A stretch of 64,000 nucleotides of DNA from an uncultured Prevotella sp. (GTDB lineage: Bacteria; Bacteroidota; Bacteroidia; Bacteroidales; Bacteroidaceae), in the NCBI GenBank assembly GCA_934202525.1, contig CAKPYB010000012.1, positions 23,645-87,644 of the forward strand. The letters are read 5' to 3'. Shown piece after piece: positions 1-64,000 of this stretch. The notes under the pieces were generated by a model. It saw nothing but the letters and a program-made list of their open reading frames with translations. It was not told the DNA's origin and searched no databases. The position numbers were made by a program, and so were the translations under genes. The first letter of the stretch is position 1; each line of letters opens with the position of its first letter.

Positions 1-1
1 T

Positions 2-454
2 CAACTTCAGGAAGTATCCCATCCTATAACTTCCTGGCGCAAACTGGCAGCATCCATCGCCGGTTTCGTCTTGATTTCGGGTATTGCCTTTGCCGCAATC
101 CATACTTACATCAAGCGCAGCCAGGAACCAACCCTGGTAACCGCAGATACTCATCCGGAAGTCATAAAATCAGATTCCGCAAAGCAGGTAGCAGCAAAGG
201 ATTCCCTGACTCATCCGAAACCAGAAAAGCCAGCCATTCACAAGACTTTCGAGAATGTGGCTTTCGAGCAGATGATTTCAGAGATTGCTTCTTATTATGA
301 TTTACAAGTAAAGTTTGAGAATAACGAGGACAAGACCCTCCGCCTCTATTACGAATGGAACAGTCATTCGAGCATCGAGAACATCGTAAAAGAACTGAAC
401 CAATTCGAGAATGTAAACATCGAATTGCAACAAAACGAGCTGATTGTGAAATAA
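2..454 (+). CDS. FecR-like protein with DUF4974 C-terminal domain, 5' truncated by the window
   Basis: The frame is open from base 2, so the N-terminus lies outside the window. The visible part has one membrane segment (about residues 14-35), a Lys/Pro/Glu-rich periplasmic linker, and a C-terminal domain of about 70 residues (FENVAFEQMISEIASYYDL onward). That domain matches the FecR C-terminal / DUF4974 pattern, in which a short beta-alpha unit resembles the STN domain of TonB receptors. Proteins of this type sit in the inner membrane and signal to ECF sigma factors. No FecR core is visible, so the protein may be a shortened FecR or an unrelated DUF4974 protein. It precedes a TonB-type outer-membrane protein by 75 bp, the usual partner. 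The family call is by motif pattern only. Confidence 0.6.
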   Translation, partial: QLQEVSHPITSWRKLAASIAGFVLISGIAFAAIHTYIKRSQEPTLVTADTHPEVIKSDSAKQVAAKDSLTHPKPEKPAIHKTFENVAFEQMISEIASYYDLQVKFENNEDKTLRLYYEWNSHSSIENIVKELNQFENVNIELQQNELIVK

Positions 455-529
455 CAAGCTTATCAAAAGTAAGCATAATATTATCGACTCTCAAAGTAAT
501 CATAAAGCTCAAAGTTAAAAAGTATCATT

Positions 530-3076
530 ATGAGAAGATTTTCAGCCATCATATTCCTGCTGTGCACATTCGCCCTGACGATGAGCGCACAGCACATCCA
601 GCGCAACTATCACGACCGCAGCATGTCGGACGTCCTCATCGACCTCGACAAGGCTTCCAAGCGCTATAAAATCAGCTTCATCTACAACGAACTGGAAGAC
701 TTCACAGTTACCCAGAACGTGAAGACTACCAATATTCCCGATGCCATCCGCAAGGTAATCGGTTTCTATCCGATGCAGATGACCGTAGGTGACAGCCTCA
801 TCACGGTAGAATGCATACGCAAGAGCGAGCGCAAGCTGATAGGCAGACTGATAGACAATCACAATCTTCCTGTAGAATTCGCCAATATCCAGCTGCTCAA
901 CCCGAAGGATTCCTCCTTTCTCTGTGGAGGCGTGAGCAACGCCAATGGCGATTTCGTCATCCCCTGCCAGCAGAAGCAGGCCCTCATGAAGGTTTCTTTC
1001 GTGGGCTACAAGACGATTTGCAAGCTGGTACCTATTGCCCGCATCGGAAATGTGAGGATGCAGGCGAATGCCTATCAACTGGGCAAGGTGGAAGTAAAGG
1101 GCAAGCTGCGTATCGACCACGGCGACCATGCCTCTTATACATTCTCTGACGAACAGATCAAGAACTCACGCCATTCACAGGATCTTCTGGGAACACTCCC
1201 GGGAATCTATACCGATCCGATGACCGGCAAGACATCAAGTATGACCGGCAAATCCATCAAAATTCTCATCAACAACGTGCCGATGACGAGCGAGAACGAC
1301 TTGAAGGCTATTGCCGCCAACAAAATAAAGAAGGTGGAATACTACGAAGATCCTCCTATCAGATACGGCGATGTGGGCATCTTGATGAACATCATTACCA
1401 AGTCGCTTGACACGGGTTATGCGACAGGTTTTGATGTATCAAGTGCCTTAACTACAGGCTTTAGCAATGACAATGTTTATTTCAAGTATAACAAGGGCAA
1501 TCATCAGTATTCCTTCGACTATGCCATCAATGTGCGCAATTACAAGGACTGGATAGAAGACAACCAATATACCCTTGCGCTCGATGATCAACAAGCCATC
1601 TATGATTATCATCGTCACAAGCGTTTCGGATATACGGACAATATGTTCAACTTGAAGTATGCCTATAGTAAGCCTGATGACATCACCTTTCAGGCTACTT
1701 TCTCACCAGTGCTTTCGCATAAGTTCAATCGTGGCGATGGTGAGGTGAAGACACAGAACAATCCCGACTGGCAGGAGGGTGTGGAGCATTCCGACATTTA
1801 TGTTAACTATGTGAAGCCTGCCCTCGACCTTTATCTCAGTAAGAACTTTGCCCATAAGCAGTCGCTCGATGTGGATGCGCTCGGCTCTTACTTCAACACG
1901 AAGCAGCAGATGCTCAACCAGCAATGGACGGAAAATAAGGAACAGGTGTTGTCGGACGATGACATGCGCTCGAAGATGAACATATATTCCCTGATTGCGG
2001 AAGCCGACTACAGCAAGGAGTGGGAAAAAGGCGAATTAGATGTGGGCGTTGATACTTGGAACAAGTGGAGCAACTATAATATTCGCAACATGATGTCTGG
2101 TTACGAGCCTTCGCAGTATTCTTCTGGCATTAACATACATACCGTCTATGCACAATATATGAATAAAATAGGCAATCTCACCTATCGAATCGGAGTAAAG
2201 AGTACTTGGAAAAGGCAGAGCTATGAGGATATTACCTATAACAGCCACTACATCCTGCCATTGCTCTATCTTTCCTATAAGTTGAAGAATGGTTCGTTGC
2301 AGTTGTTGCTTCCCAACGGCATCAACTATCCTGCCATCTCAACGTTGAGCGAGAATATGACGGTCGTTATTCCTGGTTTGTTGAAACAAGGTAATCCAAA
2401 TGTGAAGGCAACAATGGAAATGGGTCCTATCTTTAGGTATACCTATAATAATGCCATGCTCTATATGCAGGTGGCACTATATGGTATCTACAATGACAAG
2501 GTTCTCTCTCCTTATTATTATAGGAAGACCATTGATGGCAAGCAGAATATTATCGAGACATACGAGAACGGTAGTTTCTTTTGGCGTTATGGCACAGGCT
2601 ATTTTATTCGGCTCAAACCATTTAAAAACGATGTGCTGAGCCTAAGTACTGGTGGAGGATTTGGACGAGAGATAGTAAGCAATTCTTATGGTCGTCATTG
2701 CTATAATTCTTGTCCTTTCCAGTACAGCATTAACTTCCGCAAGGGAAACTGGGGTGCATCTTACCAAGGCAATATCCCTTCGAAGACGTTCGATTTGGAT
2801 GGTCACAAGTCCGATGAAACCAAGAGCGAGTTTTCTGCATTCTATCAGAAGGGCGCATGGCGTTTCTCGCTCTATGGTATGTGGCTTTTCGCTCCAGCCA
2901 AGTATGAGACCGAATCATTCGACAATCCGATTATGAATCAAAAGGAGTCGCATGTTATCAAGGATAATCGCCGCATGCTGATGCTGGGTGTCAGCTACAA
3001 CTTCTTCTCCGGAAAGAAGAAGAACATCCGGAAGAACATCAACAACTACGATTCAGATGCTGGCGCATTCAAGTAA
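530..3076 (+). CDS. TonB-linked outer-membrane protein (STN + carboxypeptidase-like + plug + beta-barrel family)
   Basis: 848 aa with a signal peptide (MRRFSAIIFLLCTFALTMSA). Domains in order: an STN-like domain (about 22-90, RSMSDVLIDLDKASKRYKI), a carboxypeptidase-regulatory-like beta-sandwich (about 100-170, LIGRLIDNHNLPVEFANIQL), a plug region (about 190-280) and a long beta-barrel rich in aromatic residues. The barrel resembles the outer membrane protein beta-barrel family (OMP_b-brl_3) more than classic SusC. The STN domain suggests transmembrane signalling through the FecR-like protein encoded just upstream, and the two probably form one operon. The substrate cannot be told from sequence. 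The start is chosen because the signal peptide begins there. The gene ends before a bidirectional terminator shared with the converging ATPase gene. Confidence 0.8.
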   Translation: MRRFSAIIFLLCTFALTMSAQHIQRNYHDRSMSDVLIDLDKASKRYKISFIYNELEDFTVTQNVKTTNIPDAIRKVIGFYPMQMTVGDSLITVECIRKSERKLIGRLIDNHNLPVEFANIQLLNPKDSSFLCGGVSNANGDFVIPCQQKQALMKVSFVGYKTICKLVPIARIGNVRMQANAYQLGKVEVKGKLRIDHGDHASYTFSDEQIKNSRHSQDLLGTLPGIYTDPMTGKTSSMTGKSIKILINNVPMTSENDLKAIAANKIKKVEYYEDPPIRYGDVGILMNIITKSLDTGYATGFDVSSALTTGFSNDNVYFKYNKGNHQYSFDYAINVRNYKDWIEDNQYTLALDDQQAIYDYHRHKRFGYTDNMFNLKYAYSKPDDITFQATFSPVLSHKFNRGDGEVKTQNNPDWQEGVEHSDIYVNYVKPALDLYLSKNFAHKQSLDVDALGSYFNTKQQMLNQQWTENKEQVLSDDDMRSKMNIYSLIAEADYSKEWEKGELDVGVDTWNKWSNYNIRNMMSGYEPSQYSSGINIHTVYAQYMNKIGNLTYRIGVKSTWKRQSYEDITYNSHYILPLLYLSYKLKNGSLQLLLPNGINYPAISTLSENMTVVIPGLLKQGNPNVKATMEMGPIFRYTYNNAMLYMQVALYGIYNDKVLSPYYYRKTIDGKQNIIETYENGSFFWRYGTGYFIRLKPFKNDVLSLSTGGGFGREIVSNSYGRHCYNSCPFQYSINFRKGNWGASYQGNIPSKTFDLDGHKSDETKSEFSAFYQKGAWRFSLYGMWLFAPAKYETESFDNPIMNQKESHVIKDNRRMLMLGVSYNFFSGKKKNIRKNINNYDSDAGAFK

Positions 3077-3112
3077 AAAGAGTCTTCGGTTTTTCCGAAA
3101 TCACAAATAAGC

Positions 3113-3151
3113 AAAAAGGCTGGACTTTCTAACCCGAAGTTCAGCCTTTTT
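3113..3151. terminator. bidirectional intrinsic terminator between converging genes
   Basis: A 15-bp stem (AAAAAGGCTGGACTT paired with AAGTTCAGCCTTTTT, one G-T pair) with a 9-nt loop. A-runs at one end and T-runs at the other let it work on both strands. It lies between the 3' ends of the TonB-linked protein and the ATPase gene. Confidence 0.85.
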
Positions 3152-3159
3152 GCCTGTTA

Positions 3160-4416
3160 TCAGAATTCCAGCAGCCATTTCCATAGAGGGATTATCTCTA
3201 TGCGGCAACCATCCTTCTCCACAATATCCTCCTCGTCCTTTGTCACAACAATCATCCGCTTGACATTCTGGACAGAAGAAAGTTTGATCAGCCCATCTGT
3301 CTCCCGCCTGAAAGTATCGGGATCTGACATAGAGTAGGAAACCTGTATGGCCAATTCTTCTTCCGGAATCACAAAATCCACCTCGGCATTCCTGCTGTTC
3401 CAGAAATAGCTGCCGTCACCATATTTCCGCCTGAGCGTGACGGCAACTATGTTTTCCAGCAACGAAGTGTCTGCATCTACAAGAAAAAGATGAAGCAAGC
3501 CATTGTCCGTAAAATAATACTTGCGGTTGGATTCCTTGTCCTGTAACTTTCCGAACAAATTCTCATACGGCAAAATGAGCCAGGTGTCAGCCATGTAGCC
3601 CACATAATCTATCGTGGCATCCGTACTGAGTTTTTTGCCGGTACAGCTCACGATGCTGGCTATTCTGCTGTAAGATAATGGCTGCTTCACGCTTTCCGCC
3701 ATCTTGCGAATCATTACCCGCAGGGCATAGTCGTTGCGAATCTTATATCTAGCCACCAAATCTCCAAAGAATATTTTACTGAAGAGATTGCTCATCCACG
3801 ACCTTGGCTCCTTCATCCCCACCGTCTCAGGCAAACCTCCATGCAGGAAATAGATATTAGTGAGTCTTACAATATCCTTAGCGTAAGCATAGAGGGCATT
3901 CTTTGCCTTTACATCAATACCGCTCGCCTTCAGATATTCGGCAAAGGAATAGGGATACACCTCATGTATCATGTACCTGCCGCCGAGTGTTGTCGCTATC
4001 TCGCTGCTCAACATCTTGGCATTACTACCCGTGATGTAAACCTGATATTTCTGATCTGCCAACCTGCGGGCAAACTTTTCCCATCTATCTACCAGCTGAA
4101 CCTCGTCGAGGAAGAAGATAGGACGACAGTCATACATTTCTTCATAACAGGTTTTTATCAGGTCTAGGTCGGTCACATCCAAGGAGTCAATACGGTCATC
4201 CTCGAAGTTGAAGTACAGGATTTCCTCCCGCTTATGCCCCTGTTCCAACAGCTGTGCTATGCGCTGATACATCAGATACGATTTTCCTGCGTGTCTCAAT
4301 CCTACAAACACGTAATTCAGTCCATCCATGAGCTCTACGTCACGATGAACCAGTTCTACCTGAGTAACATAAGCCTGATACTCAGTAATCAGTAATTTAA
4401 TCAAATCCTTCGTCAT
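3160..4416 (-). CDS. AAA ATPase with DUF4143 C-terminal domain (locus A)
   Basis: 418 aa from the ATG at 4416. The open frame continues upstream through the promoter and its repeats, but TATCTTTG at 4452-4445 lies inside that extension, so the start at 4416 is preferred. AAA_14-type ATPase domain: P-loop GLRHAGKS near residue 40, Walker B IFFLDEV, sensor YITGSN. The C-terminal DUF4143 region has a PD-(D/E)XK-like trace (AEVDFVIP ... IQVSYS). Where paralogues in this window read EVK, this one reads QVS, so the nuclease-like site is probably degenerate. The biological role of the family is not established. The gene sits alone between a terminator and a non-coding region, and two 33-bp-spaced direct repeats precede it. 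Confidence 0.75.
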   Translation of the reverse strand: MTKDLIKLLITEYQAYVTQVELVHRDVELMDGLNYVFVGLRHAGKSYLMYQRIAQLLEQGHKREEILYFNFEDDRIDSLDVTDLDLIKTCYEEMYDCRPIFFLDEVQLVDRWEKFARRLADQKYQVYITGSNAKMLSSEIATTLGGRYMIHEVYPYSFAEYLKASGIDVKAKNALYAYAKDIVRLTNIYFLHGGLPETVGMKEPRSWMSNLFSKIFFGDLVARYKIRNDYALRVMIRKMAESVKQPLSYSRIASIVSCTGKKLSTDATIDYVGYMADTWLILPYENLFGKLQDKESNRKYYFTDNGLLHLFLVDADTSLLENIVAVTLRRKYGDGSYFWNSRNAEVDFVIPEEELAIQVSYSMSDPDTFRRETDGLIKLSSVQNVKRMIVVTKDEEDIVEKDGCRIEIIPLWKWLLEF

Positions 4417-4444
4417 AATTCCCTTTCTTTTTACTGAATCCGGT

Positions 4445-4512
4445 GCAAAGATACACATTTTATCGTTTATAGACGACAAAAACAACAACTTTTTATCGTT
4501 TATAGACGACAA
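4445..4512 (-). promoter_or_regulatory. promoter plus two 33-bp-spaced direct repeats (locus A)
   Basis: Minus strand: TATCTTTG at 4452-4445. Two copies of GTCGTCTATAAACGATAAAA (extended core on the plus strand at 4458-4479 and 4491-4512) are offset by exactly 33 bp. The promoter-proximal copy ends 5 nt from TATCTTTG, so the array covers the upstream promoter region. No good TTTG lies at the usual spacing. Confidence 0.75.
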
Positions 4513-4938
4513 GCATCATTTTTAGGGCAATTTTGCGCTGGGAAGATTACCCTTCTAAGAGAAGAAAATATTATTTCCAGTTAGGAAAATAAAAATCTCT
4601 AACTGGGAAAATATTTAGGATGAAAATAACTCAAAACAGACAGCTGAGACTCACTTTCCGGTTTTTCCGGCTCTAAATCGGGCAATAGTCTCAGTTATCT
4701 CGTTTTTTCCTTCATTTTTTAGAAGAACATGTTTTGTATTTCAGCAAGGTCTAAATCTACTTTAAAGCCAAAAACAAAGCAATTTTGCGGGTTTTGGAAA
4801 CCTAAAAAGAGTGTTTTTGGAAAGTATTTGGAATAACATGCAGGGCTGTGATTGAAAACGAAAATCTGCAAAACATTCATAAGTCATTGCTTTCTAGGGA
4901 ATTAGATTATTATCTCTTTTCCTTTTACTTGCTTCCTT

Positions 4939-5107
4939 AGTCTCAGTCTCAGAGTCTCAGTTGTTTTTCAAGCACCCCCTCTTCTTCTTATATACTTATA
5001 TATTAATATATAATTAATTAATAATCAATAAGTTATAAAGATAAAGAAAGAGGGAGCGGAAGAATGGTACCCCCTTATTTTATAACTGAGACTCTGAGAC
5101 TGAGACT
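4939..5107. repeat. hairpin element 1, perfect 24-bp terminal inverted repeats
   Basis: The arms at 4939-4962 and 5084-5107 are perfect 24-bp inverted copies built from CTGAGACT/AGTCTCAG units. Inside are a pyrimidine-rich stretch, an AT-rich core (5007-5036) shared with element 2, and a purine-rich stretch complementary to the pyrimidine one. No ORF. It looks like a MITE-like or structured intergenic element. Confidence 0.75.
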
Positions 5108-5187
5108 CCTTCCAATTAATTGGAACGCCACTTCATCACATTAACTTTCTGATAATAAGCCTTTTAGAAGAAAGCAGATTAGAAAAT

Positions 5188-5379
5188 CTTCCAGATTCCA
5201 GTTCTTCCAATTAATTTTTCAGCATATCCCTCCTACCCTGATTTTTATATATATTTATATATATTATATATATAATTAATTAATAATCAATAAGTTATAT
5301 AATAATAAGAAGTAAAGAAGAAGGACAAGCGAAAGATGCATACCCTCTTAAAATTAATTGGAAGAACTGGAATTGGAAG
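5188..5379. repeat. hairpin element 2, same core with different arms
   Basis: The arms (about 5188-5217 and 5350-5379) are inverted copies containing TTCCAGTTCTTCCAATTAAT, with a single-base difference. The AT-rich core at 5270-5299 is identical over about 30 bp to that of element 1 (ending ATAATCAATAAGTTATA). The arms are unrelated in sequence to those of element 1. No ORF. Confidence 0.75.
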
Positions 5380-5803
5380 ATTGGAACAAACTGATTGGAA
5401 CGCAGTCCAGGAAAATCTCCTCTTCTCTAGAAGGCAAAACCTAGCCATCTGCTTTTCCACGTAAATACTCTCTTCGCTTATGCAGGTAGCTGAAACCGCA
5501 AGAATTAGATGGAATAGGAATAGGCAGCTCGTTCTGCGCCGTGATGATTTCCTGCAAGTTTGCCCTGCGCTAGAAGCGGAAGTGGATGAGCTTATCCATA
5601 TTCCCCAAGAAAAGCATAAAAATTCCTTAAATAAAGCAACTTTTAGAATTATTTCGAAGTATAGTTAGAAATATTTTCGTATTTTTGCAAAGTATACTTT
5701 AAAATATTTCTGTATGGACAAGCAAATTATCAAAATCCAAAGAATTATCACAACGGAAATGATTAACTTTGCAAACGGAAAATACAGAAAAGACTGTAGA
5801 TAA

Positions 5804-6169
5804 ATGCAGAGGATAACGCATAAGAGAATCAGAATTTCCTGGCTGCTGCTATTGGTTTACCTTCCGATGCTGCTGGTCGTTACGTTTCACCATCATGGTG
5901 AAGCACAGGGAACTCATGCAGATTTCTATTGTGCTGATTGCGCCCATCATGTTCATCACGACGGCCATCTGACAGCCCTACAGAATACCATGCACGACTG
6001 TGTGCTTTGCCAATTGCAAAGCACTCCTTATCTGGCTCCATCCCTCGTGGTTTGGGTTGCCATCGCCGTGCTCCATATCTCCCCTCGCCGTGCGTTCTGC
6101 TCTCCTTGCTTGTGCAGGGCGAAGGGGGTAAAATCTACCCGTGCCCCACCTTATTCTCTGTTTTTATAA
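5804..6169 (+). CDS. small His/Cys-rich membrane-anchored protein
   Basis: 121 aa. An N-terminal hydrophobic segment (ISWLLLLVYLPMLLVVTF) is followed by a metal-ligand-rich stretch (HHHGE, CADCAHHVHHDGH, HDCVLC) and a second hydrophobic segment near residue 85. The His and Cys clusters suggest binding of a transition metal. The gene lies 39 bp before a TonB receptor that itself has a His/acid-rich loop, so a shared role in metal uptake or sensing is inferred. No named family is recognised. TAACTTTG at 5764-5771 would give a leader of about 25 nt. The arrangement resembles small DUF-type genes that accompany metal receptors in Bacteroidota. Confidence 0.65.
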   Translation: MQRITHKRIRISWLLLLVYLPMLLVVTFHHHGEAQGTHADFYCADCAHHVHHDGHLTALQNTMHDCVLCQLQSTPYLAPSLVVWVAIAVLHISPRRAFCSPCLCRAKGVKSTRAPPYSLFL

Positions 6170-6208
6170 ATAATTGAATATTAACAGAATAAGGTAACAA
6201 ATAACATA

Positions 6209-8428
6209 ATGAGAACAATATTGAAAGCAATATTGCTGATGAGTCTGTGCTCATCGGCAACAGCCCCTGCTATGGCTATAAACAGAGCAAATCATGATAA
6301 GAAGGACGCAAACATTCATGAAGAAGAGGCAAACGATTCTACCAGACACCAGCCTCTGACGGAATCGAGCGTGAAACTGAACGATGTGGTGGTTACGGGA
6401 TTGACTGGCAGCCAGAAACTCAAGCAGTCGCCCGCACCCATCTCCTTCGTTTCTGCCCGCCAGCTCGAAATGCAACCTTCTACCAACATCATCGACGCCA
6501 TCGCCCACCAGCCAGGCGTTTCGCAGATTACCACGGGAAGCGGAATTTCAAAGCCCGTGATCCGTGGCTTGGGCTATAACCGCGTGGTAGTGGTAAACGA
6601 TGGAATAAGACAGGAAGGACAGCAATGGGGCGATGAGCACGGAATAGAAATCGACCCTGCTTCGGTTCATTCCGTAGAGATTCTGAAAGGCCCTGCAAGT
6701 CTTATGTATGGCTCGGATGCGATGGCAGGCGTCCTCATCTTCCACTCCGCTCCTACCCTTGCCAAGGGCGACATGAGAGCAAATTTTTCAACGGGTTATC
6801 AAACCAACAACGGACTTTTTGATTATTCGCTCAACTTTGCCGGCAACCAGGGCGGATTTGTATGGAACACCCGCTACAGCGGAAAGATGGCACATGCCTA
6901 CAAGAACAAATACGATGGTTATGTATTCGGTTCATCACTCAGAGAGCAGGCATTCTCGCAGCTTCTAGGCTGGAACTACCGCCAGGGGCATTCGCATCTC
7001 ACACTCGATTATTATCATCTCACTCCGGGCATCGTAGAGGGAGAAAGAGATGAGAAAACGGGCGAACTGGAAATTCCGGAAGGCTACGATGCCAAGAGTT
7101 ACGGCAAACCGATGCCTTATCAGCAGATTCACCATAACAAGGCGGTGCTCGACAATTCCTGGTTCCTGGGCGACGGCAATCTGAAACTCCTCTTGGGTTA
7201 TCAGCAGAACCGCCGTCAGGAGTTTGAGGAGGAAGAGAATCCGAAGGAATGCGGACTCGATTTCATGCTCCATACCGTGAATTACGACCTGCATTATCTC
7301 TCGCCGGAAATGAATGGATGGAAGTTCTCTACGGGCATCAACGGCATGTGGCAGCAGTCGATTAATAAAGGTTCTGAATTTCTGATTCCAGCCTATCATC
7401 TCTTCGATTATGGTATATTTGCCACGATGAGCAAGGAGATAGGCAAGCTGAACCTGAGCGGCGGAATCAGATACGATCATCGCCATCTGCACAGCGAGGC
7501 TTTGAGAGAAGAAGATGATGCAGATTCGCATAGTTCTGAATCGAATGATTCTTTCCGCTTCCAAGCCTTTAAACGCAGCTTTGAGGGAGTAACCGGAAGC
7601 ATCGGCTTGGCTTACGAAATCCTGCCCGATTTCAATCTGAAACTGAACCTGGCAAGAGGATTCCGTGCTCCAAACATCAGCGAATTATCATCTAATGGTG
7701 TGCACGAGGGAACCCAGCGATACGAATTGGGAAATACCAGCCTGAAGCCGGAGAACAGTTGGCAATTCGACCTCGGTCTGGATTATTCTTCGCCTATCAT
7801 TTCGGCAGAACTCTCGCTATTTGCCAATCGCATCAACCATTACATCTACAGCGAGAAGTTGGCAGATGAGAACAATCAGCCTGTCCTTATCGACGACACA
7901 CCAGCCTATCAGTTTACATCGGGCGACGCCCGCATTCTGGGTGGTGAGGCGAGCATCGACATCCATCCTGTGGAGCGTCTGCATTTCGGCAACACCTTCT
8001 CGTATGTCAACTCGGTTCAGTTGCATCAGCCATCCGAATCAAAGTATCTGCCATTCACCCCTGCCCCTCGCTGGGTTTCGGATGTAAGGTATGAGTTTGT
8101 CTGCGACGGCAAGATTTTCGACCATCTCTTCGTTAAGCTGCAGATGGATTGCAATCTCCGCCAGAACCATTATTTCGCAGCCAACGAGACGGAGACCGCT
8201 ACGCCATCGTACACCTTATTAAATATGTATGCCGGTACCGACGTGAAGCTCCATGGCAAGCGCCTTCTCTCGCTCTATCTTTCGGGCGAGAACCTTACCA
8301 ACCGTGCTTACCAGAGCCACCTGAGCCGTCTGAAGTATCTTGACGTAAACCAGGTTACGGGCAGAAGAGGCGTTTACAATATGGGCCGCAACTTCAGCAT
8401 AAAGGTAGTGGTTCCTATAGAGTTGTAA
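6209..8428 (+). CDS. TonB-dependent receptor, probably for zinc or another metal (ZnuD-like)
   Basis: 739 aa. Signal peptide (MRTILKAILLMSLCSSATAPAMA), then a plug domain (about 55-170) with VIRGLGYNRVVVVNDGIRQ and SVEILKGPASLMYGSDAMAG, and a 22-strand-type barrel ending in a Leu-terminated strand. There is no carboxypeptidase-like or STN domain, so it is a classic receptor rather than SusC. The plug resembles that of ZnuD-type zinc receptors. A loop around residues 420-445 (HRHLHSEALREEDDADSHSS) is rich in His, Asp and Glu, as expected for metal capture. It probably forms an operon with the His-rich protein upstream. Substrate assignment is inference. A strong terminator follows. Confidence 0.8.
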   Translation: MRTILKAILLMSLCSSATAPAMAINRANHDKKDANIHEEEANDSTRHQPLTESSVKLNDVVVTGLTGSQKLKQSPAPISFVSARQLEMQPSTNIIDAIAHQPGVSQITTGSGISKPVIRGLGYNRVVVVNDGIRQEGQQWGDEHGIEIDPASVHSVEILKGPASLMYGSDAMAGVLIFHSAPTLAKGDMRANFSTGYQTNNGLFDYSLNFAGNQGGFVWNTRYSGKMAHAYKNKYDGYVFGSSLREQAFSQLLGWNYRQGHSHLTLDYYHLTPGIVEGERDEKTGELEIPEGYDAKSYGKPMPYQQIHHNKAVLDNSWFLGDGNLKLLLGYQQNRRQEFEEEENPKECGLDFMLHTVNYDLHYLSPEMNGWKFSTGINGMWQQSINKGSEFLIPAYHLFDYGIFATMSKEIGKLNLSGGIRYDHRHLHSEALREEDDADSHSSESNDSFRFQAFKRSFEGVTGSIGLAYEILPDFNLKLNLARGFRAPNISELSSNGVHEGTQRYELGNTSLKPENSWQFDLGLDYSSPIISAELSLFANRINHYIYSEKLADENNQPVLIDDTPAYQFTSGDARILGGEASIDIHPVERLHFGNTFSYVNSVQLHQPSESKYLPFTPAPRWVSDVRYEFVCDGKIFDHLFVKLQMDCNLRQNHYFAANETETATPSYTLLNMYAGTDVKLHGKRLLSLYLSGENLTNRAYQSHLSRLKYLDVNQVTGRRGVYNMGRNFSIKVVVPIEL

Positions 8429-8482
8429 TTCCCCTTTCAGGATAAGCAATTCCTCTATCAGGAATCAGAATTTAGAATAAAC

Positions 8483-8546
8483 AAATGCCGATAAGGGTGC
8501 CAAAAGCTACCGGAAAGTAACTTTTGGCGCCACTATCGGCATTTTT
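8483..8546 (+). terminator. intrinsic terminator after the metal receptor gene
   Basis: AAATGCCGATA pairs with TATCGGCATTT, with an inner pairing GGTGCCAAAAG / CTTTTGGCGCC, followed by a run of T. It separates the receptor gene from ATPase locus B. Confidence 0.85.
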
Positions 8547-8581
8547 TCGTCTTTTTTTTATTGTTTCTCAGAATTTTATCC

Positions 8582-8678
8582 TATCTTTGCAACCGAAAGT
8601 CCCTTGGAAAAGTGGCAGAACAGAGCAAAAAGTCCCTTGAAAAACGTGCACGGATTCAAGAAAAGTCCCTTGAAAAAC
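8582..8678 (+). promoter_or_regulatory. promoter and three 33-bp-spaced repeats in the transcribed leader (locus B)
   Basis: TATCTTTG at 8582-8589, then five bases, then three copies of (G)AAAGTCCCTTGRAAAA with AAAGT starting at 8596, 8629 and 8662: exact 33-bp period. The expected transcription start falls at the edge of the first copy, so the repeats are in the 5' leader. The same repeat at the same distance precedes ATPase locus C. The leader continues about 45 nt to the ATG at 8724. Confidence 0.8.
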
Positions 8679-8723
8679 GTGCGCAGCATCAAGAGCCGTA
8701 CATCATAAATCATTAGAGAACAG

Positions 8724-10046
8724 ATGTTTAAACGAAAAATCGAGAAATATCTCAAAGAATGGAAGAGTGATGAGCACAAAATGCCTCTCATCATCAAAGG
8801 ATGTCGCCAATGTGGAAAGACATTCTCGGTACTCGATTTTGCCCATAAGAATTATGAGCATGTTGTGTATCTAGACTTTTTCCAGCATCCAGAATACAAG
8901 TCGGTATTTGATGGTGGTCTGGATATCGATCTTCTCTGCATGACCCTTTCTACCTTAATACCTGATGCCAATTTCACATCGGGCAAAACCTGCATCATCT
9001 TTGACGAGATACAAGAATGCCCACGTGCTCGCACAGCCTTGAAATTCTTCAAGACTGATGGCAGATACGATGTCATCGGTACGGGTTCCCTGCTGGGAGT
9101 CAGCGGTTACCATACCAATGCTTCGTCAGAGGCTCCAATTCCTGTAGGTTACGAGACCATCATAGACATGTATCCAATGGATTTTGAGGAATGGCTCTGG
9201 GCAAATGGCATTAAGAAAATGACCATCGACTACCTGCATCGCTGCCTGGAAGAAAAGACTCCAGTACAAGAAGCCATCCACGAAAGAATGCGCCAACTGC
9301 TGCTGCAATATTGCATTGTTGGCGGAATGCCAAGAGCCGTGAGCGTATTTATGGAAACTCATAATATGCAAAACGTGCTACGGATGCAGCAAGCCATCAT
9401 CGAAGAATATAAAGTAGATATGCTGAAATATGCTCCACAAGCAGACAAGTCGAGAATCAGAGAATGCTTCGAGTCAATTCCACGTCAACTGAGTAAGGAA
9501 AACAAGAAATTCGCATACGCCACAGTACGCCCCAACGGCAGAGGACGTGACTATCAGGGCAGTTTGCAATGGATAGAAGATGCTGGCATTATCCGCCGTT
9601 GCTACAACCTGTCAGCACCCGAACTCCCACTAGATGGCAACTCCATCCCCGACCAGTTTAAGGTTTACATGGCAGATACGGGACTTTTCATCAGTATGCT
9701 CGAACCTGGAACAGCAGCTGATATTCTGCAAGGCAATCTCTATGGATACAAGGGAGCCATCTTTGAAAATCTGGTGGCCGACATCTTTGGCAAGATGAAT
9801 CGCAAGCTCTATTATTTCCGCAAGGATTCGGGTTTGGAAATAGACTTTGTTACAAGATACGAAGGCAAATGCACTTTGGTAGAAGTAAAGGCGAGCAACG
9901 GAAACATCAAAAGTGCCAAGACCATCCTTTCGAATCCCGAAAAGTATCACGTATCTCAAGCCATCAAACTGGGAGATGTAAATGTGGGAACAGCCCCACA
10001 GACTCTCATTCTTCCCCTCTACATGGCTTTTCTGCTGGTAGACTAA
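8724..10046 (+). CDS. AAA ATPase with DUF4143 C-terminal domain (locus B)
   Basis: 440 aa. P-loop IKGCRQCGKT (about 24-33), Walker B TCIIFDEIQECP, sensor VIGTGSLLG. The DUF4143 part follows from about 190, with a helical linker (QADKSRIRECFESIP) and a PD-(D/E)XK-like ending (SGLEIDFVTRY ... LVEVKASNG). It is closely related along its whole length to locus C in this window and shares that gene's upstream repeats. The family's role is unknown; it is common and multi-copy in Bacteroidota. The two-component regulator gene starts 49 bp downstream on the same strand with no terminator visible, so read-through from the ATPase promoter is possible. Confidence 0.78.
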   Translation: MFKRKIEKYLKEWKSDEHKMPLIIKGCRQCGKTFSVLDFAHKNYEHVVYLDFFQHPEYKSVFDGGLDIDLLCMTLSTLIPDANFTSGKTCIIFDEIQECPRARTALKFFKTDGRYDVIGTGSLLGVSGYHTNASSEAPIPVGYETIIDMYPMDFEEWLWANGIKKMTIDYLHRCLEEKTPVQEAIHERMRQLLLQYCIVGGMPRAVSVFMETHNMQNVLRMQQAIIEEYKVDMLKYAPQADKSRIRECFESIPRQLSKENKKFAYATVRPNGRGRDYQGSLQWIEDAGIIRRCYNLSAPELPLDGNSIPDQFKVYMADTGLFISMLEPGTAADILQGNLYGYKGAIFENLVADIFGKMNRKLYYFRKDSGLEIDFVTRYEGKCTLVEVKASNGNIKSAKTILSNPEKYHVSQAIKLGDVNVGTAPQTLILPLYMAFLLVD

Positions 10047-10095
10047 AGATAGAAGCAGGACATCAAGGAAAATATCATCATAAAAAAAACGAACA

Positions 10096-11460
10096 ATGAT
10101 TAAGAAACAAGGAACGATATTGATTGTTGATGACAACCGCAACATTCTTACTACGGTAAGGATGCTGCTGGAACCCATATTCGATGGCATCATCACCATC
10201 GCCAACCCTAACTCCATCCCAGCCAAGCTGAGAGAGGAGCACCCCGACGTGGTGCTGCTCGACATGAACTTCTCCAGCGGAATCAATTCGGGAAACGAGG
10301 GATTGTACTGGCTCAGGGAAATCAAGAGCCTCAGCCCGAAAACTGAGGTGGTGCTCTTTACCGCCTATGCCGACATCCAACTTGCCGTAACAGGCATCAA
10401 GGAAGGTGCCGCCGACTTCATCGTGAAGCCTTTCGAAAACGAGAAGATGATCCGTACGCTGGTAGAGGCTAGGGATAAGAACAGGGCTGTGGATAACGTT
10501 ATTAACAGAAATGGTGGAAAACCAGGTGTAAAAGATACGCAAAGCGCTATGTATTGGGGAGATAGCGAAGTTATGAACAATTTGAGAAATATTGTGGAAA
10601 AAGTTGCCGCAACCGATGCGAATATCCTCATTACGGGAGAAAACGGAACGGGTAAAGAGGTGTTAGCCAACGAGATACATCGTTTATCCACAAGATGTGG
10701 AAAGAAAATGCTGCCTGTGGATATGGGAGCCATCACGGAAACCCTTTTCGAGAGCGAACTCTTCGGTCATGTGAAAGGTGCCTTTACCGATGCTAAGGTA
10801 GATAAACCGGGCAAGTTTGAGCTTGCCGACGGCAGTACCATCTTCCTGGATGAGATAGGAAACTTATCCTATGGTCTTCAGGCAAAACTCCTTACCGCCC
10901 TGCAACGCAGAAGCATCGTAAGAGTGGGCGGAAGTACGCAGATTCCCATCAACGTACGACTGGTTTGCGCCACCAACCGCAACCTGCAGCAGATGGTAAA
11001 CGATGGCGAATTCAGAGAGGATCTGCTCTATCGCATCAACACCATCCATCTGGAATTGCCTGCCCTGAGACAGAGAAAATCAGACATCGTTCCGCTGGCA
11101 GAAAGATTCCTCCGTCAATATGGCGATTTATATAATAAGATGAATCTCCGTCTTTCGGAAGAGGCTGAGAAAAAACTTACCAGTTTGCCTTGGTACGGCA
11201 ATATCCGTGAACTTCAGCACGCCATCGAGAAAGCCGTGATTCTATCTGACGGCGGAATGATTTCTGCCGAAGATATTGACGGCGGAAACCAGCAGAGAAA
11301 AGAAAAACCCCTGGAAGAGGTGCAGACGCTCGACGAGATGGAAAGCCGAATGATAGAGAAAACCATCAGAGAATGCGAAGGCAATCTGTCGGTAGTTGCC
11401 GCAAGACTGGGCATTTCCCGCCAGACGCTTTATAATAAGATTAAGCGATACGGGTTGTAG
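10096..11460 (+). CDS. sigma-54-dependent response regulator (NtrC family)
   Basis: 454 aa. Receiver domain with the acidic pair DD (12-13), phospho-acceptor Asp56 (VVLLDMNF) and the Lys in VKPF. AAA+ activator domain from about 155: Walker A GENGTGKE, the sigma-54-contacting GAFTDA loop (present and intact), Walker B TIFLDEIG. Fis-type helix-turn-helix at the C-terminus (VAARLGISRQTLYNKIKRYG). It activates sigma-54 promoters when phosphorylated, most likely by the histidine kinase encoded 88 bp downstream. The target is probably the nearby efflux block. The second regulator at 24.0 kb is a paralogue without the AAA+ domain. Confidence 0.92.
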   Translation: MIKKQGTILIVDDNRNILTTVRMLLEPIFDGIITIANPNSIPAKLREEHPDVVLLDMNFSSGINSGNEGLYWLREIKSLSPKTEVVLFTAYADIQLAVTGIKEGAADFIVKPFENEKMIRTLVEARDKNRAVDNVINRNGGKPGVKDTQSAMYWGDSEVMNNLRNIVEKVAATDANILITGENGTGKEVLANEIHRLSTRCGKKMLPVDMGAITETLFESELFGHVKGAFTDAKVDKPGKFELADGSTIFLDEIGNLSYGLQAKLLTALQRRSIVRVGGSTQIPINVRLVCATNRNLQQMVNDGEFREDLLYRINTIHLELPALRQRKSDIVPLAERFLRQYGDLYNKMNLRLSEEAEKKLTSLPWYGNIRELQHAIEKAVILSDGGMISAEDIDGGNQQRKEKPLEEVQTLDEMESRMIEKTIRECEGNLSVVAARLGISRQTLYNKIKRYGL

Positions 11461-11548
11461 AAGGAGTTAAGAAGTCAAAGGAGTTAAGGAGTTAAGACAA
11501 TAGCTTTAGTAATCATAAAGTTCAAAGCTCAAATTTCAAAGTATCTAG

Positions 11549-12745
11549 ATGAAAAATCAGTTAGCAATCATCGTTTTATTGGTGATTTTGGTGGTTTTAA
11601 TAGCAGTCAACATCTGGCTCTACCGCCACTATCGTCGCAACATCAAGAAGGTAACCTTCCTTTTTGATGCGATAGATAATGGGGATTTCTCCTTCAGTTT
11701 TCCTACGGAGAAGAGGTTTAAGGAGGATAAGATTCTGCATCAATCCCTCAACCGCATCAAGCTCTTCCTGCAGCATACGAGAGAGGAGCAGATGGAGCGG
11801 GAGAAATATTACGAGCAGATTCTGAATGCGGTAGATACGGGCATCCTGGTGGTGGATAGCCACGACAACATCCTGCAGCACAACCAGGCAGCCCTCCGGT
11901 TGCTCGATACGGATGTGCTTACCCACATGAACCAGGTAAAAGAAAAGCTGAAGGATGAACACCTGGCAAAACATGAGACGCAAGCCATGCTGAAAGACAA
12001 GCACGTGCGCATCATCGCCCTGAGCGACGTGAGCCACGAGCTGAGCAACCAGGAAGTGGATTCATGGATTAAACTGATTCGTGTGCTGACCCATGAAATC
12101 ATGAATACCATCACGCCGGTTACTTCGCTCAGCGAGACTCTGCTTACCCGAGTTACAGAGGATAAAGACTTGAAGCAAGGCTTGGAAACCATCCACAAAA
12201 CGGGAACCGAGCTGTTGGCTTTCGTCAACAACTATCGCCGCTTCACCCATGTTCCCCAGCCTCAGCCTGCTCTTTTCTATGTGGAACCATTCCTGGAAAG
12301 AATGGCGCTGCTCTGCAACCACGAAGTTGAGATTTCGGTTACTCCCAAGGATTTGCTGGTTTATGCCGATGAGAACCTCCTCTCTCACGTAGTAACGAAT
12401 CTTCTGAAGAATGCCGTAGAAGCTTTCAAGGAAAAGGAAAGAGAAGACAAGCAGGAATGCCGCTCCGCGGATTTGAAATCCGCGGCAAGCAAGAAGACAT
12501 TTATCCGTCTCCAAGCCTACGCCAACGCCCAGGAATCCATCATCATCGATGTGAGCAACAACGCCGGCCTCATCCCCGAAGATGTAGCCTCCCACATTTT
12601 CATCCCGTTCTTCACCACGAAGCCGGAAGGAAGCGGAATCGGGCTCTCCCTTTCCCGCCAAATCATGCGAGTAAGCGGCGGCAGCCTCTCGCTCCATCAG
12701 GACAAGGCACAGGGAATCACCACCTTCCGTATCATTATCCCATAA
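11549..12745 (+). CDS. sensor histidine kinase, partner of the NtrC-type regulator
   Basis: 398 aa. One membrane helix (about 5-25), a PAS-like segment (about 90-120, LNAVDTGILVVDSHDNILQHN), a phospho-acceptor His in VLTHEIMNTITP and a HATPase domain with N-box (NLLKNAVEAF), DVSNN and GSGIGLSL. No large sensing domain is outside the membrane, so the signal may be sensed in the membrane or the cytoplasm. Within the ATP-binding domain about 20 extra residues (around RSADLKSAA) are encoded by a palindromic repeat, absent from the paralogous kinase at 24.6 kb. It probably phosphorylates the regulator just upstream. Confidence 0.9.
   Translation: MKNQLAIIVLLVILVVLIAVNIWLYRHYRRNIKKVTFLFDAIDNGDFSFSFPTEKRFKEDKILHQSLNRIKLFLQHTREEQMEREKYYEQILNAVDTGILVVDSHDNILQHNQAALRLLDTDVLTHMNQVKEKLKDEHLAKHETQAMLKDKHVRIIALSDVSHELSNQEVDSWIKLIRVLTHEIMNTITPVTSLSETLLTRVTEDKDLKQGLETIHKTGTELLAFVNNYRRFTHVPQPQPALFYVEPFLERMALLCNHEVEISVTPKDLLVYADENLLSHVVTNLLKNAVEAFKEKEREDKQECRSADLKSAASKKTFIRLQAYANAQESIIIDVSNNAGLIPEDVASHIFIPFFTTKPEGSGIGLSLSRQIMRVSGGSLSLHQDKAQGITTFRIIIP
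12465..12485. repeat. REP-like palindrome inside the kinase coding sequence
   Basis: Half-sites CCGCGGATTT and AAATCCGCGG flank a central G, giving a 21-bp near-perfect palindrome. It is read in frame as about seven residues within the kinase's ATP-binding domain. Similar GC-rich palindromes are usually intergenic in this group. Confidence 0.8.
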
Positions 12746-12770
12746 AAAAGTATAATTTTGGGGAGGAAAG

Positions 12771-12802
12771 TTTGGCTCTTTCGCTTTTTTACCATATCTT
12801 TG
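12771..12802 (+). promoter_or_regulatory. promoter of the MNT-HEPN-Fic operon
   Basis: TTTG at 12771-12774, a 20-bp spacer and TATCTTTG at 12795-12802 match the Bacteroidota consensus. A leader of about 15 nt leads to the ATG at 12824. Confidence 0.8.
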
Positions 12803-12823
12803 CCATTATAAAAGATTAAGCTT

Positions 12824-13144
12824 ATGTCAACAGACGACAAGACCATATTAAAGATAAAAGATATAGCTAAATCTGCTATTCCTTCAGGAAGCAAGGCTAT
12901 ATTGTATGGATCAAGAGCGAGAGGTGATGCTCGCAACGATTCAGACTGGGACATTCTTATCCTTTTAGACAAAGACAAACTGGAACAAACGGACTATGAC
13001 AGAATAAGTTACCCGTTTGTCTTGTTAGGTTGCGACCTCGGCACAGAAATCAATCCAATTCTTTACACAAAGAAAGAATGGGAATCGTATAACTTCACCC
13101 CTTTTTACGAGAATGTAAATCGAGACGGCATTAGTTTAATATAA
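12824..13144 (+). CDS. MNT-type nucleotidyltransferase (antitoxin-like)
   Basis: 106 aa. Contains the minimal nucleotidyltransferase signature GSRARGDARNDSDWDILI (about residues 30-47), in which GS and the DxD-type acidic pair hold metal and nucleotide. In MNT/HEPN pairs this enzyme adenylylates and silences the HEPN partner. The HEPN gene follows 5 bp after the stop, and a Fic gene comes next. Together they look like a toxin-antitoxin or defence operon. The start is fixed by the promoter 22 bp upstream. Confidence 0.85.
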   Translation: MSTDDKTILKIKDIAKSAIPSGSKAILYGSRARGDARNDSDWDILILLDKDKLEQTDYDRISYPFVLLGCDLGTEINPILYTKKEWESYNFTPFYENVNRDGISLI

Positions 13145-13149
13145 AAGTT

Positions 13150-13539
13150 ATGGATCAAGTAAACAAAGACACATTAATCAGTCTGCAAGTAGAAAAAGCC
13201 AAGCGCTTTTTAACTCAAGCAGATGAAATGGTTGAACTAAAGCATTGGGATTTGGCAGCCAATCGCTATTACTATGCCTGCTTCCATGCCGTACAAGCTC
13301 TATTTATAGCAAAAGGTGTTAATGCCCACACTCATGCTGGCATTAACACCCAATTCAGTTTGCACTTCGTAAAGACTGGTATCGTAGATATCTCTTATGG
13401 CAGTTTCCTCGCCCGTATGTTTCAGTTAAGGCAAAAGGCCGATTACAACTGCGCCTACGAAATTTCCGAGAATGACATTCAGGAAATTATTGGCTTATCA
13501 CACGAATTTATAAAAACCATATTAAACTTAGTCAAATAA
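13150..13539 (+). CDS. HEPN-domain protein (UPF0332-like), partner of MNT
   Basis: 129 aa, all-helical. It shows the HEPN layout: an N-terminal helix (EKAKRFLTQADEMVELKHWDLAANRYYYACFHAVQALF) and, near residue 97, RQKADYN. The last fits the R-x4-Y form seen in UPF0332 proteins, rather than the R-x4-6-H motif of active HEPN RNases. The Tyr could be the site modified by the MNT partner; that is inference. The gene sits 5 bp after MNT and 16 bp before Fic, so the three are cotranscribed. Confidence 0.82.
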   Translation: MDQVNKDTLISLQVEKAKRFLTQADEMVELKHWDLAANRYYYACFHAVQALFIAKGVNAHTHAGINTQFSLHFVKTGIVDISYGSFLARMFQLRQKADYNCAYEISENDIQEIIGLSHEFIKTILNLVK

Positions 13540-13555
13540 TTACTTACAGAAGATT

Positions 13556-14347
13556 ATGGCATTCGAAAAGGAAATCAAGGAATACGAGGATTTGAGACGC
13601 AAATATCAAACCCTTATCATCAATAAAATGGATAGAGAAGAGTACATCAAATATAATGAAGTACTCTTCTCTACCCATTCGTGCGCCATTGAAGGCAACT
13701 CATTCTCCGTAGATGATACTCGGGAACTGAAGGAGAAAGGTCTGGGGATGATTCCTGCCGGAAAGACGCTCTTCGAGGCTTTCGAAATGCTTGACCACTT
13801 CGAAGCCTTCGAGTACATGATGCAAAACACGCAGCATCCGCTCGACGAGAATCTTCTGAAAGAAATCAACAGACGGGTTACCAGCCACACGCTTTCCTAC
13901 CGTTCTCCAGAAGCCATTCCAGGCGAATACACCACCACGGATATGGCTGCAGGCGACACGGTATTTGGCGACCACGAAGAACTCATCGCCAGAGTTCCCA
14001 AGCTGTTGGAATCTACCGAAAAAGCCATCGTTTCGGCAGCCGTTCATCCCATGATTCTTGCCGCCCGTTTCCATGGTTTCTACGAATATCTCCATCCGTT
14101 CCGTGATGGGAATGGAAGAACAGGACGACTCATCAGCAACTACATTCTCCTAAGATTGAATCATCCGCTCCTCATCATCCCATCCGAAGCCCGCCAGGAA
14201 TACATTTCTGCCCTCCGCATGATTCGTACGGAAGCAACTGACGAGCACCTCATCCGCTTCTTTTTCAAGATGGCAATACAGAGAATGGAAGAAGAGCTGA
14301 AACAGAAAGAGGCTAACACCAAGCGATTTATGACATTCCTCTTCTAA
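13556..14347 (+). CDS. Fic family AMPylase/nucleotidyltransferase
   Basis: 263 aa. The Fic core motif HPFRDGNGRTGR (about 181-192) is complete, so catalysis is likely. An N-terminal inhibitory helix with S-x3-E-G (SCAIEGN, near residue 43) marks it as a class II Fic protein, which keeps itself inactive until relieved. Fic proteins transfer AMP or similar groups to target proteins. It is the third gene of an operon with MNT and HEPN, an unusual pairing of two nucleotidyl-transfer families. Immediately after the stop lies an orphan repeat-promoter unit. Confidence 0.9.
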   Translation: MAFEKEIKEYEDLRRKYQTLIINKMDREEYIKYNEVLFSTHSCAIEGNSFSVDDTRELKEKGLGMIPAGKTLFEAFEMLDHFEAFEYMMQNTQHPLDENLLKEINRRVTSHTLSYRSPEAIPGEYTTTDMAAGDTVFGDHEELIARVPKLLESTEKAIVSAAVHPMILAARFHGFYEYLHPFRDGNGRTGRLISNYILLRLNHPLLIIPSEARQEYISALRMIRTEATDEHLIRFFFKMAIQRMEEELKQKEANTKRFMTFLF

Positions 14348-14356
14348 TATGCTCAA

Positions 14357-14424
14357 ACATTTTACGGATTTCGGCATATTCACGCTAAAACATTTTGCGG
14401 ATTTCGGCAAAAGCCTTATCTTTG
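14357..14424 (+). promoter_or_regulatory. orphan 33-bp repeat pair and promoter with no gene downstream (locus E)
   Basis: Two copies of ACATTTTRCGGATTTCGGCA start at 14357 and 14390 (33-bp offset). TTTG at 14394-14397 lies inside the second copy, and TATCTTTG follows at 14417-14424 after 19 bp. The architecture matches ATPase locus D, including the distance between last repeat and promoter. Only about 47 bp remain before the converging ABC ATPase stop codon, so no ATPase gene is present. Confidence 0.75.
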
Positions 14425-14471
14425 CACACGTAAATCATTAATTATAAGCAGAATACGATTTCTTTGAAATT

Positions 14472-15137
14472 TTACTCATCCAATATCTGTCCATCAAACA
14501 GGCGGATGGTGCGATGGGCTATCTTGGCATCATGCTCATTATGCGTTACCATGACGATGGTGGTGCCCTCGTGGTTCAGCTCGGTAAGCAGATGCATTAC
14601 CTCGGCTCCATTCTTGGAATCGAGGTTACCCGTAGGCTCATCGGCAAGGATGAGCTTGGGACCGAAGACCACGGCACGGGCGATGGCTACTCGCTGCTGC
14701 TGACCACCTGATAGCTGGTGAGGGAAGTGCTTGGCACGATGGCTGATGGCCATTCGCTTCATAATCGCCTGCACCTTTGCCTTGCGCTCCGCCTTCGGAA
14801 TGTTGAGGTAAGTAAGAGGAAGTTCGATGTTCTCCTCTACATTCAATTCATCTATCAGGTTGAAGCTCTGGAACACAAATCCGATTTCTCCCTTTCTCAC
14901 ATCCGTGCGCTCCTTTTCCTTCAGGTTTGCCACCTCGTGATTACCCAGGAAATATTTTCCAGAAGTTGGATTGTCGAGCAAACCGAGAATGTTGAGCAAG
15001 GTGGATTTGCCACAACCGGATGGTCCCATAATGGCAACAAACTCGCCGTCTTCTACTGTGAAAGATACGTTATTTAAAGCAATCGTCTCCACATCTTCTG
15101 TGCGGAATGACTTGCAAAGATTCTCTACTTTTATCAT
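14472..15137 (-). CDS. ABC transporter ATP-binding protein (MacB/LolD type)
   Basis: 221 aa, full length for the family. Walker A GPSGCGKST, signature LSGGQQQRVAIARA, Walker B LILADEPTGNLD, switch His in VMVTHN. This subfamily works with FtsX/MacB-type permeases in efflux or lipoprotein-related transport. It is the last gene of the series TolC - adaptor - permease - ATPase, 87 bp after the permease gene. It is highly similar to the ATPase at 20.7 kb, suggesting duplication of the pair. Confidence 0.9.
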   Translation of the reverse strand: MIKVENLCKSFRTEDVETIALNNVSFTVEDGEFVAIMGPSGCGKSTLLNILGLLDNPTSGKYFLGNHEVANLKEKERTDVRKGEIGFVFQSFNLIDELNVEENIELPLTYLNIPKAERKAKVQAIMKRMAISHRAKHFPHQLSGGQQQRVAIARAVVFGPKLILADEPTGNLDSKNGAEVMHLLTELNHEGTTIVMVTHNEHDAKIAHRTIRLFDGQILDE

Positions 15138-15224
15138 TTTATTTAATGTTGAATGTTAAATGTTGAATGTTAAATTAGGGCATACGCCCTTAAATCTGTG
15201 TCATCTGTGAAATCTGTGGGAGAC

Positions 15225-17609
15225 TTATTCATTCTTGAGATACTTCACAGGATTACTATTAGCCACCTTGTAGCAGTTGATGATCACGGAAAGCCCGATG
15301 ATGACGAGCAAGATGATGGTAACGCCGATAAACAGCAGAGGCGTCATCGTAATCTTCTCGCTGAACGACATGAGCCATTGTCTGGCAATCAGCCAAGCCC
15401 CCAAGTCGCCCACGATGATGCAAGGCAAGGCAATCTTCATGATGTCCTTCAGGAAGATGCGAAGAATATCCTTCACCTTGGCTCCGTTCACCTTTCTGAT
15501 GGCAATCTCCTTGCGGCGGCGGTTCACCTCATCACTCGTATAACCCACCAATCCGAAGAGGGCTATGATCATCGTTACGATGCCTGCAACCAAGATTCCG
15601 TTGCGGAAATTGAGCTGGGAAGCATACTGGTTAGCCAATTCTGAAGCATAACTCTTCACGATGACCTTATTGTTCGGATACATCGCCTGCACCTTCGATT
15701 GCAACTCCGACAACGATTCATCCTTCATTTCATTAAACTTAACCAACATATAGTAAGCCGTCTTGGCAGAATAGAAATACAAGTCAGGAAATTCATTCAT
15801 TCCATCACTACCGGTTGCCACAGCACCCCAGCGAATATTCCTGCTCACGCCACAAATGGTAAAAATATTATCATCATGTCCTGTACAGGTAATTTGCTTG
15901 CCAACTACGCCATCCTTCCAATGCCACGTTTTGATGAGTTTCTCTGCACCTCGTTCATCAATAATAACCTGTCGGCAACTGTCATTTCTTTCCGTAAAGA
16001 AAGAGCCCTGAACGATAGGAATATTCATCATCTTGAAGAAATTATCGTCCACTCCCGACATCTCCATGATATTAAAGGTATTCTTCTCGTCGCCAGGTAC
16101 TCCAACCATATTTCCACTACGTTCATACCCATCGAGCGGAACATTAAAAGTCGAACTGCATTCCTTGACATTCGGCATCCGCCTGATTTCTGCCAGACAT
16201 TGGTTGCGCTGGTCTCTATTGCTGGCATCTACCGAAACAATAGCCACATGATCGTAATCATACCCAGGATTGAGCCCCAACATCAGCTGGTATTGACCAT
16301 TCACGATGTAAAGCAAACTAAACAGCAAACCAGAAATAACGAACTGGATACCCAGCAAACCAAGTTTCCAAAGGTTGCGATTCTCATTATAGCCACGGAA
16401 AGCGATGGCTACAGGAATCTTGTTGTAAAGCCAACCTGGCAGCAAGCCGCCAACCAGCAGTACCAGTATACAGATAGCCACCAATATCCAACTGCCACGA
16501 TTAAGCACCAACGTACTTACCGGAGCAGAAAGGAAGTTTTCGATGGTTCCCTTGCAAAGGAACACAAGAACAGCCGCAAGAACAACCGCCAGCCCCACAT
16601 GCACCAAAGCTTCAGAAAAAATGATGGCATGAATGTTTTTAGGTTCTGCACCATAGCACTTGCGGACAGCCATTTCGCGAGAACGACCCACGAGATTTCC
16701 AACGATGATAAGCAGATAGTTCATCACAGAAGTGAAGAGAAGAACAAAAGCGATAATTCCCATAATCCATCCCATCTTCTTGATGTAAGGGTCTTGGGTG
16801 TAAACATCGCTCAATACCGTGAAATCATAGTTCAGTTCTAATCCCATATTCTTCATCTCCTTCAAAGGGAAATGATCCTCTCGCATCTTATTCACGTAAG
16901 GCTTGAGTTCTTTTGCCTCATGCCCCTTTGCCAACCGGATGTAGGACCTATAGGAATCATTTCCCACCCATTGGCCTCTTCCATCGTAGGAATATACGTA
17001 TGGCACACTACACCTCGACAGAATCATCTGCGTACCATGAAAGGAAGAACCCCAGGGAAACGCTTCGAAAACACCATAGATGGTAAAAGTGGTTCCCGGA
17101 TAATTAGAAAGCGTGAAATGCTTACCTACAACATTACCGCCTATCTTTGCTGCCGTTTCTGAATCGATGAGACAGGACAAAGGTTGGGATAAAATCTGTT
17201 TAGCCTTGCCTATCAATATCTTCTGTGGAAAGACATCGAAGAAACAACTGTCTGCCATCCTGATATTGGCAGAAACGATGTTCTGGTCTTCCATCTTACA
17301 TTGGGCATCATCATAAAAATAATGAGTACTGGTAGCAGCTTCCACCATAGGCGCATATTGCTTTACACCTTGGGCGATGGCTCCTGAAGTATTGGTAAAC
17401 TCCATGATTTCGCCATGATTACTACCCACTTCCGAAATCAGATACGTCCTCTCCCATTCAGGAAAGTACGTATCGTAAGTCTGCTCGAAATAAATCTCGG
17501 CGATAATTACCGAACTGATTGCCAATCCGAGCGCCAGACACAAGATCTTCACGAAATTGTGCTGGCCCCTTCGAGGCAGATTCTTGAATGCGTTAATAAT
17601 ATGATTCAT
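15225..17609 (-). CDS. MacB/FtsX-type ABC permease
   Basis: 794 aa from the ATG at 17609 (MNHIINAFKNLPRRG). The longer open frame adds eleven residues without a signal function. Layout: N-terminal membrane helix, a large periplasmic domain (MacB_PCD type), three helices with an FtsX domain (about 280-420), a second periplasmic domain and a final FtsX domain. Such double-FtsX permeases are typical of Bacteroidota and couple with MacB-like ATPases and, through an adaptor and TolC, to export. It lies between the adaptor gene and its ATPase gene. The substrate is unknown. Confidence 0.85.
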   Translation of the reverse strand: MNHIINAFKNLPRRGQHNFVKILCLALGLAISSVIIAEIYFEQTYDTYFPEWERTYLISEVGSNHGEIMEFTNTSGAIAQGVKQYAPMVEAATSTHYFYDDAQCKMEDQNIVSANIRMADSCFFDVFPQKILIGKAKQILSQPLSCLIDSETAAKIGGNVVGKHFTLSNYPGTTFTIYGVFEAFPWGSSFHGTQMILSRCSVPYVYSYDGRGQWVGNDSYRSYIRLAKGHEAKELKPYVNKMREDHFPLKEMKNMGLELNYDFTVLSDVYTQDPYIKKMGWIMGIIAFVLLFTSVMNYLLIIVGNLVGRSREMAVRKCYGAEPKNIHAIIFSEALVHVGLAVVLAAVLVFLCKGTIENFLSAPVSTLVLNRGSWILVAICILVLLVGGLLPGWLYNKIPVAIAFRGYNENRNLWKLGLLGIQFVISGLLFSLLYIVNGQYQLMLGLNPGYDYDHVAIVSVDASNRDQRNQCLAEIRRMPNVKECSSTFNVPLDGYERSGNMVGVPGDEKNTFNIMEMSGVDDNFFKMMNIPIVQGSFFTERNDSCRQVIIDERGAEKLIKTWHWKDGVVGKQITCTGHDDNIFTICGVSRNIRWGAVATGSDGMNEFPDLYFYSAKTAYYMLVKFNEMKDESLSELQSKVQAMYPNNKVIVKSYASELANQYASQLNFRNGILVAGIVTMIIALFGLVGYTSDEVNRRRKEIAIRKVNGAKVKDILRIFLKDIMKIALPCIIVGDLGAWLIARQWLMSFSEKITMTPLLFIGVTIILLVIIGLSVIINCYKVANSNPVKYLKNE

Positions 17610-17659
17610 ATCAATATCCTGTTTCAAGGGCGTTAGCCCCAATTAATCACTAATCACTA

Positions 17660-18913
17660 CTAATTAAAAACTAATACATCATTATCCTTATAAGCTTCAT
17701 AGCCGCTAACGATAACCTGCTCGCCCGGCTCTAAGCCCTCAATCACCTCATAATATTGAGGATTTTGGCGACCGATGGTAATCTTTCGGCGATAAGCCTT
17801 CTTGCCACTCTTGTCTAATACGAAAATCCATTGACCGCCCGTTACACTATAAAACGTGCCTTTTGGGATAATTATTGCCTGCTTCGACTGACCGAGCTGC
17901 AAATCTACATAATAAGTCTGACCGGTTCGGATATTGCCAGGACGAACACCTTTGAAGATGAAGTCGATGCGGAATCTGCCGTCTCTTACCTCGGGATAAA
18001 CCTTGCGAACCTGCAGGAGATAATGCTTGCCGTTCTGGTCGAAAGTGGCAGTAAGTCCCGGTTTTACCCGGTCGATGTAATGCTCATCCACCTGCGCCTG
18101 CACCTTGAAATCGCTAAGGTCGTTGATGACGCCAATCTTCTGTCCTGCCTGAATGCTTTGTCCCAGCTCCACATCGAGCAAACCGATTTCGCCCGAAATG
18201 GTGCTGCGGATGTTCAGCTTCTCCTTGCGCTGGCGAACCAGCTGCACATTCTTCTGCATGGCTTCCAGATTATCGCCCATCTGATCCATCTGCGAACGGC
18301 GGAGTTGCGCATCCTTCTTCAATCGCTTGCTGATGAGCGCATGCTTCTTGACGGCAAGGTCGTAATCTTCCTTAGCCTTCAGATACTCCTCGCGCGAATT
18401 GAGTTCTTCCTTGTGCAACGCCTCCTGATGCTGATAGGAACGGCGCTTGGTAATGACATCCTGCGAAAGCGACAGTTCCTCGTTGCTGTTGTTCAGGCGG
18501 TCCTGCTCCATCGAAATCTGGGTATTGCGAAGCATGTCCTGCTTTTCGGCAAGTTCGCTTTCTACATTCAGAATCTCCAGGTCGAGATTCGAATTGCTCA
18601 GTTTCACGATGACATCGCCCTTGTTCACGTGGGCACCTTCATCCACCACTTTCTCCAGAACAATACCGCCTTCCTCGGAACTGATCTGCACCACGGAGAT
18701 AGGAACCACCTGTCCATCCACCGAAACATAATCGTTGAACTGCGCCTTCTCCACGGTTCCGATGCTCAATCCCTTCCTATCCACCTTCAGGGTGGAAGAG
18801 AAATTGCTCAATCCCAACCAAATGAGGACTGCGATCAAAACCGCTCCTCCGCCAATCCATGCCCAGTACTTGCGAGGCACGAGATATTTTTTCTTTTCTA
18901 TTTTTATGTCCAT
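17660..18913 (-). CDS. HlyD/MacA-type periplasmic adaptor of an efflux pump
   Basis: 417 aa. Single N-terminal membrane helix (WAWIGGGAVLIAVLIWLGL), barrel-sandwich half-motif (VDGQVVPISVVQISSEEGGIV), a long coiled-coil hairpin (about 115-235), the second half-motif (ISGEIGLLDVELGQSIQAG) and a beta-barrel domain. It bridges an inner-membrane permease to TolC. It is transcribed after TolC and 50 bp before the permease gene. The gap to TolC holds a large palindromic repeat. Confidence 0.88.
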   Translation of the reverse strand: MDIKIEKKKYLVPRKYWAWIGGGAVLIAVLIWLGLSNFSSTLKVDRKGLSIGTVEKAQFNDYVSVDGQVVPISVVQISSEEGGIVLEKVVDEGAHVNKGDVIVKLSNSNLDLEILNVESELAEKQDMLRNTQISMEQDRLNNSNEELSLSQDVITKRRSYQHQEALHKEELNSREEYLKAKEDYDLAVKKHALISKRLKKDAQLRRSQMDQMGDNLEAMQKNVQLVRQRKEKLNIRSTISGEIGLLDVELGQSIQAGQKIGVINDLSDFKVQAQVDEHYIDRVKPGLTATFDQNGKHYLLQVRKVYPEVRDGRFRIDFIFKGVRPGNIRTGQTYYVDLQLGQSKQAIIIPKGTFYSVTGGQWIFVLDKSGKKAYRRKITIGRQNPQYYEVIEGLEPGEQVIVSGYEAYKDNDVLVFN

Positions 18914-18950
18914 AATTTTATGTATTCAAGTTTGCAAGAGCACTCCACAC

Positions 18951-19144
18951 GCCCTGAAAGGGCAGAAGCTCCTAGCCCAGGGTAACACCCTGGGTTATCA
19001 TGGCCGCAAGCCTGTCGCCCTGTAAGGGCAAAAGCTTTAAAATTCCAGGCAATATACAAAGCTTTTGCCCTTTCAGGGCGCCTTGCTGATTGTTATTATA
19101 CCCAGGGTGTTACCCTGGGCTAGGAGCTTTTGGGCCTTCAGCCC
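18951..19144. repeat. large composite palindrome inside the efflux operon
   Basis: Outer arms around 18951-18998 and 19096-19144 contain CTCCTAGCCCAGGGTAACAC and its inverse. Inner arms at about 19021-19038 and 19058-19080 contain AGGGCAAAAGCTTT / AAAGCTTTTGCCCT. GC-rich, no ORF. It could fold over nearly its full length and sits between two genes read in the same direction. Confidence 0.8.
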
Positions 19145-19171
19145 GTACCTGAACCACTTGCGAAAGTTCTG

Positions 19172-20575
19172 TTATTTAATTAAATTTTCTCCCTGATAAT
19201 AACCTACCAGTCTCTGTTTGATAATGAGCAGCATCTGCATCTGGAGTTCCTTGATTCTGCTTTCCAGAAGCGTCTGGGCTGCGGTATGAAGATCGAAGGT
19301 GGAAAGCATTCCTTCTTCAAACTTCCGGCTCGACATGTGATAGGCAAGCGAATCGGAGACCACCTTCTTCTGCATCTGATGCAACTCCTTGGCGTAACCC
19401 TCTGCATCCATTACCGCCTGAGCTATCTGGTCGTGAAGCTTGCGCCTGGTTTCCTCCAGGTTCACCTGTGCCAGTTGCCAGTCGTTGCGTGCCTTCTTCA
19501 CGCTGTGCCAGCGGTCGCTATTATAAATAGGTATGGAAAGGGTCAACGCGAGGTATTCGCCCTGGTTGTTGTGAAACTGCGAGGCAAACCCATCGTATTG
19601 CCCTTTCTGAGAGAGATTCTTATAATAGTTGGTAGAAATACCGCCACCGAGAGAGAGTGATGGCAGCAATCTGCCTTTTGCTATCTTGTAATCATACCGA
19701 GCCCGCTCCACTTCGTATTCTGCCGACTTCAAATCGGGAGAAATATGCTGGAAGCCCTGGTAAACGGTTTCGTAGTTTACTCCAGATTCAGAAACCTCCT
19801 CATATCCAGTCTTTAACTTCAGATTTCGCTCCTCAACTATCTGGATTTTCTGTCCCCCTTCAATCTGGATTTTTGGTTCCTCATTAATCTGGATTTTCAG
19901 CTCTCCATCCACCGGAAAATTCATCGCCGATTTCAAGGCGAGCAGACTCTGTTTTGCCACATTCTCCTGATGCGTAAGATTGTATTCATCTTCTGCCACC
20001 TGCGATTCCATCTGCACCACATCCGGTCGGCCTTTCTCGCCCAGTTCATACAGGCGCTTCATCTTATCCAGCATCCGCTTGCTTTCGTTCAGTTTCTCGC
20101 TTGCTATCTGAATGCTTGCCTCAGCATAGGCAGCATCCACATATTTCTGCATCACGTCGATGGCTCTATCGTCCTGAATCTTCTGCATCGCCGTGGCTGA
20201 ATAATCCCGGCTCAACTTAGCCTGCTTCAAGGCGTTGATGGTGGCGAAACCGTCAAAGACATTCAGTTCGGCATAAAGCTGATAGTAGTTGTTGAATGTC
20301 GTTACATTATTATAAGTATTGGTTTCCGGGTCGATGTTTCGTCCCCAGGCATACTGTCCCTGCACGCCACCCGTAACGGTAGGCAGGAATCCTGCCACAG
20401 CATGCTGGTAATCCAGCTTGCGCTGGCGGGCATTAACCACCTCCCGCTTCACCTCCGTGGCGTGCTCCACGGCGTATTTCATGCAGTCGTCAAGGCTCCA
20501 GCTCTGTGCCGAGGCGCCAGCCGCCCAGACCAACCATCCTATCAATATTCCTATTCTTTTCATAATCTTCTTCAT
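19172..20575 (-). CDS. TolC family outer-membrane efflux protein
   Basis: 467 aa from the ATG at 20575 (MKKIMKRIGILIGWLVWAAGASA, a signal peptide). Upstream in-frame residues (MLFWYGSCPYHAK) do not help a signal. Two copies of the OEP domain with long helices for the periplasmic tunnel. Around residues 225-255 lies an odd insert of 8-residue units (KIQINEEP, KIQIEGGQ, KIQIVEER), encoded by a 24-bp tandem repeat at about 19841-19900. It is the first gene of the operon leading to adaptor, permease and ATPase. A sigma-54-like sequence lies about 15-30 bp before the start. Confidence 0.88.
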   Translation of the reverse strand: MKKIMKRIGILIGWLVWAAGASAQSWSLDDCMKYAVEHATEVKREVVNARQRKLDYQHAVAGFLPTVTGGVQGQYAWGRNIDPETNTYNNVTTFNNYYQLYAELNVFDGFATINALKQAKLSRDYSATAMQKIQDDRAIDVMQKYVDAAYAEASIQIASEKLNESKRMLDKMKRLYELGEKGRPDVVQMESQVAEDEYNLTHQENVAKQSLLALKSAMNFPVDGELKIQINEEPKIQIEGGQKIQIVEERNLKLKTGYEEVSESGVNYETVYQGFQHISPDLKSAEYEVERARYDYKIAKGRLLPSLSLGGGISTNYYKNLSQKGQYDGFASQFHNNQGEYLALTLSIPIYNSDRWHSVKKARNDWQLAQVNLEETRRKLHDQIAQAVMDAEGYAKELHQMQKKVVSDSLAYHMSSRKFEEGMLSTFDLHTAAQTLLESRIKELQMQMLLIIKQRLVGYYQGENLIK

Positions 20576-20588
20576 TTTGGCATGATAA

Positions 20589-20605
20589 GGACAAGAGCCG
20601 TACCA
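20589..20605 (-). promoter_or_regulatory. possible sigma-54 promoter upstream of TolC
   Basis: On the minus strand TGGTACG-N4-TTGTC resembles the sigma-54 consensus TGGCACG-N4-TTGCA. The GG of the -24 element is kept; the -12 element has GT where GC is usual. It lies just before the TolC start, near an NtrC-type regulator that would act on such a site. A weak match, by eye only. Confidence 0.35.
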
Positions 20606-20660
20606 AAACAGCATTTCTCCTGATAATCAAACCATTAAATAAAAACTCTCATTAAACAAA

Positions 20661-20700
20661 CTGTCCAACAATTAGACACCACCGTCTAATTGTTGGACAG
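20661..20700 (-). terminator. perfect 17-bp inverted repeat, likely terminator
   Basis: CTGTCCAACAATTAGAC, 6-nt loop, and the exact inverse, followed on the minus strand by TTTGTTT. It lies 11 bp after the ABC ATPase stop (gene at 20711-21391) and before the TolC operon. It could also be an operator, since the arms are perfect and not GC-rich. Confidence 0.55.
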
Positions 20701-20710
20701 AAACCGCAGC

Positions 20711-21391
20711 TTAAAGCTGATCATTCATCGTATCCACCACTTGTCCATCAAACAGATTGATGATGCGACTGGCGTAAGTAGCATCGTGCTTGGAGTGCGT
20801 CACCATCACGATGGTGGTTCCCTCCTCGTTCAGCTCGCTGAGCAACTGCATCACTTCCATACCATTCTTGGAATCGAGGTTACCCGTAGGCTCATCGGCA
20901 AGGATGATGCTAGGCTTGCCCACCACGGCACGGGCGATGGCAACCCTCTGCTGCTGACCGCCCGAAAGCTGATGAGGATAATGCTTGGCACGATGACTGA
21001 GCTTTACCTTGCGCAGGATGTCGAGCACTCGCTCCTTGCGCTCCGCCTTGCCAATGCCTAGATATTTGAGCTGCAGGTCGATGTTCTCCTCTACCGTCAA
21101 CTCATCTATCAGATTGAAATTCTGAAAGACGAAACCGATGCGACCCTTGCGATAAGCCGTGCGCTCACGCTCCTTGAGATGTCCTACCTCCTCATCGCCC
21201 AGCCAATACTTACCCTCGGTAGGTGTATCGAGCAAGCCGAGGATGTTGAGCAAGGTAGACTTGCCACATCCCGAAGGTCCCATGATGGCTACAAACTCTC
21301 CATTCTTTACATTGATGTTCACGCCGTTCAGGGCGATGGTTTCCACCTCTTCCGTGCGGAATATTCTAGTTAAATTCTCTGTACGTATCAT
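20711..21391 (-). CDS. ABC transporter ATP-binding protein (MacB/LolD type), second copy
   Basis: 226 aa. Walker A GPSGCGKST, LSGGQQQRVAIARA, IILADEPTGNLD and the switch His in VMVTHS. Near-identical in layout to the ATPase at 14.5 kb. It follows the permease gene by 51 bp and almost certainly energises it. The two ATPase-permease pairs on the same strand suggest a duplicated export module served by one TolC and adaptor. Confidence 0.9.
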   Translation of the reverse strand: MIRTENLTRIFRTEEVETIALNGVNINVKNGEFVAIMGPSGCGKSTLLNILGLLDTPTEGKYWLGDEEVGHLKERERTAYRKGRIGFVFQNFNLIDELTVEENIDLQLKYLGIGKAERKERVLDILRKVKLSHRAKHYPHQLSGGQQQRVAIARAVVGKPSIILADEPTGNLDSKNGMEVMQLLSELNEEGTTIVMVTHSKHDATYASRIINLFDGQVVDTMNDQL

Positions 21392-21442
21392 CTTGATTTA
21401 ATGTTTAATGTGTAGTGTTTAATGTTTACTTAGCTCATCATG

Positions 21443-23794
21443 CTATTCCATCTTGATGCTGTCTATCGGATTCTCCAGAGCGGTGCGCAGGGTATAGCTG
21501 AAGACCGATACCAAGGCTAGCAGCAAGGTGAAGATAGCTCCTGCTACCAATGTCCACCAAGGGAAATCGATGCGATATTTGAAACCTATCAAGTATTCTT
21601 GCATCAGCTTAACACACAATGGGATGGCGATAACCACAGCCACACACGATGTAATGAGGAATCGCTTGGAAAGTTGCCATGCCGCATCTGTCACCGAGGC
21701 TCCCATCACCTTGCGCAAGGCTATCTGTCGGCGCTGCTGGTTGCCGTAATATACCGACATGCCAAACAAGCCGAGGGCGGAAATCAAGATGGAGATGCCC
21801 ATGAAGGTGATGATGAGCACCATCATGTTGTGCTTCTCCTTGAGCGCATCAGCCAAGGTGTCGTCCAGATACTCCGTATCCATGTCGGTAGGTACGCCCA
21901 GCTGTTCCTTAGCCACTTGCTTGCAGGCACTTTGGATAGCAGACAGGGCTTGGGCATGGTCGCCACGAGTCTTCACCAAGATGGTCCAAAGCACATCATG
22001 ATTGGAAGGAACACGTATCGCATTATGATTTCCAAATTTGTCAGATTTGAACTCATCAAGAGCATCGCCACAGTGGAAATCTTTCACAACGCCACAAACC
22101 TCATATTCCGGCTTGCCTTCACGATTACCGAAATATGGTTTCTTGCTCGATACGCCAAAGGTTCGCTTGGCTTCCTCGCTAACCCAGATTTTGCCTGGCG
22201 TTGGGTCAGAATATCGCTCCAGCACCTTGAAGCCCATCATCTTCATCGCTATGGAATCCAATACGCTCAATCGCAAGAACGCTAAATTTTCTCCCTTCTC
22301 ATCATGCACTCCATTAGCAAAGCTGATGACAGGATTGTTGCCGATAGCCGTAGCCTCCTCCACCTCAGGCAGAGATTTCAATCTCGCTATCAACGCCGCG
22401 TTTCTGACGTCCACATTATCAAACCCGAAGGTGGTGGATACGCAGAGGATATCTTTTGTTTGATAACCCAAAGGTATGTTGGCGAGATGGCGCATCTGGA
22501 GCATCATCGTGATAGCCATCACCACCAGCGACATACTGATAACACTCTGTGCCACAATGAATATTTTACTAAACCACATCTTGCTGCGCAAGCGGATGGT
22601 ACCCTTCACCACATCTATCGGATTGTAGCGAGACACCACGATGGCTGGGAACAAGCCCGACAGCAAGGAGATAACGAGATAAGCCACCAACAGGCATCCC
22701 CAAACGGCAGGCGAAGAGAAGAGCGAAATCTTCGTATCCAAGATGCTATTAAATAAAGGTGTGAATGCCCAAGCCAGCAAAATGCCCAGCAAGAAGCAAC
22801 CTGCCGTGAAGAGTGCTGCCTCCTTGATATAGCGCAATACCACACCCAGTACCGACTCACCCAACAGGCGGCGGGTAGCCATCTCCTTGGCTCGATTGCC
22901 TATCTGCGCCACGGTGAGATTGATGTAATTGAAGATGGCTGAAAGCAAGAGGACGAGTGCCACAATCAAAAGGACATTGACCAAGGTCTTGCTGCCATGA
23001 CGGACATGCGAGCATGTAATATCTGAAAAATACAACTTATCCCAGCGTACCAAGCTAGAGCCCCACAAGAAACTGCCAGTTGTCTTCCCACGACTCCACC
23101 ATTTCTTCCAATAGCCCATATATTTATTGAGCAATGTGGCATTCACCTTTTCTGGATCAGCATTATCTGCCAATCGGACGATGGTAACAACCTCGCCAAA
23201 CTGATCCATCGGATACAAATCTGCGTCCTTAAATTTCATGGAAACAAAGATGTCGGTGGGTTCCAGCAAGTCTTCCCTGCCAAAATCATCCACGATGCCC
23301 ACTACCTTGAATTGCAGCGTGTCGCACTTAACGACCTGCCCGATAGGATTCGCATTGCAAAAAGCCCTCTTGGCAAAAGACTCGGAGATAAGGGCCTGGT
23401 GCTTATCCGTGAGCACACGATGAGCGGAGCATCCCCTGCACTTCATTCCCATCATATCCAAGAAGTTAGGATCTATGGCACGTGCCTGCACATGAAAGTA
23501 TTGACCATCCACCACAGCACCCTTGTCTGTATAATAATCGCTAAATCGGGTCCATTCCTTGATTTCCGGGATGGAAGGGAAAAACTCCTTAGCCGTACCC
23601 AGGGTCATGCCAAGATAATCGCCCGAACCAGGCACATAGAGGTTCTTGGCATCTGGCTGATGAGTGCCCACCCGATACTCCATGAAGGCGTAAGATACCA
23701 AAATCATCACAAAAGCCAAGGCTATCGAGAGTCCGAAAGCCTCGATAGCAGTATAGAGCTTGTTGCGCGATAAAAACTTAAAATAACTTTTCAT
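21443..23794 (-). CDS. MacB/FtsX-type ABC permease, second copy
   Basis: 783 aa. N-terminal membrane helix (YTAIEAFGLSIALAFVMILVS), periplasmic MacB_PCD-like domain, FtsX helices (about 265-420), a second periplasmic domain and a last FtsX domain (ALGLFGMSVYYGNQQRRQIALRKVMGAS). The latter carries the conserved QRRQIALRKVMGA coupling segment. It precedes its ATPase gene. TACTTTTG at 23867-23860 on the minus strand is the likely promoter; the leader contains three or four TCTGATGC/TCTGACGC repeats. It is transcribed divergently from the short regulator gene. Confidence 0.85.
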   Translation of the reverse strand: MKSYFKFLSRNKLYTAIEAFGLSIALAFVMILVSYAFMEYRVGTHQPDAKNLYVPGSGDYLGMTLGTAKEFFPSIPEIKEWTRFSDYYTDKGAVVDGQYFHVQARAIDPNFLDMMGMKCRGCSAHRVLTDKHQALISESFAKRAFCNANPIGQVVKCDTLQFKVVGIVDDFGREDLLEPTDIFVSMKFKDADLYPMDQFGEVVTIVRLADNADPEKVNATLLNKYMGYWKKWWSRGKTTGSFLWGSSLVRWDKLYFSDITCSHVRHGSKTLVNVLLIVALVLLLSAIFNYINLTVAQIGNRAKEMATRRLLGESVLGVVLRYIKEAALFTAGCFLLGILLAWAFTPLFNSILDTKISLFSSPAVWGCLLVAYLVISLLSGLFPAIVVSRYNPIDVVKGTIRLRSKMWFSKIFIVAQSVISMSLVVMAITMMLQMRHLANIPLGYQTKDILCVSTTFGFDNVDVRNAALIARLKSLPEVEEATAIGNNPVISFANGVHDEKGENLAFLRLSVLDSIAMKMMGFKVLERYSDPTPGKIWVSEEAKRTFGVSSKKPYFGNREGKPEYEVCGVVKDFHCGDALDEFKSDKFGNHNAIRVPSNHDVLWTILVKTRGDHAQALSAIQSACKQVAKEQLGVPTDMDTEYLDDTLADALKEKHNMMVLIITFMGISILISALGLFGMSVYYGNQQRRQIALRKVMGASVTDAAWQLSKRFLITSCVAVVIAIPLCVKLMQEYLIGFKYRIDFPWWTLVAGAIFTLLLALVSVFSYTLRTALENPIDSIKME

Positions 23795-23859
23795 ATCTGT
23801 TGTTTCTTTATTTTCTGATGCTTTTTCTGATGCATCCTATCTGATGCTTTTTTCTGACG

Positions 23860-23867
23860 CAAAAGTA
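23860..23867 (-). promoter_or_regulatory. promoter element of the permease-ATPase pair
   Basis: TACTTTTG on the minus strand, about 66 bp before the permease start. Confidence 0.55.
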
Positions 23868-23916
23868 ATCATTCCTTTTGATTCTGCCAAGAATCAGAAG
23901 CTAGCGGCAAGCGGAT

Positions 23917-23933
23917 TGTATGAAATTCATACA
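23917..23933. promoter_or_regulatory. 17-bp perfect palindrome between divergent genes, candidate operator
   Basis: TGTATGAAATTCATACA, a perfect inverted repeat about an A/T centre, lies between the permease promoter and the regulator promoter (TACTTTTG at 23995-24002). A related half-site TGTATGAT follows at about 23940. Its position suits a regulator controlling both directions. Confidence 0.55.
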
Positions 23934-24038
23934 CTCTTCTGTATGATAATCACACATCATCTTCCGTTTTGTTGGCTAATTCAAGAAAAAAGTGTACTTT
24001 TGCAAACAAAGACAAAAGATATAACAGAACACAAATAG

Positions 24039-24557
24039 ATGAAATACGGAACTATACTTGTTATCGACGACAATCCATCGATACTCACAGCCCTGAAGAT
24101 ATGCCTGGGCGGCACATTTGAGAAGATTCTCACCTTGCCTTGCCCAGACACAGCCCCCGCTCTGCTCCAACAAGAGCCAGTGGACATCATCTTGCTCGAC
24201 ATGAACTTTTCGCTGGGCGTAAACAGCGGACAGGAAGGTTTACTTTGGCTTCGCACCTTGCGCCGTCTCCATGCCAACATCCCCGTAGTGCTCATCACCG
24301 CCTACGCTGATATCCAGCTCGCCATCAAGGGATTGAAGACGGGAGCCGCCGACTTTGTAACCAAGCCTTGGGATAATGACGAACTTATCAGAACCCTGAA
24401 AGATGCCATCGACCGAAGCCAGGAAGTGGAGACACTGGAGAGCATCGAGACCACGCATATCCACAAGGTGGTGGATCAATGCCACGGCAATATTTCTCGT
24501 GCCGCCGAACTGCTCGGCATCACTCGCCAAACGCTTTATGCCAAGCTCAAGCGATAA
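24039..24557 (+). CDS. short response regulator: receiver plus Fis-type HTH, no AAA+ domain
   Basis: 172 aa. The receiver has DD (10-11), the phospho-acceptor in IILLDMNF and VTKPWDN. It runs straight into a Fis-type helix-turn-helix (RAAELLGITRQTLYAKLKR). The receiver and HTH are clearly paralogous to the 454-aa regulator at 10.1 kb, but the whole sigma-54 activator domain is missing. It cannot activate sigma-54 by itself and may act as repressor, competitor or ordinary DNA-binding regulator. The partner kinase follows by 63 bp; that gap holds a 20-bp direct repeat (24557-24576 and 24582-24601). Confidence 0.88.
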   Translation: MKYGTILVIDDNPSILTALKICLGGTFEKILTLPCPDTAPALLQQEPVDIILLDMNFSLGVNSGQEGLLWLRTLRRLHANIPVVLITAYADIQLAIKGLKTGAADFVTKPWDNDELIRTLKDAIDRSQEVETLESIETTHIHKVVDQCHGNISRAAELLGITRQTLYAKLKR

Positions 24558-24620
24558 TCACTTATCAAAATCATTCCCGTTATCACTTATCAAAATCATT
24601 CATGATTATCAACATCTGAT

Positions 24621-25508
24621 ATGAACACCATTTTCCACATATATATAATAGGTATCATACTCCTCGTCATAGGAGGCATCATCTATCTCTTCTTGCGCCA
24701 TCAGCGCAACCTGAAGAGCCGTGCCTTCTTGATGCAAGAGGCTATCCGCAATGGCGATTACTCCTTCCGTCTATCCACCAAGGGATTGCTCTCTGGAGAA
24801 CGAGCCTTGCAGCAAGCCCTCAACGATATGGAGAACGACATCGGCAGACTAGTGGCGCAGCATGAGGTGGAATCTTGGCAAAAGCTAACCCGAGTGCTCA
24901 CCCATGAGATTATGAACGCCACCGCCCCCATCTCCAGCATCTGCCAAGCCTATCTGAGCAATCCCGACATCCAAGGCTCGCCCTACGAGGAAGGCATCCG
25001 AGCCATTCGAGACACCAGCAAGTCGCTCACCAGTTTCGTGGACAGCTACCGCAAGCTCACCCAGCTACAAGAACCTGTCATCGAGAACATTCCACTCAAG
25101 GATTTCGTGGAAGGCATCAAGCCGCTCTATCCTCAGATAGAATGGCACATCCATATCCCTGAAGATGCCACCTGGTCTGCCGACAAAAACATGCTGCACC
25201 AGGTATTTATCAATCTGACCAAGAATGCCATCGAGGCTCACGCCTCAGCCATCGACATTCGATGCTTCCACAAACATCCAGAGAGCATCGAGAGTTCACA
25301 ATTCTCGGGCATCTATTTCAGCAACAATGGTGCCCCCATCCCAGCCGATGTGGCAAAGGAGATGTTCATCCCCTTCTTCTCCACCAAGCCATCAGGTTCG
25401 GGCATCGGCCTCTCCATCTCCCGCCAGATGCTGATGATGCAATCCATCACCCTCTCCCTAGCCGAGCATAATGTGGCAGGCTATCATGTAACATTCCGAA
25501 TGGAATGA
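24621..25508 (+). CDS. sensor histidine kinase, partner of the short regulator
   Basis: 295 aa. One membrane helix (about 5-25, IYIIGIILLVIGGIIYLFL), phospho-acceptor His in VLTHEIMNATAPI, N-box NLTKNAIEAH, FSNNGAPI and GSGIGLSISRQ. It is a shortened paralogue of the kinase at 11.5 kb: the PAS-like segment and the palindrome-encoded insert are absent. It ends near a truncated transporter gene. It probably phosphorylates the regulator just upstream. Confidence 0.88.
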   Translation: MNTIFHIYIIGIILLVIGGIIYLFLRHQRNLKSRAFLMQEAIRNGDYSFRLSTKGLLSGERALQQALNDMENDIGRLVAQHEVESWQKLTRVLTHEIMNATAPISSICQAYLSNPDIQGSPYEEGIRAIRDTSKSLTSFVDSYRKLTQLQEPVIENIPLKDFVEGIKPLYPQIEWHIHIPEDATWSADKNMLHQVFINLTKNAIEAHASAIDIRCFHKHPESIESSQFSGIYFSNNGAPIPADVAKEMFIPFFSTKPSGSGIGLSISRQMLMMQSITLSLAEHNVAGYHVTFRME

Positions 25509-25539
25509 AATATATGATAAAGAAGAGGAAACAAAAACT

Positions 25540-25797
25540 TTTGGTGGTTTGATGGCGGTAGATATTGCGCCTAAGAATGCATCGGGTGCTGCTCTTGGCG
25601 TTGTCGGCGTAGCGAGTTATGTGGGTGCCGGCATCCAGGACATCATGAGCGGTCTGCTCATCGAGGGCAACAAGCATCTGGTAAATGGCGTAGAGACTTA
25701 CTACTTTACCTATATCAATTATTTCTGGATTGGCGCAGCCCTGATGTCTGTCTTAATGACTTGCATCGTCTGGAAGGTGAAAACAAAGACTGTTTAA
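25540..25797 (+). pseudogene. 3' remnant of a major-facilitator (hexose/glycerol-phosphate antiporter-like) gene
   Basis: About 85 codons starting at FGGLMAVDIAPKNASGAALGV and ending in a membrane helix. The segment matches the last two or three helices of organophosphate:phosphate antiporters (GlpT/UhpC type), where the D-x-APK-x-ASG stretch is typical. No start codon or earlier helices exist; the sequence changes abruptly to kinase-gene context near 25535. It looks like what is left after a deletion reaching the kinase gene. Confidence 0.7.
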
Positions 25798-25818
25798 GAA
25801 ATAAACGAAGCTATCATC

Positions 25819-26099
25819 AAAATACTCTTCACTCTTCACCTTTCGGCCGGAAACCCCTGTGTTTATCGGCATTCCGAGGGGTGAAGAGTTGTTTTTATCT
25901 CTTCACCCACTCTTCACCACTCTTCACCTTCAGGAACGGAAACAGATGCAAAAGACAGATAGAAGGATTGCAAATCAGCCAGAACTGAAGGGTGAAGAGT
26001 GGTGAAGAGTAGGTGAAGAGTGCCCGAATACTCTTCACCACTCGGAATGCCGATAAACACAGGGGATTCGGGGCTTTTGGTGAAGAGTGAAGAGTATTT
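25819..26099. repeat. long imperfect inverted repeat made of GTGAAGAGT units
   Basis: The ends at 25819-25839 and 26079-26099 are perfect 21-bp inverted copies (core ACTCTTCACTCTTCACC). Next come arms carrying CCCTGTGTTTATCGGCATTC and its inverse, then inner clusters of CTCTTCACC facing GGTGAAGAG. The central 60 bp are unique. No ORF. The same design, with other arm sequences, is seen at 4.9-5.4 kb. Confidence 0.75.
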
Positions 26100-26156
26100 G
26101 GCAGGATGCCTATACGAAAACAAAATAAAGGAGGTTTCGATAACTGTTCCAGTAAA

Positions 26157-26276
26157 ACAGCCGACTAGCCACTCATGCGCTAGTCGGCTGTTTACGTTTT
26201 GCCAGTTAGCTATTTATATTTTGCCAGTTGGCTATTTATATTTTGCCAGTTGGCTATTTTCGTTTCTCCCATCGGC
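26157..26276. repeat. array of 10-bp palindromic sites at 22-bp period
   Basis: Sites start at 26179 (GCTAGTCGGC), 26201 (GCCAGTTAGC), 26223 and 26245 (GCCAGTTGGC) with a degenerate copy at 26267: exact 22-bp spacing. A perfect hairpin AACAGCCGACTAGC / GCTAGTCGGCTGTT (about 26157-26191) overlaps the first site. The design, not the sequence, matches the array at 49.96-50.1 kb. Confidence 0.65.
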
Positions 26277-26296
26277 TGTTCCCGATTAAAGAGAAT

Positions 26297-26455
26297 CTAA
26301 TAATCCTCCATATAACCCTTGGTAAACATATCGTAGGACAGGGCTTCCAGTTCAGAGAGCGTCATCTGCTCTACCGAATGCTCTATCTTACGTATCAGTT
26401 CGTCTCGCTTGAAATCGTCGTCATCGCTCAGGCGCGATGTAAATCTGTTACTCAT
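26297..26455 (-). CDS. 52-residue hypothetical protein
   Basis: ATG at 26455, preceded by a purine run AAAAAAAG; reads MSNRFTSRLSDDDDFKRDEL and ends in MEDY. Acidic, probably helical (HSVEQMTLSELEALSYDMF), no membrane segment. It lies 108 bp after ribD on the same strand and may share its transcript. The open frame has balanced, protein-like composition. No family is recognised. Confidence 0.55.
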   Translation of the reverse strand: MSNRFTSRLSDDDDFKRDELIRKIEHSVEQMTLSELEALSYDMFTKGYMEDY

Positions 26456-26563
26456 CTTTTTTTAGAATGTTAAGTGTTGAATGTTAAATGTTGAATTGGG
26501 CATACGCCCCACTAAATCTGTTGCAAATCGCTGGCCGAAGGAAAAAGCAAATCTATGAGAAGA

Positions 26564-27553
26564 TTATATCCGCTCATAGGTGTTGATAACATTTCCATCA
26601 TACGCCTCGTGGCTGATTAACCTGACGTTATGAGGGAGCTTTGGTGCTGGCGTTCCGTCAGTTACCACGTTTTCCACAGATGTGGATAACAACGTTTCTA
26701 CCCTGATTTCATCCCAAAGTTCAGCATCGAGGAATGCCTGATGGGTGATGGCGCCTCCCTCTACTATCAGCGACTGCACCTTATTATTATATAAGTACTG
26801 CATAATTTGCTGCAACACTTCCGTCTTGCCACGCGAGAAATCCAAACCTTCGAAACAAGGATGATGGCGGTCGATAACCAGGCGCATCGGATCCTTGCCG
26901 CTCCAATCTCTAACGTTGAGCTGACTGTGGTCACGCTCATCGGTTACGCGGCCTATGAGGATGGCATCGTTCTCGGCACGCAGCTTGTGAGAAAGCATCT
27001 TCGTAAAAGGCGAGGAAATAGCCATGCCTCTCCCCCCGTTGTCAAGAAAACCATTCGCGGTCTGCGCCCATTTCAGGATGATGTAAGGGCGCTGATGGGT
27101 GTTGAAGGTGATGAAGCGCTTGTTGAGTTCGAGACATTCCGCCTCCAAAACGCCTACTGTTACCTCGATTCCCGCCTCGCGAATTTTCCGGATGCCGCGC
27201 CCCTGAACCTTAGCAAAAGGATCTACGCAGCCGCAGACGCATCGCTTTACTCCTTTTCTTACTATCAAATCGGCACAAGGCGGCGTCTTGCCGTAATGAG
27301 AGCAGGGTTCGAGGCTCACATAGATGGTAGCTTGGCTTAATAGATGCTCATCCTCGGGCTTAATAGATGCAAAGGCGTTGACTTCAGCATGGCCCTCGCC
27401 GCATCTTACATGATAGCCCTCGCCGATGATTCTGCCATCCCCGCTCACGATAACGGCTCCCACCATCGGATTGGGCTTGGCATTCTCTCTTCCGTTCTTC
27501 GCCAGCTGCAGACAGCGGCGCATAAACATTTCGTCTATCTTATTCTGTTCCAT
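26564..27553 (-). CDS. ribD: bifunctional riboflavin deaminase/reductase RibD
   Basis: 329 aa. The N-terminal cytidine-deaminase-like domain has the catalytic HAEVNAF and the zinc motif PCSHYGKTPPCAD. The C-terminal reductase domain has LKWAQTANGF and IVEGGAITHQAFLDAELWDEI. It catalyses the deamination and reduction steps of riboflavin synthesis from GTP. It starts 11 bp after the stop of ATPase locus C and has no visible promoter of its own, so it probably depends on that gene's transcript. In related genomes ribD is expected to lie next to prmC; the ATPase cassette separates them here (inference). Confidence 0.93.
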   Translation of the reverse strand: MEQNKIDEMFMRRCLQLAKNGRENAKPNPMVGAVIVSGDGRIIGEGYHVRCGEGHAEVNAFASIKPEDEHLLSQATIYVSLEPCSHYGKTPPCADLIVRKGVKRCVCGCVDPFAKVQGRGIRKIREAGIEVTVGVLEAECLELNKRFITFNTHQRPYIILKWAQTANGFLDNGGRGMAISSPFTKMLSHKLRAENDAILIGRVTDERDHSQLNVRDWSGKDPMRLVIDRHHPCFEGLDFSRGKTEVLQQIMQYLYNNKVQSLIVEGGAITHQAFLDAELWDEIRVETLLSTSVENVVTDGTPAPKLPHNVRLISHEAYDGNVINTYERI

Positions 27554-27564
27554 TTTTTCTACAA

Positions 27565-28908
27565 TTAGGGTTGTCTTAATAAAAAAGCCATATACAAAGG
27601 AATGGTAAGAAGTTGGTTGCTCCTACCCACATTATAATCGCCTAGTTTAATGGCATGAAATACATGATATTTGTCGGGATTGGCAAGAATAGTCTTCGTA
27701 CTCTTGGTATTTCCATCCTTGGCCTTCACCTCCACCAATACACATTCTCCCTTGTAACGTATCACAAAATCAACTTCCAATCCGGAGTCCTTACGGAAAT
27801 AATACAGTTTTCTCTTCATCTTCGTAAAGATGTCTGCTATCAGATTTTCAAAGATAGCACCTTTATAACCATAAAGATTACCCTGCAAAATATCAAATTG
27901 CGTACCATCTTCCAACATAGACACGAACAAGCCAGTATCTACCATATAAACTTTGAATGCATCCTGCATAGCATTTCCATCCAAAGGCAACTCTGTAATA
28001 TTAAGGTTGCGGCAACGGGTGATGATACCTGCATCTTCTATCCATTGAAGACTACCCTGATATTGAGAAGCTTTGCTGTTCTTACGCACAACGGCATATT
28101 GAAACTTTTTATTTTCCTTACTCAGTTGAATAGGAATCGATTCAAAACATTCTCTGATTCTAGATTTATCTGCTTCGTCTGCATATTTTACCATGTCATC
28201 CTCGTATTCCGCAATGATATTGCGTTGTTCTTCCAAAACTTTTCCCAAATCATGATATTGAAGAAACAGATTTACAGCTGCAGGCATTCCTCCAACAACA
28301 GTATATTGCAGGATCAACTGCCGGAAACGCAAATGTAAAGCATCAGGAACAGGCATCTCATTTTCAAAACATTCTTTCACCTTATCAATAACAGGCTCCG
28401 TGATACCATTCGCCCATAGAAACTCCTCAAAATCCAAAGGATACATATCTACAATCTTCTCATATCCTACAGGAATTGAGTTTTTATATGTTTCACCAGC
28501 ATCTTTACCGGTCCGAGTTCCATACCCTCTCACTCCCAACAAGGATCCTGTGGCAATCACATCATACCGCCCATCCATCTGGAAAAATTTCAAAGCAGTA
28601 CGAGCAGCAGGACATTCCTGTATCTCATCCAATATCAAACAGGTTTGCTTTGGCAGAAATACACTTCCCGGAATCATCGCAGAAATATTGATGACCATAT
28701 CATCTACTGCTTTTGATCCCTCGAAAGCTAGAGCATAATCTGAGTTGAGCATGAAGTTAAGATAAACCACATGCTGATATTTTTCGTGCGCAAATTTCAT
28801 CACGCTGAAAGTTTTACCACATTGCCTACAACCTTTTATGACAATGGGCTTATGATTTTCCTCTTGTTTCCAAGTTAAGAGAACATCTTCAATCTTTCTT
28901 TTTAGCAT
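27565..28908 (-). CDS. AAA ATPase with DUF4143 C-terminal domain (locus C)
   Basis: 447 aa from the ATG at 28908, preceded by AGAAAGG; a GTG two codons upstream is less likely. P-loop IKGCRQCGKT, Walker B TCLILDEIQECP, sensor VIATGSLLG. DUF4143 part with DKSRIRECFESIP and the PD-(D/E)XK-like SGLEVDFVIRY ... LVEVKAKDG. It is a close paralogue of locus B over its whole length. The same repeat, in three copies at 33-bp period, lies in both leaders. It is inserted between ribD and prmC. Function unknown. Confidence 0.78.
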   Translation of the reverse strand: MLKRKIEDVLLTWKQEENHKPIVIKGCRQCGKTFSVMKFAHEKYQHVVYLNFMLNSDYALAFEGSKAVDDMVINISAMIPGSVFLPKQTCLILDEIQECPAARTALKFFQMDGRYDVIATGSLLGVRGYGTRTGKDAGETYKNSIPVGYEKIVDMYPLDFEEFLWANGITEPVIDKVKECFENEMPVPDALHLRFRQLILQYTVVGGMPAAVNLFLQYHDLGKVLEEQRNIIAEYEDDMVKYADEADKSRIRECFESIPIQLSKENKKFQYAVVRKNSKASQYQGSLQWIEDAGIITRCRNLNITELPLDGNAMQDAFKVYMVDTGLFVSMLEDGTQFDILQGNLYGYKGAIFENLIADIFTKMKRKLYYFRKDSGLEVDFVIRYKGECVLVEVKAKDGNTKSTKTILANPDKYHVFHAIKLGDYNVGRSNQLLTIPLYMAFLLRQP

Positions 28909-28948
28909 AAGCACCTTTCTATTAGAGTATTACAAAGACTCAAGACTA

Positions 28949-29044
28949 TTTTTCAAGGGACTTTTCAGAACCTTGCGCCTATTTTCCAAGGGACTTTTCT
29001 CGAGTTCACGCCTATTTTCCAAGGGACTTTCGTGGGCAAAGATA
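28949..29044 (-). promoter_or_regulatory. promoter and three 33-bp-spaced repeats in the transcribed leader (locus C)
   Basis: Minus strand: TATCTTTG at 29044-29037, five bases, then three copies of (G)AAAGTCCCTTGRAAAA. On the plus strand CAAGGGA starts at 28954, 28987 and 29020: exact 33-bp period. Promoter-to-repeat distance and first-copy sequence are identical to locus B. Confidence 0.8.
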
Positions 29045-29130
29045 ATAAAATAAAGGTATCTTTGTATAAGAAAAAGGTGTTTCTTACGATAATTTAACAC
29101 AGAAATAAGATAAGTAAATCAAGAAAAGCG

Positions 29131-29138
29131 TATCTTTG
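29131..29138 (+). promoter_or_regulatory. TATCTTTG almost touching the prmC start codon
   Basis: TATCTTTG ends 4 nt before the ATG at 29143, which would give a leaderless or near-leaderless mRNA. A second TATCTTTG at 29057-29064 would give a leader of about 70 nt. Which is used is not known. Confidence 0.5.
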
Positions 29139-29142
29139 CGGT

Positions 29143-30180
29143 ATGAAAACGTATCAACAACTTTGGCAATCCATTACCCCTCTATATGAGGCGGGCGAAG
29201 CACAGGCTATCGTCCGCACCGTGCTCGATGTGAGGTACGGAATGACGCTGACCGACATAATCTGCGGCAAAGTTAATGAATTATCTGCAGATGAAGAAAA
29301 AAAACTGGAAGAAATTATCAGAAGACTGCAAAAAGGCGAGCCCGTGCAGTATGTGCTGGAGCAAGCCGACTTTGCAGGAAGAACCTTCCATGTAGAGCCG
29401 GGCGTGCTGATTCCGAGACCCGAAACGGCCGAGCTCTGCGAGTGGATTGTGGAAACACAGAACGAGAACTGGGAAAAAGAAGAGGCAATTATCAGAAAAG
29501 AATTTAACATTAGTCCTGACGTTGCCTTTGATGACATCAACATGTTTGAGGCAAAAGGATGGATCAAGCGCAAATATTTACGTTTGAGATACCTCGTCAA
29601 AATGTTACATAGTTATAAAAAAGCTAGTCACACAAAACTTGTCTCTCCTCGACCAAGAATCATAGACCTCTGTACCGGCTCTGGCTGCATTGCCATTACC
29701 CTGAGTCTAGAAATTCCAAATTCAGAAGTTTTAGGAATAGACATTTCCGACTGTGCCTGCAATGTTGCCACAAAGAATGCCAAGCAGTTAGCGTCGAAAG
29801 CATCCTTCAGCAATGACGATATCTTTGACTTGCTTGAAAAGTGTAAAACGAACAGAAAAGATCATTTTGAAGCAGACATCATCGTGAGCAATCCCCCGTA
29901 TATCTGCGAAAAGGAGAAGGCAGAGATGGAGAAGAACGTCCTTGATTACGAGCCCGGTCTCGCCCTCTTTGTACCCGACGAAGATCCTCTGAAATTCTAT
30001 CGAGCCATCGCCGAATTCGCTTCATTAGAATTGCGAAGCTGGGGCTTGCTCTATTTCGAAATCAATCCTCTCTACGAAAAGGAGACAAGAGAAATGCTCG
30101 AAGGATTTGGCTTCCAGGACATCGAGACCAAAGAGGACTCTTTCGGGAAAAAGAGAATGATGAGAGCCATCAAAATGTAA
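29143..30180 (+). CDS. prmC: peptide chain release factor glutamine methyltransferase PrmC, with an internal insert
   Basis: 345 aa, about 60 longer than usual. N-terminal helical domain (MKTYQQLWQSITPLYEAGEA), SAM-binding DLCTGSGCIAITL, and the catalytic NPPY (IIVSNPPYICEKE). It methylates the Gln of the GGQ motif in release factors. Between CEWIVE and the SAM motif there are about 55 extra residues (near KEFNISPDVAFDDINMFEA to HSYKKASHTK), Lys-rich and encoded by more AT-rich DNA. The insert lies at the domain junction and need not destroy activity. recX and comF follow on the same strand. Confidence 0.9.
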   Translation: MKTYQQLWQSITPLYEAGEAQAIVRTVLDVRYGMTLTDIICGKVNELSADEEKKLEEIIRRLQKGEPVQYVLEQADFAGRTFHVEPGVLIPRPETAELCEWIVETQNENWEKEEAIIRKEFNISPDVAFDDINMFEAKGWIKRKYLRLRYLVKMLHSYKKASHTKLVSPRPRIIDLCTGSGCIAITLSLEIPNSEVLGIDISDCACNVATKNAKQLASKASFSNDDIFDLLEKCKTNRKDHFEADIIVSNPPYICEKEKAEMEKNVLDYEPGLALFVPDEDPLKFYRAIAEFASLELRSWGLLYFEINPLYEKETREMLEGFGFQDIETKEDSFGKKRMMRAIKM

Positions 30181-30254
30181 TTAGAAAAAAGTCATAGAAT
30201 AACTAATCATAAAGTTCAATGTTCAAATCTCAAAGTTCAAAGTATAAAAAGCCG

Positions 30255-30746
30255 ATGACCGAGCAGCAGGCGCTCCTGAAGCTCACCACCCTCTGTACGC
30301 AAGCCGAACATTGCTCGCAAGAGATGATTGACAAGATGAAGAAGTGGGAACTGTCCGAGGATGCCATCGCCAGAAACATGGAATTCCTGACGCAGAAGAA
30401 GTTCATCGACGACGAACGGTTCGCCCGCTTCTTTATCAACGACAAGATAAAATACAACAAGTGGGGACGCCGGAAGGTGGAACAGGCGCTATGGATGAAA
30501 CATATTCCGAAGAATATCTCCGACCCTATCTTCGAAGAGATAGAAGACGACCTGTATATGGAAACCCTCCTGCCCCTGATGAAAAACAAATATAAAACCA
30601 TCAAGGCAAAGAACGACTATGAACGCTCGATGAAACTCATCCGCTTTGCCCTGGGAAGAGGATACAGCATGGAGGTTATCCACAAATGCATCGACCGGAT
30701 GAAGGAAGAAGATCTGGGAGAAATCGATTTCGAAGAGGAATTCTAA
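30255..30746 (+). CDS. recX: regulatory protein RecX
   Basis: 163 aa from the ATG at 30255 (MTEQQALLKL). An upstream ATG at 30219 adds 12 low-complexity residues encoded by a repetitive spacer. Three tandem helical repeats typical of RecX (RNMEFLTQKKFIDDERFARFFINDK, WGRRKVEQALWMKHI, KAKNDYERSMKLIRFALGRGYSMEVI). RecX binds RecA filaments and modulates recombination. It lies between prmC and comF. Confidence 0.85.
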   Translation: MTEQQALLKLTTLCTQAEHCSQEMIDKMKKWELSEDAIARNMEFLTQKKFIDDERFARFFINDKIKYNKWGRRKVEQALWMKHIPKNISDPIFEEIEDDLYMETLLPLMKNKYKTIKAKNDYERSMKLIRFALGRGYSMEVIHKCIDRMKEEDLGEIDFEEEF

Positions 30747-30783
30747 AGTTCAATATCCCAACCTCAAAATTAAGAGTAAAGCC

Positions 30784-31515
30784 ATGCGTACCAGCCTGTT
30801 AAGAGACATATTAGATTTATTCTTCCCCCGAACCTGCGCCATCTGCGGAAATGTGCTCGCTGGCGGGGAGGAGATGATATGCATGAAATGTCTGTTCCGC
30901 ATGCCGGGAACCGATACCTGGGAACAGCCCTACGACAACGAGATGGCAAAACTCTTCTGGCATCTGATTCCCATCGAACGCTGCTGCGCCCTCTTCCATC
31001 ACATCAGTCATGCTACATCGGCAAGAGCCGTCTACCAGCTGAAATACATGTATCATCCCGAAATGGGAATCTATCTTGGGAAAATGCTGGCTCAGAAGGG
31101 GTTAAACATCCAGTTCTTTGACAGAATAGATGCCATCATCCCCATCCCACTCACCAGGAAACGACAGAAAGAACGCGGCTATAACCAGAGCCTTCTCATC
31201 GCCAAAGGCATCCAGCAACTCACCCATCTGACCATCATCAAGGATGCCGTAAGAAGGAAAAAGTTTAGCGAAAGCCAAACCCACAAGAACCGGCAGGAAA
31301 GACTGGAAAACGTGAGCCAGGTTTTTGAAGCCGCAGCAACCTATCATGACGGGCAGGGCGAGCACCCCATCACGCAACTTGAGGGCAAACATATCCTCAT
31401 CATCGACGACGTATGCACCACCGGAGCCACCATCATCTCCTGTGCGGAAACCCTGATAAAAGCAGCCGGAAAGATGAAGATAAGCGTGCTGACTGTAGGT
31501 TTCGCACACGACTAA
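30784..31515 (+). CDS. ComF family phosphoribosyltransferase-like protein
   Basis: 243 aa. An N-terminal zinc finger (CAICGN ... CMKC) and a C-terminal PRTase fold with RKRQKERGYNQS and the PRPP loop HILIIDDVCTTGAT. ComF proteins take part in DNA uptake; in non-competent bacteria the role is unclear. It follows recX by 37 bp and precedes pyrE. Confidence 0.88.
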   Translation: MRTSLLRDILDLFFPRTCAICGNVLAGGEEMICMKCLFRMPGTDTWEQPYDNEMAKLFWHLIPIERCCALFHHISHATSARAVYQLKYMYHPEMGIYLGKMLAQKGLNIQFFDRIDAIIPIPLTRKRQKERGYNQSLLIAKGIQQLTHLTIIKDAVRRKKFSESQTHKNRQERLENVSQVFEAAATYHDGQGEHPITQLEGKHILIIDDVCTTGATIISCAETLIKAAGKMKISVLTVGFAHD

Positions 31516-31582
31516 AGGCCCTTTTTGCCGAGAGTTAAAACATTTTAACCCTAAATATAGCCGCCGTGTGCAAAAATCATTG

Positions 31583-31590
31583 TACCTTTG
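31583..31590 (+). promoter_or_regulatory. promoter element of pyrE
   Basis: TACCTTTG, about 36 bp before the pyrE start. Confidence 0.6.
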
Positions 31591-31626
31591 CAAAATAATT
31601 AATAATAATTTAATCCTTTAAAGATT

Positions 31627-32259
31627 ATGGACAAACTGAAGAAAGAATTCGCATCTAAGTTATTGAAAGTAAAGGCTATCAAGTTGCAGCCTAATGATCC
31701 ATTCACATGGGCTTCTGGCTGGAAGTCACCATTCTATTGCGATAACCGCAAGACTCTCTCATTCCCAGAACTCCGCAATTATGTAAAGCTTGAGCTCGTT
31801 CACGCTATCCTGGAGCAGTTCCCAGAGGCTGATGCTGTAGCCGGAGTAGCTACTGGTGCCATCGCACAGGGTGCTTTGGTTGCAGACGAACTGAACATGC
31901 CTTTCGTATACGTTCGTTCTAAACCAAAGGATCACGGTATGCAGAACCTCATCGAAGGTCAGCTCGACCCTAAGGCTAAGGTTGTGGTAGTAGAAGACCT
32001 GATTTCTACCGGTGGCAGCTCACTCAAGGCTGTAGAGGCTCTCCGCAAGAACGGCAACGAGATTGTGGGCATGGTAGCTAGCTACACCTATGGTTTCCCT
32101 ATCGCCGAGAAGGCTTTTGCTGATGCTAACGTGAAGTTGGTTACCCTGACCGACTATGAGCACGTAGTGGCAGAGGCTCTGGAAACCGGCTACATCAAGC
32201 AGGAAGACGTAGAGTTGCTCCACGAGTGGCGCAAGGACCCAGCTAACTGGAAGAAGTAA
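31627..32259 (+). CDS. pyrE: orotate phosphoribosyltransferase
   Basis: 210 aa. WASGWKSPFYCDNRKTLS near the N-terminus binds orotate and phosphate; the PRPP motif VVVVEDLISTGGSS lies near residue 125; flexible-loop residues are in YVRSKPKDHG. It makes OMP from orotate in UMP synthesis. It has its own promoter and heads a run with the SRPBCC gene and argH. Codon use is typical of well-expressed genes here. Confidence 0.95.
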   Translation: MDKLKKEFASKLLKVKAIKLQPNDPFTWASGWKSPFYCDNRKTLSFPELRNYVKLELVHAILEQFPEADAVAGVATGAIAQGALVADELNMPFVYVRSKPKDHGMQNLIEGQLDPKAKVVVVEDLISTGGSSLKAVEALRKNGNEIVGMVASYTYGFPIAEKAFADANVKLVTLTDYEHVVAEALETGYIKQEDVELLHEWRKDPANWKK

Positions 32260-32277
32260 TCAAGCTACCCATCAATA

Positions 32278-32739
32278 ATGAGTACAAGTACATTCGAAAG
32301 TAATATCAAACAGATTCCTCACAAGCAGGAATCTGTTTATCGTACATTGAGCGATCTGAACAACCTGCAGATGCTCAAAGACCGCTTCGAGCAGGTGAAA
32401 GACCAGATTCCTGAAGACAAGAGAAAGGAAATGGAAAAACTGAAGGACCTCAAGTTTGATAGCGACAGCATCTCTATTACCGCACCTATGGTGGGCGAGA
32501 TTAAGATGCGCATCATCGACCGCGAGGAGCCTAAAACCATCAAGTTTGAAACAGAAAACAGCCCTGTTCCTTTCAACTTCTGGATTCAGCTGCTCCCTAC
32601 CGGCGAGTTCTCATGCAAAATGAAACTCACCATCAAGGCAGAACTTAACATGTTTATCAAGGGTATGGTGAAGAAGCCATTGCAGGAAGGCATCGAGAAA
32701 ATTGCTGATGCGCTCGCGATGATTCCTTACCAGGATTAA
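32278..32739 (+). CDS. SRPBCC-fold protein of unknown ligand
   Basis: 153 aa. The beta-alpha pattern with a long central helix (LNNLQMLKDRF) and a C-terminal amphipathic helix (MVKKPLQEGIEKIADALAMI) fits the SRPBCC / polyketide-cyclase-like lipid-binding fold. There is no signal peptide, so it is cytoplasmic. It lies 18 bp after pyrE and 14 bp before argH, so it is probably cotranscribed. The ligand is unknown. Confidence 0.7.
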   Translation: MSTSTFESNIKQIPHKQESVYRTLSDLNNLQMLKDRFEQVKDQIPEDKRKEMEKLKDLKFDSDSISITAPMVGEIKMRIIDREEPKTIKFETENSPVPFNFWIQLLPTGEFSCKMKLTIKAELNMFIKGMVKKPLQEGIEKIADALAMIPYQD

Positions 32740-32753
32740 TAAATAAAGAAATT

Positions 32754-34091
32754 ATGGCACATAAACTTTGGGAAAAGAACTTCGAAGTAAACAAGGAAAT
32801 TGAAAGATTCACCGTAGGAAGAGACCGCGAACTCGACCTCTATCTCGCCAAGTATGACGTGCTGGGCAGTATGGCGCACATCACCATGCTCGAAAGCATC
32901 GGACTCCTGGAGAAAGATGAACTCACCCAGCTCCTTGCCGAACTGAAAAACATCTACGCCATCGCCGACAAGGGCGAATTCGTAATAGAAGACGGCGTGG
33001 AAGACGTTCATTCCCAGGTAGAACTGATGCTCACCCAGAAACTGGGCGACATGGGCAAGAAGATTCATTCGGGTAGATCACGCAACGACCAGGTTCTCGT
33101 AGACCTCAAACTCTTCACCCGTCATGAGTTGAAGGAGATTGTGGACGCCGTGAAGATTCTCTTCGACGAGCTGATTCAGAAGAGCAACCAGTATAAGGAC
33201 GTGCTGATGCCGGGCTACACCCATCTGCAGGTAGCTATGCCTTCATCATTCGGTCTCTGGTTTGGCGCTTATGCTGAAGGACTTGCCGATGACATGCTCT
33301 TCCTTCAGGCTGCTTACCGCATGACCAACCGCAACCCATTGGGTAGTGCTGCCGGCTATGGAAGTTCATTCCCTCTGAACCGCACCATGACCACCGAGCT
33401 TCTCGGTTTCGACAGCATGGACTATAATGTGGTTTATGCTCAGATGGGCAGAGGCAAGATGGAGCGCAACGTGGCTTTCGCCATGGCTACCGTGGCAGGA
33501 ACTTTGGCAAAGATGGCTTTCGATGCCTGCATGTTCAACTGCCAGAACTTCGGTTTCGTGAAGTTGCCTAAGGAGTGCACCACCGGTTCGAGCATCATGC
33601 CACACAAGAAGAACCCAGACGTATTCGAGCTGATTCGCGCCAAGAGCAACAAGCTCCAGAGCCTTCCACAGCAGGTAATGCTCATCATGAACAACCTGCC
33701 AGTAGGCTATTTCCGCGATCTCCAGATTATCAAGGAAGTGTTCCTCCCAGCCTTCGACGAGTTGAAGGACTGTCTGCAAATGGCTGCTTACATCATCAAC
33801 AAGATGGAGGTAAACGAGCATATTCTTGACGATCCTCGCTACGACCCAATGTTCTCTGTAGAAGAAGTGAACCAGCTTGCAGCCAACGGAATGCCATTCC
33901 GTGATGCTTACAAGAAGGTAGGACTGGAAATCGAGGCTGGCGAATTCAAGCCAAACAAGGATATTCATCATACTCACGAGGGCAGCATCGGCAATCTCTG
34001 CAACGACAAGATTCAGGCGCTGATGGAGCAGACCCTCTCTGAGTTCCACTTCGAGCGCATGGAGAATGCCGAGAAGAATCTTCTGAAATAA
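32754..34091 (+). CDS. argH: argininosuccinate lyase
   Basis: 445 aa. HSGRSRNDQV near residue 105 and the fumarase/lyase signature TGSSIMPHKKNPD near residue 280. It releases arginine and fumarate in the last step of arginine synthesis. It follows the SRPBCC gene closely. Confidence 0.95.
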   Translation: MAHKLWEKNFEVNKEIERFTVGRDRELDLYLAKYDVLGSMAHITMLESIGLLEKDELTQLLAELKNIYAIADKGEFVIEDGVEDVHSQVELMLTQKLGDMGKKIHSGRSRNDQVLVDLKLFTRHELKEIVDAVKILFDELIQKSNQYKDVLMPGYTHLQVAMPSSFGLWFGAYAEGLADDMLFLQAAYRMTNRNPLGSAAGYGSSFPLNRTMTTELLGFDSMDYNVVYAQMGRGKMERNVAFAMATVAGTLAKMAFDACMFNCQNFGFVKLPKECTTGSSIMPHKKNPDVFELIRAKSNKLQSLPQQVMLIMNNLPVGYFRDLQIIKEVFLPAFDELKDCLQMAAYIINKMEVNEHILDDPRYDPMFSVEEVNQLAANGMPFRDAYKKVGLEIEAGEFKPNKDIHHTHEGSIGNLCNDKIQALMEQTLSEFHFERMENAEKNLLK

Positions 34092-34109
34092 AGACTGAAA
34101 GGTTTCTGC

Positions 34110-34736
34110 ATGAAGAATAGCATATATAATAAGGTATATATATATAATAAGGTGAAGAGCATGGCTGGAATAGCTATGCTCTTACTTTGTTCGTGCGATG
34201 CAGAAAACAGTATCAGCACCAAATATCCCTGCCAGTTCTATTTCAAGTCGCAATACCATCCGGGCACAAGTCTGGAAACAGCCCTCAACGGAACGGGCGT
34301 CTACACGATGGTTAGCGCCAAAAAGGTGAATGGAGCCTGGAATATCTATTCTACATTAAACGATGGGAAAAACCAGACGGAAACCATCATCCTCTCTACA
34401 GCCAAGGAGAATTATGCCAACTATACCTATCTGGGAGCGGGCAACGACCCTAAAGATGCCAGGAAGAATGGCTTCATTATGGGACTTACAAACTTCAGCG
34501 GACCTGTAGCCTGGGACCGCCAATGCCCCAACTGTCTGGAACAATATGGCGGCACCAACTATCCGCTGGAATGGACCGGCAACCGCCAATCGGTAATTTG
34601 CGACAAATGCAAACGCATCTACAGCCTGGAAAACGGAACCATCACAAGCGGCGGAAAGGGCAAAAGCGACAAGCCGCTGATGCAATATCGGGTAACCTAC
34701 GGCGGCAAAGGAACCGATATATACGTGGGAAACTAA
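34110..34736 (+). CDS. lipoprotein with two CxxC pairs (Rieske-like or zinc-ribbon-like)
   Basis: 208 aa. Short N-region, hydrophobic AGIAMLLLCSC ending in a lipobox-type Cys, so a lipoprotein. The C-terminal half has CPNC and CDKC (about residues 137-170) in a context (SLENGTITSGGKG ... LMQYRV) that recalls Rieske-like folds. The His residues needed for a 2Fe-2S Rieske centre are missing, so Zn binding or only the fold is likely. A later start at the MAGIAM Met is possible. Function unknown. Confidence 0.6.
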   Translation: MKNSIYNKVYIYNKVKSMAGIAMLLLCSCDAENSISTKYPCQFYFKSQYHPGTSLETALNGTGVYTMVSAKKVNGAWNIYSTLNDGKNQTETIILSTAKENYANYTYLGAGNDPKDARKNGFIMGLTNFSGPVAWDRQCPNCLEQYGGTNYPLEWTGNRQSVICDKCKRIYSLENGTITSGGKGKSDKPLMQYRVTYGGKGTDIYVGN

Positions 34737-34795
34737 GCAGAAACAGAGTGCAAACGAAAAAAATGGCACTTTCTCGTCTTAAAAAATGTAAATCG

Positions 34796-34827
34796 TTTGG
34801 AGATTTAAAGAAATAGCATTACCTTTG
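34796..34827 (+). promoter_or_regulatory. promoter of the tRNA-Gly/tRNA-Leu unit
   Basis: TTTG at 34796-34799, 20-bp spacer, TACCTTTG at 34820-34827; the tRNA begins 12 bp later. Confidence 0.75.
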
Positions 34828-34839
34828 CACCCACATAAC

Positions 34840-34912
34840 GCGGAAATAGCTCAGTTGGTAGAGCACAACCTTGCCAAGGTTGGGGTCGCGGGTCCGAGTC
34901 CCGTTTTCCGCT
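34840..34912 (+). tRNA. tRNA-Gly (anticodon GCC)
   Basis: 73-nt cloverleaf. Acceptor GCGGAAA pairs with TTTCCGC, anticodon loop TTGCCAA, T-arm GCGGG-TCCGAGT-CCCGT. No encoded CCA. Confidence 0.95.
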
Positions 34913-34932
34913 CAACTCTTAACGTTTACCAT

Positions 34933-35018
34933 GCCGCAATGGTGGAATTGGTAGACACGAGGGACTTAAAATCCCTTGGCCAGTAATGGCTGTGCGGGTT
35001 CGAGTCCCGCTCGCGGCA
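34933..35018 (+). tRNA. tRNA-Leu (anticodon TAA)
   Basis: 86 nt with the long variable arm of class II tRNAs. Anticodon stem GGGA/TCCC with loop containing TAA, T-arm GCGGGTTCGAGTCCCGC. One acceptor-stem pair (A6-C67) appears mismatched. Confidence 0.93.
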
Positions 35019-35035
35019 CCTTAAAGTTTTTCCTT

Positions 35036-36043
35036 ATGAAAAAATTTGCTTACATCCTCATTTTATTCATTACGCTGGTCTTAACATCATGTGGTGTTAG
35101 CAGTGGGCATTTCAAGTTTGAAGGCAAATTTCTCAATATGAATCAAGGCGAGTTTTATGTATACAGTCCTGACGGGGGCTTCGAAGGCGTTGACACCATC
35201 AAGGTAGAAGGCGGTCGTTTTACTTTCGAAACCGAATGTAAGGAAGATTTTACCATTATGCTTGTTTTCCCTAATTTCTCTGAGCAGCCTATCTTCGCAA
35301 AATCGGGCAAATCAGTAGAAATCAAGGCAGATGCTTCGCACCTTAAGGAAATGGAGGTAAGCGGAACCAAGGATAACGAACTGATGACAAAATTCCGCAA
35401 GAACATCCTGAAAGATACGCCACCTGAGGCTAAAAAGCATGCAGAGGACTTCGTCAGAGAACATCCGAATTCTATGTGCAGCATCTATCTGATCAGAAAA
35501 TACTTCATCACTTCTACACAACCTGATTACCGCAAGGCGCTCTCACTCATCAATATCGTAGAGAAGGAACAGCCTAAAAACGGACAGTTGGCTAAGATGA
35601 AGCAGTTGGCAGAAAACATGAAGAATGTAGGCACCGGTGCAACCCTGCCTTCATTTACAGCATACGATATCAACGGAAAACTCGTTTCTAGTACAGAAAT
35701 GAGCAGCGCTCCGGTTGCCGTAATCTACACCTGGGCTACCTATAACTATGACAGCCAGGACATGCAGCGCGAACTGAAGAGCCGTCAGAAAAAATCGAAC
35801 GGCAAGCTTAAGCTGATGGCTTTCTGTCTGGATGCCAGCAAGAGCGAATGCAAGAACAACATCAAGCGCGACTCTATCGCATGCCCTATCATCTGCAACG
35901 GCGAAATGCTGGAAGACAAGACCTTGAAGAAGTTGGGATTGGAAAACCTTCCTGACAACATCATACTTCAAAATGGTAAAATCATCGCCCGAGGCATGAA
36001 AAAGCAAGAGCTTTACAATAAGCTCGACCAACTGCTAAAATAA
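35036..36043 (+). CDS. DUF4369 / thioredoxin-like lipoprotein without the CxxC site
   Basis: 335 aa from the ATG at 35036; earlier in-frame codons overlap tRNA-Leu. Signal peptide with lipobox (ILFITLVLTSC), DUF4369 domain (about 25-115), helical linker, and a thioredoxin/AhpC-like domain from about 205. Where active members have W-x-x-W-C-x-x-C, this one has TWATYNYDSQ, with no Cys pair, so it cannot act as a disulfide oxidoreductase. A cis-Pro-type NLPDNI is kept. It may be a binding or scaffold protein at the envelope. Confidence 0.78.
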   Translation: MKKFAYILILFITLVLTSCGVSSGHFKFEGKFLNMNQGEFYVYSPDGGFEGVDTIKVEGGRFTFETECKEDFTIMLVFPNFSEQPIFAKSGKSVEIKADASHLKEMEVSGTKDNELMTKFRKNILKDTPPEAKKHAEDFVREHPNSMCSIYLIRKYFITSTQPDYRKALSLINIVEKEQPKNGQLAKMKQLAENMKNVGTGATLPSFTAYDINGKLVSSTEMSSAPVAVIYTWATYNYDSQDMQRELKSRQKKSNGKLKLMAFCLDASKSECKNNIKRDSIACPIICNGEMLEDKTLKKLGLENLPDNIILQNGKIIARGMKKQELYNKLDQLLK

Positions 36044-36085
36044 ATACTTTCGAGCTAGTCAAGAACCCATAAAAAGCACGCCTAT

Positions 36086-37636
36086 ATGTTAGTAAAGACA
36101 TATTGTGCAGCAGTTAACGGACTAGAAGTAACTACTGTAACCGTAGAAGTAAGCCTCAACAGAGGCGTCATGTACCACCTCACAGGCTTAGGCGACGAGG
36201 CGGTCAAGGAGAGCCGTAACCGAATTTCAGCAGCTCTCCAGTATAGCGGCTTCAAATTTCCGATAGCCGACATCACTATCAATCTGGCTCCAGCTGACCT
36301 CCGGAAAGAGGGCAGCAGTTTCGACTTGCCGCTTGCAATCGGACTTCTAGGCGCCAACAACAACATACCCGAAGATCATCTGAAAGAGTACATGATGGTA
36401 GGCGAGCTGAGCCTTGACGGTACGCTCCAGCCTATCAAAGGTGCCCTGCCGATAGCCATCAGAGCCAGAGCAGAGCACTTTAAGGGACTGATTGTGCCGG
36501 AACAGAACGCTCGGGAAGCGGCTGTCGTAAACAATCTTGAGGTTTACGGCATGAAAACGCTTTTCGAAGTCATACAATTCATGAGCGACAGAAGCAATCC
36601 TTCTCCTACAATCGTTGACACCCGCAAGGAATTTTACGAAAACCAGACACATTGTGAATACGATTATGCCGATGTTCGCGGTCAGGAGAACGTGAAAAGA
36701 GCGCTCGAAGTGGCTGCGGCTGGCGGACACAACCTGATTATGGTAGGTCCTCCTGGTTCCGGAAAGTCGATGATGGCAAAACGTTTGCCGTCCATCCTCC
36801 CCCCTCTCACGCTCTCTGAGAGTCTGGAAACAACACAGATTCACTCCATTGCAGGCAAACTGGGCAAGAATGTATCACTCATTTCCCAACGCCCGTTCCG
36901 GTCTCCTCACCATACCATCTCTCAAGTGGCTCTGGTAGGCGGTGGAACTTCACCACAACCGGGAGAAATATCGCTCGCCCATAATGGCGTTCTGTTCTGC
37001 GATGAACTTCCGGAGTTCAATAAAACCACTCTGGAAGTACTCCGCCAGCCATTGGAAGACCGCCACATCAACATCAGCAGAGCGAAATATTCTACAGATT
37101 ACCCATGTTCATTCATGTTTGTGGCAAGTATGAACCCTTGTCCATGCGGATATTATGGTGATCCGACACATCGCTGTGTCTGCACGCCAGGCCAGATTCA
37201 AAGATACATGAACAAGATTTCAGGACCATTACTCGACCGCATCGACATCCAATGCGAAATCAGTCCCGTTCCTTTCCAGGACATATCGAAGGCTGCCCCA
37301 GGTGAGCCAAGTGCCAAGATCAGAGAAAGAGTCATCAAGGCAAGAGAAGTTCAAGCCGAAAGATTCAAAGATTATAAAGGCATCCATTGCAATGCCCAGA
37401 TGACCGAAAGAATGATTCATCAGTTTGCCGAACCCGACGAACAAGGTATCGAACTGCTCCGAATGGCAATGGAGAAGCTTTCTTTATCAGCAAGAGCCTA
37501 TAACAGAATACTGAAAGTGGCACGAACCATTGCTGATTTGGCAGGAAGTGAACAGATTAAGCCTGACCATATAGCAGAAGCCGTGGGATACAGAACCCTC
37601 GACAGAGGCGATTGGGCAGAAAGAGGACATTTATAA
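36086..37636 (+). CDS. YifB/ComM family Mg-chelatase-like AAA ATPase
   Basis: 516 aa. N-terminal ChlI-like domain (MLVKTYCAAVNGLEVTTVTV), Walker A GPPGSGKSMMAKRLP, Walker B VLFCDELPEF, a Cys-rich segment (CPCGYYGDPTHRCVC) and the C-terminal MCM-like part. Homologues (ComM) are branch-migration helicases used in natural transformation. It has no neighbour of related function apart from comF 5 kb away. Confidence 0.92.
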   Translation: MLVKTYCAAVNGLEVTTVTVEVSLNRGVMYHLTGLGDEAVKESRNRISAALQYSGFKFPIADITINLAPADLRKEGSSFDLPLAIGLLGANNNIPEDHLKEYMMVGELSLDGTLQPIKGALPIAIRARAEHFKGLIVPEQNAREAAVVNNLEVYGMKTLFEVIQFMSDRSNPSPTIVDTRKEFYENQTHCEYDYADVRGQENVKRALEVAAAGGHNLIMVGPPGSGKSMMAKRLPSILPPLTLSESLETTQIHSIAGKLGKNVSLISQRPFRSPHHTISQVALVGGGTSPQPGEISLAHNGVLFCDELPEFNKTTLEVLRQPLEDRHINISRAKYSTDYPCSFMFVASMNPCPCGYYGDPTHRCVCTPGQIQRYMNKISGPLLDRIDIQCEISPVPFQDISKAAPGEPSAKIRERVIKAREVQAERFKDYKGIHCNAQMTERMIHQFAEPDEQGIELLRMAMEKLSLSARAYNRILKVARTIADLAGSEQIKPDHIAEAVGYRTLDRGDWAERGHL

Positions 37637-37726
37637 TCATAAAGAAGATATATGTAAAAGGATAAAAATCCGTTTTTTCCTATCATTCGCTCTAAAAAGT
37701 TGGATTTATAAAGGAAAAAAGGGAGA

Positions 37727-37776
37727 AAAATAGCCATTCTAAAATAGTTACAAACCTGTTTTAGAATGGCTATTTT
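37727..37776. terminator. intrinsic terminator after the YifB/ComM gene
   Basis: AAAATAGCCATTCTAAAA and its exact inverse around a 14-nt loop, with T-rich flank; works on both strands. Confidence 0.8.
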
Positions 37777-37971
37777 CTTTTGTCATTACGAAAATATTAC
37801 CCCATAAAGACAAAAATACCACAAAAAACAGACAAAAACGAATGGTAAAATCGTCCAAGACGGGGTAATTTCTATTCTCTAAGGTGTAATAATTGATTTT
37901 AATTACCTTTTAAATTTACGAAAATCACTAATTCTAATAAAAATTACCCCATATAGGATAAAAAAATGCAT

Positions 37972-37979
37972 TACCTTTG
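37972..37979 (+). promoter_or_regulatory. promoter element of the 32-aa gene
   Basis: TACCTTTG, about 64 bp before the ATG at 38043. The upstream TTTG element is not clear. Confidence 0.55.
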
Positions 37980-38042
37980 CAAACGTAAAAAGAACGCTAG
38001 CACAACGCTAGTTTAATTATTAACAACAAAACTATTAAGATT

Positions 38043-38141
38043 ATGGATTGCATTTTTAAAATTACAAACGCAGTAAAGAAGATTGGTTTCGTAATTCTTC
38101 TTGCAGAGTTGGCCGTTATCGCCTATATGAACGTAATGTAA
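38043..38141 (+). CDS. 32-residue membrane peptide
   Basis: Reads MDCIFKITNAVKKIGFVILL and continues AELAVIAYMNVM to TAA at 38139. A short basic amphipathic start leads into one hydrophobic helix. It has its own promoter and a leader of about 55 nt. A structured RNA with terminator follows, so the transcript likely ends near 38352. No family recognised; the reading frame could also be incidental to the RNA. Confidence 0.5.
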   Translation: MDCIFKITNAVKKIGFVILLAELAVIAYMNVM

Positions 38142-38169
38142 GAAATCTCTCTATAGATATAAATATATA

Positions 38170-38352
38170 AGGAGGAAGTTTTCTACATACTAAGGTAATT
38201 AGATTGTAAAAGGTCAACAACATAAGTTGTCAAAACGAATAAGTTCGTAGAAAAAGTAAATGATAATAATTAGGTACAGTCCTATCAGGGAGGAGTCTGA
38301 TGGAAATGTACAAGATGGGAGGCTCTTGCAGAGATGCGAAGGGCCTTTTTTT
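38170..38352 (+). ncRNA. candidate structured RNA ending in an intrinsic terminator
   Basis: Several nested pairings are visible. GTTTTCTAC (38178) pairs with GTAGAAAA (38247), closing two small hairpins (ACAAC-ATAA-GTTGT and CGAA-TAAG-TTCG). Next is a longer hairpin GTACA..TCC..ATCAG / CTGAT..GGA..TGTAC (38274-38311) with GGGAGGAG in its loop. Last is a terminator AGGCTCTT / AAGGGCCT plus T-run (38320-38352). It lies between the 32-aa gene and metG. It may be a small RNA, the 3' part of the 32-aa mRNA, or an attenuator before metG. metG has its own promoter afterwards, which favours the first two. Confidence 0.55.
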
Positions 38353-38472
38353 GTATCCTGCCCTACGCTATCCTTACTATAAAAACACTAAAGAACCCAG
38401 CTTTTTACACCTTATTATATATATAAGTAAGAAAAAGCGACGATAATTCTTTCTTATCTCCAACATTTTTTG

Positions 38473-38480
38473 TAATTTTG
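38473..38480 (+). promoter_or_regulatory. promoter element of metG
   Basis: TAATTTTG, about 30 bp before the metG start codon. Confidence 0.6.
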
Positions 38481-38510
38481 CAGCCAAATAACAAAAATAT
38501 ATTAGCTAAT

Positions 38511-40577
38511 ATGGAACAAAAGAACTTTAAACGTACTACCGTGACTGCGGCTTTGCCTTATGCCAACGGTGGTGTGCACATCGGTCACCTGGCAGGTGTT
38601 TACGTGCCAGCCGATATCTATGTTCGCTATCTCCGCCTCAAGAAGCAGGATGTTGTCTTCATCGGCGGTAGCGATGAGCATGGTGTACCTGTTACTATCC
38701 GTGCCAAGAAAGAAGGAATTACCGTACAGGAGGTGGTTGACCGCTATCATAACCTCATCAAGAAGAGTTTCGAGGACTTCGGTATCTCTTTTGATATTTA
38801 CAGCCGTACCACTTCGCCAACTCACAATAAGTTTGCTTCAGACTTCTTCCGCACACTCTATGACAAGGGCGTATTGGAAGAAAAGGTAGAGGAGCAGTTC
38901 TGCGACGAGGTAACAGGCGAATTCCTTACCGACCGTAATATCGTAGGTACTTGCCCTCGCTGTGGTGCAGAGGGTGCTTATGGCGACCAATGCGAGAAAT
39001 GTGGTGCTACCCTCTCTCCTGAGGAGCTCATCAACCCTACCAACAAGAACAACCCTGGTCATGGTCTCGTAAAGAAGCCTACCAAGAACTGGTATCTTCC
39101 ATTGAACAAGTATCAGGATTGGTTGAAGAAGTGGATCCTGGAAGGCCACAAAGAGTGGCGTACCAATGTTTACGGCCAATGCAAGAGCTGGTTGGACATG
39201 GATCTTCAGCCACGTGCGATGACACGCGACTTGGATTGGGGTATTCCTGTTCCAGTAGAGGGTGCAGATGGAAAGGTGCTCTACGTTTGGTTCGATGCAC
39301 CTATCGGTTACATCTCAAATACCAAAGAACTCTGCGATGCTCATCCAGAAAAGTGGGGAACATGGCAGAAGTGGTGGCAGGATCCTGAGACCCGTCTCGT
39401 TCACTTCATCGGTAAGGACAATATCGTGTTCCACTGCATCATCTTCCCTACTATGCTGAAGGCTCACGGCGACTATATCTTGCCAGACAACGTACCAGCC
39501 AACGAGTTTCTGAACCTGGAGGATGATAAGATTTCAACATCCCGCAACTGGGCTGTATGGTTGCACGAGTATCTCGTAGATTTGCCAGGCAAGCAGGATG
39601 TATTGCGCTATGTATTGACAGCCAATGCGCCTGAGACCAAGGACAACAACTTTACCTGGAAGGATTTCCAGGAGCGCAACAACTCTGAGTTGGTTGCCGT
39701 TTACGGTAACTTCGTAAACCGTGCCCTCCAGCTCACCAAGAAGTATTGGGGCGGCGTAGTTCCTGCCTGTGGTGAATTGCAGGAGGTAGATGAGAAGGCT
39801 ATCGCTGAGTTCAAGGACGTAAAGGAGAAGGTAGAGCAGTATCTTAACGTATTCAAGTTCCGCGAGGCTCAGAAAGAGGCTATGAACCTGGCTCGTATCG
39901 GTAACCGATACATCACAGAGTGTGAGCCTTGGAAGGTTTGGAAGACCGATCCTAAGCGTGTGGAGACCATCCTGAACATCTCCCTGCAGTTGGTTGCCAA
40001 CCTCGCTATCGCCTTCGAGCCATTCTTGCCTTTCTCTTCAGAGAAGCTCCGCAAGATGATCAATATGCCTAACTTCGAGTGGACTCAGCTCGGCAGCACA
40101 GATTTGCTCAAGGCTGGTACCCAGCTCGGTGAGCCTGAATTGCTCTTCGAGAAGATTGAGGATGAGGTTATCGAAAGACAGCTCCAGAAGCTCGCTGACA
40201 CCAAGAAGGCTAACGAGGAGGCTTCTTATCAGGCTGCTCCTATCAAGCCAGAGGTTAGCTTCGATGATTTCGAGAAACTCGATATCCGCGTAGGTCACAT
40301 TCTGAACTGCGAGAAGGTAAAGAAGTCTAAGAAACTCCTGAAGTTCACCATCGACGATGGTTCTGGTGTAGAGCGCACCATCTGCTCAGGTATCGCAGCC
40401 TACTACGAGCCAGAGCAGCTGATCGGCAAGGACGTATTGTTCGTAGCCAACTTTGCTCCTCGCAAGATGATGGGCATCGAGAGTCAGGGTATGATTCTGA
40501 GTGCAGTTAACTTCGACGGCTCATTGAACGTAACTTCTCTCCTTGGCAAGGTTAAGCCAGGAAGCCAGGTTGGATAA
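38511..40577 (+). CDS. metG: methionine-tRNA ligase
   Basis: 688 aa from the ATG at 38511; codons before it overlap the promoter. HIGH-type motif (HIGHLAG), zinc knuckles CPRC ... CEKC, KMSKS counterpart DKISTSR, anticodon-binding domain, and a C-terminal EMAP-type tRNA-binding domain ([20 protein letters not shown]). It charges tRNA-Met. It is followed by a bidirectional terminator. Confidence 0.95.
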
Positions 40578-40611
40578 AGAATCATAGAATCATCTGATTA
40601 TCAGATAAGGT

Positions 40612-40646
40612 AAAAGCCTCAAATCCTTTGCGGATTTGAGGCTTTT
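40612..40646. terminator. bidirectional intrinsic terminator
   Basis: AAAAGCCTCAAATC pairs with GATTTGAGGCTTTT around a short loop; it lies between metG and the converging outer-membrane gene. Confidence 0.85.
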
Positions 40647-40669
40647 CTTATTTCTATCCAAATATTCTT

Positions 40670-41377
40670 TTATAATGTAAAACGATAACCCACGGTAAAG
40701 GTCAGAGCCTTGTTCTTACAGTTATCCCAATCACCCTTGCTAGCCTTCGTCAGGCTCACGTTGTAACGGGCATCCAGAATCACGTTCATATATTCATAGC
40801 TCAAGCCCAGAGGAATGGCTACATCCACCTTCTTGGCAGGCCAAAGAGCTTCGGTTTCCTGCATATTCTTGTATGTAATAGACCCGTTTTTGTCCTTCTG
40901 AAGGTCGGTTTCCTCTCTTTTAACCTTGCCGTCGCCACAAAGGAATCCCACCTGAACGCCTGCATTCACCGACAAACCCTCTACAAGATAGGCTTTCAGC
41001 ATGAGCGGTACCTGGATATAATCAAGGTTCACATGATGATTCTTAATACCTGTATATTCCCCTTTTTCAGCATTCTCAGTCAACTCACAGTCAGGGAAGC
41101 GCATACCCTGTCGGGCATAATAAGCACCCAGCGTAATACCCAGGCTCTTATTTATGCGATATTCCACATCTACGCCACCCATGAATCCTGCCTGATACTT
41201 AGACTCTAGCGAGGTTCCATCCAAAGTTTCCAGAGTCAACCCGCTCCAGTTAGCCAGAGTTACACCGATACGGGGAATTACCGAGAATCGGCCTACCGGA
41301 TTCTCCACTTCTTGTGCCTTTGCTCCCACAACAGCAAGCAGCACCATCATTATAACTATTTTCTTTTTCATTTCCAC
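40670..41377 (-). CDS. outer-membrane beta-barrel protein (PorT-like)
   Basis: 235 aa. Signal peptide (MKKKIVIMMVLLAVVGAKA; the Met two codons earlier is also possible). An eight-strand-type barrel with GVTLANWSG, GGVDVEYRI, LGAYYARQG and a final strand ending FTVGYRFTL. This fits the PorT-like / outer membrane protein beta-barrel domain family. Function unknown. Monocistronic. Confidence 0.75.
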   Translation of the reverse strand: MEMKKKIVIMMVLLAVVGAKAQEVENPVGRFSVIPRIGVTLANWSGLTLETLDGTSLESKYQAGFMGGVDVEYRINKSLGITLGAYYARQGMRFPDCELTENAEKGEYTGIKNHHVNLDYIQVPLMLKAYLVEGLSVNAGVQVGFLCGDGKVKREETDLQKDKNGSITYKNMQETEALWPAKKVDVAIPLGLSYEYMNVILDARYNVSLTKASKGDWDNCKNKALTFTVGYRFTL

Positions 41378-41566
41378 AACAGTTTGTATATCATAATAAC
41401 AAGAAACAAGGGATAATATTGCATCCTACAGCCATTTTTCTCCATAACAGACCAGTTCTCGCAAAGTGTTAACAAATACAACTCATAGTTTTCTTCCCCT
41501 CAACTCACCGTTTTCTGGAGCATAAGTCATAGTTTGCACCATGACAAAGCTGTGTTTATGCCCCAA

Positions 41567-41704
41567 AAATATAACACGGACAAATTGAATTTGTCCGGAT
41601 GCTTGTCCGGTAGCTTTATAATCTTCTCATAGTCAGCGATTTATATCATGCCGGACAAATTTGTCCGGACAAATTCAATTTGTCCGTGTTTTTTTCTTGG
41701 AAAG
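41567..41704. repeat. palindrome cluster, left flank of the locus D ATPase
   Basis: ACGGACAAATTGAATTTGTCCG (in 41567-41598), shorter CCGGACAAATTTGTCCGG units and a second, partly inverted copy ending at 41704. Blocks of 32 bp and 28 bp within it recur in the same order at 43191-43240, on the other side of the ATPase gene. Confidence 0.8.
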
Positions 41705-41730
41705 TTTTCCTCATCCCGATTAAAAGATAA

Positions 41731-41831
41731 ACATTTGGGGGATTTGGAACATTTCAAGCAAAAACATTTGGGGGATTTGGAACATTTTAACAAAAAACAT
41801 TTGGGGGATTTGGAACTTATATGTATCTTTG
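41731..41831 (+). promoter_or_regulatory. three 33-bp-spaced repeats overlapping the promoter (locus D)
   Basis: ACATTTGGGGGATTTGGAAC starts at 41731, 41764 and 41797: exact 33-bp period, near-perfect copies. TTTG of the third copy (41800-41803) is the -33 element, followed after 20 bp by TATCTTTG (41824-41831). The layout matches orphan locus E. Confidence 0.85.
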
Positions 41832-41850
41832 CGCTCAAAATCAGCAAGTT

Positions 41851-43188
41851 ATGAGAAATAGAATATTTAAAAGAAAAGTGTACAACAAAATGCTCGAATG
41901 GAAGCGAGAGAGAAATGGTAGCACAGCTCTCTTGCTCAAAGGAGCACGCCGTGTAGGAAAGTCAACAGTAGCCAAAGCATTCGCAGAAAATGAATACAAA
42001 AGCTATATCCTTATAGATTTCGTACAAGCATCTAAGGAAGTGAAACAGCTGTTTGACAACCTCATGGACTTGAACTACATATTTTTACGCCTCCAATCAA
42101 TCTACCAAGTAATCTTGGAACCACGCAAATCAGCCATCATTTTCGATGAAGTACAAATGTGCCCACAAGCCCGGCAAGCCATCAAATACCTAGTAGCAGA
42201 CGGAAGATACGACTACATAGAGACAGGTTCTCTTATCAGCATCAAAAAGAATGTAGAAAACATTTTGATTCCAAGCGAAGAGACACGTTTGGAGCTCTAT
42301 CCGATGGACTACGAGGAATTTCGATGGGCTATGGGTGATACTGCTACCTTTCCCCTACTCAAGCAGTTTTTCGATACAAAAGTTCCATTGGGAGCAGCGC
42401 ATCGAGAAGCCATGCGCAACCTTCGTCTATATATGCTCGTAGGCGGAATGCCACAAGCCGTAAACGAGTACTTAGAAACCAACAATCTGAGCAAAACAGA
42501 TGCCGTAAAGCGAGAAATCATAGAGCTTTATCTTGACGACTTTAGAAAGATTGACAAAACAGGAAGAGCTGCCAAGTTATTCGAGAATATTCCTTCCGAA
42601 TTAAACAAAAATTCAGCCAGATACCAGGTAGCAAGCGTACTGGATGATGCAGGCAGAAAGAACCTTATGGGAGTCTTGGCAGACATGAAAGACAGCATGG
42701 TGGTCAACTTCGCCTACCACGCAAATGATCCCAATGTCGGTTTTTCATTACATAGTGACGAAGACTACTATAAAATGTTTGTTGGAGACACAGGTCTATT
42801 CGTCACACTTGCTTTTTGGGATAAAGACTACACAGAGAACACCATTTACGAAAGGTTGTTGAGCGATAAACTGAGTAGCGATATGGGGTATGCCTATGAG
42901 AATCTCGTTGCCCAAATGCTTACCGCATCAGGAAACAAACTTTTCTATTACACATTTCCCCATGCAACGAGTCACAAGAACTATGAGATAGATTTCTTGC
43001 TATCTCGTGGCAAGAAGATTTATCCGATAGAAGTGAAATCTTCAGGATATAACAGTCACAAGTCGCTAGATGAATTTTGCCAGAAGTTCTCTGATAGAAT
43101 CGACAAAAGATACCTATTATATACGAAAGATTTTAAAAAAGATGGACAGACCTTATTGGTGCCAATATATATGACACCCTTGCTATAA
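41851..43188 (+). CDS. AAA ATPase with DUF4143 C-terminal domain (locus D)
   Basis: 445 aa from the ATG at 41851; the longer frame would begin inside the promoter. P-loop KGARRVGKST, Walker B AIIFDEVQMCP, sensor IETGSLI. DUF4143 part with FENIPSELNKNSARYQV and the PD-(D/E)XK-like YEIDFLLSRG ... PIEVKSSG. A different subfamily from loci B and C. The gene and its repeats are enclosed by direct copies of a palindromic sequence (41567-41704 and 43191-43240). The right copy ends in a T-run and serves as terminator. Function unknown. Confidence 0.78.
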   Translation: MRNRIFKRKVYNKMLEWKRERNGSTALLLKGARRVGKSTVAKAFAENEYKSYILIDFVQASKEVKQLFDNLMDLNYIFLRLQSIYQVILEPRKSAIIFDEVQMCPQARQAIKYLVADGRYDYIETGSLISIKKNVENILIPSEETRLELYPMDYEEFRWAMGDTATFPLLKQFFDTKVPLGAAHREAMRNLRLYMLVGGMPQAVNEYLETNNLSKTDAVKREIIELYLDDFRKIDKTGRAAKLFENIPSELNKNSARYQVASVLDDAGRKNLMGVLADMKDSMVVNFAYHANDPNVGFSLHSDEDYYKMFVGDTGLFVTLAFWDKDYTENTIYERLLSDKLSSDMGYAYENLVAQMLTASGNKLFYYTFPHATSHKNYEIDFLLSRGKKIYPIEVKSSGYNSHKSLDEFCQKFSDRIDKRYLLYTKDFKKDGQTLLVPIYMTPLL

Positions 43189-43190
43189 AT

Positions 43191-43240
43191 AAAATATAAC
43201 ACGGACAAATTGAATTTGTCCGTGTTTTTTTCTTGGAAAG
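43191..43240 (+). terminator. palindrome and T-run after locus D ATPase; right flank copy
   Basis: ACACGGACAAATT and AATTTGTCCGTGT form a strong hairpin followed by seven T. The 50-bp block repeats parts of the left flank at 41567-41598 and 41677-41704. Confidence 0.8.
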
Positions 43241-43371
43241 AGGCGAGCTTTACAGCCAGCATTCTTACCCCTGTATTCGTCAAAAGTGTGATTTATCACA
43301 AAAAAATCGAATAATATGGAGATAAAACGTTATACAATGTCACTCGTTTAAACAGTAACAAAAAGCAATAT

Positions 43372-44940
43372 TTACCCTTCTACTATCTTCCATTCACCAA
43401 TGGTTCGCTTCTGGCTGTCGTAGTTGATTCCAACTTTTACCATTCGTTTGCCGTCAGCTGAATAAGGAATGAGATAGCCTTTGTCATCAATCTGTTGCAA
43501 AGCTTCCTCAGCCGTCTTATCAAACTTCAATTCCATCACATAGATTGTATCCGGCATGTGAAGAACGGCATCTGCTCTGCCTATTGCACTATCCTCCTCC
43601 ACCAAGATGTAAGCACCCATCAAATTAAAAATGAGATAAAAGACCGTTTGGAAGTCCTTCTCGTTCTTGTTGGCAAGTCGATTGGAGATACTGGCGAGGT
43701 AAGCCTGCATTTTCTGCAAAGCACCATCCATATTATTGTTATATAGTTGCTCCAAAAAGTCGAAGATGAAACTATTATTGTTCAACGATATTGGAGAGAG
43801 ATAGTTAGGAGCCAAGGAACGAACCATCCCTACACGCACTTCCTTGTTTGGATAATCCAGCTGATAGCTCTGCAAGATAGGGTTATACTTCTTGATGGTG
43901 AGATACCCACTCTGATAAAGCAATGGTAAAGCAGAAGTCATCTGCTCAGGAGAGACATCGAAATCATCCACCCCTACGGATTTCTGTTCTATATCCATCA
44001 CCCCCACATGATGTTTGCGTAAAGTGTTGATAATGTATGCAGGAGTACCTGAACTAAACCAATAAGCTGCTACTTCCTTACTTCTCAACGCTTTAACCAG
44101 ACTAAACGGATTAAACACATCTTCTGATTTTTTACTGAAATGATAACCATCATAATATGAACCCAACTCGGCAACCGTTTCATCAAAAGTTTTTCCCAAA
44201 GACTTGGCTAGCAACTCAACATCAGGCTTCATCACCGTCAGTAGTTCTGTCTTGCTGATACCACAGATAGCAGAATACTGATCGAACATGCTGATATTAT
44301 CCAAATTATTGATCTCGCTAAAGATACTCAACTGAGAGAACTTGGTGATACCCGTGATAAAGGTAAATTCCAGCCAAGGGTCGAGATATTTCAATGGGCT
44401 ATAGAACTTCCTCATAACCAAGCGCAATGGCATCAAACTTTCCTTCTCATGCACGACATCCAAGAGAGGAGCATCATATTCGTCTATCAAAACGACCACC
44501 TTTTGACCCGTCTTCTTATAGGCACGCTTCACCAAAGACTGCAAACGCTGGCTCGGCTGCACCGCCAATTCGTCACGTCCATAGACCTGCTCGTATTCTG
44601 AAAGCATGTAGCCCAGCATCTCTTCTAACCCTTCGGGTGTCTGATTTTTGGCAGTACTCATGTCGAAGTGAAGAACAGGACGTTTCACCCATTCTTTCTC
44701 ATATTCGCCAAGTGCCAAACCATCAAACAGTTCCTTCCTGCCCTCATAATATGCCTGGAGCGTAGAGACAAAAAGCGACTTACCGAATCGTCTTGGACGA
44801 CTCAGAAACACATATTTAGAACCATTACGCAAGAAATCGACAATATACCTTGTCTTATCTACGTACACATAATTACCCTCTCGTATATCAGAGAAAGTTT
44901 GCATTCCTACTGGGTATTTTCTTATCTCTTCCATAGCCAT
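43372..44940 (-). CDS. AAA-ATPase-like protein with C-terminal PD-(D/E)XK nuclease-like domain
   Basis: 522 aa. The N-terminal AAA-ATPase-like (PF09820-type) domain begins [24 protein letters not shown]-loop-like [12 protein letters not shown], Walker [26 protein letters not shown]. The C-terminal part has [21 protein letters not shown], the D...ELK core of PD-(D/E)XK nucleases (DUF1703 type). Function in cells is unknown; the family is multi-copy in gut Bacteroidota. It has TAACTTCG-type promoter sequence but no 33-bp repeats, unlike the DUF4143 ATPases. An imperfect 22-bp repeat flanks the gene (43240-43261 and 45007-45028). Confidence 0.82.
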
Positions 44941-44998
44941 ATTTCTTTAGACGGTGCGAAGTTACGAATAAAATATCAGATACGCAAATAAAAAGACA

Positions 44999-45035
44999 AA
45001 AAAAAGAGAGGCGAGCTTCACAGCCAGCCTCTCCC
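44999..45035 (-). terminator. terminator of the SusC/SusD operon
   Basis: Minus strand: GAGAGGC ... GCCTCTC stem followed by eight T. The stem sequence GAGGCGAGCTT-ACAGCCAGC recurs at 43240. Confidence 0.8.
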
Positions 45036-45098
45036 GAGAGATTTATAGAAAATGCCACTCATGGCATTCCTATATCTTGATTAAAAATATTATCAAAA

Positions 45099-46568
45099 TT
45101 AATTTGCCTTTGGCAATGTTTTACTCCAATCATTCTGAGCAACACCAAAACCTGAATTGATTTCGTCAACAGGAATTGGATATACAAAGTCTGAAATCTT
45201 ATAATTGTTAAAAGTGAACTTCACCTCTGGGGCACCATAAGCATATACAGATGCCTTTTCGTCCCAACGGCGCAAATCATACAAACGAAGTCCCTCCTGG
45301 AACAATTCGCGAGCACGCTCATCCTTCAAGAAAGCAAGAACCTCATCCTTTGTTGTACCCAACTGCTCGGCAGAAGTAATATCCGCATTACGCTTTGCCA
45401 CAACTAACAAAGAATTTCTAGCCTCATCAAAATCTGCGGCAGTAGTTCCATGAAGCTTAGCCTCTGCCTTAATGAGATACATTTCTGGCGCATTGATCAA
45501 ATAGTTTGTCGTTGTTACGGTAGGGAACTTACCACCCTTAAAGACAGGCTTGGTTGGTGTAGATGAAGCATCCCAAATGAAGATTGAAGTTCTGCAATCT
45601 TTTGCACCATACATCTTCTGAAGCTTAGGACTTGGACTAAAGCTGTAAGTTGACCACAATGTACCGCAAGAATTTGCTGCCCAGTTATGCTTGTCATCAA
45701 TAGACAAATAGAACAAGCTCTCCGTATTGACACCTGTAGAAGAATACATTGCCTTGTATTCATCTGCCGTTGTTGCTATAGCAGACACATCTGCATCATC
45801 AAGAGCTTGCTGAGCATAAGACGCAGCGTCAGACCAATTCTCCATATAGAGATAAACACGAGCCAACAATCCTTCTGCTGCAGCCTTGGTAAAGTAAACT
45901 TTCTTGCCTCTATCTGCACCAGCTTTGCCAAAATGCTCAATAGCATCTTTCAAATCGGCGACAATAGACGTGTATGTTTCACCTACCGTAGAGCGAGATA
46001 CCTGCTCGAAAGCCTTTATTGGCTCCTCTGAAATTACAATACCTGGTTGATCAGAAAAATCCTGACCATTTACCTTGATTTGATGACCATAGATATTGAC
46101 TAAAGCAAGTTTAGCATAAGCACGAAGAGCGTAAGCCTCAGCCAAAGCGACATCCAAAGTCTTCTTATCTTCCTCTGTGGAAGTCTCATACAATTTCTTA
46201 CCTGCATTAATTGCTCTCGCTGAATTATCAATTACTTTGTAACCATAATTCCAAATATAAAGCAAATAGCTTTCCTCATCTGTCATCGTATAAGAATAGA
46301 TGGCATCCATATGACTTGTAGAACCATTCCAATATGACAAGTCTGTAGGAATATCACCTATCATCGTTGCAAAGTCTCCTGCAAAATAATAGTGATAAAA
46401 CCAATCGTACTCACCATTTACGGCATTTCTTACAGAAGATGCATCTGTCAAGCCATTATCTACATCAACACCAGTATAGTTCTTGGTGTCAAAAAAGTCA
46501 TCTCCACAACTTGTCAAACAAGTTCCTGCTACTGACAAAAACAGTAAACCTAATATATGTTTCTTCAT
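45099..46568 (-). CDS. SusD/RagB family nutrient-binding lipoprotein
   Basis: 489 aa from the ATG at 46568 (MKKHILGLLFLSVAGTCLTSCG, lipobox LTSC); the upstream open frame has no signal peptide. SusD features: DFFDTKNYTG after the lipid Cys, TPR-like helices, KAAAEGLLARVYLYMENW, LFQEGLRLYDLRRW and the C-terminal FVYPIPVDEIN. It sits on the outer membrane over the SusC transporter and binds the substrate. It starts 23 bp after SusC. No glycosidase or regulator gene is next to the pair, so the substrate is unknown. Confidence 0.92.
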   Translation of the reverse strand: MKKHILGLLFLSVAGTCLTSCGDDFFDTKNYTGVDVDNGLTDASSVRNAVNGEYDWFYHYYFAGDFATMIGDIPTDLSYWNGSTSHMDAIYSYTMTDEESYLLYIWNYGYKVIDNSARAINAGKKLYETSTEEDKKTLDVALAEAYALRAYAKLALVNIYGHQIKVNGQDFSDQPGIVISEEPIKAFEQVSRSTVGETYTSIVADLKDAIEHFGKAGADRGKKVYFTKAAAEGLLARVYLYMENWSDAASYAQQALDDADVSAIATTADEYKAMYSSTGVNTESLFYLSIDDKHNWAANSCGTLWSTYSFSPSPKLQKMYGAKDCRTSIFIWDASSTPTKPVFKGGKFPTVTTTNYLINAPEMYLIKAEAKLHGTTAADFDEARNSLLVVAKRNADITSAEQLGTTKDEVLAFLKDERARELFQEGLRLYDLRRWDEKASVYAYGAPEVKFTFNNYKISDFVYPIPVDEINSGFGVAQNDWSKTLPKAN

Positions 46569-46591
46569 ATTATTCCTTAATTTGAATCTTT

Positions 46592-49500
46592 TTAGAAAGT
46601 AATCTGAATACCACCAACAAATGTAGTCACACCAGGATACTGCCATGCGATAACGCCATTATCGTATGTATCAGGTGTATATCCAGTAAAGTCACTTGCA
46701 GTAAAGGTGTATAAGTTATCTGCTGAAATGTAAATACGTACCTTTTGCATGAAAGCCTTCTTTGTCAAAGAAGATGGCAAAGTATAGCCCAATGTAACAT
46801 TACTCAAACGCAAGTAGCTTCCGTTCATGAGGAAACGAGAAGAATTCGCTGTTGAATTATCTGGATCATTGTAAACATAACGAGGATATTTTGCATTAGG
46901 ATTATCCTCTGTCCATGAGTTAAGAGCCATATCTTTGAGCGGTGTCATCTCACGCATACCCCAACCTGTAAAGGGTGCGCCATAATCATAGACCTTAGCA
47001 CCCAAACGATAATTGAAGCTTAAACTTGCATCAAGTCCTTTCCAATTTATAGATGTTCCAAATCCACCGAATACCTTTGGATCAGCAGAACCCAAATGAC
47101 GCTTTGCAGCCTCACTATAATTGCTTGTTGTCTCATCACCAGTTTCATTCTTATACCATAGAGGCTTACCATTGGTTTTATCCACACCTGCATATTCTCT
47201 CATATAGAACTCATTGTATGGATAACCCTCTTCGTTGATTGTCAATGTATTGACGATAGGTTCACCACTAGACAACTTAACCACACGGTTTTGGTTCCAA
47301 GTCATATTAGCATAAGCATTCCAATCCAAGTCCTTTCTATGCATGATAGTAGCCTTCAAATCTACTTCGATACCTTGGTTACGAATCTTACCAATGTTCT
47401 TATAAGTGCTATACAAACCAGTTGTCATAGACAAAGGCATTTTCATCAAGGCATCAGATGTTGTCTCATTATAGTAATCCAAAGACAAATGGATGCGATT
47501 AATGAAAGAAAGGTCAAAGCCTACATCAAATTTCTTAGAAGTTTCCCAAGTCAACTTTGTATTAGAGATTGACTCTGGAGCAATACCTACCACACCATCA
47601 TAGTTGTGACCTGCCATATAATAACCACGTGCAGCATACCAATCAATGTCTTGGTTACCTACAGTACCATAAGATGCACGAAGTGTAGCATTCGAGATAA
47701 CAGGATTATCCTTTAAGAACTTCTCTGAAGAAAGGCGCCACTTTGCACCAACAGACCAGAAATTACCCCAAAGGTTGTCTGTTCCAAATACAGAAGAACC
47801 ATCACGGCGGAAAGATGCAGATGCATAGTATTTTTCAAGATATGAGTAATGTGCATCAGCAAAATAAGAAGCCAATCTTGCTTCTTTCTGGTCATATTCT
47901 GGATCTTCCCACTTACCGGCTGTAGAAAGTTTATTCATTCCCAAAGATGCGAATGGGAAATCATAACCAGTATAATGGTCAGAAAAATATGATTTCTTCT
48001 GCATCTCTTGACCCAACATCACAGATACATTATGCATATCGTTAAACGTTTTATTCCATCCCAAGACATTGTTCCAAGTGATGGTAGTAGAACGCGAATT
48101 GAACTGATCACCATAACCATTGTAATCTCCCATTCCCTGTGGATCGTAAATAGCAGACATATATTCATACTCACGATAGTTCATGATATTTACACCTAAG
48201 TTCGTACGGAAATAAATACCATTCCAAATATCAACTTGTACGTATGGATTTAAGTTCAATGTCTCATTACGACTTTCATATACATTACCCAACTTATCTG
48301 CAAGAGCAAGAGGATTATATAAGCCATAAGTATAACCATAGTACTTGCCTTCCTCATCATGAGTTGGATAGAATGGTTGCATCATAGAAATCGCAGCGGT
48401 CATAGTATTACTCATTGCACCTGCAGTTGACTGACTTGAACCATTCTTAATAGAGAAGGCATAGTTAGCATTAGCACCTACAGCAAAGCGACCGAACTTG
48501 CTCTCCACATTGACACGACCAGAATATCTCTTAAAGTCAGAAGCAATTACCAAACCCTTTGTATCGAGATAACCAGCACTGATATAGAAACCAGTCTTAC
48601 CTGTCTTTCCCTGAGCACTGATATTGTAGTCTTGATAATAACCATGGCGAGTAACCTCATCTATCCAATTGGTAGATCTCTTGCCATCCCATTCGTAATA
48701 CTCAGACAAAGCAGCTTTTGCAGCATCAATATTATCGAACTGACCTGCTGCTACACGACCTTGCGCATAGAGATTCATAGTCTCCTCAGCATTGGCATAA
48801 TCCATGTTGTTATTTGCCATAGAAGTGAAGCCTTGCTTAATATCAACATTGATATTCAACTTGCCCTCAGTACCCTTCTTGGTGGTAATGACAATCACAC
48901 CATTAGCTGCACGAGCACCATAAATAGCAGTTGCGGCAGCATCCTTCAATACAGTAACAGTCTCAATATCCTCAGGATTCACAGATGCCATTGGATCCAG
49001 GTAGTTACCCTCGCCAGAGTATGCACCTTCCTTATCAGAGTTCATTGGCATACCATCGATTACATACAATGGCTGAGTACCTGAACTGATAGAAGAACGT
49101 CCACGTACATAGATAGAACCCCATGTACCAGGCTGACCTGTAGAGTTGTTCATCTGAATACCAGACACATTACCCTCAAGTGCCTTCACAAAGTTGGCAT
49201 CACTCTTCTTTTCAATCTGTGAGCCATTCAGCAAAGAAGCTGCACCAGTAAAAGAGGCTTTCTTTTGGACACCATAACCAGTTACAACCACCTCATCAAG
49301 GGTCTTTTGGTCTGCACGTAGTTCTATCTGAACCTTATTACCCTTAATTGTAACTGTTTTGTCTTCCATTCCCATGTAAGAAACCTTCACTGTATTCTTA
49401 CCCTGAGGAAGAACGATAGAAAAGTTACCGTCTACATCGGTAACAGCACCGGTATTAGTACCAACAATCTTGATTGATGCACCAATAACTGGCTCACCAT

Positions 49501-49599
49501 CCTCTGAAGCTACTACCTTACCAGTAACGGATGTTTGGGCAAAGGCTACTCCACAACTGAGAATTGCCCCCCCACAAATAAAGCGATTCTTTTAAACAT
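46592..49599 (-). CDS. SusC/RagA family TonB-linked transporter, frameshifted in a poly-G tract
   Basis: The main frame (46592 to about 49566) covers the carboxypeptidase-like domain, plug (SGIQMNNSTGQPGTWGSIYVRGRSSI) and barrel of a roughly 1000-aa SusC. The natural start is ATG at 49599 (MFKRIALFVGG), behind a good promoter. Translation from there hits TAG after 17 codons because the run of seven G (49567-49573 on the minus strand) is one base off; eight G would read on through AILSCGVAFAQTSVTGKV, a proper signal peptide and start of the mature protein. So the gene is either switched off by slippage or carries a sequencing error. SusC imports the substrate presented by SusD. Confidence 0.85.
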
Positions 49600-49649
49600 A
49601 ATCTCTCTCTTTATTAGATAATAATTAATAAATTTATAATAATCGGCTG

Positions 49650-49681
49650 CAAAATTAGATTTTTTTTCGGATATTTGCAAA
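49650..49681 (-). promoter_or_regulatory. promoter of the SusC/SusD operon
   Basis: Minus strand: TTTG at 49681-49678, 20-bp spacer, TAATTTTG at 49657-49650; leader about 45 nt. Confidence 0.8.
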
Positions 49682-50278
49682 TATTTTGAAAGAAAAATTT
49701 AATAACGTACATAAAAAGTCTGTTTTTAACACTTCTACCTTGTCATATTGCAACAAAAAGGATATTTTTGCTGCAATAAGGCTATAATTTGTAAGAACAG
49801 AAATAAGAAGGTTCTTAAGTCATCTATACAGGCATCTGCCGGGTAAGGAGTTTTGCTAAATACGTAGAACAAATAGATTAAATAGTCACAGTTCTACGAT
49901 TCATCGGTTCTAACAATTAGTTCCGTTCGGTTGCCGGCAGTTGCCAACAAGATTCCTGACATATGTCAATAACTCTGTTGACATATGTCAGGAACATTGT
50001 TGACATATGTCAGGAACATTGTTGACATATGTCAGGAACCTTGTTGGCATATGTCAGGAACCTTGTTGGCATATGTCGACAACTCTGCTGGCATATGGCA
50101 GCAAACCTACAAATCTAATTCCTCAGACCAACAGATACGTTATCTATAAGCATAAGATATATCTGTTTCAGGCTTATTATCTGCAAAGAATAAATAGAAT
50201 ATCTTACTGACTGCAGGGAGCGGAATACTTGACATACCACAAAAAAGAAAACGTTTACGATACTTTTTAGTTAAAAAA
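49682..50278. other. 600-bp intergenic stretch between susC and fabI
   Basis: Apart from the palindrome array (49936-50099) nothing is recognised. A short open frame across the array is an effect of the repeat. Confidence 0.6.
49936..50099. repeat. array of seven to eight 10-bp palindromes at 22-bp period
   Basis: GACATATGTC starts at 49958, 49980, 50002 and 50024; GGCATATGTC at 50046 and 50068; GGCATATGGC at 50090; a degenerate GGCAGTTGCC at 49936. All offsets are exactly 22 bp. The sites are palindromic, separated by AGGAACATTGTT-like spacers. The array lies between the divergent promoters of susC and fabI. Confidence 0.85.
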
Positions 50279-50310
50279 TTTGGGTATATTGCACATTTTT
50301 CGTAATTTTG
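50279..50310 (+). promoter_or_regulatory. promoter of fabI
   Basis: TTTG at 50279-50282, 20-bp spacer, TAATTTTG at 50303-50310; leader about 108 nt. Confidence 0.78.
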
Positions 50311-50424
50311 CGCACGATTTCAACGACTAGAACAAAACAAAGTGGTTTTACACCTTATTATATATATAGAGAATGATATATGTAGGGGATTGTCGTTAGT
50401 ATAAACAAAAGTATTAAGATAACA

Positions 50425-51282
50425 ATGACTCACAATTTGTTAAAAGGCAAGCGTGGCATCATCTTCGGTGCACTCAATGAGGAATCAATCGCTTGGAAAG
50501 TAGCTGTAAAGGCTGCTGAAGAGGGTGCTACTATCGCACTTAGTAATACAGCTATGGCTTTGCGTATGGGTACGCTGGATAAGCTCGCTGAACAGATCAA
50601 CGCTCCTATCATCGCAGCTGATGCGACTAGCGTAGAAGACTTGGAAAAGGTATTCACAGAGGCTCAGGAGAAACTCGGTGGCAAAATCGACTTCGTGCTC
50701 CACTCTGTAGCTATGAGCCCTAACGTTCGCAAGCATCGTACATACGATGACCTCGACTACAACTTCCTGAACAAGACATTGGACATCTCTGCTATCTCTT
50801 TCCACAAGATGTTGCAGGTAGCCAAGAAGTTGGATGCTATCAACGAGTGGGGTTCTGTAGTAGCTCTCACATACGTAGCTTCTCAGCGTACATTCTTCGG
50901 TTACAACGATATGGCTGATGCCAAGAGCATGCTCGAAAGTATCGCCCGCAGCTTCGGTTACATCTATGGTCGTGAGAAGCACGTGCGCATCAACACCATC
51001 TCTCAGAGCCCTACAGCTACAACAGCAGGTAAGGGTATCAAGGATATCGAGAACATGATGGACTTCGCCGACAAGATGTCTCCACTCGGTAACGCCGTAG
51101 CTGAGGATTGCGCTAACTACTGCGTGATGATGTTCTCTGACTTCACCCGCAAGGTAACCATGCAGAACCTCTTCCACGATGGTGGTTTCTCATCAATGGG
51201 TATGAGCCTCCGTGCCATGAACCAGTATGCTAAGGATATGGCTCCTTATGAGGATGAGAACGGTAATGTTATCTACGGATAA
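50425..51282 (+). CDS. fabI: enoyl-[acyl-carrier-protein] reductase (NADH)
   Basis: 285 aa, SDR fold. N-terminal KRGIIFGALNEESIAWKVA binds NADH. The active site Y-x6-K is in FFGYNDMADAKSML, preceded by a conserved Tyr (LTYVASQRT). It reduces enoyl-ACP in the last step of fatty acid elongation. Monocistronic, with its own promoter and terminator. C-terminal extension as in Bacteroidota FabI. Confidence 0.93.
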   Translation: MTHNLLKGKRGIIFGALNEESIAWKVAVKAAEEGATIALSNTAMALRMGTLDKLAEQINAPIIAADATSVEDLEKVFTEAQEKLGGKIDFVLHSVAMSPNVRKHRTYDDLDYNFLNKTLDISAISFHKMLQVAKKLDAINEWGSVVALTYVASQRTFFGYNDMADAKSMLESIARSFGYIYGREKHVRINTISQSPTATTAGKGIKDIENMMDFADKMSPLGNAVAEDCANYCVMMFSDFTRKVTMQNLFHDGGFSSMGMSLRAMNQYAKDMAPYEDENGNVIYG

Positions 51283-51319
51283 TCAGGCAGAAGAGAAAAA
51301 ATCTCACTAATATACAAAC

Positions 51320-51357
51320 AGGTATGTTCAGTAAAAATCTGAGCATACCTTTTTTTT
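51320..51357 (+). terminator. intrinsic terminator after fabI
   Basis: AGGTATGTTCAG / CTGAGCATACCT with a short loop and seven or eight T. The T-run touches the stop codon of the converging gene. Confidence 0.85.
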
Positions 51358-52363
51358 ATTCATATCCACCCTCTATCTTAAACTTGGCAACAAGCGGAAG
51401 ATGATCGCTGTATCCACCCAAATATCGTGGACCGAGATAGGTGCGGAAAGGTTTCTTTCCGCCATATTTCTCATCATCTTCTAAGAGGAATGGCAAATCT
51501 CCTATCTGACAACTCATCTTAAGCCGGGAAAGCGAAGGACTGAAGAGTATCTGGTCAAGGCTTCGCCAATCTCCATGCCAGCGATAAGTAGCCTTGGCAC
51601 CATGAGAGCCTTTTGCACCAACGGATATATTAATAAGGTGGTGCTGATAAAGAGAACGGAGGGCAGGCGAATCAGAATAATCGTTGAAATCGCCAGCTAC
51701 GATAATCCTTGCACTATCATTGAGCGCATAGATAGAATCTACGGCAGAAGCCAACTGGTTGGCTACCTGAAGACGGTATGGACGCGAAACCTGTTCGCCG
51801 CCACGCCGGCTGGGCGCATGCAACACAAAGACATGGAGCGTATCATCATTCATAATCCGCCCCGAAGCATAGAGAATATCTCTCGTAGGGCGAGTATCAG
51901 GCAGCGGCTTGATGCGGATGGAACGGGACTGTATAAGCGCAAAGGAAGATGGCTGATAAAGCAAAGCCACATCTATGCCTCGTTCATCGGGCGAATCGGT
52001 CATCACATAATCATAATTCACACCGCGAAGAGCTGAACGCCGGGTTAAATCAAACAGCACACTATCGTTCTCCACTTCGCAAAGCGCCACAAAATCGGGA
52101 ACATGCCAGGACTTCTCCGAGGGTCTTGAAGGATTATCTGGGGAGGCGGTACCAACAAGCGACAAATCTTCATAACCCAAAGCTACGATAGTCTTGGAAA
52201 GATTTGCCAGCTTGCGCCAATAGCGATAAGGCGTCCACTTGTAACTGCTCTGTGGCAGGAATTCATAGTCATTCTTCAGCGAATCATGCTTCGTATCGAA
52301 GAGGTTTTCGCAGTTCAACTCCACAAAAGTGAGGAAACTTGATAAGATGAGAGTGAAAAACAT
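51356..52363 (-). CDS. endonuclease/exonuclease/phosphatase family protein, possibly exported
   Basis: 335 aa. The hydrophobic start (MFFTLILSSFLTF) may be a signal. EEP motifs: VELNCENLFD, ALCEVEND (catalytic Glu), VLHAPSRRGGEQV, GDFNDYSDS, and SDHLPLVAKF at the end. Metal-dependent phosphodiesterase of unknown substrate. It is transcribed away from tRNA-Arg. A second, membrane-anchored EEP protein is encoded at 55.8 kb but has a different N-terminus. Confidence 0.82.
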   Translation of the reverse strand: MFFTLILSSFLTFVELNCENLFDTKHDSLKNDYEFLPQSSYKWTPYRYWRKLANLSKTIVALGYEDLSLVGTASPDNPSRPSEKSWHVPDFVALCEVENDSVLFDLTRRSALRGVNYDYVMTDSPDERGIDVALLYQPSSFALIQSRSIRIKPLPDTRPTRDILYASGRIMNDDTLHVFVLHAPSRRGGEQVSRPYRLQVANQLASAVDSIYALNDSARIIVAGDFNDYSDSPALRSLYQHHLINISVGAKGSHGAKATYRWHGDWRSLDQILFSPSLSRLKMSCQIGDLPFLLEDDEKYGGKKPFRTYLGPRYLGGYSDHLPLVAKFKIEGGYE

Positions 52364-52397
52364 AACATTTTATTTTGTATTGTCAACGATTTGATGT

Positions 52398-52405
52398 ATC
52401 TTTGC
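52398..52405 (+). promoter_or_regulatory. promoter element of tRNA-Arg
   Basis: TATCTTTG, about 15 bp before the tRNA. Confidence 0.65.
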
Positions 52406-52419
52406 AGTCGGTTTACAAT

Positions 52420-52491
52420 GGTCCTATAGTTTAACGGATAGAACGGAGGTTTCCTAAACCTTTGATCCGAGTTCGATTCTCGGTGGGACCA
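52420..52491 (+). tRNA. tRNA-Arg (anticodon CCT)
   Basis: 72 nt. Acceptor GGTCCTA / TGGGACC, anticodon loop TTCCTAA, T-arm CCGAG-TTCGATT-CTCGG. CCA not encoded. Confidence 0.93.
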
Positions 52492-52525
52492 CGTACTTTC
52501 CTTATCATTCCAGAGATGATAAAAC

Positions 52526-52566
52526 AATAAAGGTCGCTCCTGACAATCAGGAAGCGACCTTTATTA
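52526..52566. terminator. bidirectional terminator between tRNA-Arg and secDF
   Basis: AATAAAGGTCGCT-CCTGA pairs with TCAGG-AGCGACCTTTATT. A/T-rich ends suit both directions. Confidence 0.82.
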
Positions 52567-52637
52567 TTTTTATATTCTTTCCAGTATCTTTCTCTATCCG
52601 ACATACATCAGACAGAGAAAGAATGAAGAGTTTCTGA

Positions 52638-55600
52638 TTACTTAACTTCAGCAACCTCCTCAGCTGGCTCTTCCTTAATCTTACGACCAAGAACGATGTA
52701 AGCCATTGGAGATGCAATGAAGATAGATGACAATGTACCGAATACAACACCCAGGATCATTGCGAATGAGAAGCTGCGGATGCTGTCACCACCGAGGATG
52801 AAGATACAGAGCAACACGAGCAATGTAGATGTAGATGTATTGATGGTACGAGCCAATGTCTCATTGATAGATGCATTGAAGAGCTGCTGACGGTCGCCCT
52901 TAGGATGCAACTTCAAGTTCTCACGGATACGGTCGAATACAACCACCTTATCGTTGATAGAGTAACCTACCACGGTCAGGATAGCACCGATGAAGGTCTG
53001 GTCAATCTCCAATGAGAATGGAACGAGACCCCACAGGAGTGAGTAGAAACCGATTACTGTCAAGGCATCAAATGCCAAAGCTACAGTAGAACCTACAGAG
53101 AAGGCCACGTTGCGGAAACGTATCAGGATGTAGAGGAAGATAGCAATCAATGCGAAGAGCACACTATAGATAGCACCCATAGTGATATCCTTAGCCACAG
53201 AAGGACCTACCTTTGTACTACTGATGATAGAACCACCCTGACGAACATCTGGGTTCTTGAATGCCTCAACACTAGCCTGAGATACCAGGTTAGCCTTCTT
53301 CAAGGCATTGTAGAGGATAGTTTCAGCCTCATCGTCAACAGTTGGACTATTGCTCTCAATCATATAGTTGGTAGATACACGGATGGTCTTGCCATCTGTA
53401 CCGATAGCAATAGCACCGGTAGTTGCCTTTGAACCATCTGCATTGACGAATGCATCACCAAGAACGGTACGGATCTGCTCAGGCTCTACAGGATTCTCGA
53501 ACTGTACTACATAGTTACGACCACCAGTGAAGTCGATACTCTTACTCAAGCCACGTACTACGAAGCTACCAATGAATACCACTGCAGCAACGATTGCTAC
53601 GGTGAAGGTAGTCTTGTACATAGACATGAACTTGTACTTCTTACCCTGCATCAGGTTGTGAGAAACCGGAGTATCAAACTTGCAGTGCATCCACTTATCG
53701 TGGTTCAACTTATAGTCGTAAACCAGACGAGTCAGGAACACAGCTGTGAAGAATGAAACTACGATACCGATGATCCAGGTAGTAGCGAAACCACGGATAG
53801 GACCTGTACCGGTAGTCAACAGGATAACACCAGTAATCAAAGATGTCAAGTTAGAGTCGAAGATAGCAGAGAAAGCATTGCCATAACCGGCAGCTACCGC
53901 CTGCTTCATACCCTTACCGGAACGAAGCTCCTCCTTGATACGTTCATAGATAAGCACGTTGGCATCCACGGCAGTACCCAGAGACAAGACCATACCGGCA
54001 AGACCCGGCAACGTTAGGGCTGCCTGGAAGGACGTCAGAATACCCAACGTGAAGAATACATTGACGAGCAATGCCAGGTTAGCCATCATACCAGGAATGA
54101 TGTTGTACATCATCACCATGTAAACCATCAGGAGTACGAAAGCTACAACGAATGACACAATACCCATCTGGATAGACTGTGCACCGAGGGTAGGACCTAC
54201 AACCTCCTCCTGAACGATACGTGCAGGAGCTGGCATACGACCAGACTTCAATGTGTTAGCCAAGTCCTTGGTATCCTCGATAGTGAAGTTACCGGAGATC
54301 TGAGAGCTACCACCATCAATCTCGCCGTTTACACGAGGAGCAGAGTAAACTACGCCATCCAAAACGATAGCAATAGCCTTACCTACGTTAGCCTTAGTCA
54401 TCTGAGCCCACTTACGTGCACCCTCAGTATTCATCTTCATGCTAACAACAGGTGAACCCATCTGATCAAACTCGTCCTTGGCATCGGTAATTACATCACC
54501 CTCCAATGGAGCACGACCAGTAGTAGTTGTAACCTTCAAAGCATGAAGCTCATAGATATTCTTAACCTTCAGGTTATCAGCTGGCTTAGCACTCCAGAGC
54601 AAGCGCAAGTCAGATGGCAATACACGCTTAGCAACTTCAGAATAGATAATCTTGTTGATAGCAGCAGTATCGCGAACGCTAGCATAACCTACTGTACTCA
54701 AACCACCGCCGAGCTGCAAACGAGCCAACAATGGGTGAGCCTTGATAGCAGCAGCATTCTGAGCATCCTCGCCTACCTTGGCAGCAGCATCGTCCTTCTT
54801 CTTGATAGAGAACTTAGCCTCAGCCTTCTTAGGCTCAGCCTTAGCTACTTCCTTCTTAGCGGCAGTTGAATCAGCAGCAACTGAGTCAGTCTTCTCCTCA
54901 CCGTTATCACCATTAGCGATACGAGTATCAAGCTGCTGGAGATAAGGAGCGATTTCCTCTGAGTTGTATGTCTCCCAGAACTCAAGGTTAGCACTACCCT
55001 GGAGCATCTTACGCATACGCTCTGGCTGGCTGATACCTGGCATTTCTACCATGATACGGCCCTGCTGACCTTCCAACTTCTGGATGTTAGGCTGTACAAC
55101 ACCGAACTTATCGATACGGGTGCGGACAACGTTGAAAGAGTTGTCGATAGCATCCTGTACAGAAGCGCGGATAGCCTTCTCTACCTCTGCGTCGCTGCTC
55201 TGAGGAGAAACCTTACCCTGCAACTGCTGGGTAGCGAACACTTCTGCGAGTTTATGACCTGGTGCGCTCTTATGATAAGCGTTAATGAAAAGTGACACGA
55301 AGTCACCACCGTTAGCTTCTTCCTGAGCTCTAGCTTCCTTCATGGCATTGGTAAAACCTGCGTCGGTCTTATGATCGGCAAGGTTTTCAAGTACATCAGG
55401 TACAGAAATCTCAAGAATTACATTCATACCGCCCTTAAGGTCAAGTCCAAGACCAATCTGAGTCTCCAAGCAGTTCTGATAAGAATAAACACCTAAGTAC
55501 TTAACAGAATCCTTATAATCCTGCTGAGCAATAGGATCTTTAATCTTTGCAGCCTCGCTGTCATAGTAACGTGTGGCAAACGAGAATGACAAATAGAAGA

Positions 55601-55655
55601 TACTTGCGAGTGTCAGTAAGACGGCTACACAAATTACAATTCCTTTGTTTTGCAT
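52638..55655 (-). CDS. secDF: protein translocase subunit SecDF (fused)
   Basis: 1005 aa. SecD half: first helix, GLGLDLKGGMNVILEISV, large P1 domain with a charged Lys/Ala linker (about 250-300), then five helices (ALTLPGLAGMVLSLGTAVDANVLIYERI). SecF half from about 680: IDFTGGRNYVVQFE and five more helices (VGYSINDKVVVFDRIREN). It uses the proton gradient to pull exported proteins from SecYEG. The fused form is normal in Bacteroidota. TATTTTTG at 55741-55734 (minus) is the likely promoter. Confidence 0.95.
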   Translation of the reverse strand: MQNKGIVICVAVLLTLASIFYLSFSFATRYYDSEAAKIKDPIAQQDYKDSVKYLGVYSYQNCLETQIGLGLDLKGGMNVILEISVPDVLENLADHKTDAGFTNAMKEARAQEEANGGDFVSLFINAYHKSAPGHKLAEVFATQQLQGKVSPQSSDAEVEKAIRASVQDAIDNSFNVVRTRIDKFGVVQPNIQKLEGQQGRIMVEMPGISQPERMRKMLQGSANLEFWETYNSEEIAPYLQQLDTRIANGDNGEEKTDSVAADSTAAKKEVAKAEPKKAEAKFSIKKKDDAAAKVGEDAQNAAAIKAHPLLARLQLGGGLSTVGYASVRDTAAINKIIYSEVAKRVLPSDLRLLWSAKPADNLKVKNIYELHALKVTTTTGRAPLEGDVITDAKDEFDQMGSPVVSMKMNTEGARKWAQMTKANVGKAIAIVLDGVVYSAPRVNGEIDGGSSQISGNFTIEDTKDLANTLKSGRMPAPARIVQEEVVGPTLGAQSIQMGIVSFVVAFVLLMVYMVMMYNIIPGMMANLALLVNVFFTLGILTSFQAALTLPGLAGMVLSLGTAVDANVLIYERIKEELRSGKGMKQAVAAGYGNAFSAIFDSNLTSLITGVILLTTGTGPIRGFATTWIIGIVVSFFTAVFLTRLVYDYKLNHDKWMHCKFDTPVSHNLMQGKKYKFMSMYKTTFTVAIVAAVVFIGSFVVRGLSKSIDFTGGRNYVVQFENPVEPEQIRTVLGDAFVNADGSKATTGAIAIGTDGKTIRVSTNYMIESNSPTVDDEAETILYNALKKANLVSQASVEAFKNPDVRQGGSIISSTKVGPSVAKDITMGAIYSVLFALIAIFLYILIRFRNVAFSVGSTVALAFDALTVIGFYSLLWGLVPFSLEIDQTFIGAILTVVGYSINDKVVVFDRIRENLKLHPKGDRQQLFNASINETLARTINTSTSTLLVLLCIFILGGDSIRSFSFAMILGVVFGTLSSIFIASPMAYIVLGRKIKEEPAEEVAEVK

Positions 55656-55774
55656 TTCTATTTATTGTTATTAATTATTTGTTTCTTTTCAATTGCTTTT
55701 AGGGATTCTTTCGAAAACCTCCATAAAGTTGTGCAAAAATAAGCATTTTTTTTCTTATATAAGAATAATTTGCT

Positions 55775-56872
55775 CTATTTTTGCTTTTTAGGGCGCATTT
55801 TTAGCTTACAAATGATAGGATAGTGGTCTGAAACGTCAATTTTATCATCAACTTTGCATTCAAAAGGCTCCCAATCGTCTGAACACATGATATTATCAAT
55901 GCGAACAAAAAAGCCTCCATGATGATAGCTGATACCTGGTCCGTTACCACTTGCAATGTAGCAATCCGTCAAATCTTTAGCTATCGTACGATGAGCATAA
56001 GAGATAGGACCATCATTAAAGTCACCACACAGAATAATACTCTGTTCTTTATGCTGCTGGATGTATTTTGCTACAGCCTCAGCCTCCGGAGCCCGTTTCT
56101 TTGTTGCCTCGGCAAGTTTTACAACGAGCAGCTTGGACGTTTCTTCTGCAGTATCAACCTGCAATTTTCCGATAACCAGATTCTTGAACTGGCGTCTGTC
56201 CTCTAAACTTAAGCCGGTAGTCTCCAGATGATTATTGACAAGAAGGACTTCTCTATTCTTCACTTTCAGCCGATATGCCACACTCATATTTCCTTTCGAT
56301 TCATAAGGAATACGCTCTTTAGAAAGAATAGGATATTTACTGAGCAACATAAGACAATTTCCACCATTTATGTGCATCGTTGTATCCTGATAAGCATACA
56401 TGGGCTTGAGCATACTATCTATCTGTTCAATATTCCGGGAAGTAGGACATGCTTCCTGCAGACAAACAATATCAGCATCCTGCTCCTGCAGATAAGCAAT
56501 ACAGATATTAGTTCCTTCGGCATCCTCTGTCTGTGCACCAAAATTCCAAGTATTATATGACAGTACTTTGATACAGCCTTTGGGAGTTTCGCCTGAAAAG
56601 TTGATTGGCATATACTTGCGGACAGGAACGAAACAGATCAAGAAGCCTAAGAATGGAATAATGGCATACTTAGACCGGAAGAGCAACCAAAAGAGCAAGA
56701 AACCTAAGTTAACTATAAGAAAAGCAGGAAAGAGTAAGCCAAGATTAGCCAATGCGGCGAACTTTTCCGGCTGAAAAAAGTCAGAAAAGCCCACCAGCAA
56801 CATGATGATGATAGTTGCCACATTAGCACCAGCTACCATCTTATATGTAAATTCCTTAAATCCTTTAAACAT
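55775..56872 (-). CDS. membrane-anchored endonuclease/exonuclease/phosphatase family protein
   Basis: 365 aa. Three N-terminal helices (about 12-100), then an EEP domain: VLSYNTWNF, DIVCLQEACPT (catalytic Glu), LVNNHLETTGLS, ILCGDFNDGP and VSDHYPII. The enzyme domain probably faces the periplasm or outside. It begins 6 bp after the rhomboid gene stop, so the two are cotranscribed. Substrate unknown. Confidence 0.85.
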   Translation of the reverse strand: MFKGFKEFTYKMVAGANVATIIIMLLVGFSDFFQPEKFAALANLGLLFPAFLIVNLGFLLFWLLFRSKYAIIPFLGFLICFVPVRKYMPINFSGETPKGCIKVLSYNTWNFGAQTEDAEGTNICIAYLQEQDADIVCLQEACPTSRNIEQIDSMLKPMYAYQDTTMHINGGNCLMLLSKYPILSKERIPYESKGNMSVAYRLKVKNREVLLVNNHLETTGLSLEDRRQFKNLVIGKLQVDTAEETSKLLVVKLAEATKKRAPEAEAVAKYIQQHKEQSIILCGDFNDGPISYAHRTIAKDLTDCYIASGNGPGISYHHGGFFVRIDNIMCSDDWEPFECKVDDKIDVSDHYPIICKLKMRPKKQK

Positions 56873-56878
56873 AGTTTC

Positions 56879-57817
56879 CTACTTATTACTCTGATCAAAG
56901 AGCATCTGCTTTTCACTTTGGGTCAAGCTATCATACCCACTTTTCCTTATCTTATCCAAGATCCTATCTATCTCTTCCTGAGACACGACCTTTTCATTGG
57001 TTTTACATTCAGCATCCTGTTCAAAAGTCGGATTATATGATTCATTCTTAGTATAAGTAAAATGCGTTTTGCCAGCCCGACGCTTTCCGCCAAACATACC
57101 TTTCAACTTATCAAAGGCATCAGCAGAATTTGACTGATAGTAACCATTATCAATCTGCTTACGCCAATAACGGATCAGGAAGAATCCGAAGACCATACCT
57201 CCTAAATGGGCTATATGAGCCACACCGTCATCAGAAAGAGAGAATGTAGAAATCAGTTCTATGACAGCATAGCCTATCACGAAGAATTTAGCCTTGATAG
57301 GAACCGGCAACGGGAAAATGAAGAGACGCTCGTTAGGATAAATCATACCAAAGGCAAGCAATATGGCATAAATAGCTCCTGACGCACCCACGGTAGTCCA
57401 TAAGTTCAGATATTGCTCCATTGTAATTCTGGCCCCATTAACACTAACATAATCATAAGCTGCCATATCCTTTGCCACATAAGTAATATACTGTGCAGCT
57501 TCCTGGAACAAACCGGCTCCCACTCCACACGCTATGTAATAAAAAAGGAATTTCTTTGATCCCCAAACTCTTTCTACTACACAGCCAAACATCCATAGGG
57601 CAAACATATTAAAGAGAATATGCTGGAAACCGCCATGCATAAACATGTAGGTAACTAACTGATAAAAATGGAAATCTGAAGCCAGGAAGAAATGGAGGCC
57701 GAACATATCTGTCAAACCAGAACCACCACCCATACTCTTATCCATCAGCATGCAAGCCAGGAATGCTACCACATTCACTATCAGCAAATTCTTTGTTACA
57801 ATTGGAATATTGCGCAT
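56879..57817 (-). CDS. rhomboid family intramembrane serine protease
   Basis: 312 aa. Six helices with MFMHGGFQHILFNMFALWMFG, the catalytic Ser in GASGAIYAILLAFG and His in VAHIAHLGGMVFG. A C-terminal cytoplasmic tail of about 85 residues is charged. It cuts membrane proteins within the bilayer. It forms an operon with the EEP protein; the promoter element is TAATTTTG at 57879-57872 (minus). Confidence 0.92.
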   Translation of the reverse strand: MRNIPIVTKNLLIVNVVAFLACMLMDKSMGGGSGLTDMFGLHFFLASDFHFYQLVTYMFMHGGFQHILFNMFALWMFGCVVERVWGSKKFLFYYIACGVGAGLFQEAAQYITYVAKDMAAYDYVSVNGARITMEQYLNLWTTVGASGAIYAILLAFGMIYPNERLFIFPLPVPIKAKFFVIGYAVIELISTFSLSDDGVAHIAHLGGMVFGFFLIRYWRKQIDNGYYQSNSADAFDKLKGMFGGKRRAGKTHFTYTKNESYNPTFEQDAECKTNEKVVSQEEIDRILDKIRKSGYDSLTQSEKQMLFDQSNK

Positions 57818-57961
57818 AACTTTATTTCTATAAACAGTTTAATAATCTTACTAATATTTGTATTTTGGTGGCAAAATTACGAAAAATATCCGTGAAAACA
57901 CCAAAAAATAGACTTATTACACTTAAATTTCAATAATTTCATCACTTTTCTGCTTTTTTTA

Positions 57962-57992
57962 TTTGAACTTTCGCAAGAAAAAGCTATATTTG
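57962..57992 (+). promoter_or_regulatory. promoter of the HU gene
   Basis: TTTG at 57962-57965, 19-bp spacer, TATATTTG at 57985-57992; leader about 47 nt. Confidence 0.8.
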
Positions 57993-58045
57993 TAAACGAA
58001 TTCAACTAAGAAACAACAATATTATTCATTTAATAACGAAAAATT

Positions 58046-58321
58046 ATGAACAAGACAGAATTGATTGACAAGATTGCAGCAGGTGCTGAGATTACAAAGG
58101 CACAGGCTAAGGCCGCTCTTGAAGCTACAACAAACGCATTGAAGGAAGCCCTCATTGCAGGTGACAAGATCCAGTTAGTAGGTTTCGGTACATTCAGCAT
58201 TAACGAGCGTCCTGCTCGTGAGGGTATCAATCCAGCTACTAAGGAGAAGATTCAGATTGCAGCTAAAAAGGTTGCTAAGTTCAAGGCTGGTGCTGAGCTT
58301 GCAGATGCAATCAACAAATAA
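58046..58321 (+). CDS. HU family DNA-binding protein
   Basis: 91 aa, the usual HU length. MNKTELIDKIAAGAEITKAQ at the start, GFGTFSINERPAREGINP in the arm region with the conserved Pro. It bends and compacts DNA. Monocistronic with strong promoter and terminator; codon use is biased as in abundant proteins. Confidence 0.95.
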   Translation: MNKTELIDKIAAGAEITKAQAKAALEATTNALKEALIAGDKIQLVGFGTFSINERPAREGINPATKEKIQIAAKKVAKFKAGAELADAINK

Positions 58322-58342
58322 TTGTAAAGATTATTTTAATTA

Positions 58343-58381
58343 AAAATATAGGGCAGTCCTTTATGGCTGCCCTATATTTTT
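58343..58381. terminator. bidirectional terminator between HU and SDR genes
   Basis: AAAAATATAGGGCAG pairs with CTGCCCTATATTTTT around a short loop. Confidence 0.87.
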
Positions 58382-58428
58382 ATATTCTATTCAAGTTTAT
58401 TCAAACTTAATTCTTCATGTTTGATCCT

Positions 58429-59232
58429 TTATTTTGGCTGCTTTCCAATATATGCCAAGATACCACCATCTACATAGAGAATGTGACCATTCACTGCATT
58501 AGAAGCATCTGAAGCCAAGAAAACAGCAGGACCAGCCAACTCTTCTGGTTCCAACCAGCGACCAGCAGGAGTCTTTGCACAGATAAAGCTATCGAATGGA
58601 TGACGGCTACCATCTGCCTGACGCTCACGGAGAGGTGCAGTCTGAGGAGTTGCGATGTAACCAGGGCCCAAGCCATTGCACTGGATGTTGTACTCACCAT
58701 ACTCTGAGCAGATGTTACGCGTCAACATCTTCAAGCCACCTTTGGCAGCTGCGTATGCAGAAACAGTCTCACGGCCCAACTCGCTCATCATAGAGCAGAT
58801 GTTGATAATCTTACCATGACCCTTCTTGATCATACCAGGGATAACTGCCTTAGATACGATGAAAGGTGCAGTGAGGTCAATGTCAATAACCTGCTTGAAG
58901 TCATCTACAGACATCTCTGTCATAGGAATACGCTTGATAATACCTGCGTTGTTTACCAAAATATCAATAACACCAAGTTCCTTCTCGATGTCAGCTACCA
59001 TGTTTTTCACCTGTTCCTCGTCTGTTACATCACAGATATAACCCTTTGCCTCAATACCCTTTGCTTTGTAATCTGCAAGAGCCTGATCCATGTGGTGCTG
59101 GCTACGGCAATTGAAAGCAATCTTAGCACCAGCTTTGGCATAAGCCTCAGCCATAGCAAACCCGATACCATAAGCGGCACCTGTAACGAGGGCAACCTTA
59201 CCCTCTAATGAGAATAGTTTATTAAAGTCCAT
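58429..59232 (-). CDS. short-chain dehydrogenase, gluconate 5-dehydrogenase / KduD-like
   Basis: 267 aa. TGAAYGIG binds NAD(P); NNAG; catalytic Ser in ICSMMSELG and YAAAK (Y-x3-K). The C-terminal GPGYIATPQTAPLRER matches the gluconate 5-dehydrogenase / 2-deoxy-gluconate 3-dehydrogenase group. It likely oxidises or reduces a sugar acid. No sugar-acid pathway gene is adjacent; TATCTTTG at 59279-59272 (minus) is the promoter. Confidence 0.8.
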   Translation of the reverse strand: MDFNKLFSLEGKVALVTGAAYGIGFAMAEAYAKAGAKIAFNCRSQHHMDQALADYKAKGIEAKGYICDVTDEEQVKNMVADIEKELGVIDILVNNAGIIKRIPMTEMSVDDFKQVIDIDLTAPFIVSKAVIPGMIKKGHGKIINICSMMSELGRETVSAYAAAKGGLKMLTRNICSEYGEYNIQCNGLGPGYIATPQTAPLRERQADGSRHPFDSFICAKTPAGRWLEPEELAGPAVFLASDASNAVNGHILYVDGGILAYIGKQPK

Positions 59233-59398
59233 AATTTTATTTTTTATAAATTGTTTGATTTGTTACGAGGGCAAAGATACAAAATAATTTTGAATATCAC
59301 CCTAAATCAATACGAAAGATGCACCCTTTTTACTTATTTTCTCATTTTATTGACTGCTTTTCATAAGTTTTTCTGCTTTCCGAGTGCTTTTGGAGGGA

Positions 59399-60214
59399 TT
59401 ACCGGATTTCTACACCCAATGTTTCTTCTATCACTTGGATGACCTGTGGGATGGAATTCGTATCAAAGTCACCCGTCAGACGCTTGCTCTCATCAGAAGC
59501 CGTATATCTTGTACCAGATAATTTAGAAAGATCCTCCAATACTTCGGATAATGGAGTGTTGTCAAAATGCAGCCGATGGGTAGCCCATGCCACATCATTG
59601 ATATCATAATCTGCCAACAACTTAGGCTGGGCAGCCCCTTTCAATAGACGTGCCCGCTTGCCTTTAATCAGGAAGACACCCTCTTCAGAGTTACGAGCTG
59701 TGAAAAGCACCTTTCCGCTGGTTACCATCACTTCGGGAGCATCCGTTCTTTCATCCACCATAAACTGGGTACCGAGCACTCTTACGTGTCCATGCTCTCC
59801 CATCACATCGAAAGGATGCTGTTCATCATGCTTCACCTGATAATAGATGCAGCCCTTCATCTCCACCTTTCTGCAATCATCTTCCTGATAGGAAAGAGAA
59901 GAATGAGGCATCAACGATACCTTCGTTCCATCAGGCAGATGATACGCCACTACTTCCGATTCGGCAGAAAGCGTCACCGTCTTTGGCTGCAAAAGCGTAT
60001 AGGCTCCTATGGTGAAGAGCACCAGAATAGATGCAGCCACAGCTATCCAGCGGATGCGACGCATGCGTAAAGATACAGTTGCTGCATGCGAAATCTCTTC
60101 ATCAGCAATGCCAACCCGAGCCTTCACCTTCTGCAAGGCCTTCCGGGTATCCAGCTTGTTCGACTGAAAATACTTCAGCACAAAATCCTGTTCATTCTTG
60201 TTGATCTTCATCAT
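59399..60214 (-). CDS. FecR-family anti-sigma factor
   Basis: 271 aa. Cytoplasmic N-terminal helices (about 1-50), one membrane helix (IRWIAVAASILVLFTIGAYTLL), FecR core (HLPDGTKVSLMPHSSLSY ... VLGTQFMV) and DUF4974 C-terminal domain (LHFDNTPLSEVLEDLSKLS). It senses the occupied TonB receptor and controls an ECF sigma factor. Here it is the last gene after a receptor, DUF4249 protein and outer-membrane protein; sigma genes normally come first and none is in view. Confidence 0.9.
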   Translation of the reverse strand: MMKINKNEQDFVLKYFQSNKLDTRKALQKVKARVGIADEEISHAATVSLRMRRIRWIAVAASILVLFTIGAYTLLQPKTVTLSAESEVVAYHLPDGTKVSLMPHSSLSYQEDDCRKVEMKGCIYYQVKHDEQHPFDVMGEHGHVRVLGTQFMVDERTDAPEVMVTSGKVLFTARNSEEGVFLIKGKRARLLKGAAQPKLLADYDINDVAWATHRLHFDNTPLSEVLEDLSKLSGTRYTASDESKRLTGDFDTNSIPQVIQVIEETLGVEIR

Positions 60215-60231
60215 AGAATCCCTTTCTTCCT

Positions 60232-61065
60232 TTAAAATTGTCCTGTAATAGATGCAAAGAGCGTATTGGTATGCTTATACTTCTCGATGCCATTATATCG
60301 CTTACCCTTCGTATAGCGGATATTGTTTCTGCCATTTTCAATATTGAAGTCGCTTGTCAGCCATCCCAAAGACAGAAATACATCGCCCGAACGGAAGGTC
60401 AAAGCCGACTTGATGCGCCAAGCCAGCCATTTTCCGCCATGATTCCGCACGTTTCGGGTAGTTATATTGCCATAAAGCTCATCTGTATAAGATGCAGGAT
60501 GCCCCACACCTTGTGCGTCTTTGATTTCGGTAAACTTCACCTTATCATTACAAAATGGCGTGATGCAGAGTCCTGGCTCGCAATGCAGCATCAAGCCCGT
60601 AGAACGACGCTTACTCAACCACAAGGTAGGAGTACGAAAAGCCAAGCCTGGCGTCAGGTTGATTTTAATAACCCTCTCCGGATCATATTCATCATCCTCA
60701 TAACGGTCTGTCAAAGGTCTATCCCCGTGGTTGTCGTTCCATTCTATTCCACAGGAAACACCGGCATAAGTCAGAGGATAATAGGCAAATGTCAACTCAA
60801 CCATGTAGCTACTTTCATTGGCATCACAAAATCCGCCCGTAATACCAGCCTCATAGCGCAGCAGTTTGGTATCCTGCTTTAGCTTCATGCGACTGATCAT
60901 CTCCACACGCTGTTCAAAAGTCATAGAATCCTTCACCGCTTCCACGGTATCATTCAAGATACTATAACCCGTATTCTTCTTTTGAACAGAAATATCAGAA
61001 CCTTGTGCCTTGCCGGCAATGGCAAAGCACAAGGCACCTAAAATGATAAAAAGACTTCTTTTCAT
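60232..61065 (-). CDS. outer-membrane beta-barrel protein, hypothetical
   Basis: 277 aa from the ATG at 61065 (MKRSLFIILGALCFAIAGKA, signal peptide). A coiled stretch (SMTFEQRVEMISRMKLKQDT) leads into alternating beta-strands and a final strand FASITGQF, as in small outer-membrane barrels. No specific family recognised. It lies between the DUF4249 gene and FecR, 13 and 17 bp away, so it belongs to that operon. Confidence 0.65.
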   Translation of the reverse strand: MKRSLFIILGALCFAIAGKAQGSDISVQKKNTGYSILNDTVEAVKDSMTFEQRVEMISRMKLKQDTKLLRYEAGITGGFCDANESSYMVELTFAYYPLTYAGVSCGIEWNDNHGDRPLTDRYEDDEYDPERVIKINLTPGLAFRTPTLWLSKRRSTGLMLHCEPGLCITPFCNDKVKFTEIKDAQGVGHPASYTDELYGNITTRNVRNHGGKWLAWRIKSALTFRSGDVFLSLGWLTSDFNIENGRNNIRYTKGKRYNGIEKYKHTNTLFASITGQF

Positions 61066-61078
61066 ACTCCTCACTTTT

Positions 61079-62302
61079 TTATTTGGTATATATTCCACCT
61101 TGATTATCCGATGGTGCCGATGGCAATGGGGCGATATACTTCGATGCTTCACAGACATTAAATCCTGCCACTACACCGAAACCACCTTTTACGTTTGAAT
61201 AAGTAGGTGTCACCTGCATCAATCCAGCGTCCGCCCAACTATTGCTCTGCGCATCGTTAATGCTCTTCAAGAAGCGATAGTACTCTGGAGTAACCTTGCA
61301 AAGTTGTACATTATAAGTAAAGCCAAACAAACGGTCCCAACCATCATACGTGTGCCAATAAGAATCATTACTGTTCACTTCCAAATGCATCGTATAGGTC
61401 TGTCCATTTATCGTCCGGTCATTGAAGATATAAACATCATCAAAGTATTTGTATTCGTCAAAGCCGAAATCATCATCCAACTCTGACTTCTTGTTAATCA
61501 ATGGCTCACTGGTGGTCACCATCTCAGGCCAAACAATATTTGATGCCAAACTATCAAAACACCATTCATATTCATCCTCCCTACCCAAATAATTAAGGTA
61601 ATCTTGGTAATTATTAGCATAAACATCATGTTGCCATCTATTGCCTTCTTTGGGAACACCTTTCAAGTTTCCATATTTCTGCTTGCGAGTTACCTTCACA
61701 GAATAATAATCCGTGGTTGAAGCAGGGTCACTAAAAGTCGCTTCCAACTTATCTACCGAGAAATAAACATCATGATCCGACGATTTCTCTTTCAAATGGA
61801 TGTCACCTATATTTACATCAACCTTCTCGGGAATGGAAGTCGAAGCAGAAACCTCGGAGAGACCATCTGCCGATACCTGGACCTCAATCTTATCTCCAGC
61901 CTTCTGCTTTCCTACGGCATAATACTGTCCTATTAGGGTAGAAAGAGACCAACTATCGGAAACTTGAGAAAAGGACTGCGCTTCCTTTATGTTTTCGATA
62001 CGTTTCACCTCCTGTGGCATTCCATTTACCTTATATACGACACTTGCATCCACGGGCAAGCGTGATTGGGTATCTATATCTCCTTTGAACGAAGAAACGG
62101 GCAAGCTTTTCGTTACAACAATAAGTGTGGTGTCTCCCTCCGTAGGAAAACAATAAAGTACCAACCGGGGAGTATCTTGCAGCTTCTTTACATCAAAATC
62201 ATCTATGCAAGAAGAAAAGACCACACTCATCAAAAAGAAGAACAGTCCCCATCTCCAACTTACATTGATTTTTATTCTTCTATGATTTGTATTCATATCC
62301 AA
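61079..62302 (-). CDS. DUF4249 domain lipoprotein
   Basis: 407 aa. N-region then FFFLMSVVFSSC, a lipobox, and a DUF4249 body (DTPRLVLYCFPTEGDTTLIVVTKSLPV, Ig-like strands, C-terminal GGFGVVAGFNVCEAS). DUF4249 proteins are found next to TonB receptors and are thought to be surface partners, in the way SusD is for SusC. It follows the receptor gene by 16 bp. Confidence 0.82.
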   Translation of the reverse strand: MDMNTNHRRIKINVSWRWGLFFFLMSVVFSSCIDDFDVKKLQDTPRLVLYCFPTEGDTTLIVVTKSLPVSSFKGDIDTQSRLPVDASVVYKVNGMPQEVKRIENIKEAQSFSQVSDSWSLSTLIGQYYAVGKQKAGDKIEVQVSADGLSEVSASTSIPEKVDVNIGDIHLKEKSSDHDVYFSVDKLEATFSDPASTTDYYSVKVTRKQKYGNLKGVPKEGNRWQHDVYANNYQDYLNYLGREDEYEWCFDSLASNIVWPEMVTTSEPLINKKSELDDDFGFDEYKYFDDVYIFNDRTINGQTYTMHLEVNSNDSYWHTYDGWDRLFGFTYNVQLCKVTPEYYRFLKSINDAQSNSWADAGLMQVTPTYSNVKGGFGVVAGFNVCEASKYIAPLPSAPSDNQGGIYTK

Positions 62303-62318
62303 TGAAATTTCTTTTGTT

Positions 62319-64000
62319 TTAAAACTTGATAGTATAGCTAAATGAAGGTATTATTGGAATAAATCCCTTGTTTTTCGCCTCAAACTGCTGCGTAACCTCA
62401 TTATAGTCCACCTTGACGTACATCGAGTTGAGATGGCAATAAGCATTATAGATGCTCAAATTCCAAATGCGCTCATGTCCATGCTTGGTGACATGACGGA
62501 AATCAAATCCCAAGTCCAAGCGATGATAAGCTGGAAGCGTCAAATTATTAGGGATGGCATAGACATAAGAGGCGGAATTCCACCAATTCCTGTAATACTT
62601 GCCTTCTTGATCTGGCAAGCTTGGCAATGCCGCCAACTGGGTTGGCACCGTGGCATGATTGCCCGTGTGATAGTTCCAGACCGCAAAGCAACTCACCTTC
62701 TTGTTAAACGCATACCGCAAGGACAGATTCAACTTATGGCGGTTGTCAAACTTGTCGTAATACCAATCCTGATAGAAGTCATCATACTTTCGCTTGTTCC
62801 AAGAGAGCGTATAAGAACCACTCAAAGTCAGATGATTGGTGCGATAAGTGGCATCAGCCTCAACGCCATAGAAGAGCCCCTTGCCATCCATCACTTGCGA
62901 ATCCCAATGCTCAGCAGGCGGCTCTATGCCTACCCAACTGCTGTATTGAAGCAGATGCTTGGACAACTTATAATACCCTTCGAGCGACAGAAGCCAATGG
63001 CGGTTGGGCTGGGCATAGATTCCTGCCGCAAACTGATAAGAACGCATTGGCTTCAGATTTCGGGTAGTCGGTACCCAATAATCCGTAGGCAAGGACAAGT
63101 AGCTGTTAGAGACCTTATGCACATACTGGGTCATCTGAGTAAAGGAAGCCTTCAGCGACACCTCATTGCTCAGTTGATATTTCAGGGCAAAACGTGGGTC
63201 GATATTCAAGAAGTTCTTATTACTGATATGAAAAAGGCCCATATTGAAGCCAACATTCATACTCCAGTTGCGGTTGATATTGATTTCATCCTCTGCGTAT
63301 GCCGTCCACTCATGCGCCACATGACGATTACTACTATTCATTCGGATGGTATCAACTTGGGCTGATGCATTTCCCTCATATCCAGTATAATCCAATTTCA
63401 TAGCTGTCTGGGGGCGAAAGAGATGCATCGTATAGTCGTTTCCAAAACGGAAATGATGACGAGGGTTCGGATGGTAATCGAATGCCAGACGATAGCCCGC
63501 ATCATAAATCGTTGAGGTATAACCATGCTCCAAGTGAGTGACAGAAGTGGCATTCTCTCCCGAAGGATTGATATAACGATCATCATCCAAGGAATACAAC
63601 TTGGAACGATTATGGGAATACACCGCTGTAATGTTTGAAAAGAGTTTCGGAGAGAACAGGTAGTTCCAGTTGAGTGCAACATTAAAGTTTCCCCAATCCA
63701 GCTGCGACTTCGCCAAGTCCTTGTCATAGCTTTGGTTGGGTTGATACCCATCCGCCTTACTTTCATCAAAATCATCCTTCACGTCCCAACTGTCTTTTCC
63801 GTGATAGAGACTCAAGTCTATCTTCGAACGGTCACTGAACCGATGGGTTACCTTGGCATTCAGGTCCATGAAGTAATAGCCTATCGAAAGTTTATCGTCT
63901 GGCTCAGAGAAAGCCTTGGTCAAGGGACGGGACAGCAAATCCAACCAGGAACGGCGCATACCTATATTATAAGAGGTCTTGCCTTTCTGGATAGGTCCCT
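62319..64000 (-). CDS. TonB-dependent receptor, N-terminus outside the window
   Basis: About 560 C-terminal residues; the frame is open to the window edge (GKTSYNIGMRRSWLDLLSRP), so the first Met seen is not the start. The barrel has repeated aromatic-ended strands and a final strand ending in FSYTIKF. A DUF4249 partner and FecR follow, which suggests it belongs to the class with carboxypeptidase-like and plug domains that signals through FecR. Substrate unknown. Confidence 0.85.
   Translation of the reverse strand, partial: GPIQKGKTSYNIGMRRSWLDLLSRPLTKAFSEPDDKLSIGYYFMDLNAKVTHRFSDRSKIDLSLYHGKDSWDVKDDFDESKADGYQPNQSYDKDLAKSQLDWGNFNVALNWNYLFSPKLFSNITAVYSHNRSKLYSLDDDRYINPSGENATSVTHLEHGYTSTIYDAGYRLAFDYHPNPRHHFRFGNDYTMHLFRPQTAMKLDYTGYEGNASAQVDTIRMNSSNRHVAHEWTAYAEDEININRNWSMNVGFNMGLFHISNKNFLNIDPRFALKYQLSNEVSLKASFTQMTQYVHKVSNSYLSLPTDYWVPTTRNLKPMRSYQFAAGIYAQPNRHWLLSLEGYYKLSKHLLQYSSWVGIEPPAEHWDSQVMDGKGLFYGVEADATYRTNHLTLSGSYTLSWNKRKYDDFYQDWYYDKFDNRHKLNLSLRYAFNKKVSCFAVWNYHTGNHATVPTQLAALPSLPDQEGKYYRNWWNSASYVYAIPNNLTLPAYHRLDLGFDFRHVTKHGHERIWNLSIYNAYCHLNSMYVKVDYNEVTQQFEAKNKGFIPIIPSFSYTIKF

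What the first reader, a model, noticed from the sequence alone, without database searches (positions are those of the whole stretch)
4416..43188. Four of four AAA/DUF4143 ATPase genes carry upstream direct repeats with an exact 33-bp period, locked to the promoter
Loci A (4458-4512), B (8596-8678), C (28949-29031) and D (41731-41816) each have two or three direct repeats of 16-22 bp; together with orphan locus E (14357-14409) all eight repeat-to-repeat offsets are exactly 33 bp. In every case a TATCTTTG element lies 5-7 bp from the array. The repeat sequence differs between ATPase subfamilies but is shared by the two closest paralogues (B and C), so site and protein appear to evolve together. 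The adjacent AAA-ATPase of another family (43.4 kb) has none. 33 bp is about three helical turns, so copies fall on one face of DNA. Best reading: a cognate protein-site module, either autoregulation by the ATPase or the recognition site of a selfish cassette. I know of no description of it.
Basis: partly seen in the sequence, partly recalled or inferred. Interest (0 to 1): 0.9.

Follow-up and report, generated by a model that had tools for sequence, protein, structure and literature searches.

The report
ATPase cassettes carrying matched DNA-repeat operators
A very common but poorly understood bacterial gene family, listed as a candidate anti-virus defence, often carries its own short DNA repeats at its promoter, spaced about three turns of the DNA helix, and the repeats change together with the protein, as if each protein recognises and switches its own gene.

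Summary
The window holds four AAA_14/DUF4143 genes; all four carry 33-bp-phased repeats, and no other lag stands out. Among 229 family members, 95 reach the score threshold at lag 33, 35 at lag 32, plus multiples; the only other cluster is 23 (15) with 46. Period 23 marks one protein clade, 11 of 12. Repeat sequence follows protein similarity across genomes (Mantel r 0.58, 0 of 2000), and sharing a genome does not raise it (0 of 69 dissimilar pairs). The -7 box keeps one phase to the array in Bacteroidota (43 of 51), TATAAT another in Firmicutes (26 of 71). Near-identical genes at unrelated loci share DNA from about the array edge to the stop codon. Locus E is an orphan D-type array. All four proteins match PADLOC's PDC-S01. 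Ten searches of one paper library gave no description of the repeats. Best reading: each ATPase binds its own array and represses its promoter, and array plus gene move as one cassette. Binding, repression and the way of moving are inferred.

The parts
4455..4513 (-). Array A: two copies of TTGTCGTCTATAAACGATAAAA, 33 bp apart, upstream of the -7 box
4446..4453 (-). TATCTTTG -7 box of A (Bacteroidota TAnnTTTG, consensus recalled)
3160..4416 (-). ATPase A: AAA_14 + DUF4143; its group lacks the E-x-K of the nuclease motif
8582..8589 (+). TATCTTTG -7 box of B, upstream of the array
8596..8684 (+). Array B: three units like AAAAGTCCCTTGAAAAACGTGC, 33 bp apart
8724..10046 (+). ATPase B: AAA_14 + DUF4143, PDC-S01 match; structure predicted
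14355..14409 (+). Orphan array E: two units, 33 bp apart, D-type motif, no ATPase gene or remnant detected
14417..14424 (+). TATCTTTG -7 box of the orphan array E
28946..29031 (-). Array C: three units like AAAAGTCCCTTGGAAAAT, 33 bp apart, downstream of the -7 box
29037..29044 (-). TATCTTTG -7 box of C
27565..28914 (-). ATPase C: 65% identical to B; lies between ribD-like and prmC-like genes that are close divergent neighbours in several genomes of a related genus
41727..41818 (+). Array D: three units like AAACATTTGGGGGATTTGGAACATTT, 33 bp apart
41824..41831 (+). TATCTTTG -7 box of D
41851..43188 (+). ATPase D: AAA_14 + DUF4143, PDC-S01 match
41666..41704 (.). Left copy of a 39-bp near-identical direct repeat (terminator-like) that flanks cassette D
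43202..43240 (.). Right copy of the same direct repeat, 13 bp after the stop codon of D

Best explanation
Each gene is a self-contained cassette: a promoter, an array of direct repeats (mostly 2-5) spaced 32-33 bp (23 bp in one clade), and one gene for an AAA+ ATPase with a winged-helix-like part and a PD-(D/E)XK-type C-terminal domain. Shown by computation: the array, its period, its fixed phase to the core promoter, its co-variation with the protein, and shared DNA limited to array plus gene between unrelated loci. Inferred: the ATPase binds its own array, probably through the winged helix, one protomer per about three helical turns, so that subunits line up on one face and cooperate. The bound row overlaps the core promoter and keeps expression low. 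Occupancy would thus measure the protein's level and nucleotide state, and a trigger such as phage infection or DNA damage would release it. The likely payload is defence or selfish maintenance.
Against: No binding or expression data. 56 of 229 genes show no array by this test, 39 of them in the A clade and the clade of shorter proteins. Only 47% of 1788 between-genome pairs at >=50% protein identity reach the motif threshold, and the rise is not smooth (46% at 45-50%, 34% at 50-60%). The small control pattern for the -7 box (reversed letters) also fell at phases 19-20 in 4 of 6 hits. Of 15 single-copy B-type matches in the 13 genomes, 1 of the 8 looked at lies before an ATPase; the reversed-pattern control gave 4 matches. 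Locating the DNA-reading part by co-variation gave only weak peaks (residues 356-375 and 246-265) and missed the expected recognition helix. PDC-S01 is an unvalidated defence candidate. Neighbours were not surveyed for a separate regulator.
Confidence: 0.67

Rival explanations
1. The array is a cis site for mobility: the ATPase and its nuclease domain act on the array to move or integrate the cassette, and promoter overlap is secondary.
For: Of 14 pairs at >=80% DNA identity not marked syntenic, 12 end within 40 bp of the first unit and within 14 bp of the stop codon. L031 against L027 and L034 is 97.4-97.6% identical from -129 to +14, with unalignable DNA next to it. A plasmid cassette (L462) stands where relatives have HipA genes, with ends 13 bp or so before the array and 6 bp past the stop. 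C fills a ribD-prmC gap that is 25-135 bp in 14 of the 17 loci where both genes were seen. Flanking direct repeats (score >=14): 32 of 185 genes, against 0 of 184 mispaired and 8 of 239 other genes.
Against: Array at one end only; no common inverted ends seen; direct repeats vary from 14 to 223 bp, and the one example tested is part of a dispersed repeat; 2 of the 14 pairs extend beyond the cassette; the nuclease motif is degraded in the A group, whose clade still has arrays; the promoter phase needs a separate reason.
Confidence: 0.17
2. A host DNA-binding protein reads the arrays.
For: Arrays sit at promoters with a regular period.
Against: Dissimilar paralogues in one genome share no motif (0 of 69 pairs), while many similar proteins in different genomes do; the B-type motif occurs in loci labelled Bacteroidota, Firmicutes and Spirochaetes.
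Confidence: 0.03
3. The repeats act as RNA or as mini-CRISPR arrays.
For: In B and C the array lies in the presumed transcribed leader; repeat-spacer look.
Against: In A, D and E it is upstream of the -7 box; linkers are 11-12 bp and carry almost no information; period and promoter phase are fixed. RNA folding and Rfam were not tried.
Confidence: 0.03
4. The repeats are neutral tandem duplications by slippage.
For: The window has other tandem repeats, at periods 22, 7 and 10 among others.
Against: One period across diverged motifs; units conserved while linkers are free; promoter phase.
Confidence: 0.02

Closest known systems
PDC-S01 (PADLOC candidate phage defence, single gene)
   Same: All four proteins hit its models, best E 2.7e-89 to 2e-152; described as ATPase fused to PD-(D/E)XK and as the fourth most common defence across prokaryotes (passages of PMC12988326).
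   Different: The passages I saw mention no upstream repeats, operator or cassette; I did not see the full texts.
RptR repressor of a defence island
   Same: Represses a defence promoter by binding three direct repeats (abstract of PMC12255303).
   Different: RptR is a small separate regulator with a 6-bp palindromic core; here the unit is about 21 bp, directional, at 32-33 bp, and the ATPase itself is the proposed binder.
Archaeal ATPases SSO1545 (2FNA) and PABY2304 (2QEN), and Orc1/Cdc6
   Same: Closest solved folds to residues 1-327 are 2QEN and 2FNA, with Orc/Cdc6 chains further down; Orc1/Cdc6 bind repeated origin boxes (recalled).
   Different: Their aligned part stops before the C-terminal nuclease-like domain; I know of no own 33-bp arrays for them (recalled).
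Autoregulatory C proteins of restriction-modification systems (recalled)
   Same: Defence gene under control of its own repeated operator.
   Different: There a small controller protein binds; here the ATPase itself is the proposed binder.

Membership tests
AAA_14-DUF4143 ATPases (PF13173, PF13635) | Both Pfam domains over the curated cut-off | tested here: met
   A-D
PDC-S01 | Match to the PADLOC models | tested here: met
   A-D
PDC-S01 | Anti-phage activity | not testable with these tools
   needs an experiment; validation pending for most PDCs per a PMC12988326 passage
PD-(D/E)XK nucleases | E/D...D...E-x-K motif | tested here: met
   B, D and p23 groups nearly invariant (E387: 124 of 125, 20 of 20, 12 of 12); not met in the A group, 0 of 31 with E-x-K
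PD-(D/E)XK nucleases | Fold of the C-terminal domain | tested here: inconclusive
Insertion sequences / DNA transposons | Terminal inverted repeats and target duplication of fixed length (recalled) | tested here: inconclusive
   no shared inverted ends seen, without a control of its own; direct repeats of variable length around 32 of 185
CRISPR arrays | Unique spacers of about 26-50 bp (recalled) | tested here: not met
   11-12 bp linkers, 1-6 units found per gene; cas genes were not searched
RptR-type defence repressors | Separate small repressor gene beside the operator | not tested
   neighbouring genes were not surveyed for one

The most novel reading that the evidence does not exclude
A new class of single-gene mobile element: array plus ATPase-nuclease gene is the whole element, the protein recognises its own array both to restrain itself and to direct its movement, and a large part of what is counted as defence family PDC-S01 is this selfish, self-regulating cassette, with a code linking protein clade to repeat sequence and helical spacing.
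Probability: 0.2. Interest if true: 0.95.

Novelty: new variant of a known kind. Interest (0 to 1): 0.82.

Why it matters
PDC-S01 is counted among the most common defence families of prokaryotes, with experimental validation still pending for most such candidates (PMC12988326 passage), and one genome here holds 32 DUF4143 matches. A cognate-looking DNA site at 78 of 81 B/C-type genes gives a direct, testable handle: what the protein binds, how it is regulated, and which residues set specificity. It may also offer a natural set of orthogonal repressor-operator pairs, and a caution against counting copies as defences.

Tried and rejected
Own genome: not held. A close relative of the window: best long match 76% DNA identity in 151 genomes, with short pieces up to 86%. 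Empty site for L031: the upstream flank was found in two relatives but the downstream flank was not beside it. Empty site for L126: its direct repeat proved part of a dispersed repeat of about 209 bp, which weakens the target-duplication idea. L205's repeat looks like the 3' end of ssrA (recalled motif), but ARAGORN in tRNA mode found no gene there. The E-type unit has no viral match. Specificity mapping by co-variation was weak. NCBIfam gave only matches far below cut-off; no solved relative by sequence. Among 239 other genes, 40 pass the repeat test, 13 of them at lag 31-34; several share an array's intergenic region (for example the gene divergent from C), but not each was checked. Papers: searches listed nothing that points to these repeats; most listed papers were not opened, and preprints and most subscription papers are not in the library, so a description elsewhere is possible.

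Rows dropped: one search parsed 148 of 170 items (22 without a readable P-loop or read on the wrong strand) and kept 138 after removing duplicates; one search parsed 56 more (2 failed), added 52 and reached 190; one search dropped 1 duplicate of 40 and reached 229. Of 236 DUF4143 matches, 30 loci and 56 matches (overlapping) were used, and of 398, 40 regions, all from the best-scoring part of the lists. The 39 later genes are new genes, but each of their eight genomes (G390, G168, G220, G284, G238, G361, G363, G275) had already given at least one gene. In one search, 13 of 30 loci did not show both ribD and prmC. In one search, 2 of 101 pairs were set aside as syntenic.
Full report
CHECK. Searches show the repeats at the stated places. 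A self-comparison of the whole window at lags 17-120 gives eight runs at lag 33, all at A-E. A-D are AAA_14 + DUF4143 proteins and the only clear family members in the window. B and C are 65% identical; D is 34% and A 22% identical to B.

GENERALITY. Relatives were collected by protein similarity, not by repeats: the best 80 of 581 loci, whose titles name Bacteroidota, Firmicutes, Fibrobacter, Spirochaetes and one proteobacterium, DUF4143 matches of 16 genomes, and relatives of D (in 11 of 198 Bacteroidales genomes) and A (in 21 of 198) at E <= 1e-60. Of 190 genes, 138 pass a threshold (score above 12) that 95% of 60 Markov shuffles do not exceed; best lag 33 in 77, 32 in 23, 64-66 in 13, 23 in 5, the rest scattered. 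39 further genes gave 21 significant: 10 at 32-33, 5 at 23, 6 at other lags; they come from genomes that had already given a gene. Over all 229, the lags reached by at least 4 genes are 23, 32, 33, 34, 46, 64, 65 and 66 only. Among 239 other genes from the 80 loci and the window, 40 pass, 13 of them at 31-34; several of these share an array's intergenic region.

THE UNIT. In the B/C clade 78 of 81 genes have two or more units. The unit is about 21 bp, near AAAAGTCGCTTGAAAAAGTGG, with a linker of almost no information; distances are 33 (117), 32 (38), 31 (3), other (5). The unit is directional with respect to the gene.

SITE FOLLOWS PROTEIN. Motif match rises from 1% of pairs under 20% protein identity to 92% above 70%, though not smoothly in between (46% at 45-50%, 34% at 50-60%, 65% at 60-70%); Mantel r 0.58, 0 of 2000. 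Pairs under 25% identity match in 0 of 69 cases within one genome and 1.3% of 2138 between genomes, so sharing a host does not matter, which argues against a host regulator. On a tree of 229 (FastTree), a clade of 12 (support 100) has period 23 in 11 and period 33 in none, while a clade of 145 has period 33 in 127 (weak signals counted in); the A clade (37) has 15, and a clade of shorter proteins (35) is mixed. 33 and 23 differ by about one helical turn, so both could keep copies near one face (inference).

PROMOTER. In loci titled as Bacteroidota 43 of 51 TAnnTTTG boxes fall at three adjacent phases of the 33-bp cycle, whether the box is before, inside or after the array; in Firmicutes 26 of 71 TATAAT-like hexamers (one mismatch allowed; 7 of 14 exact ones) fall at another three (binomial tests). 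A small control (reversed -7 letters) had 6 hits, 4 at phases 19-20, so the control is too small to be clean. An earlier Firmicutes count chose boxes partly by a -35-like word that the unit itself contains, so one search is the one to trust. The same module thus appears fitted to two promoter grammars.

PROTEIN. AlphaFold2 of B has pLDDT 90. Residues 1-327 match archaeal ATPases 2QEN and 2FNA best, then CED-4/NLR and Orc proteins. The C-terminal domain modelled alone matches PD-(D/E)XK nucleases weakly. Walker residues are almost invariant; E-x-K is kept in B, D and p23 groups and missing in the A group, 31 of 31. PADLOC calls all four PDC-S01.

CASSETTE. L031 shares 97.4-97.6% identity with L027 and L034 from -129 to 14 bp past the stop, with unalignable DNA beside it on both sides. 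Of 14 pairs at >=80% DNA identity not marked syntenic, 12 end within 40 bp of the first unit and within 14 bp of the stop; the other two extend further; the pairs are not all independent. On a plasmid the cassette stands where related plasmids have HipA genes. C sits between ribD-like and prmC-like genes; among 30 loci of one genus 17 showed both genes, 14 of them divergent and 25-135 bp apart, and no ATPase related to C was found in the 30. Direct repeats flank 32 of 185 cassettes against 0 of 184 mispaired and 8 of 239 other genes, the window's D among them, but lengths vary and the one tested is a dispersed repeat, so I treat this as a lead.

ORPHANS. E has no gene or remnant, and its seven best-matching upstream regions among 229 genes, winD included, all belong to the D group (20 of 229; hypergeometric 1e-8). 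In 13 genomes 11 of 13 multi-copy B-type arrays precede a B-type ATPase. The two others: L003 holds a decayed B-type module abutting a second array and a shortened second ATPase, and L263 has an array now before another gene. Orphans are most simply scars of lost cassettes.

MECHANISM AND LIMITS. I favour cooperative self-binding and autorepression, with the cassette as the moving unit. Binding, repression, trigger and payload are inferred. Literature seen: passages of PMC12988326 and PMC13356809, abstract and outline of PMC12255303, otherwise search listings. The Bacteroidota -7 consensus and the C-protein comparison are recalled.

Noticed in passing
L003:430-930: Two decayed ATPase modules in a row: an array and N-terminus cut near the P-loop, abutting a second array (AAAATCGTGTTTTGGTGCA type) and an ATPase with an internal deletion, upstream of an intact third one.
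   Followed up: partly
window 3160-4416: The A-type group lacks the E-x-K of the nuclease motif (31 of 31) while keeping Walker residues, and its clade still has arrays in part.
   Followed up: partly
window 49945-50108: 22-bp tandem repeat TGACATATGTCAGGAACATTGT, about 5.5 copies, also seen with a 66-bp unit.
   Followed up: no
window 26182-26259: 22-bp tandem repeat AGTTGGCTATTTATATTTTGCC, 3.5 copies.
   Followed up: no
L126:1295-1507: Dispersed repeat of about 209 bp, several matches in each of four genomes of the same genus (G002, G388, G470, G003).
   Followed up: no
L031:2804-2837: Short stretch matched at many places in related genomes, perhaps a common promoter or terminator motif.
   Followed up: no
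L462:4449-5870: A plasmid ATPase cassette stands where related plasmids have HipA-type toxin genes.
   Followed up: partly
L456 (phage record MT836311.1) 9336-10643: An 11-kb human gut phage record carries a B-type ATPase (65% identical) with its own 33-bp array.
   Followed up: partly
window 13556-14347: A Fic-domain gene ends just before the orphan array E.
   Followed up: no
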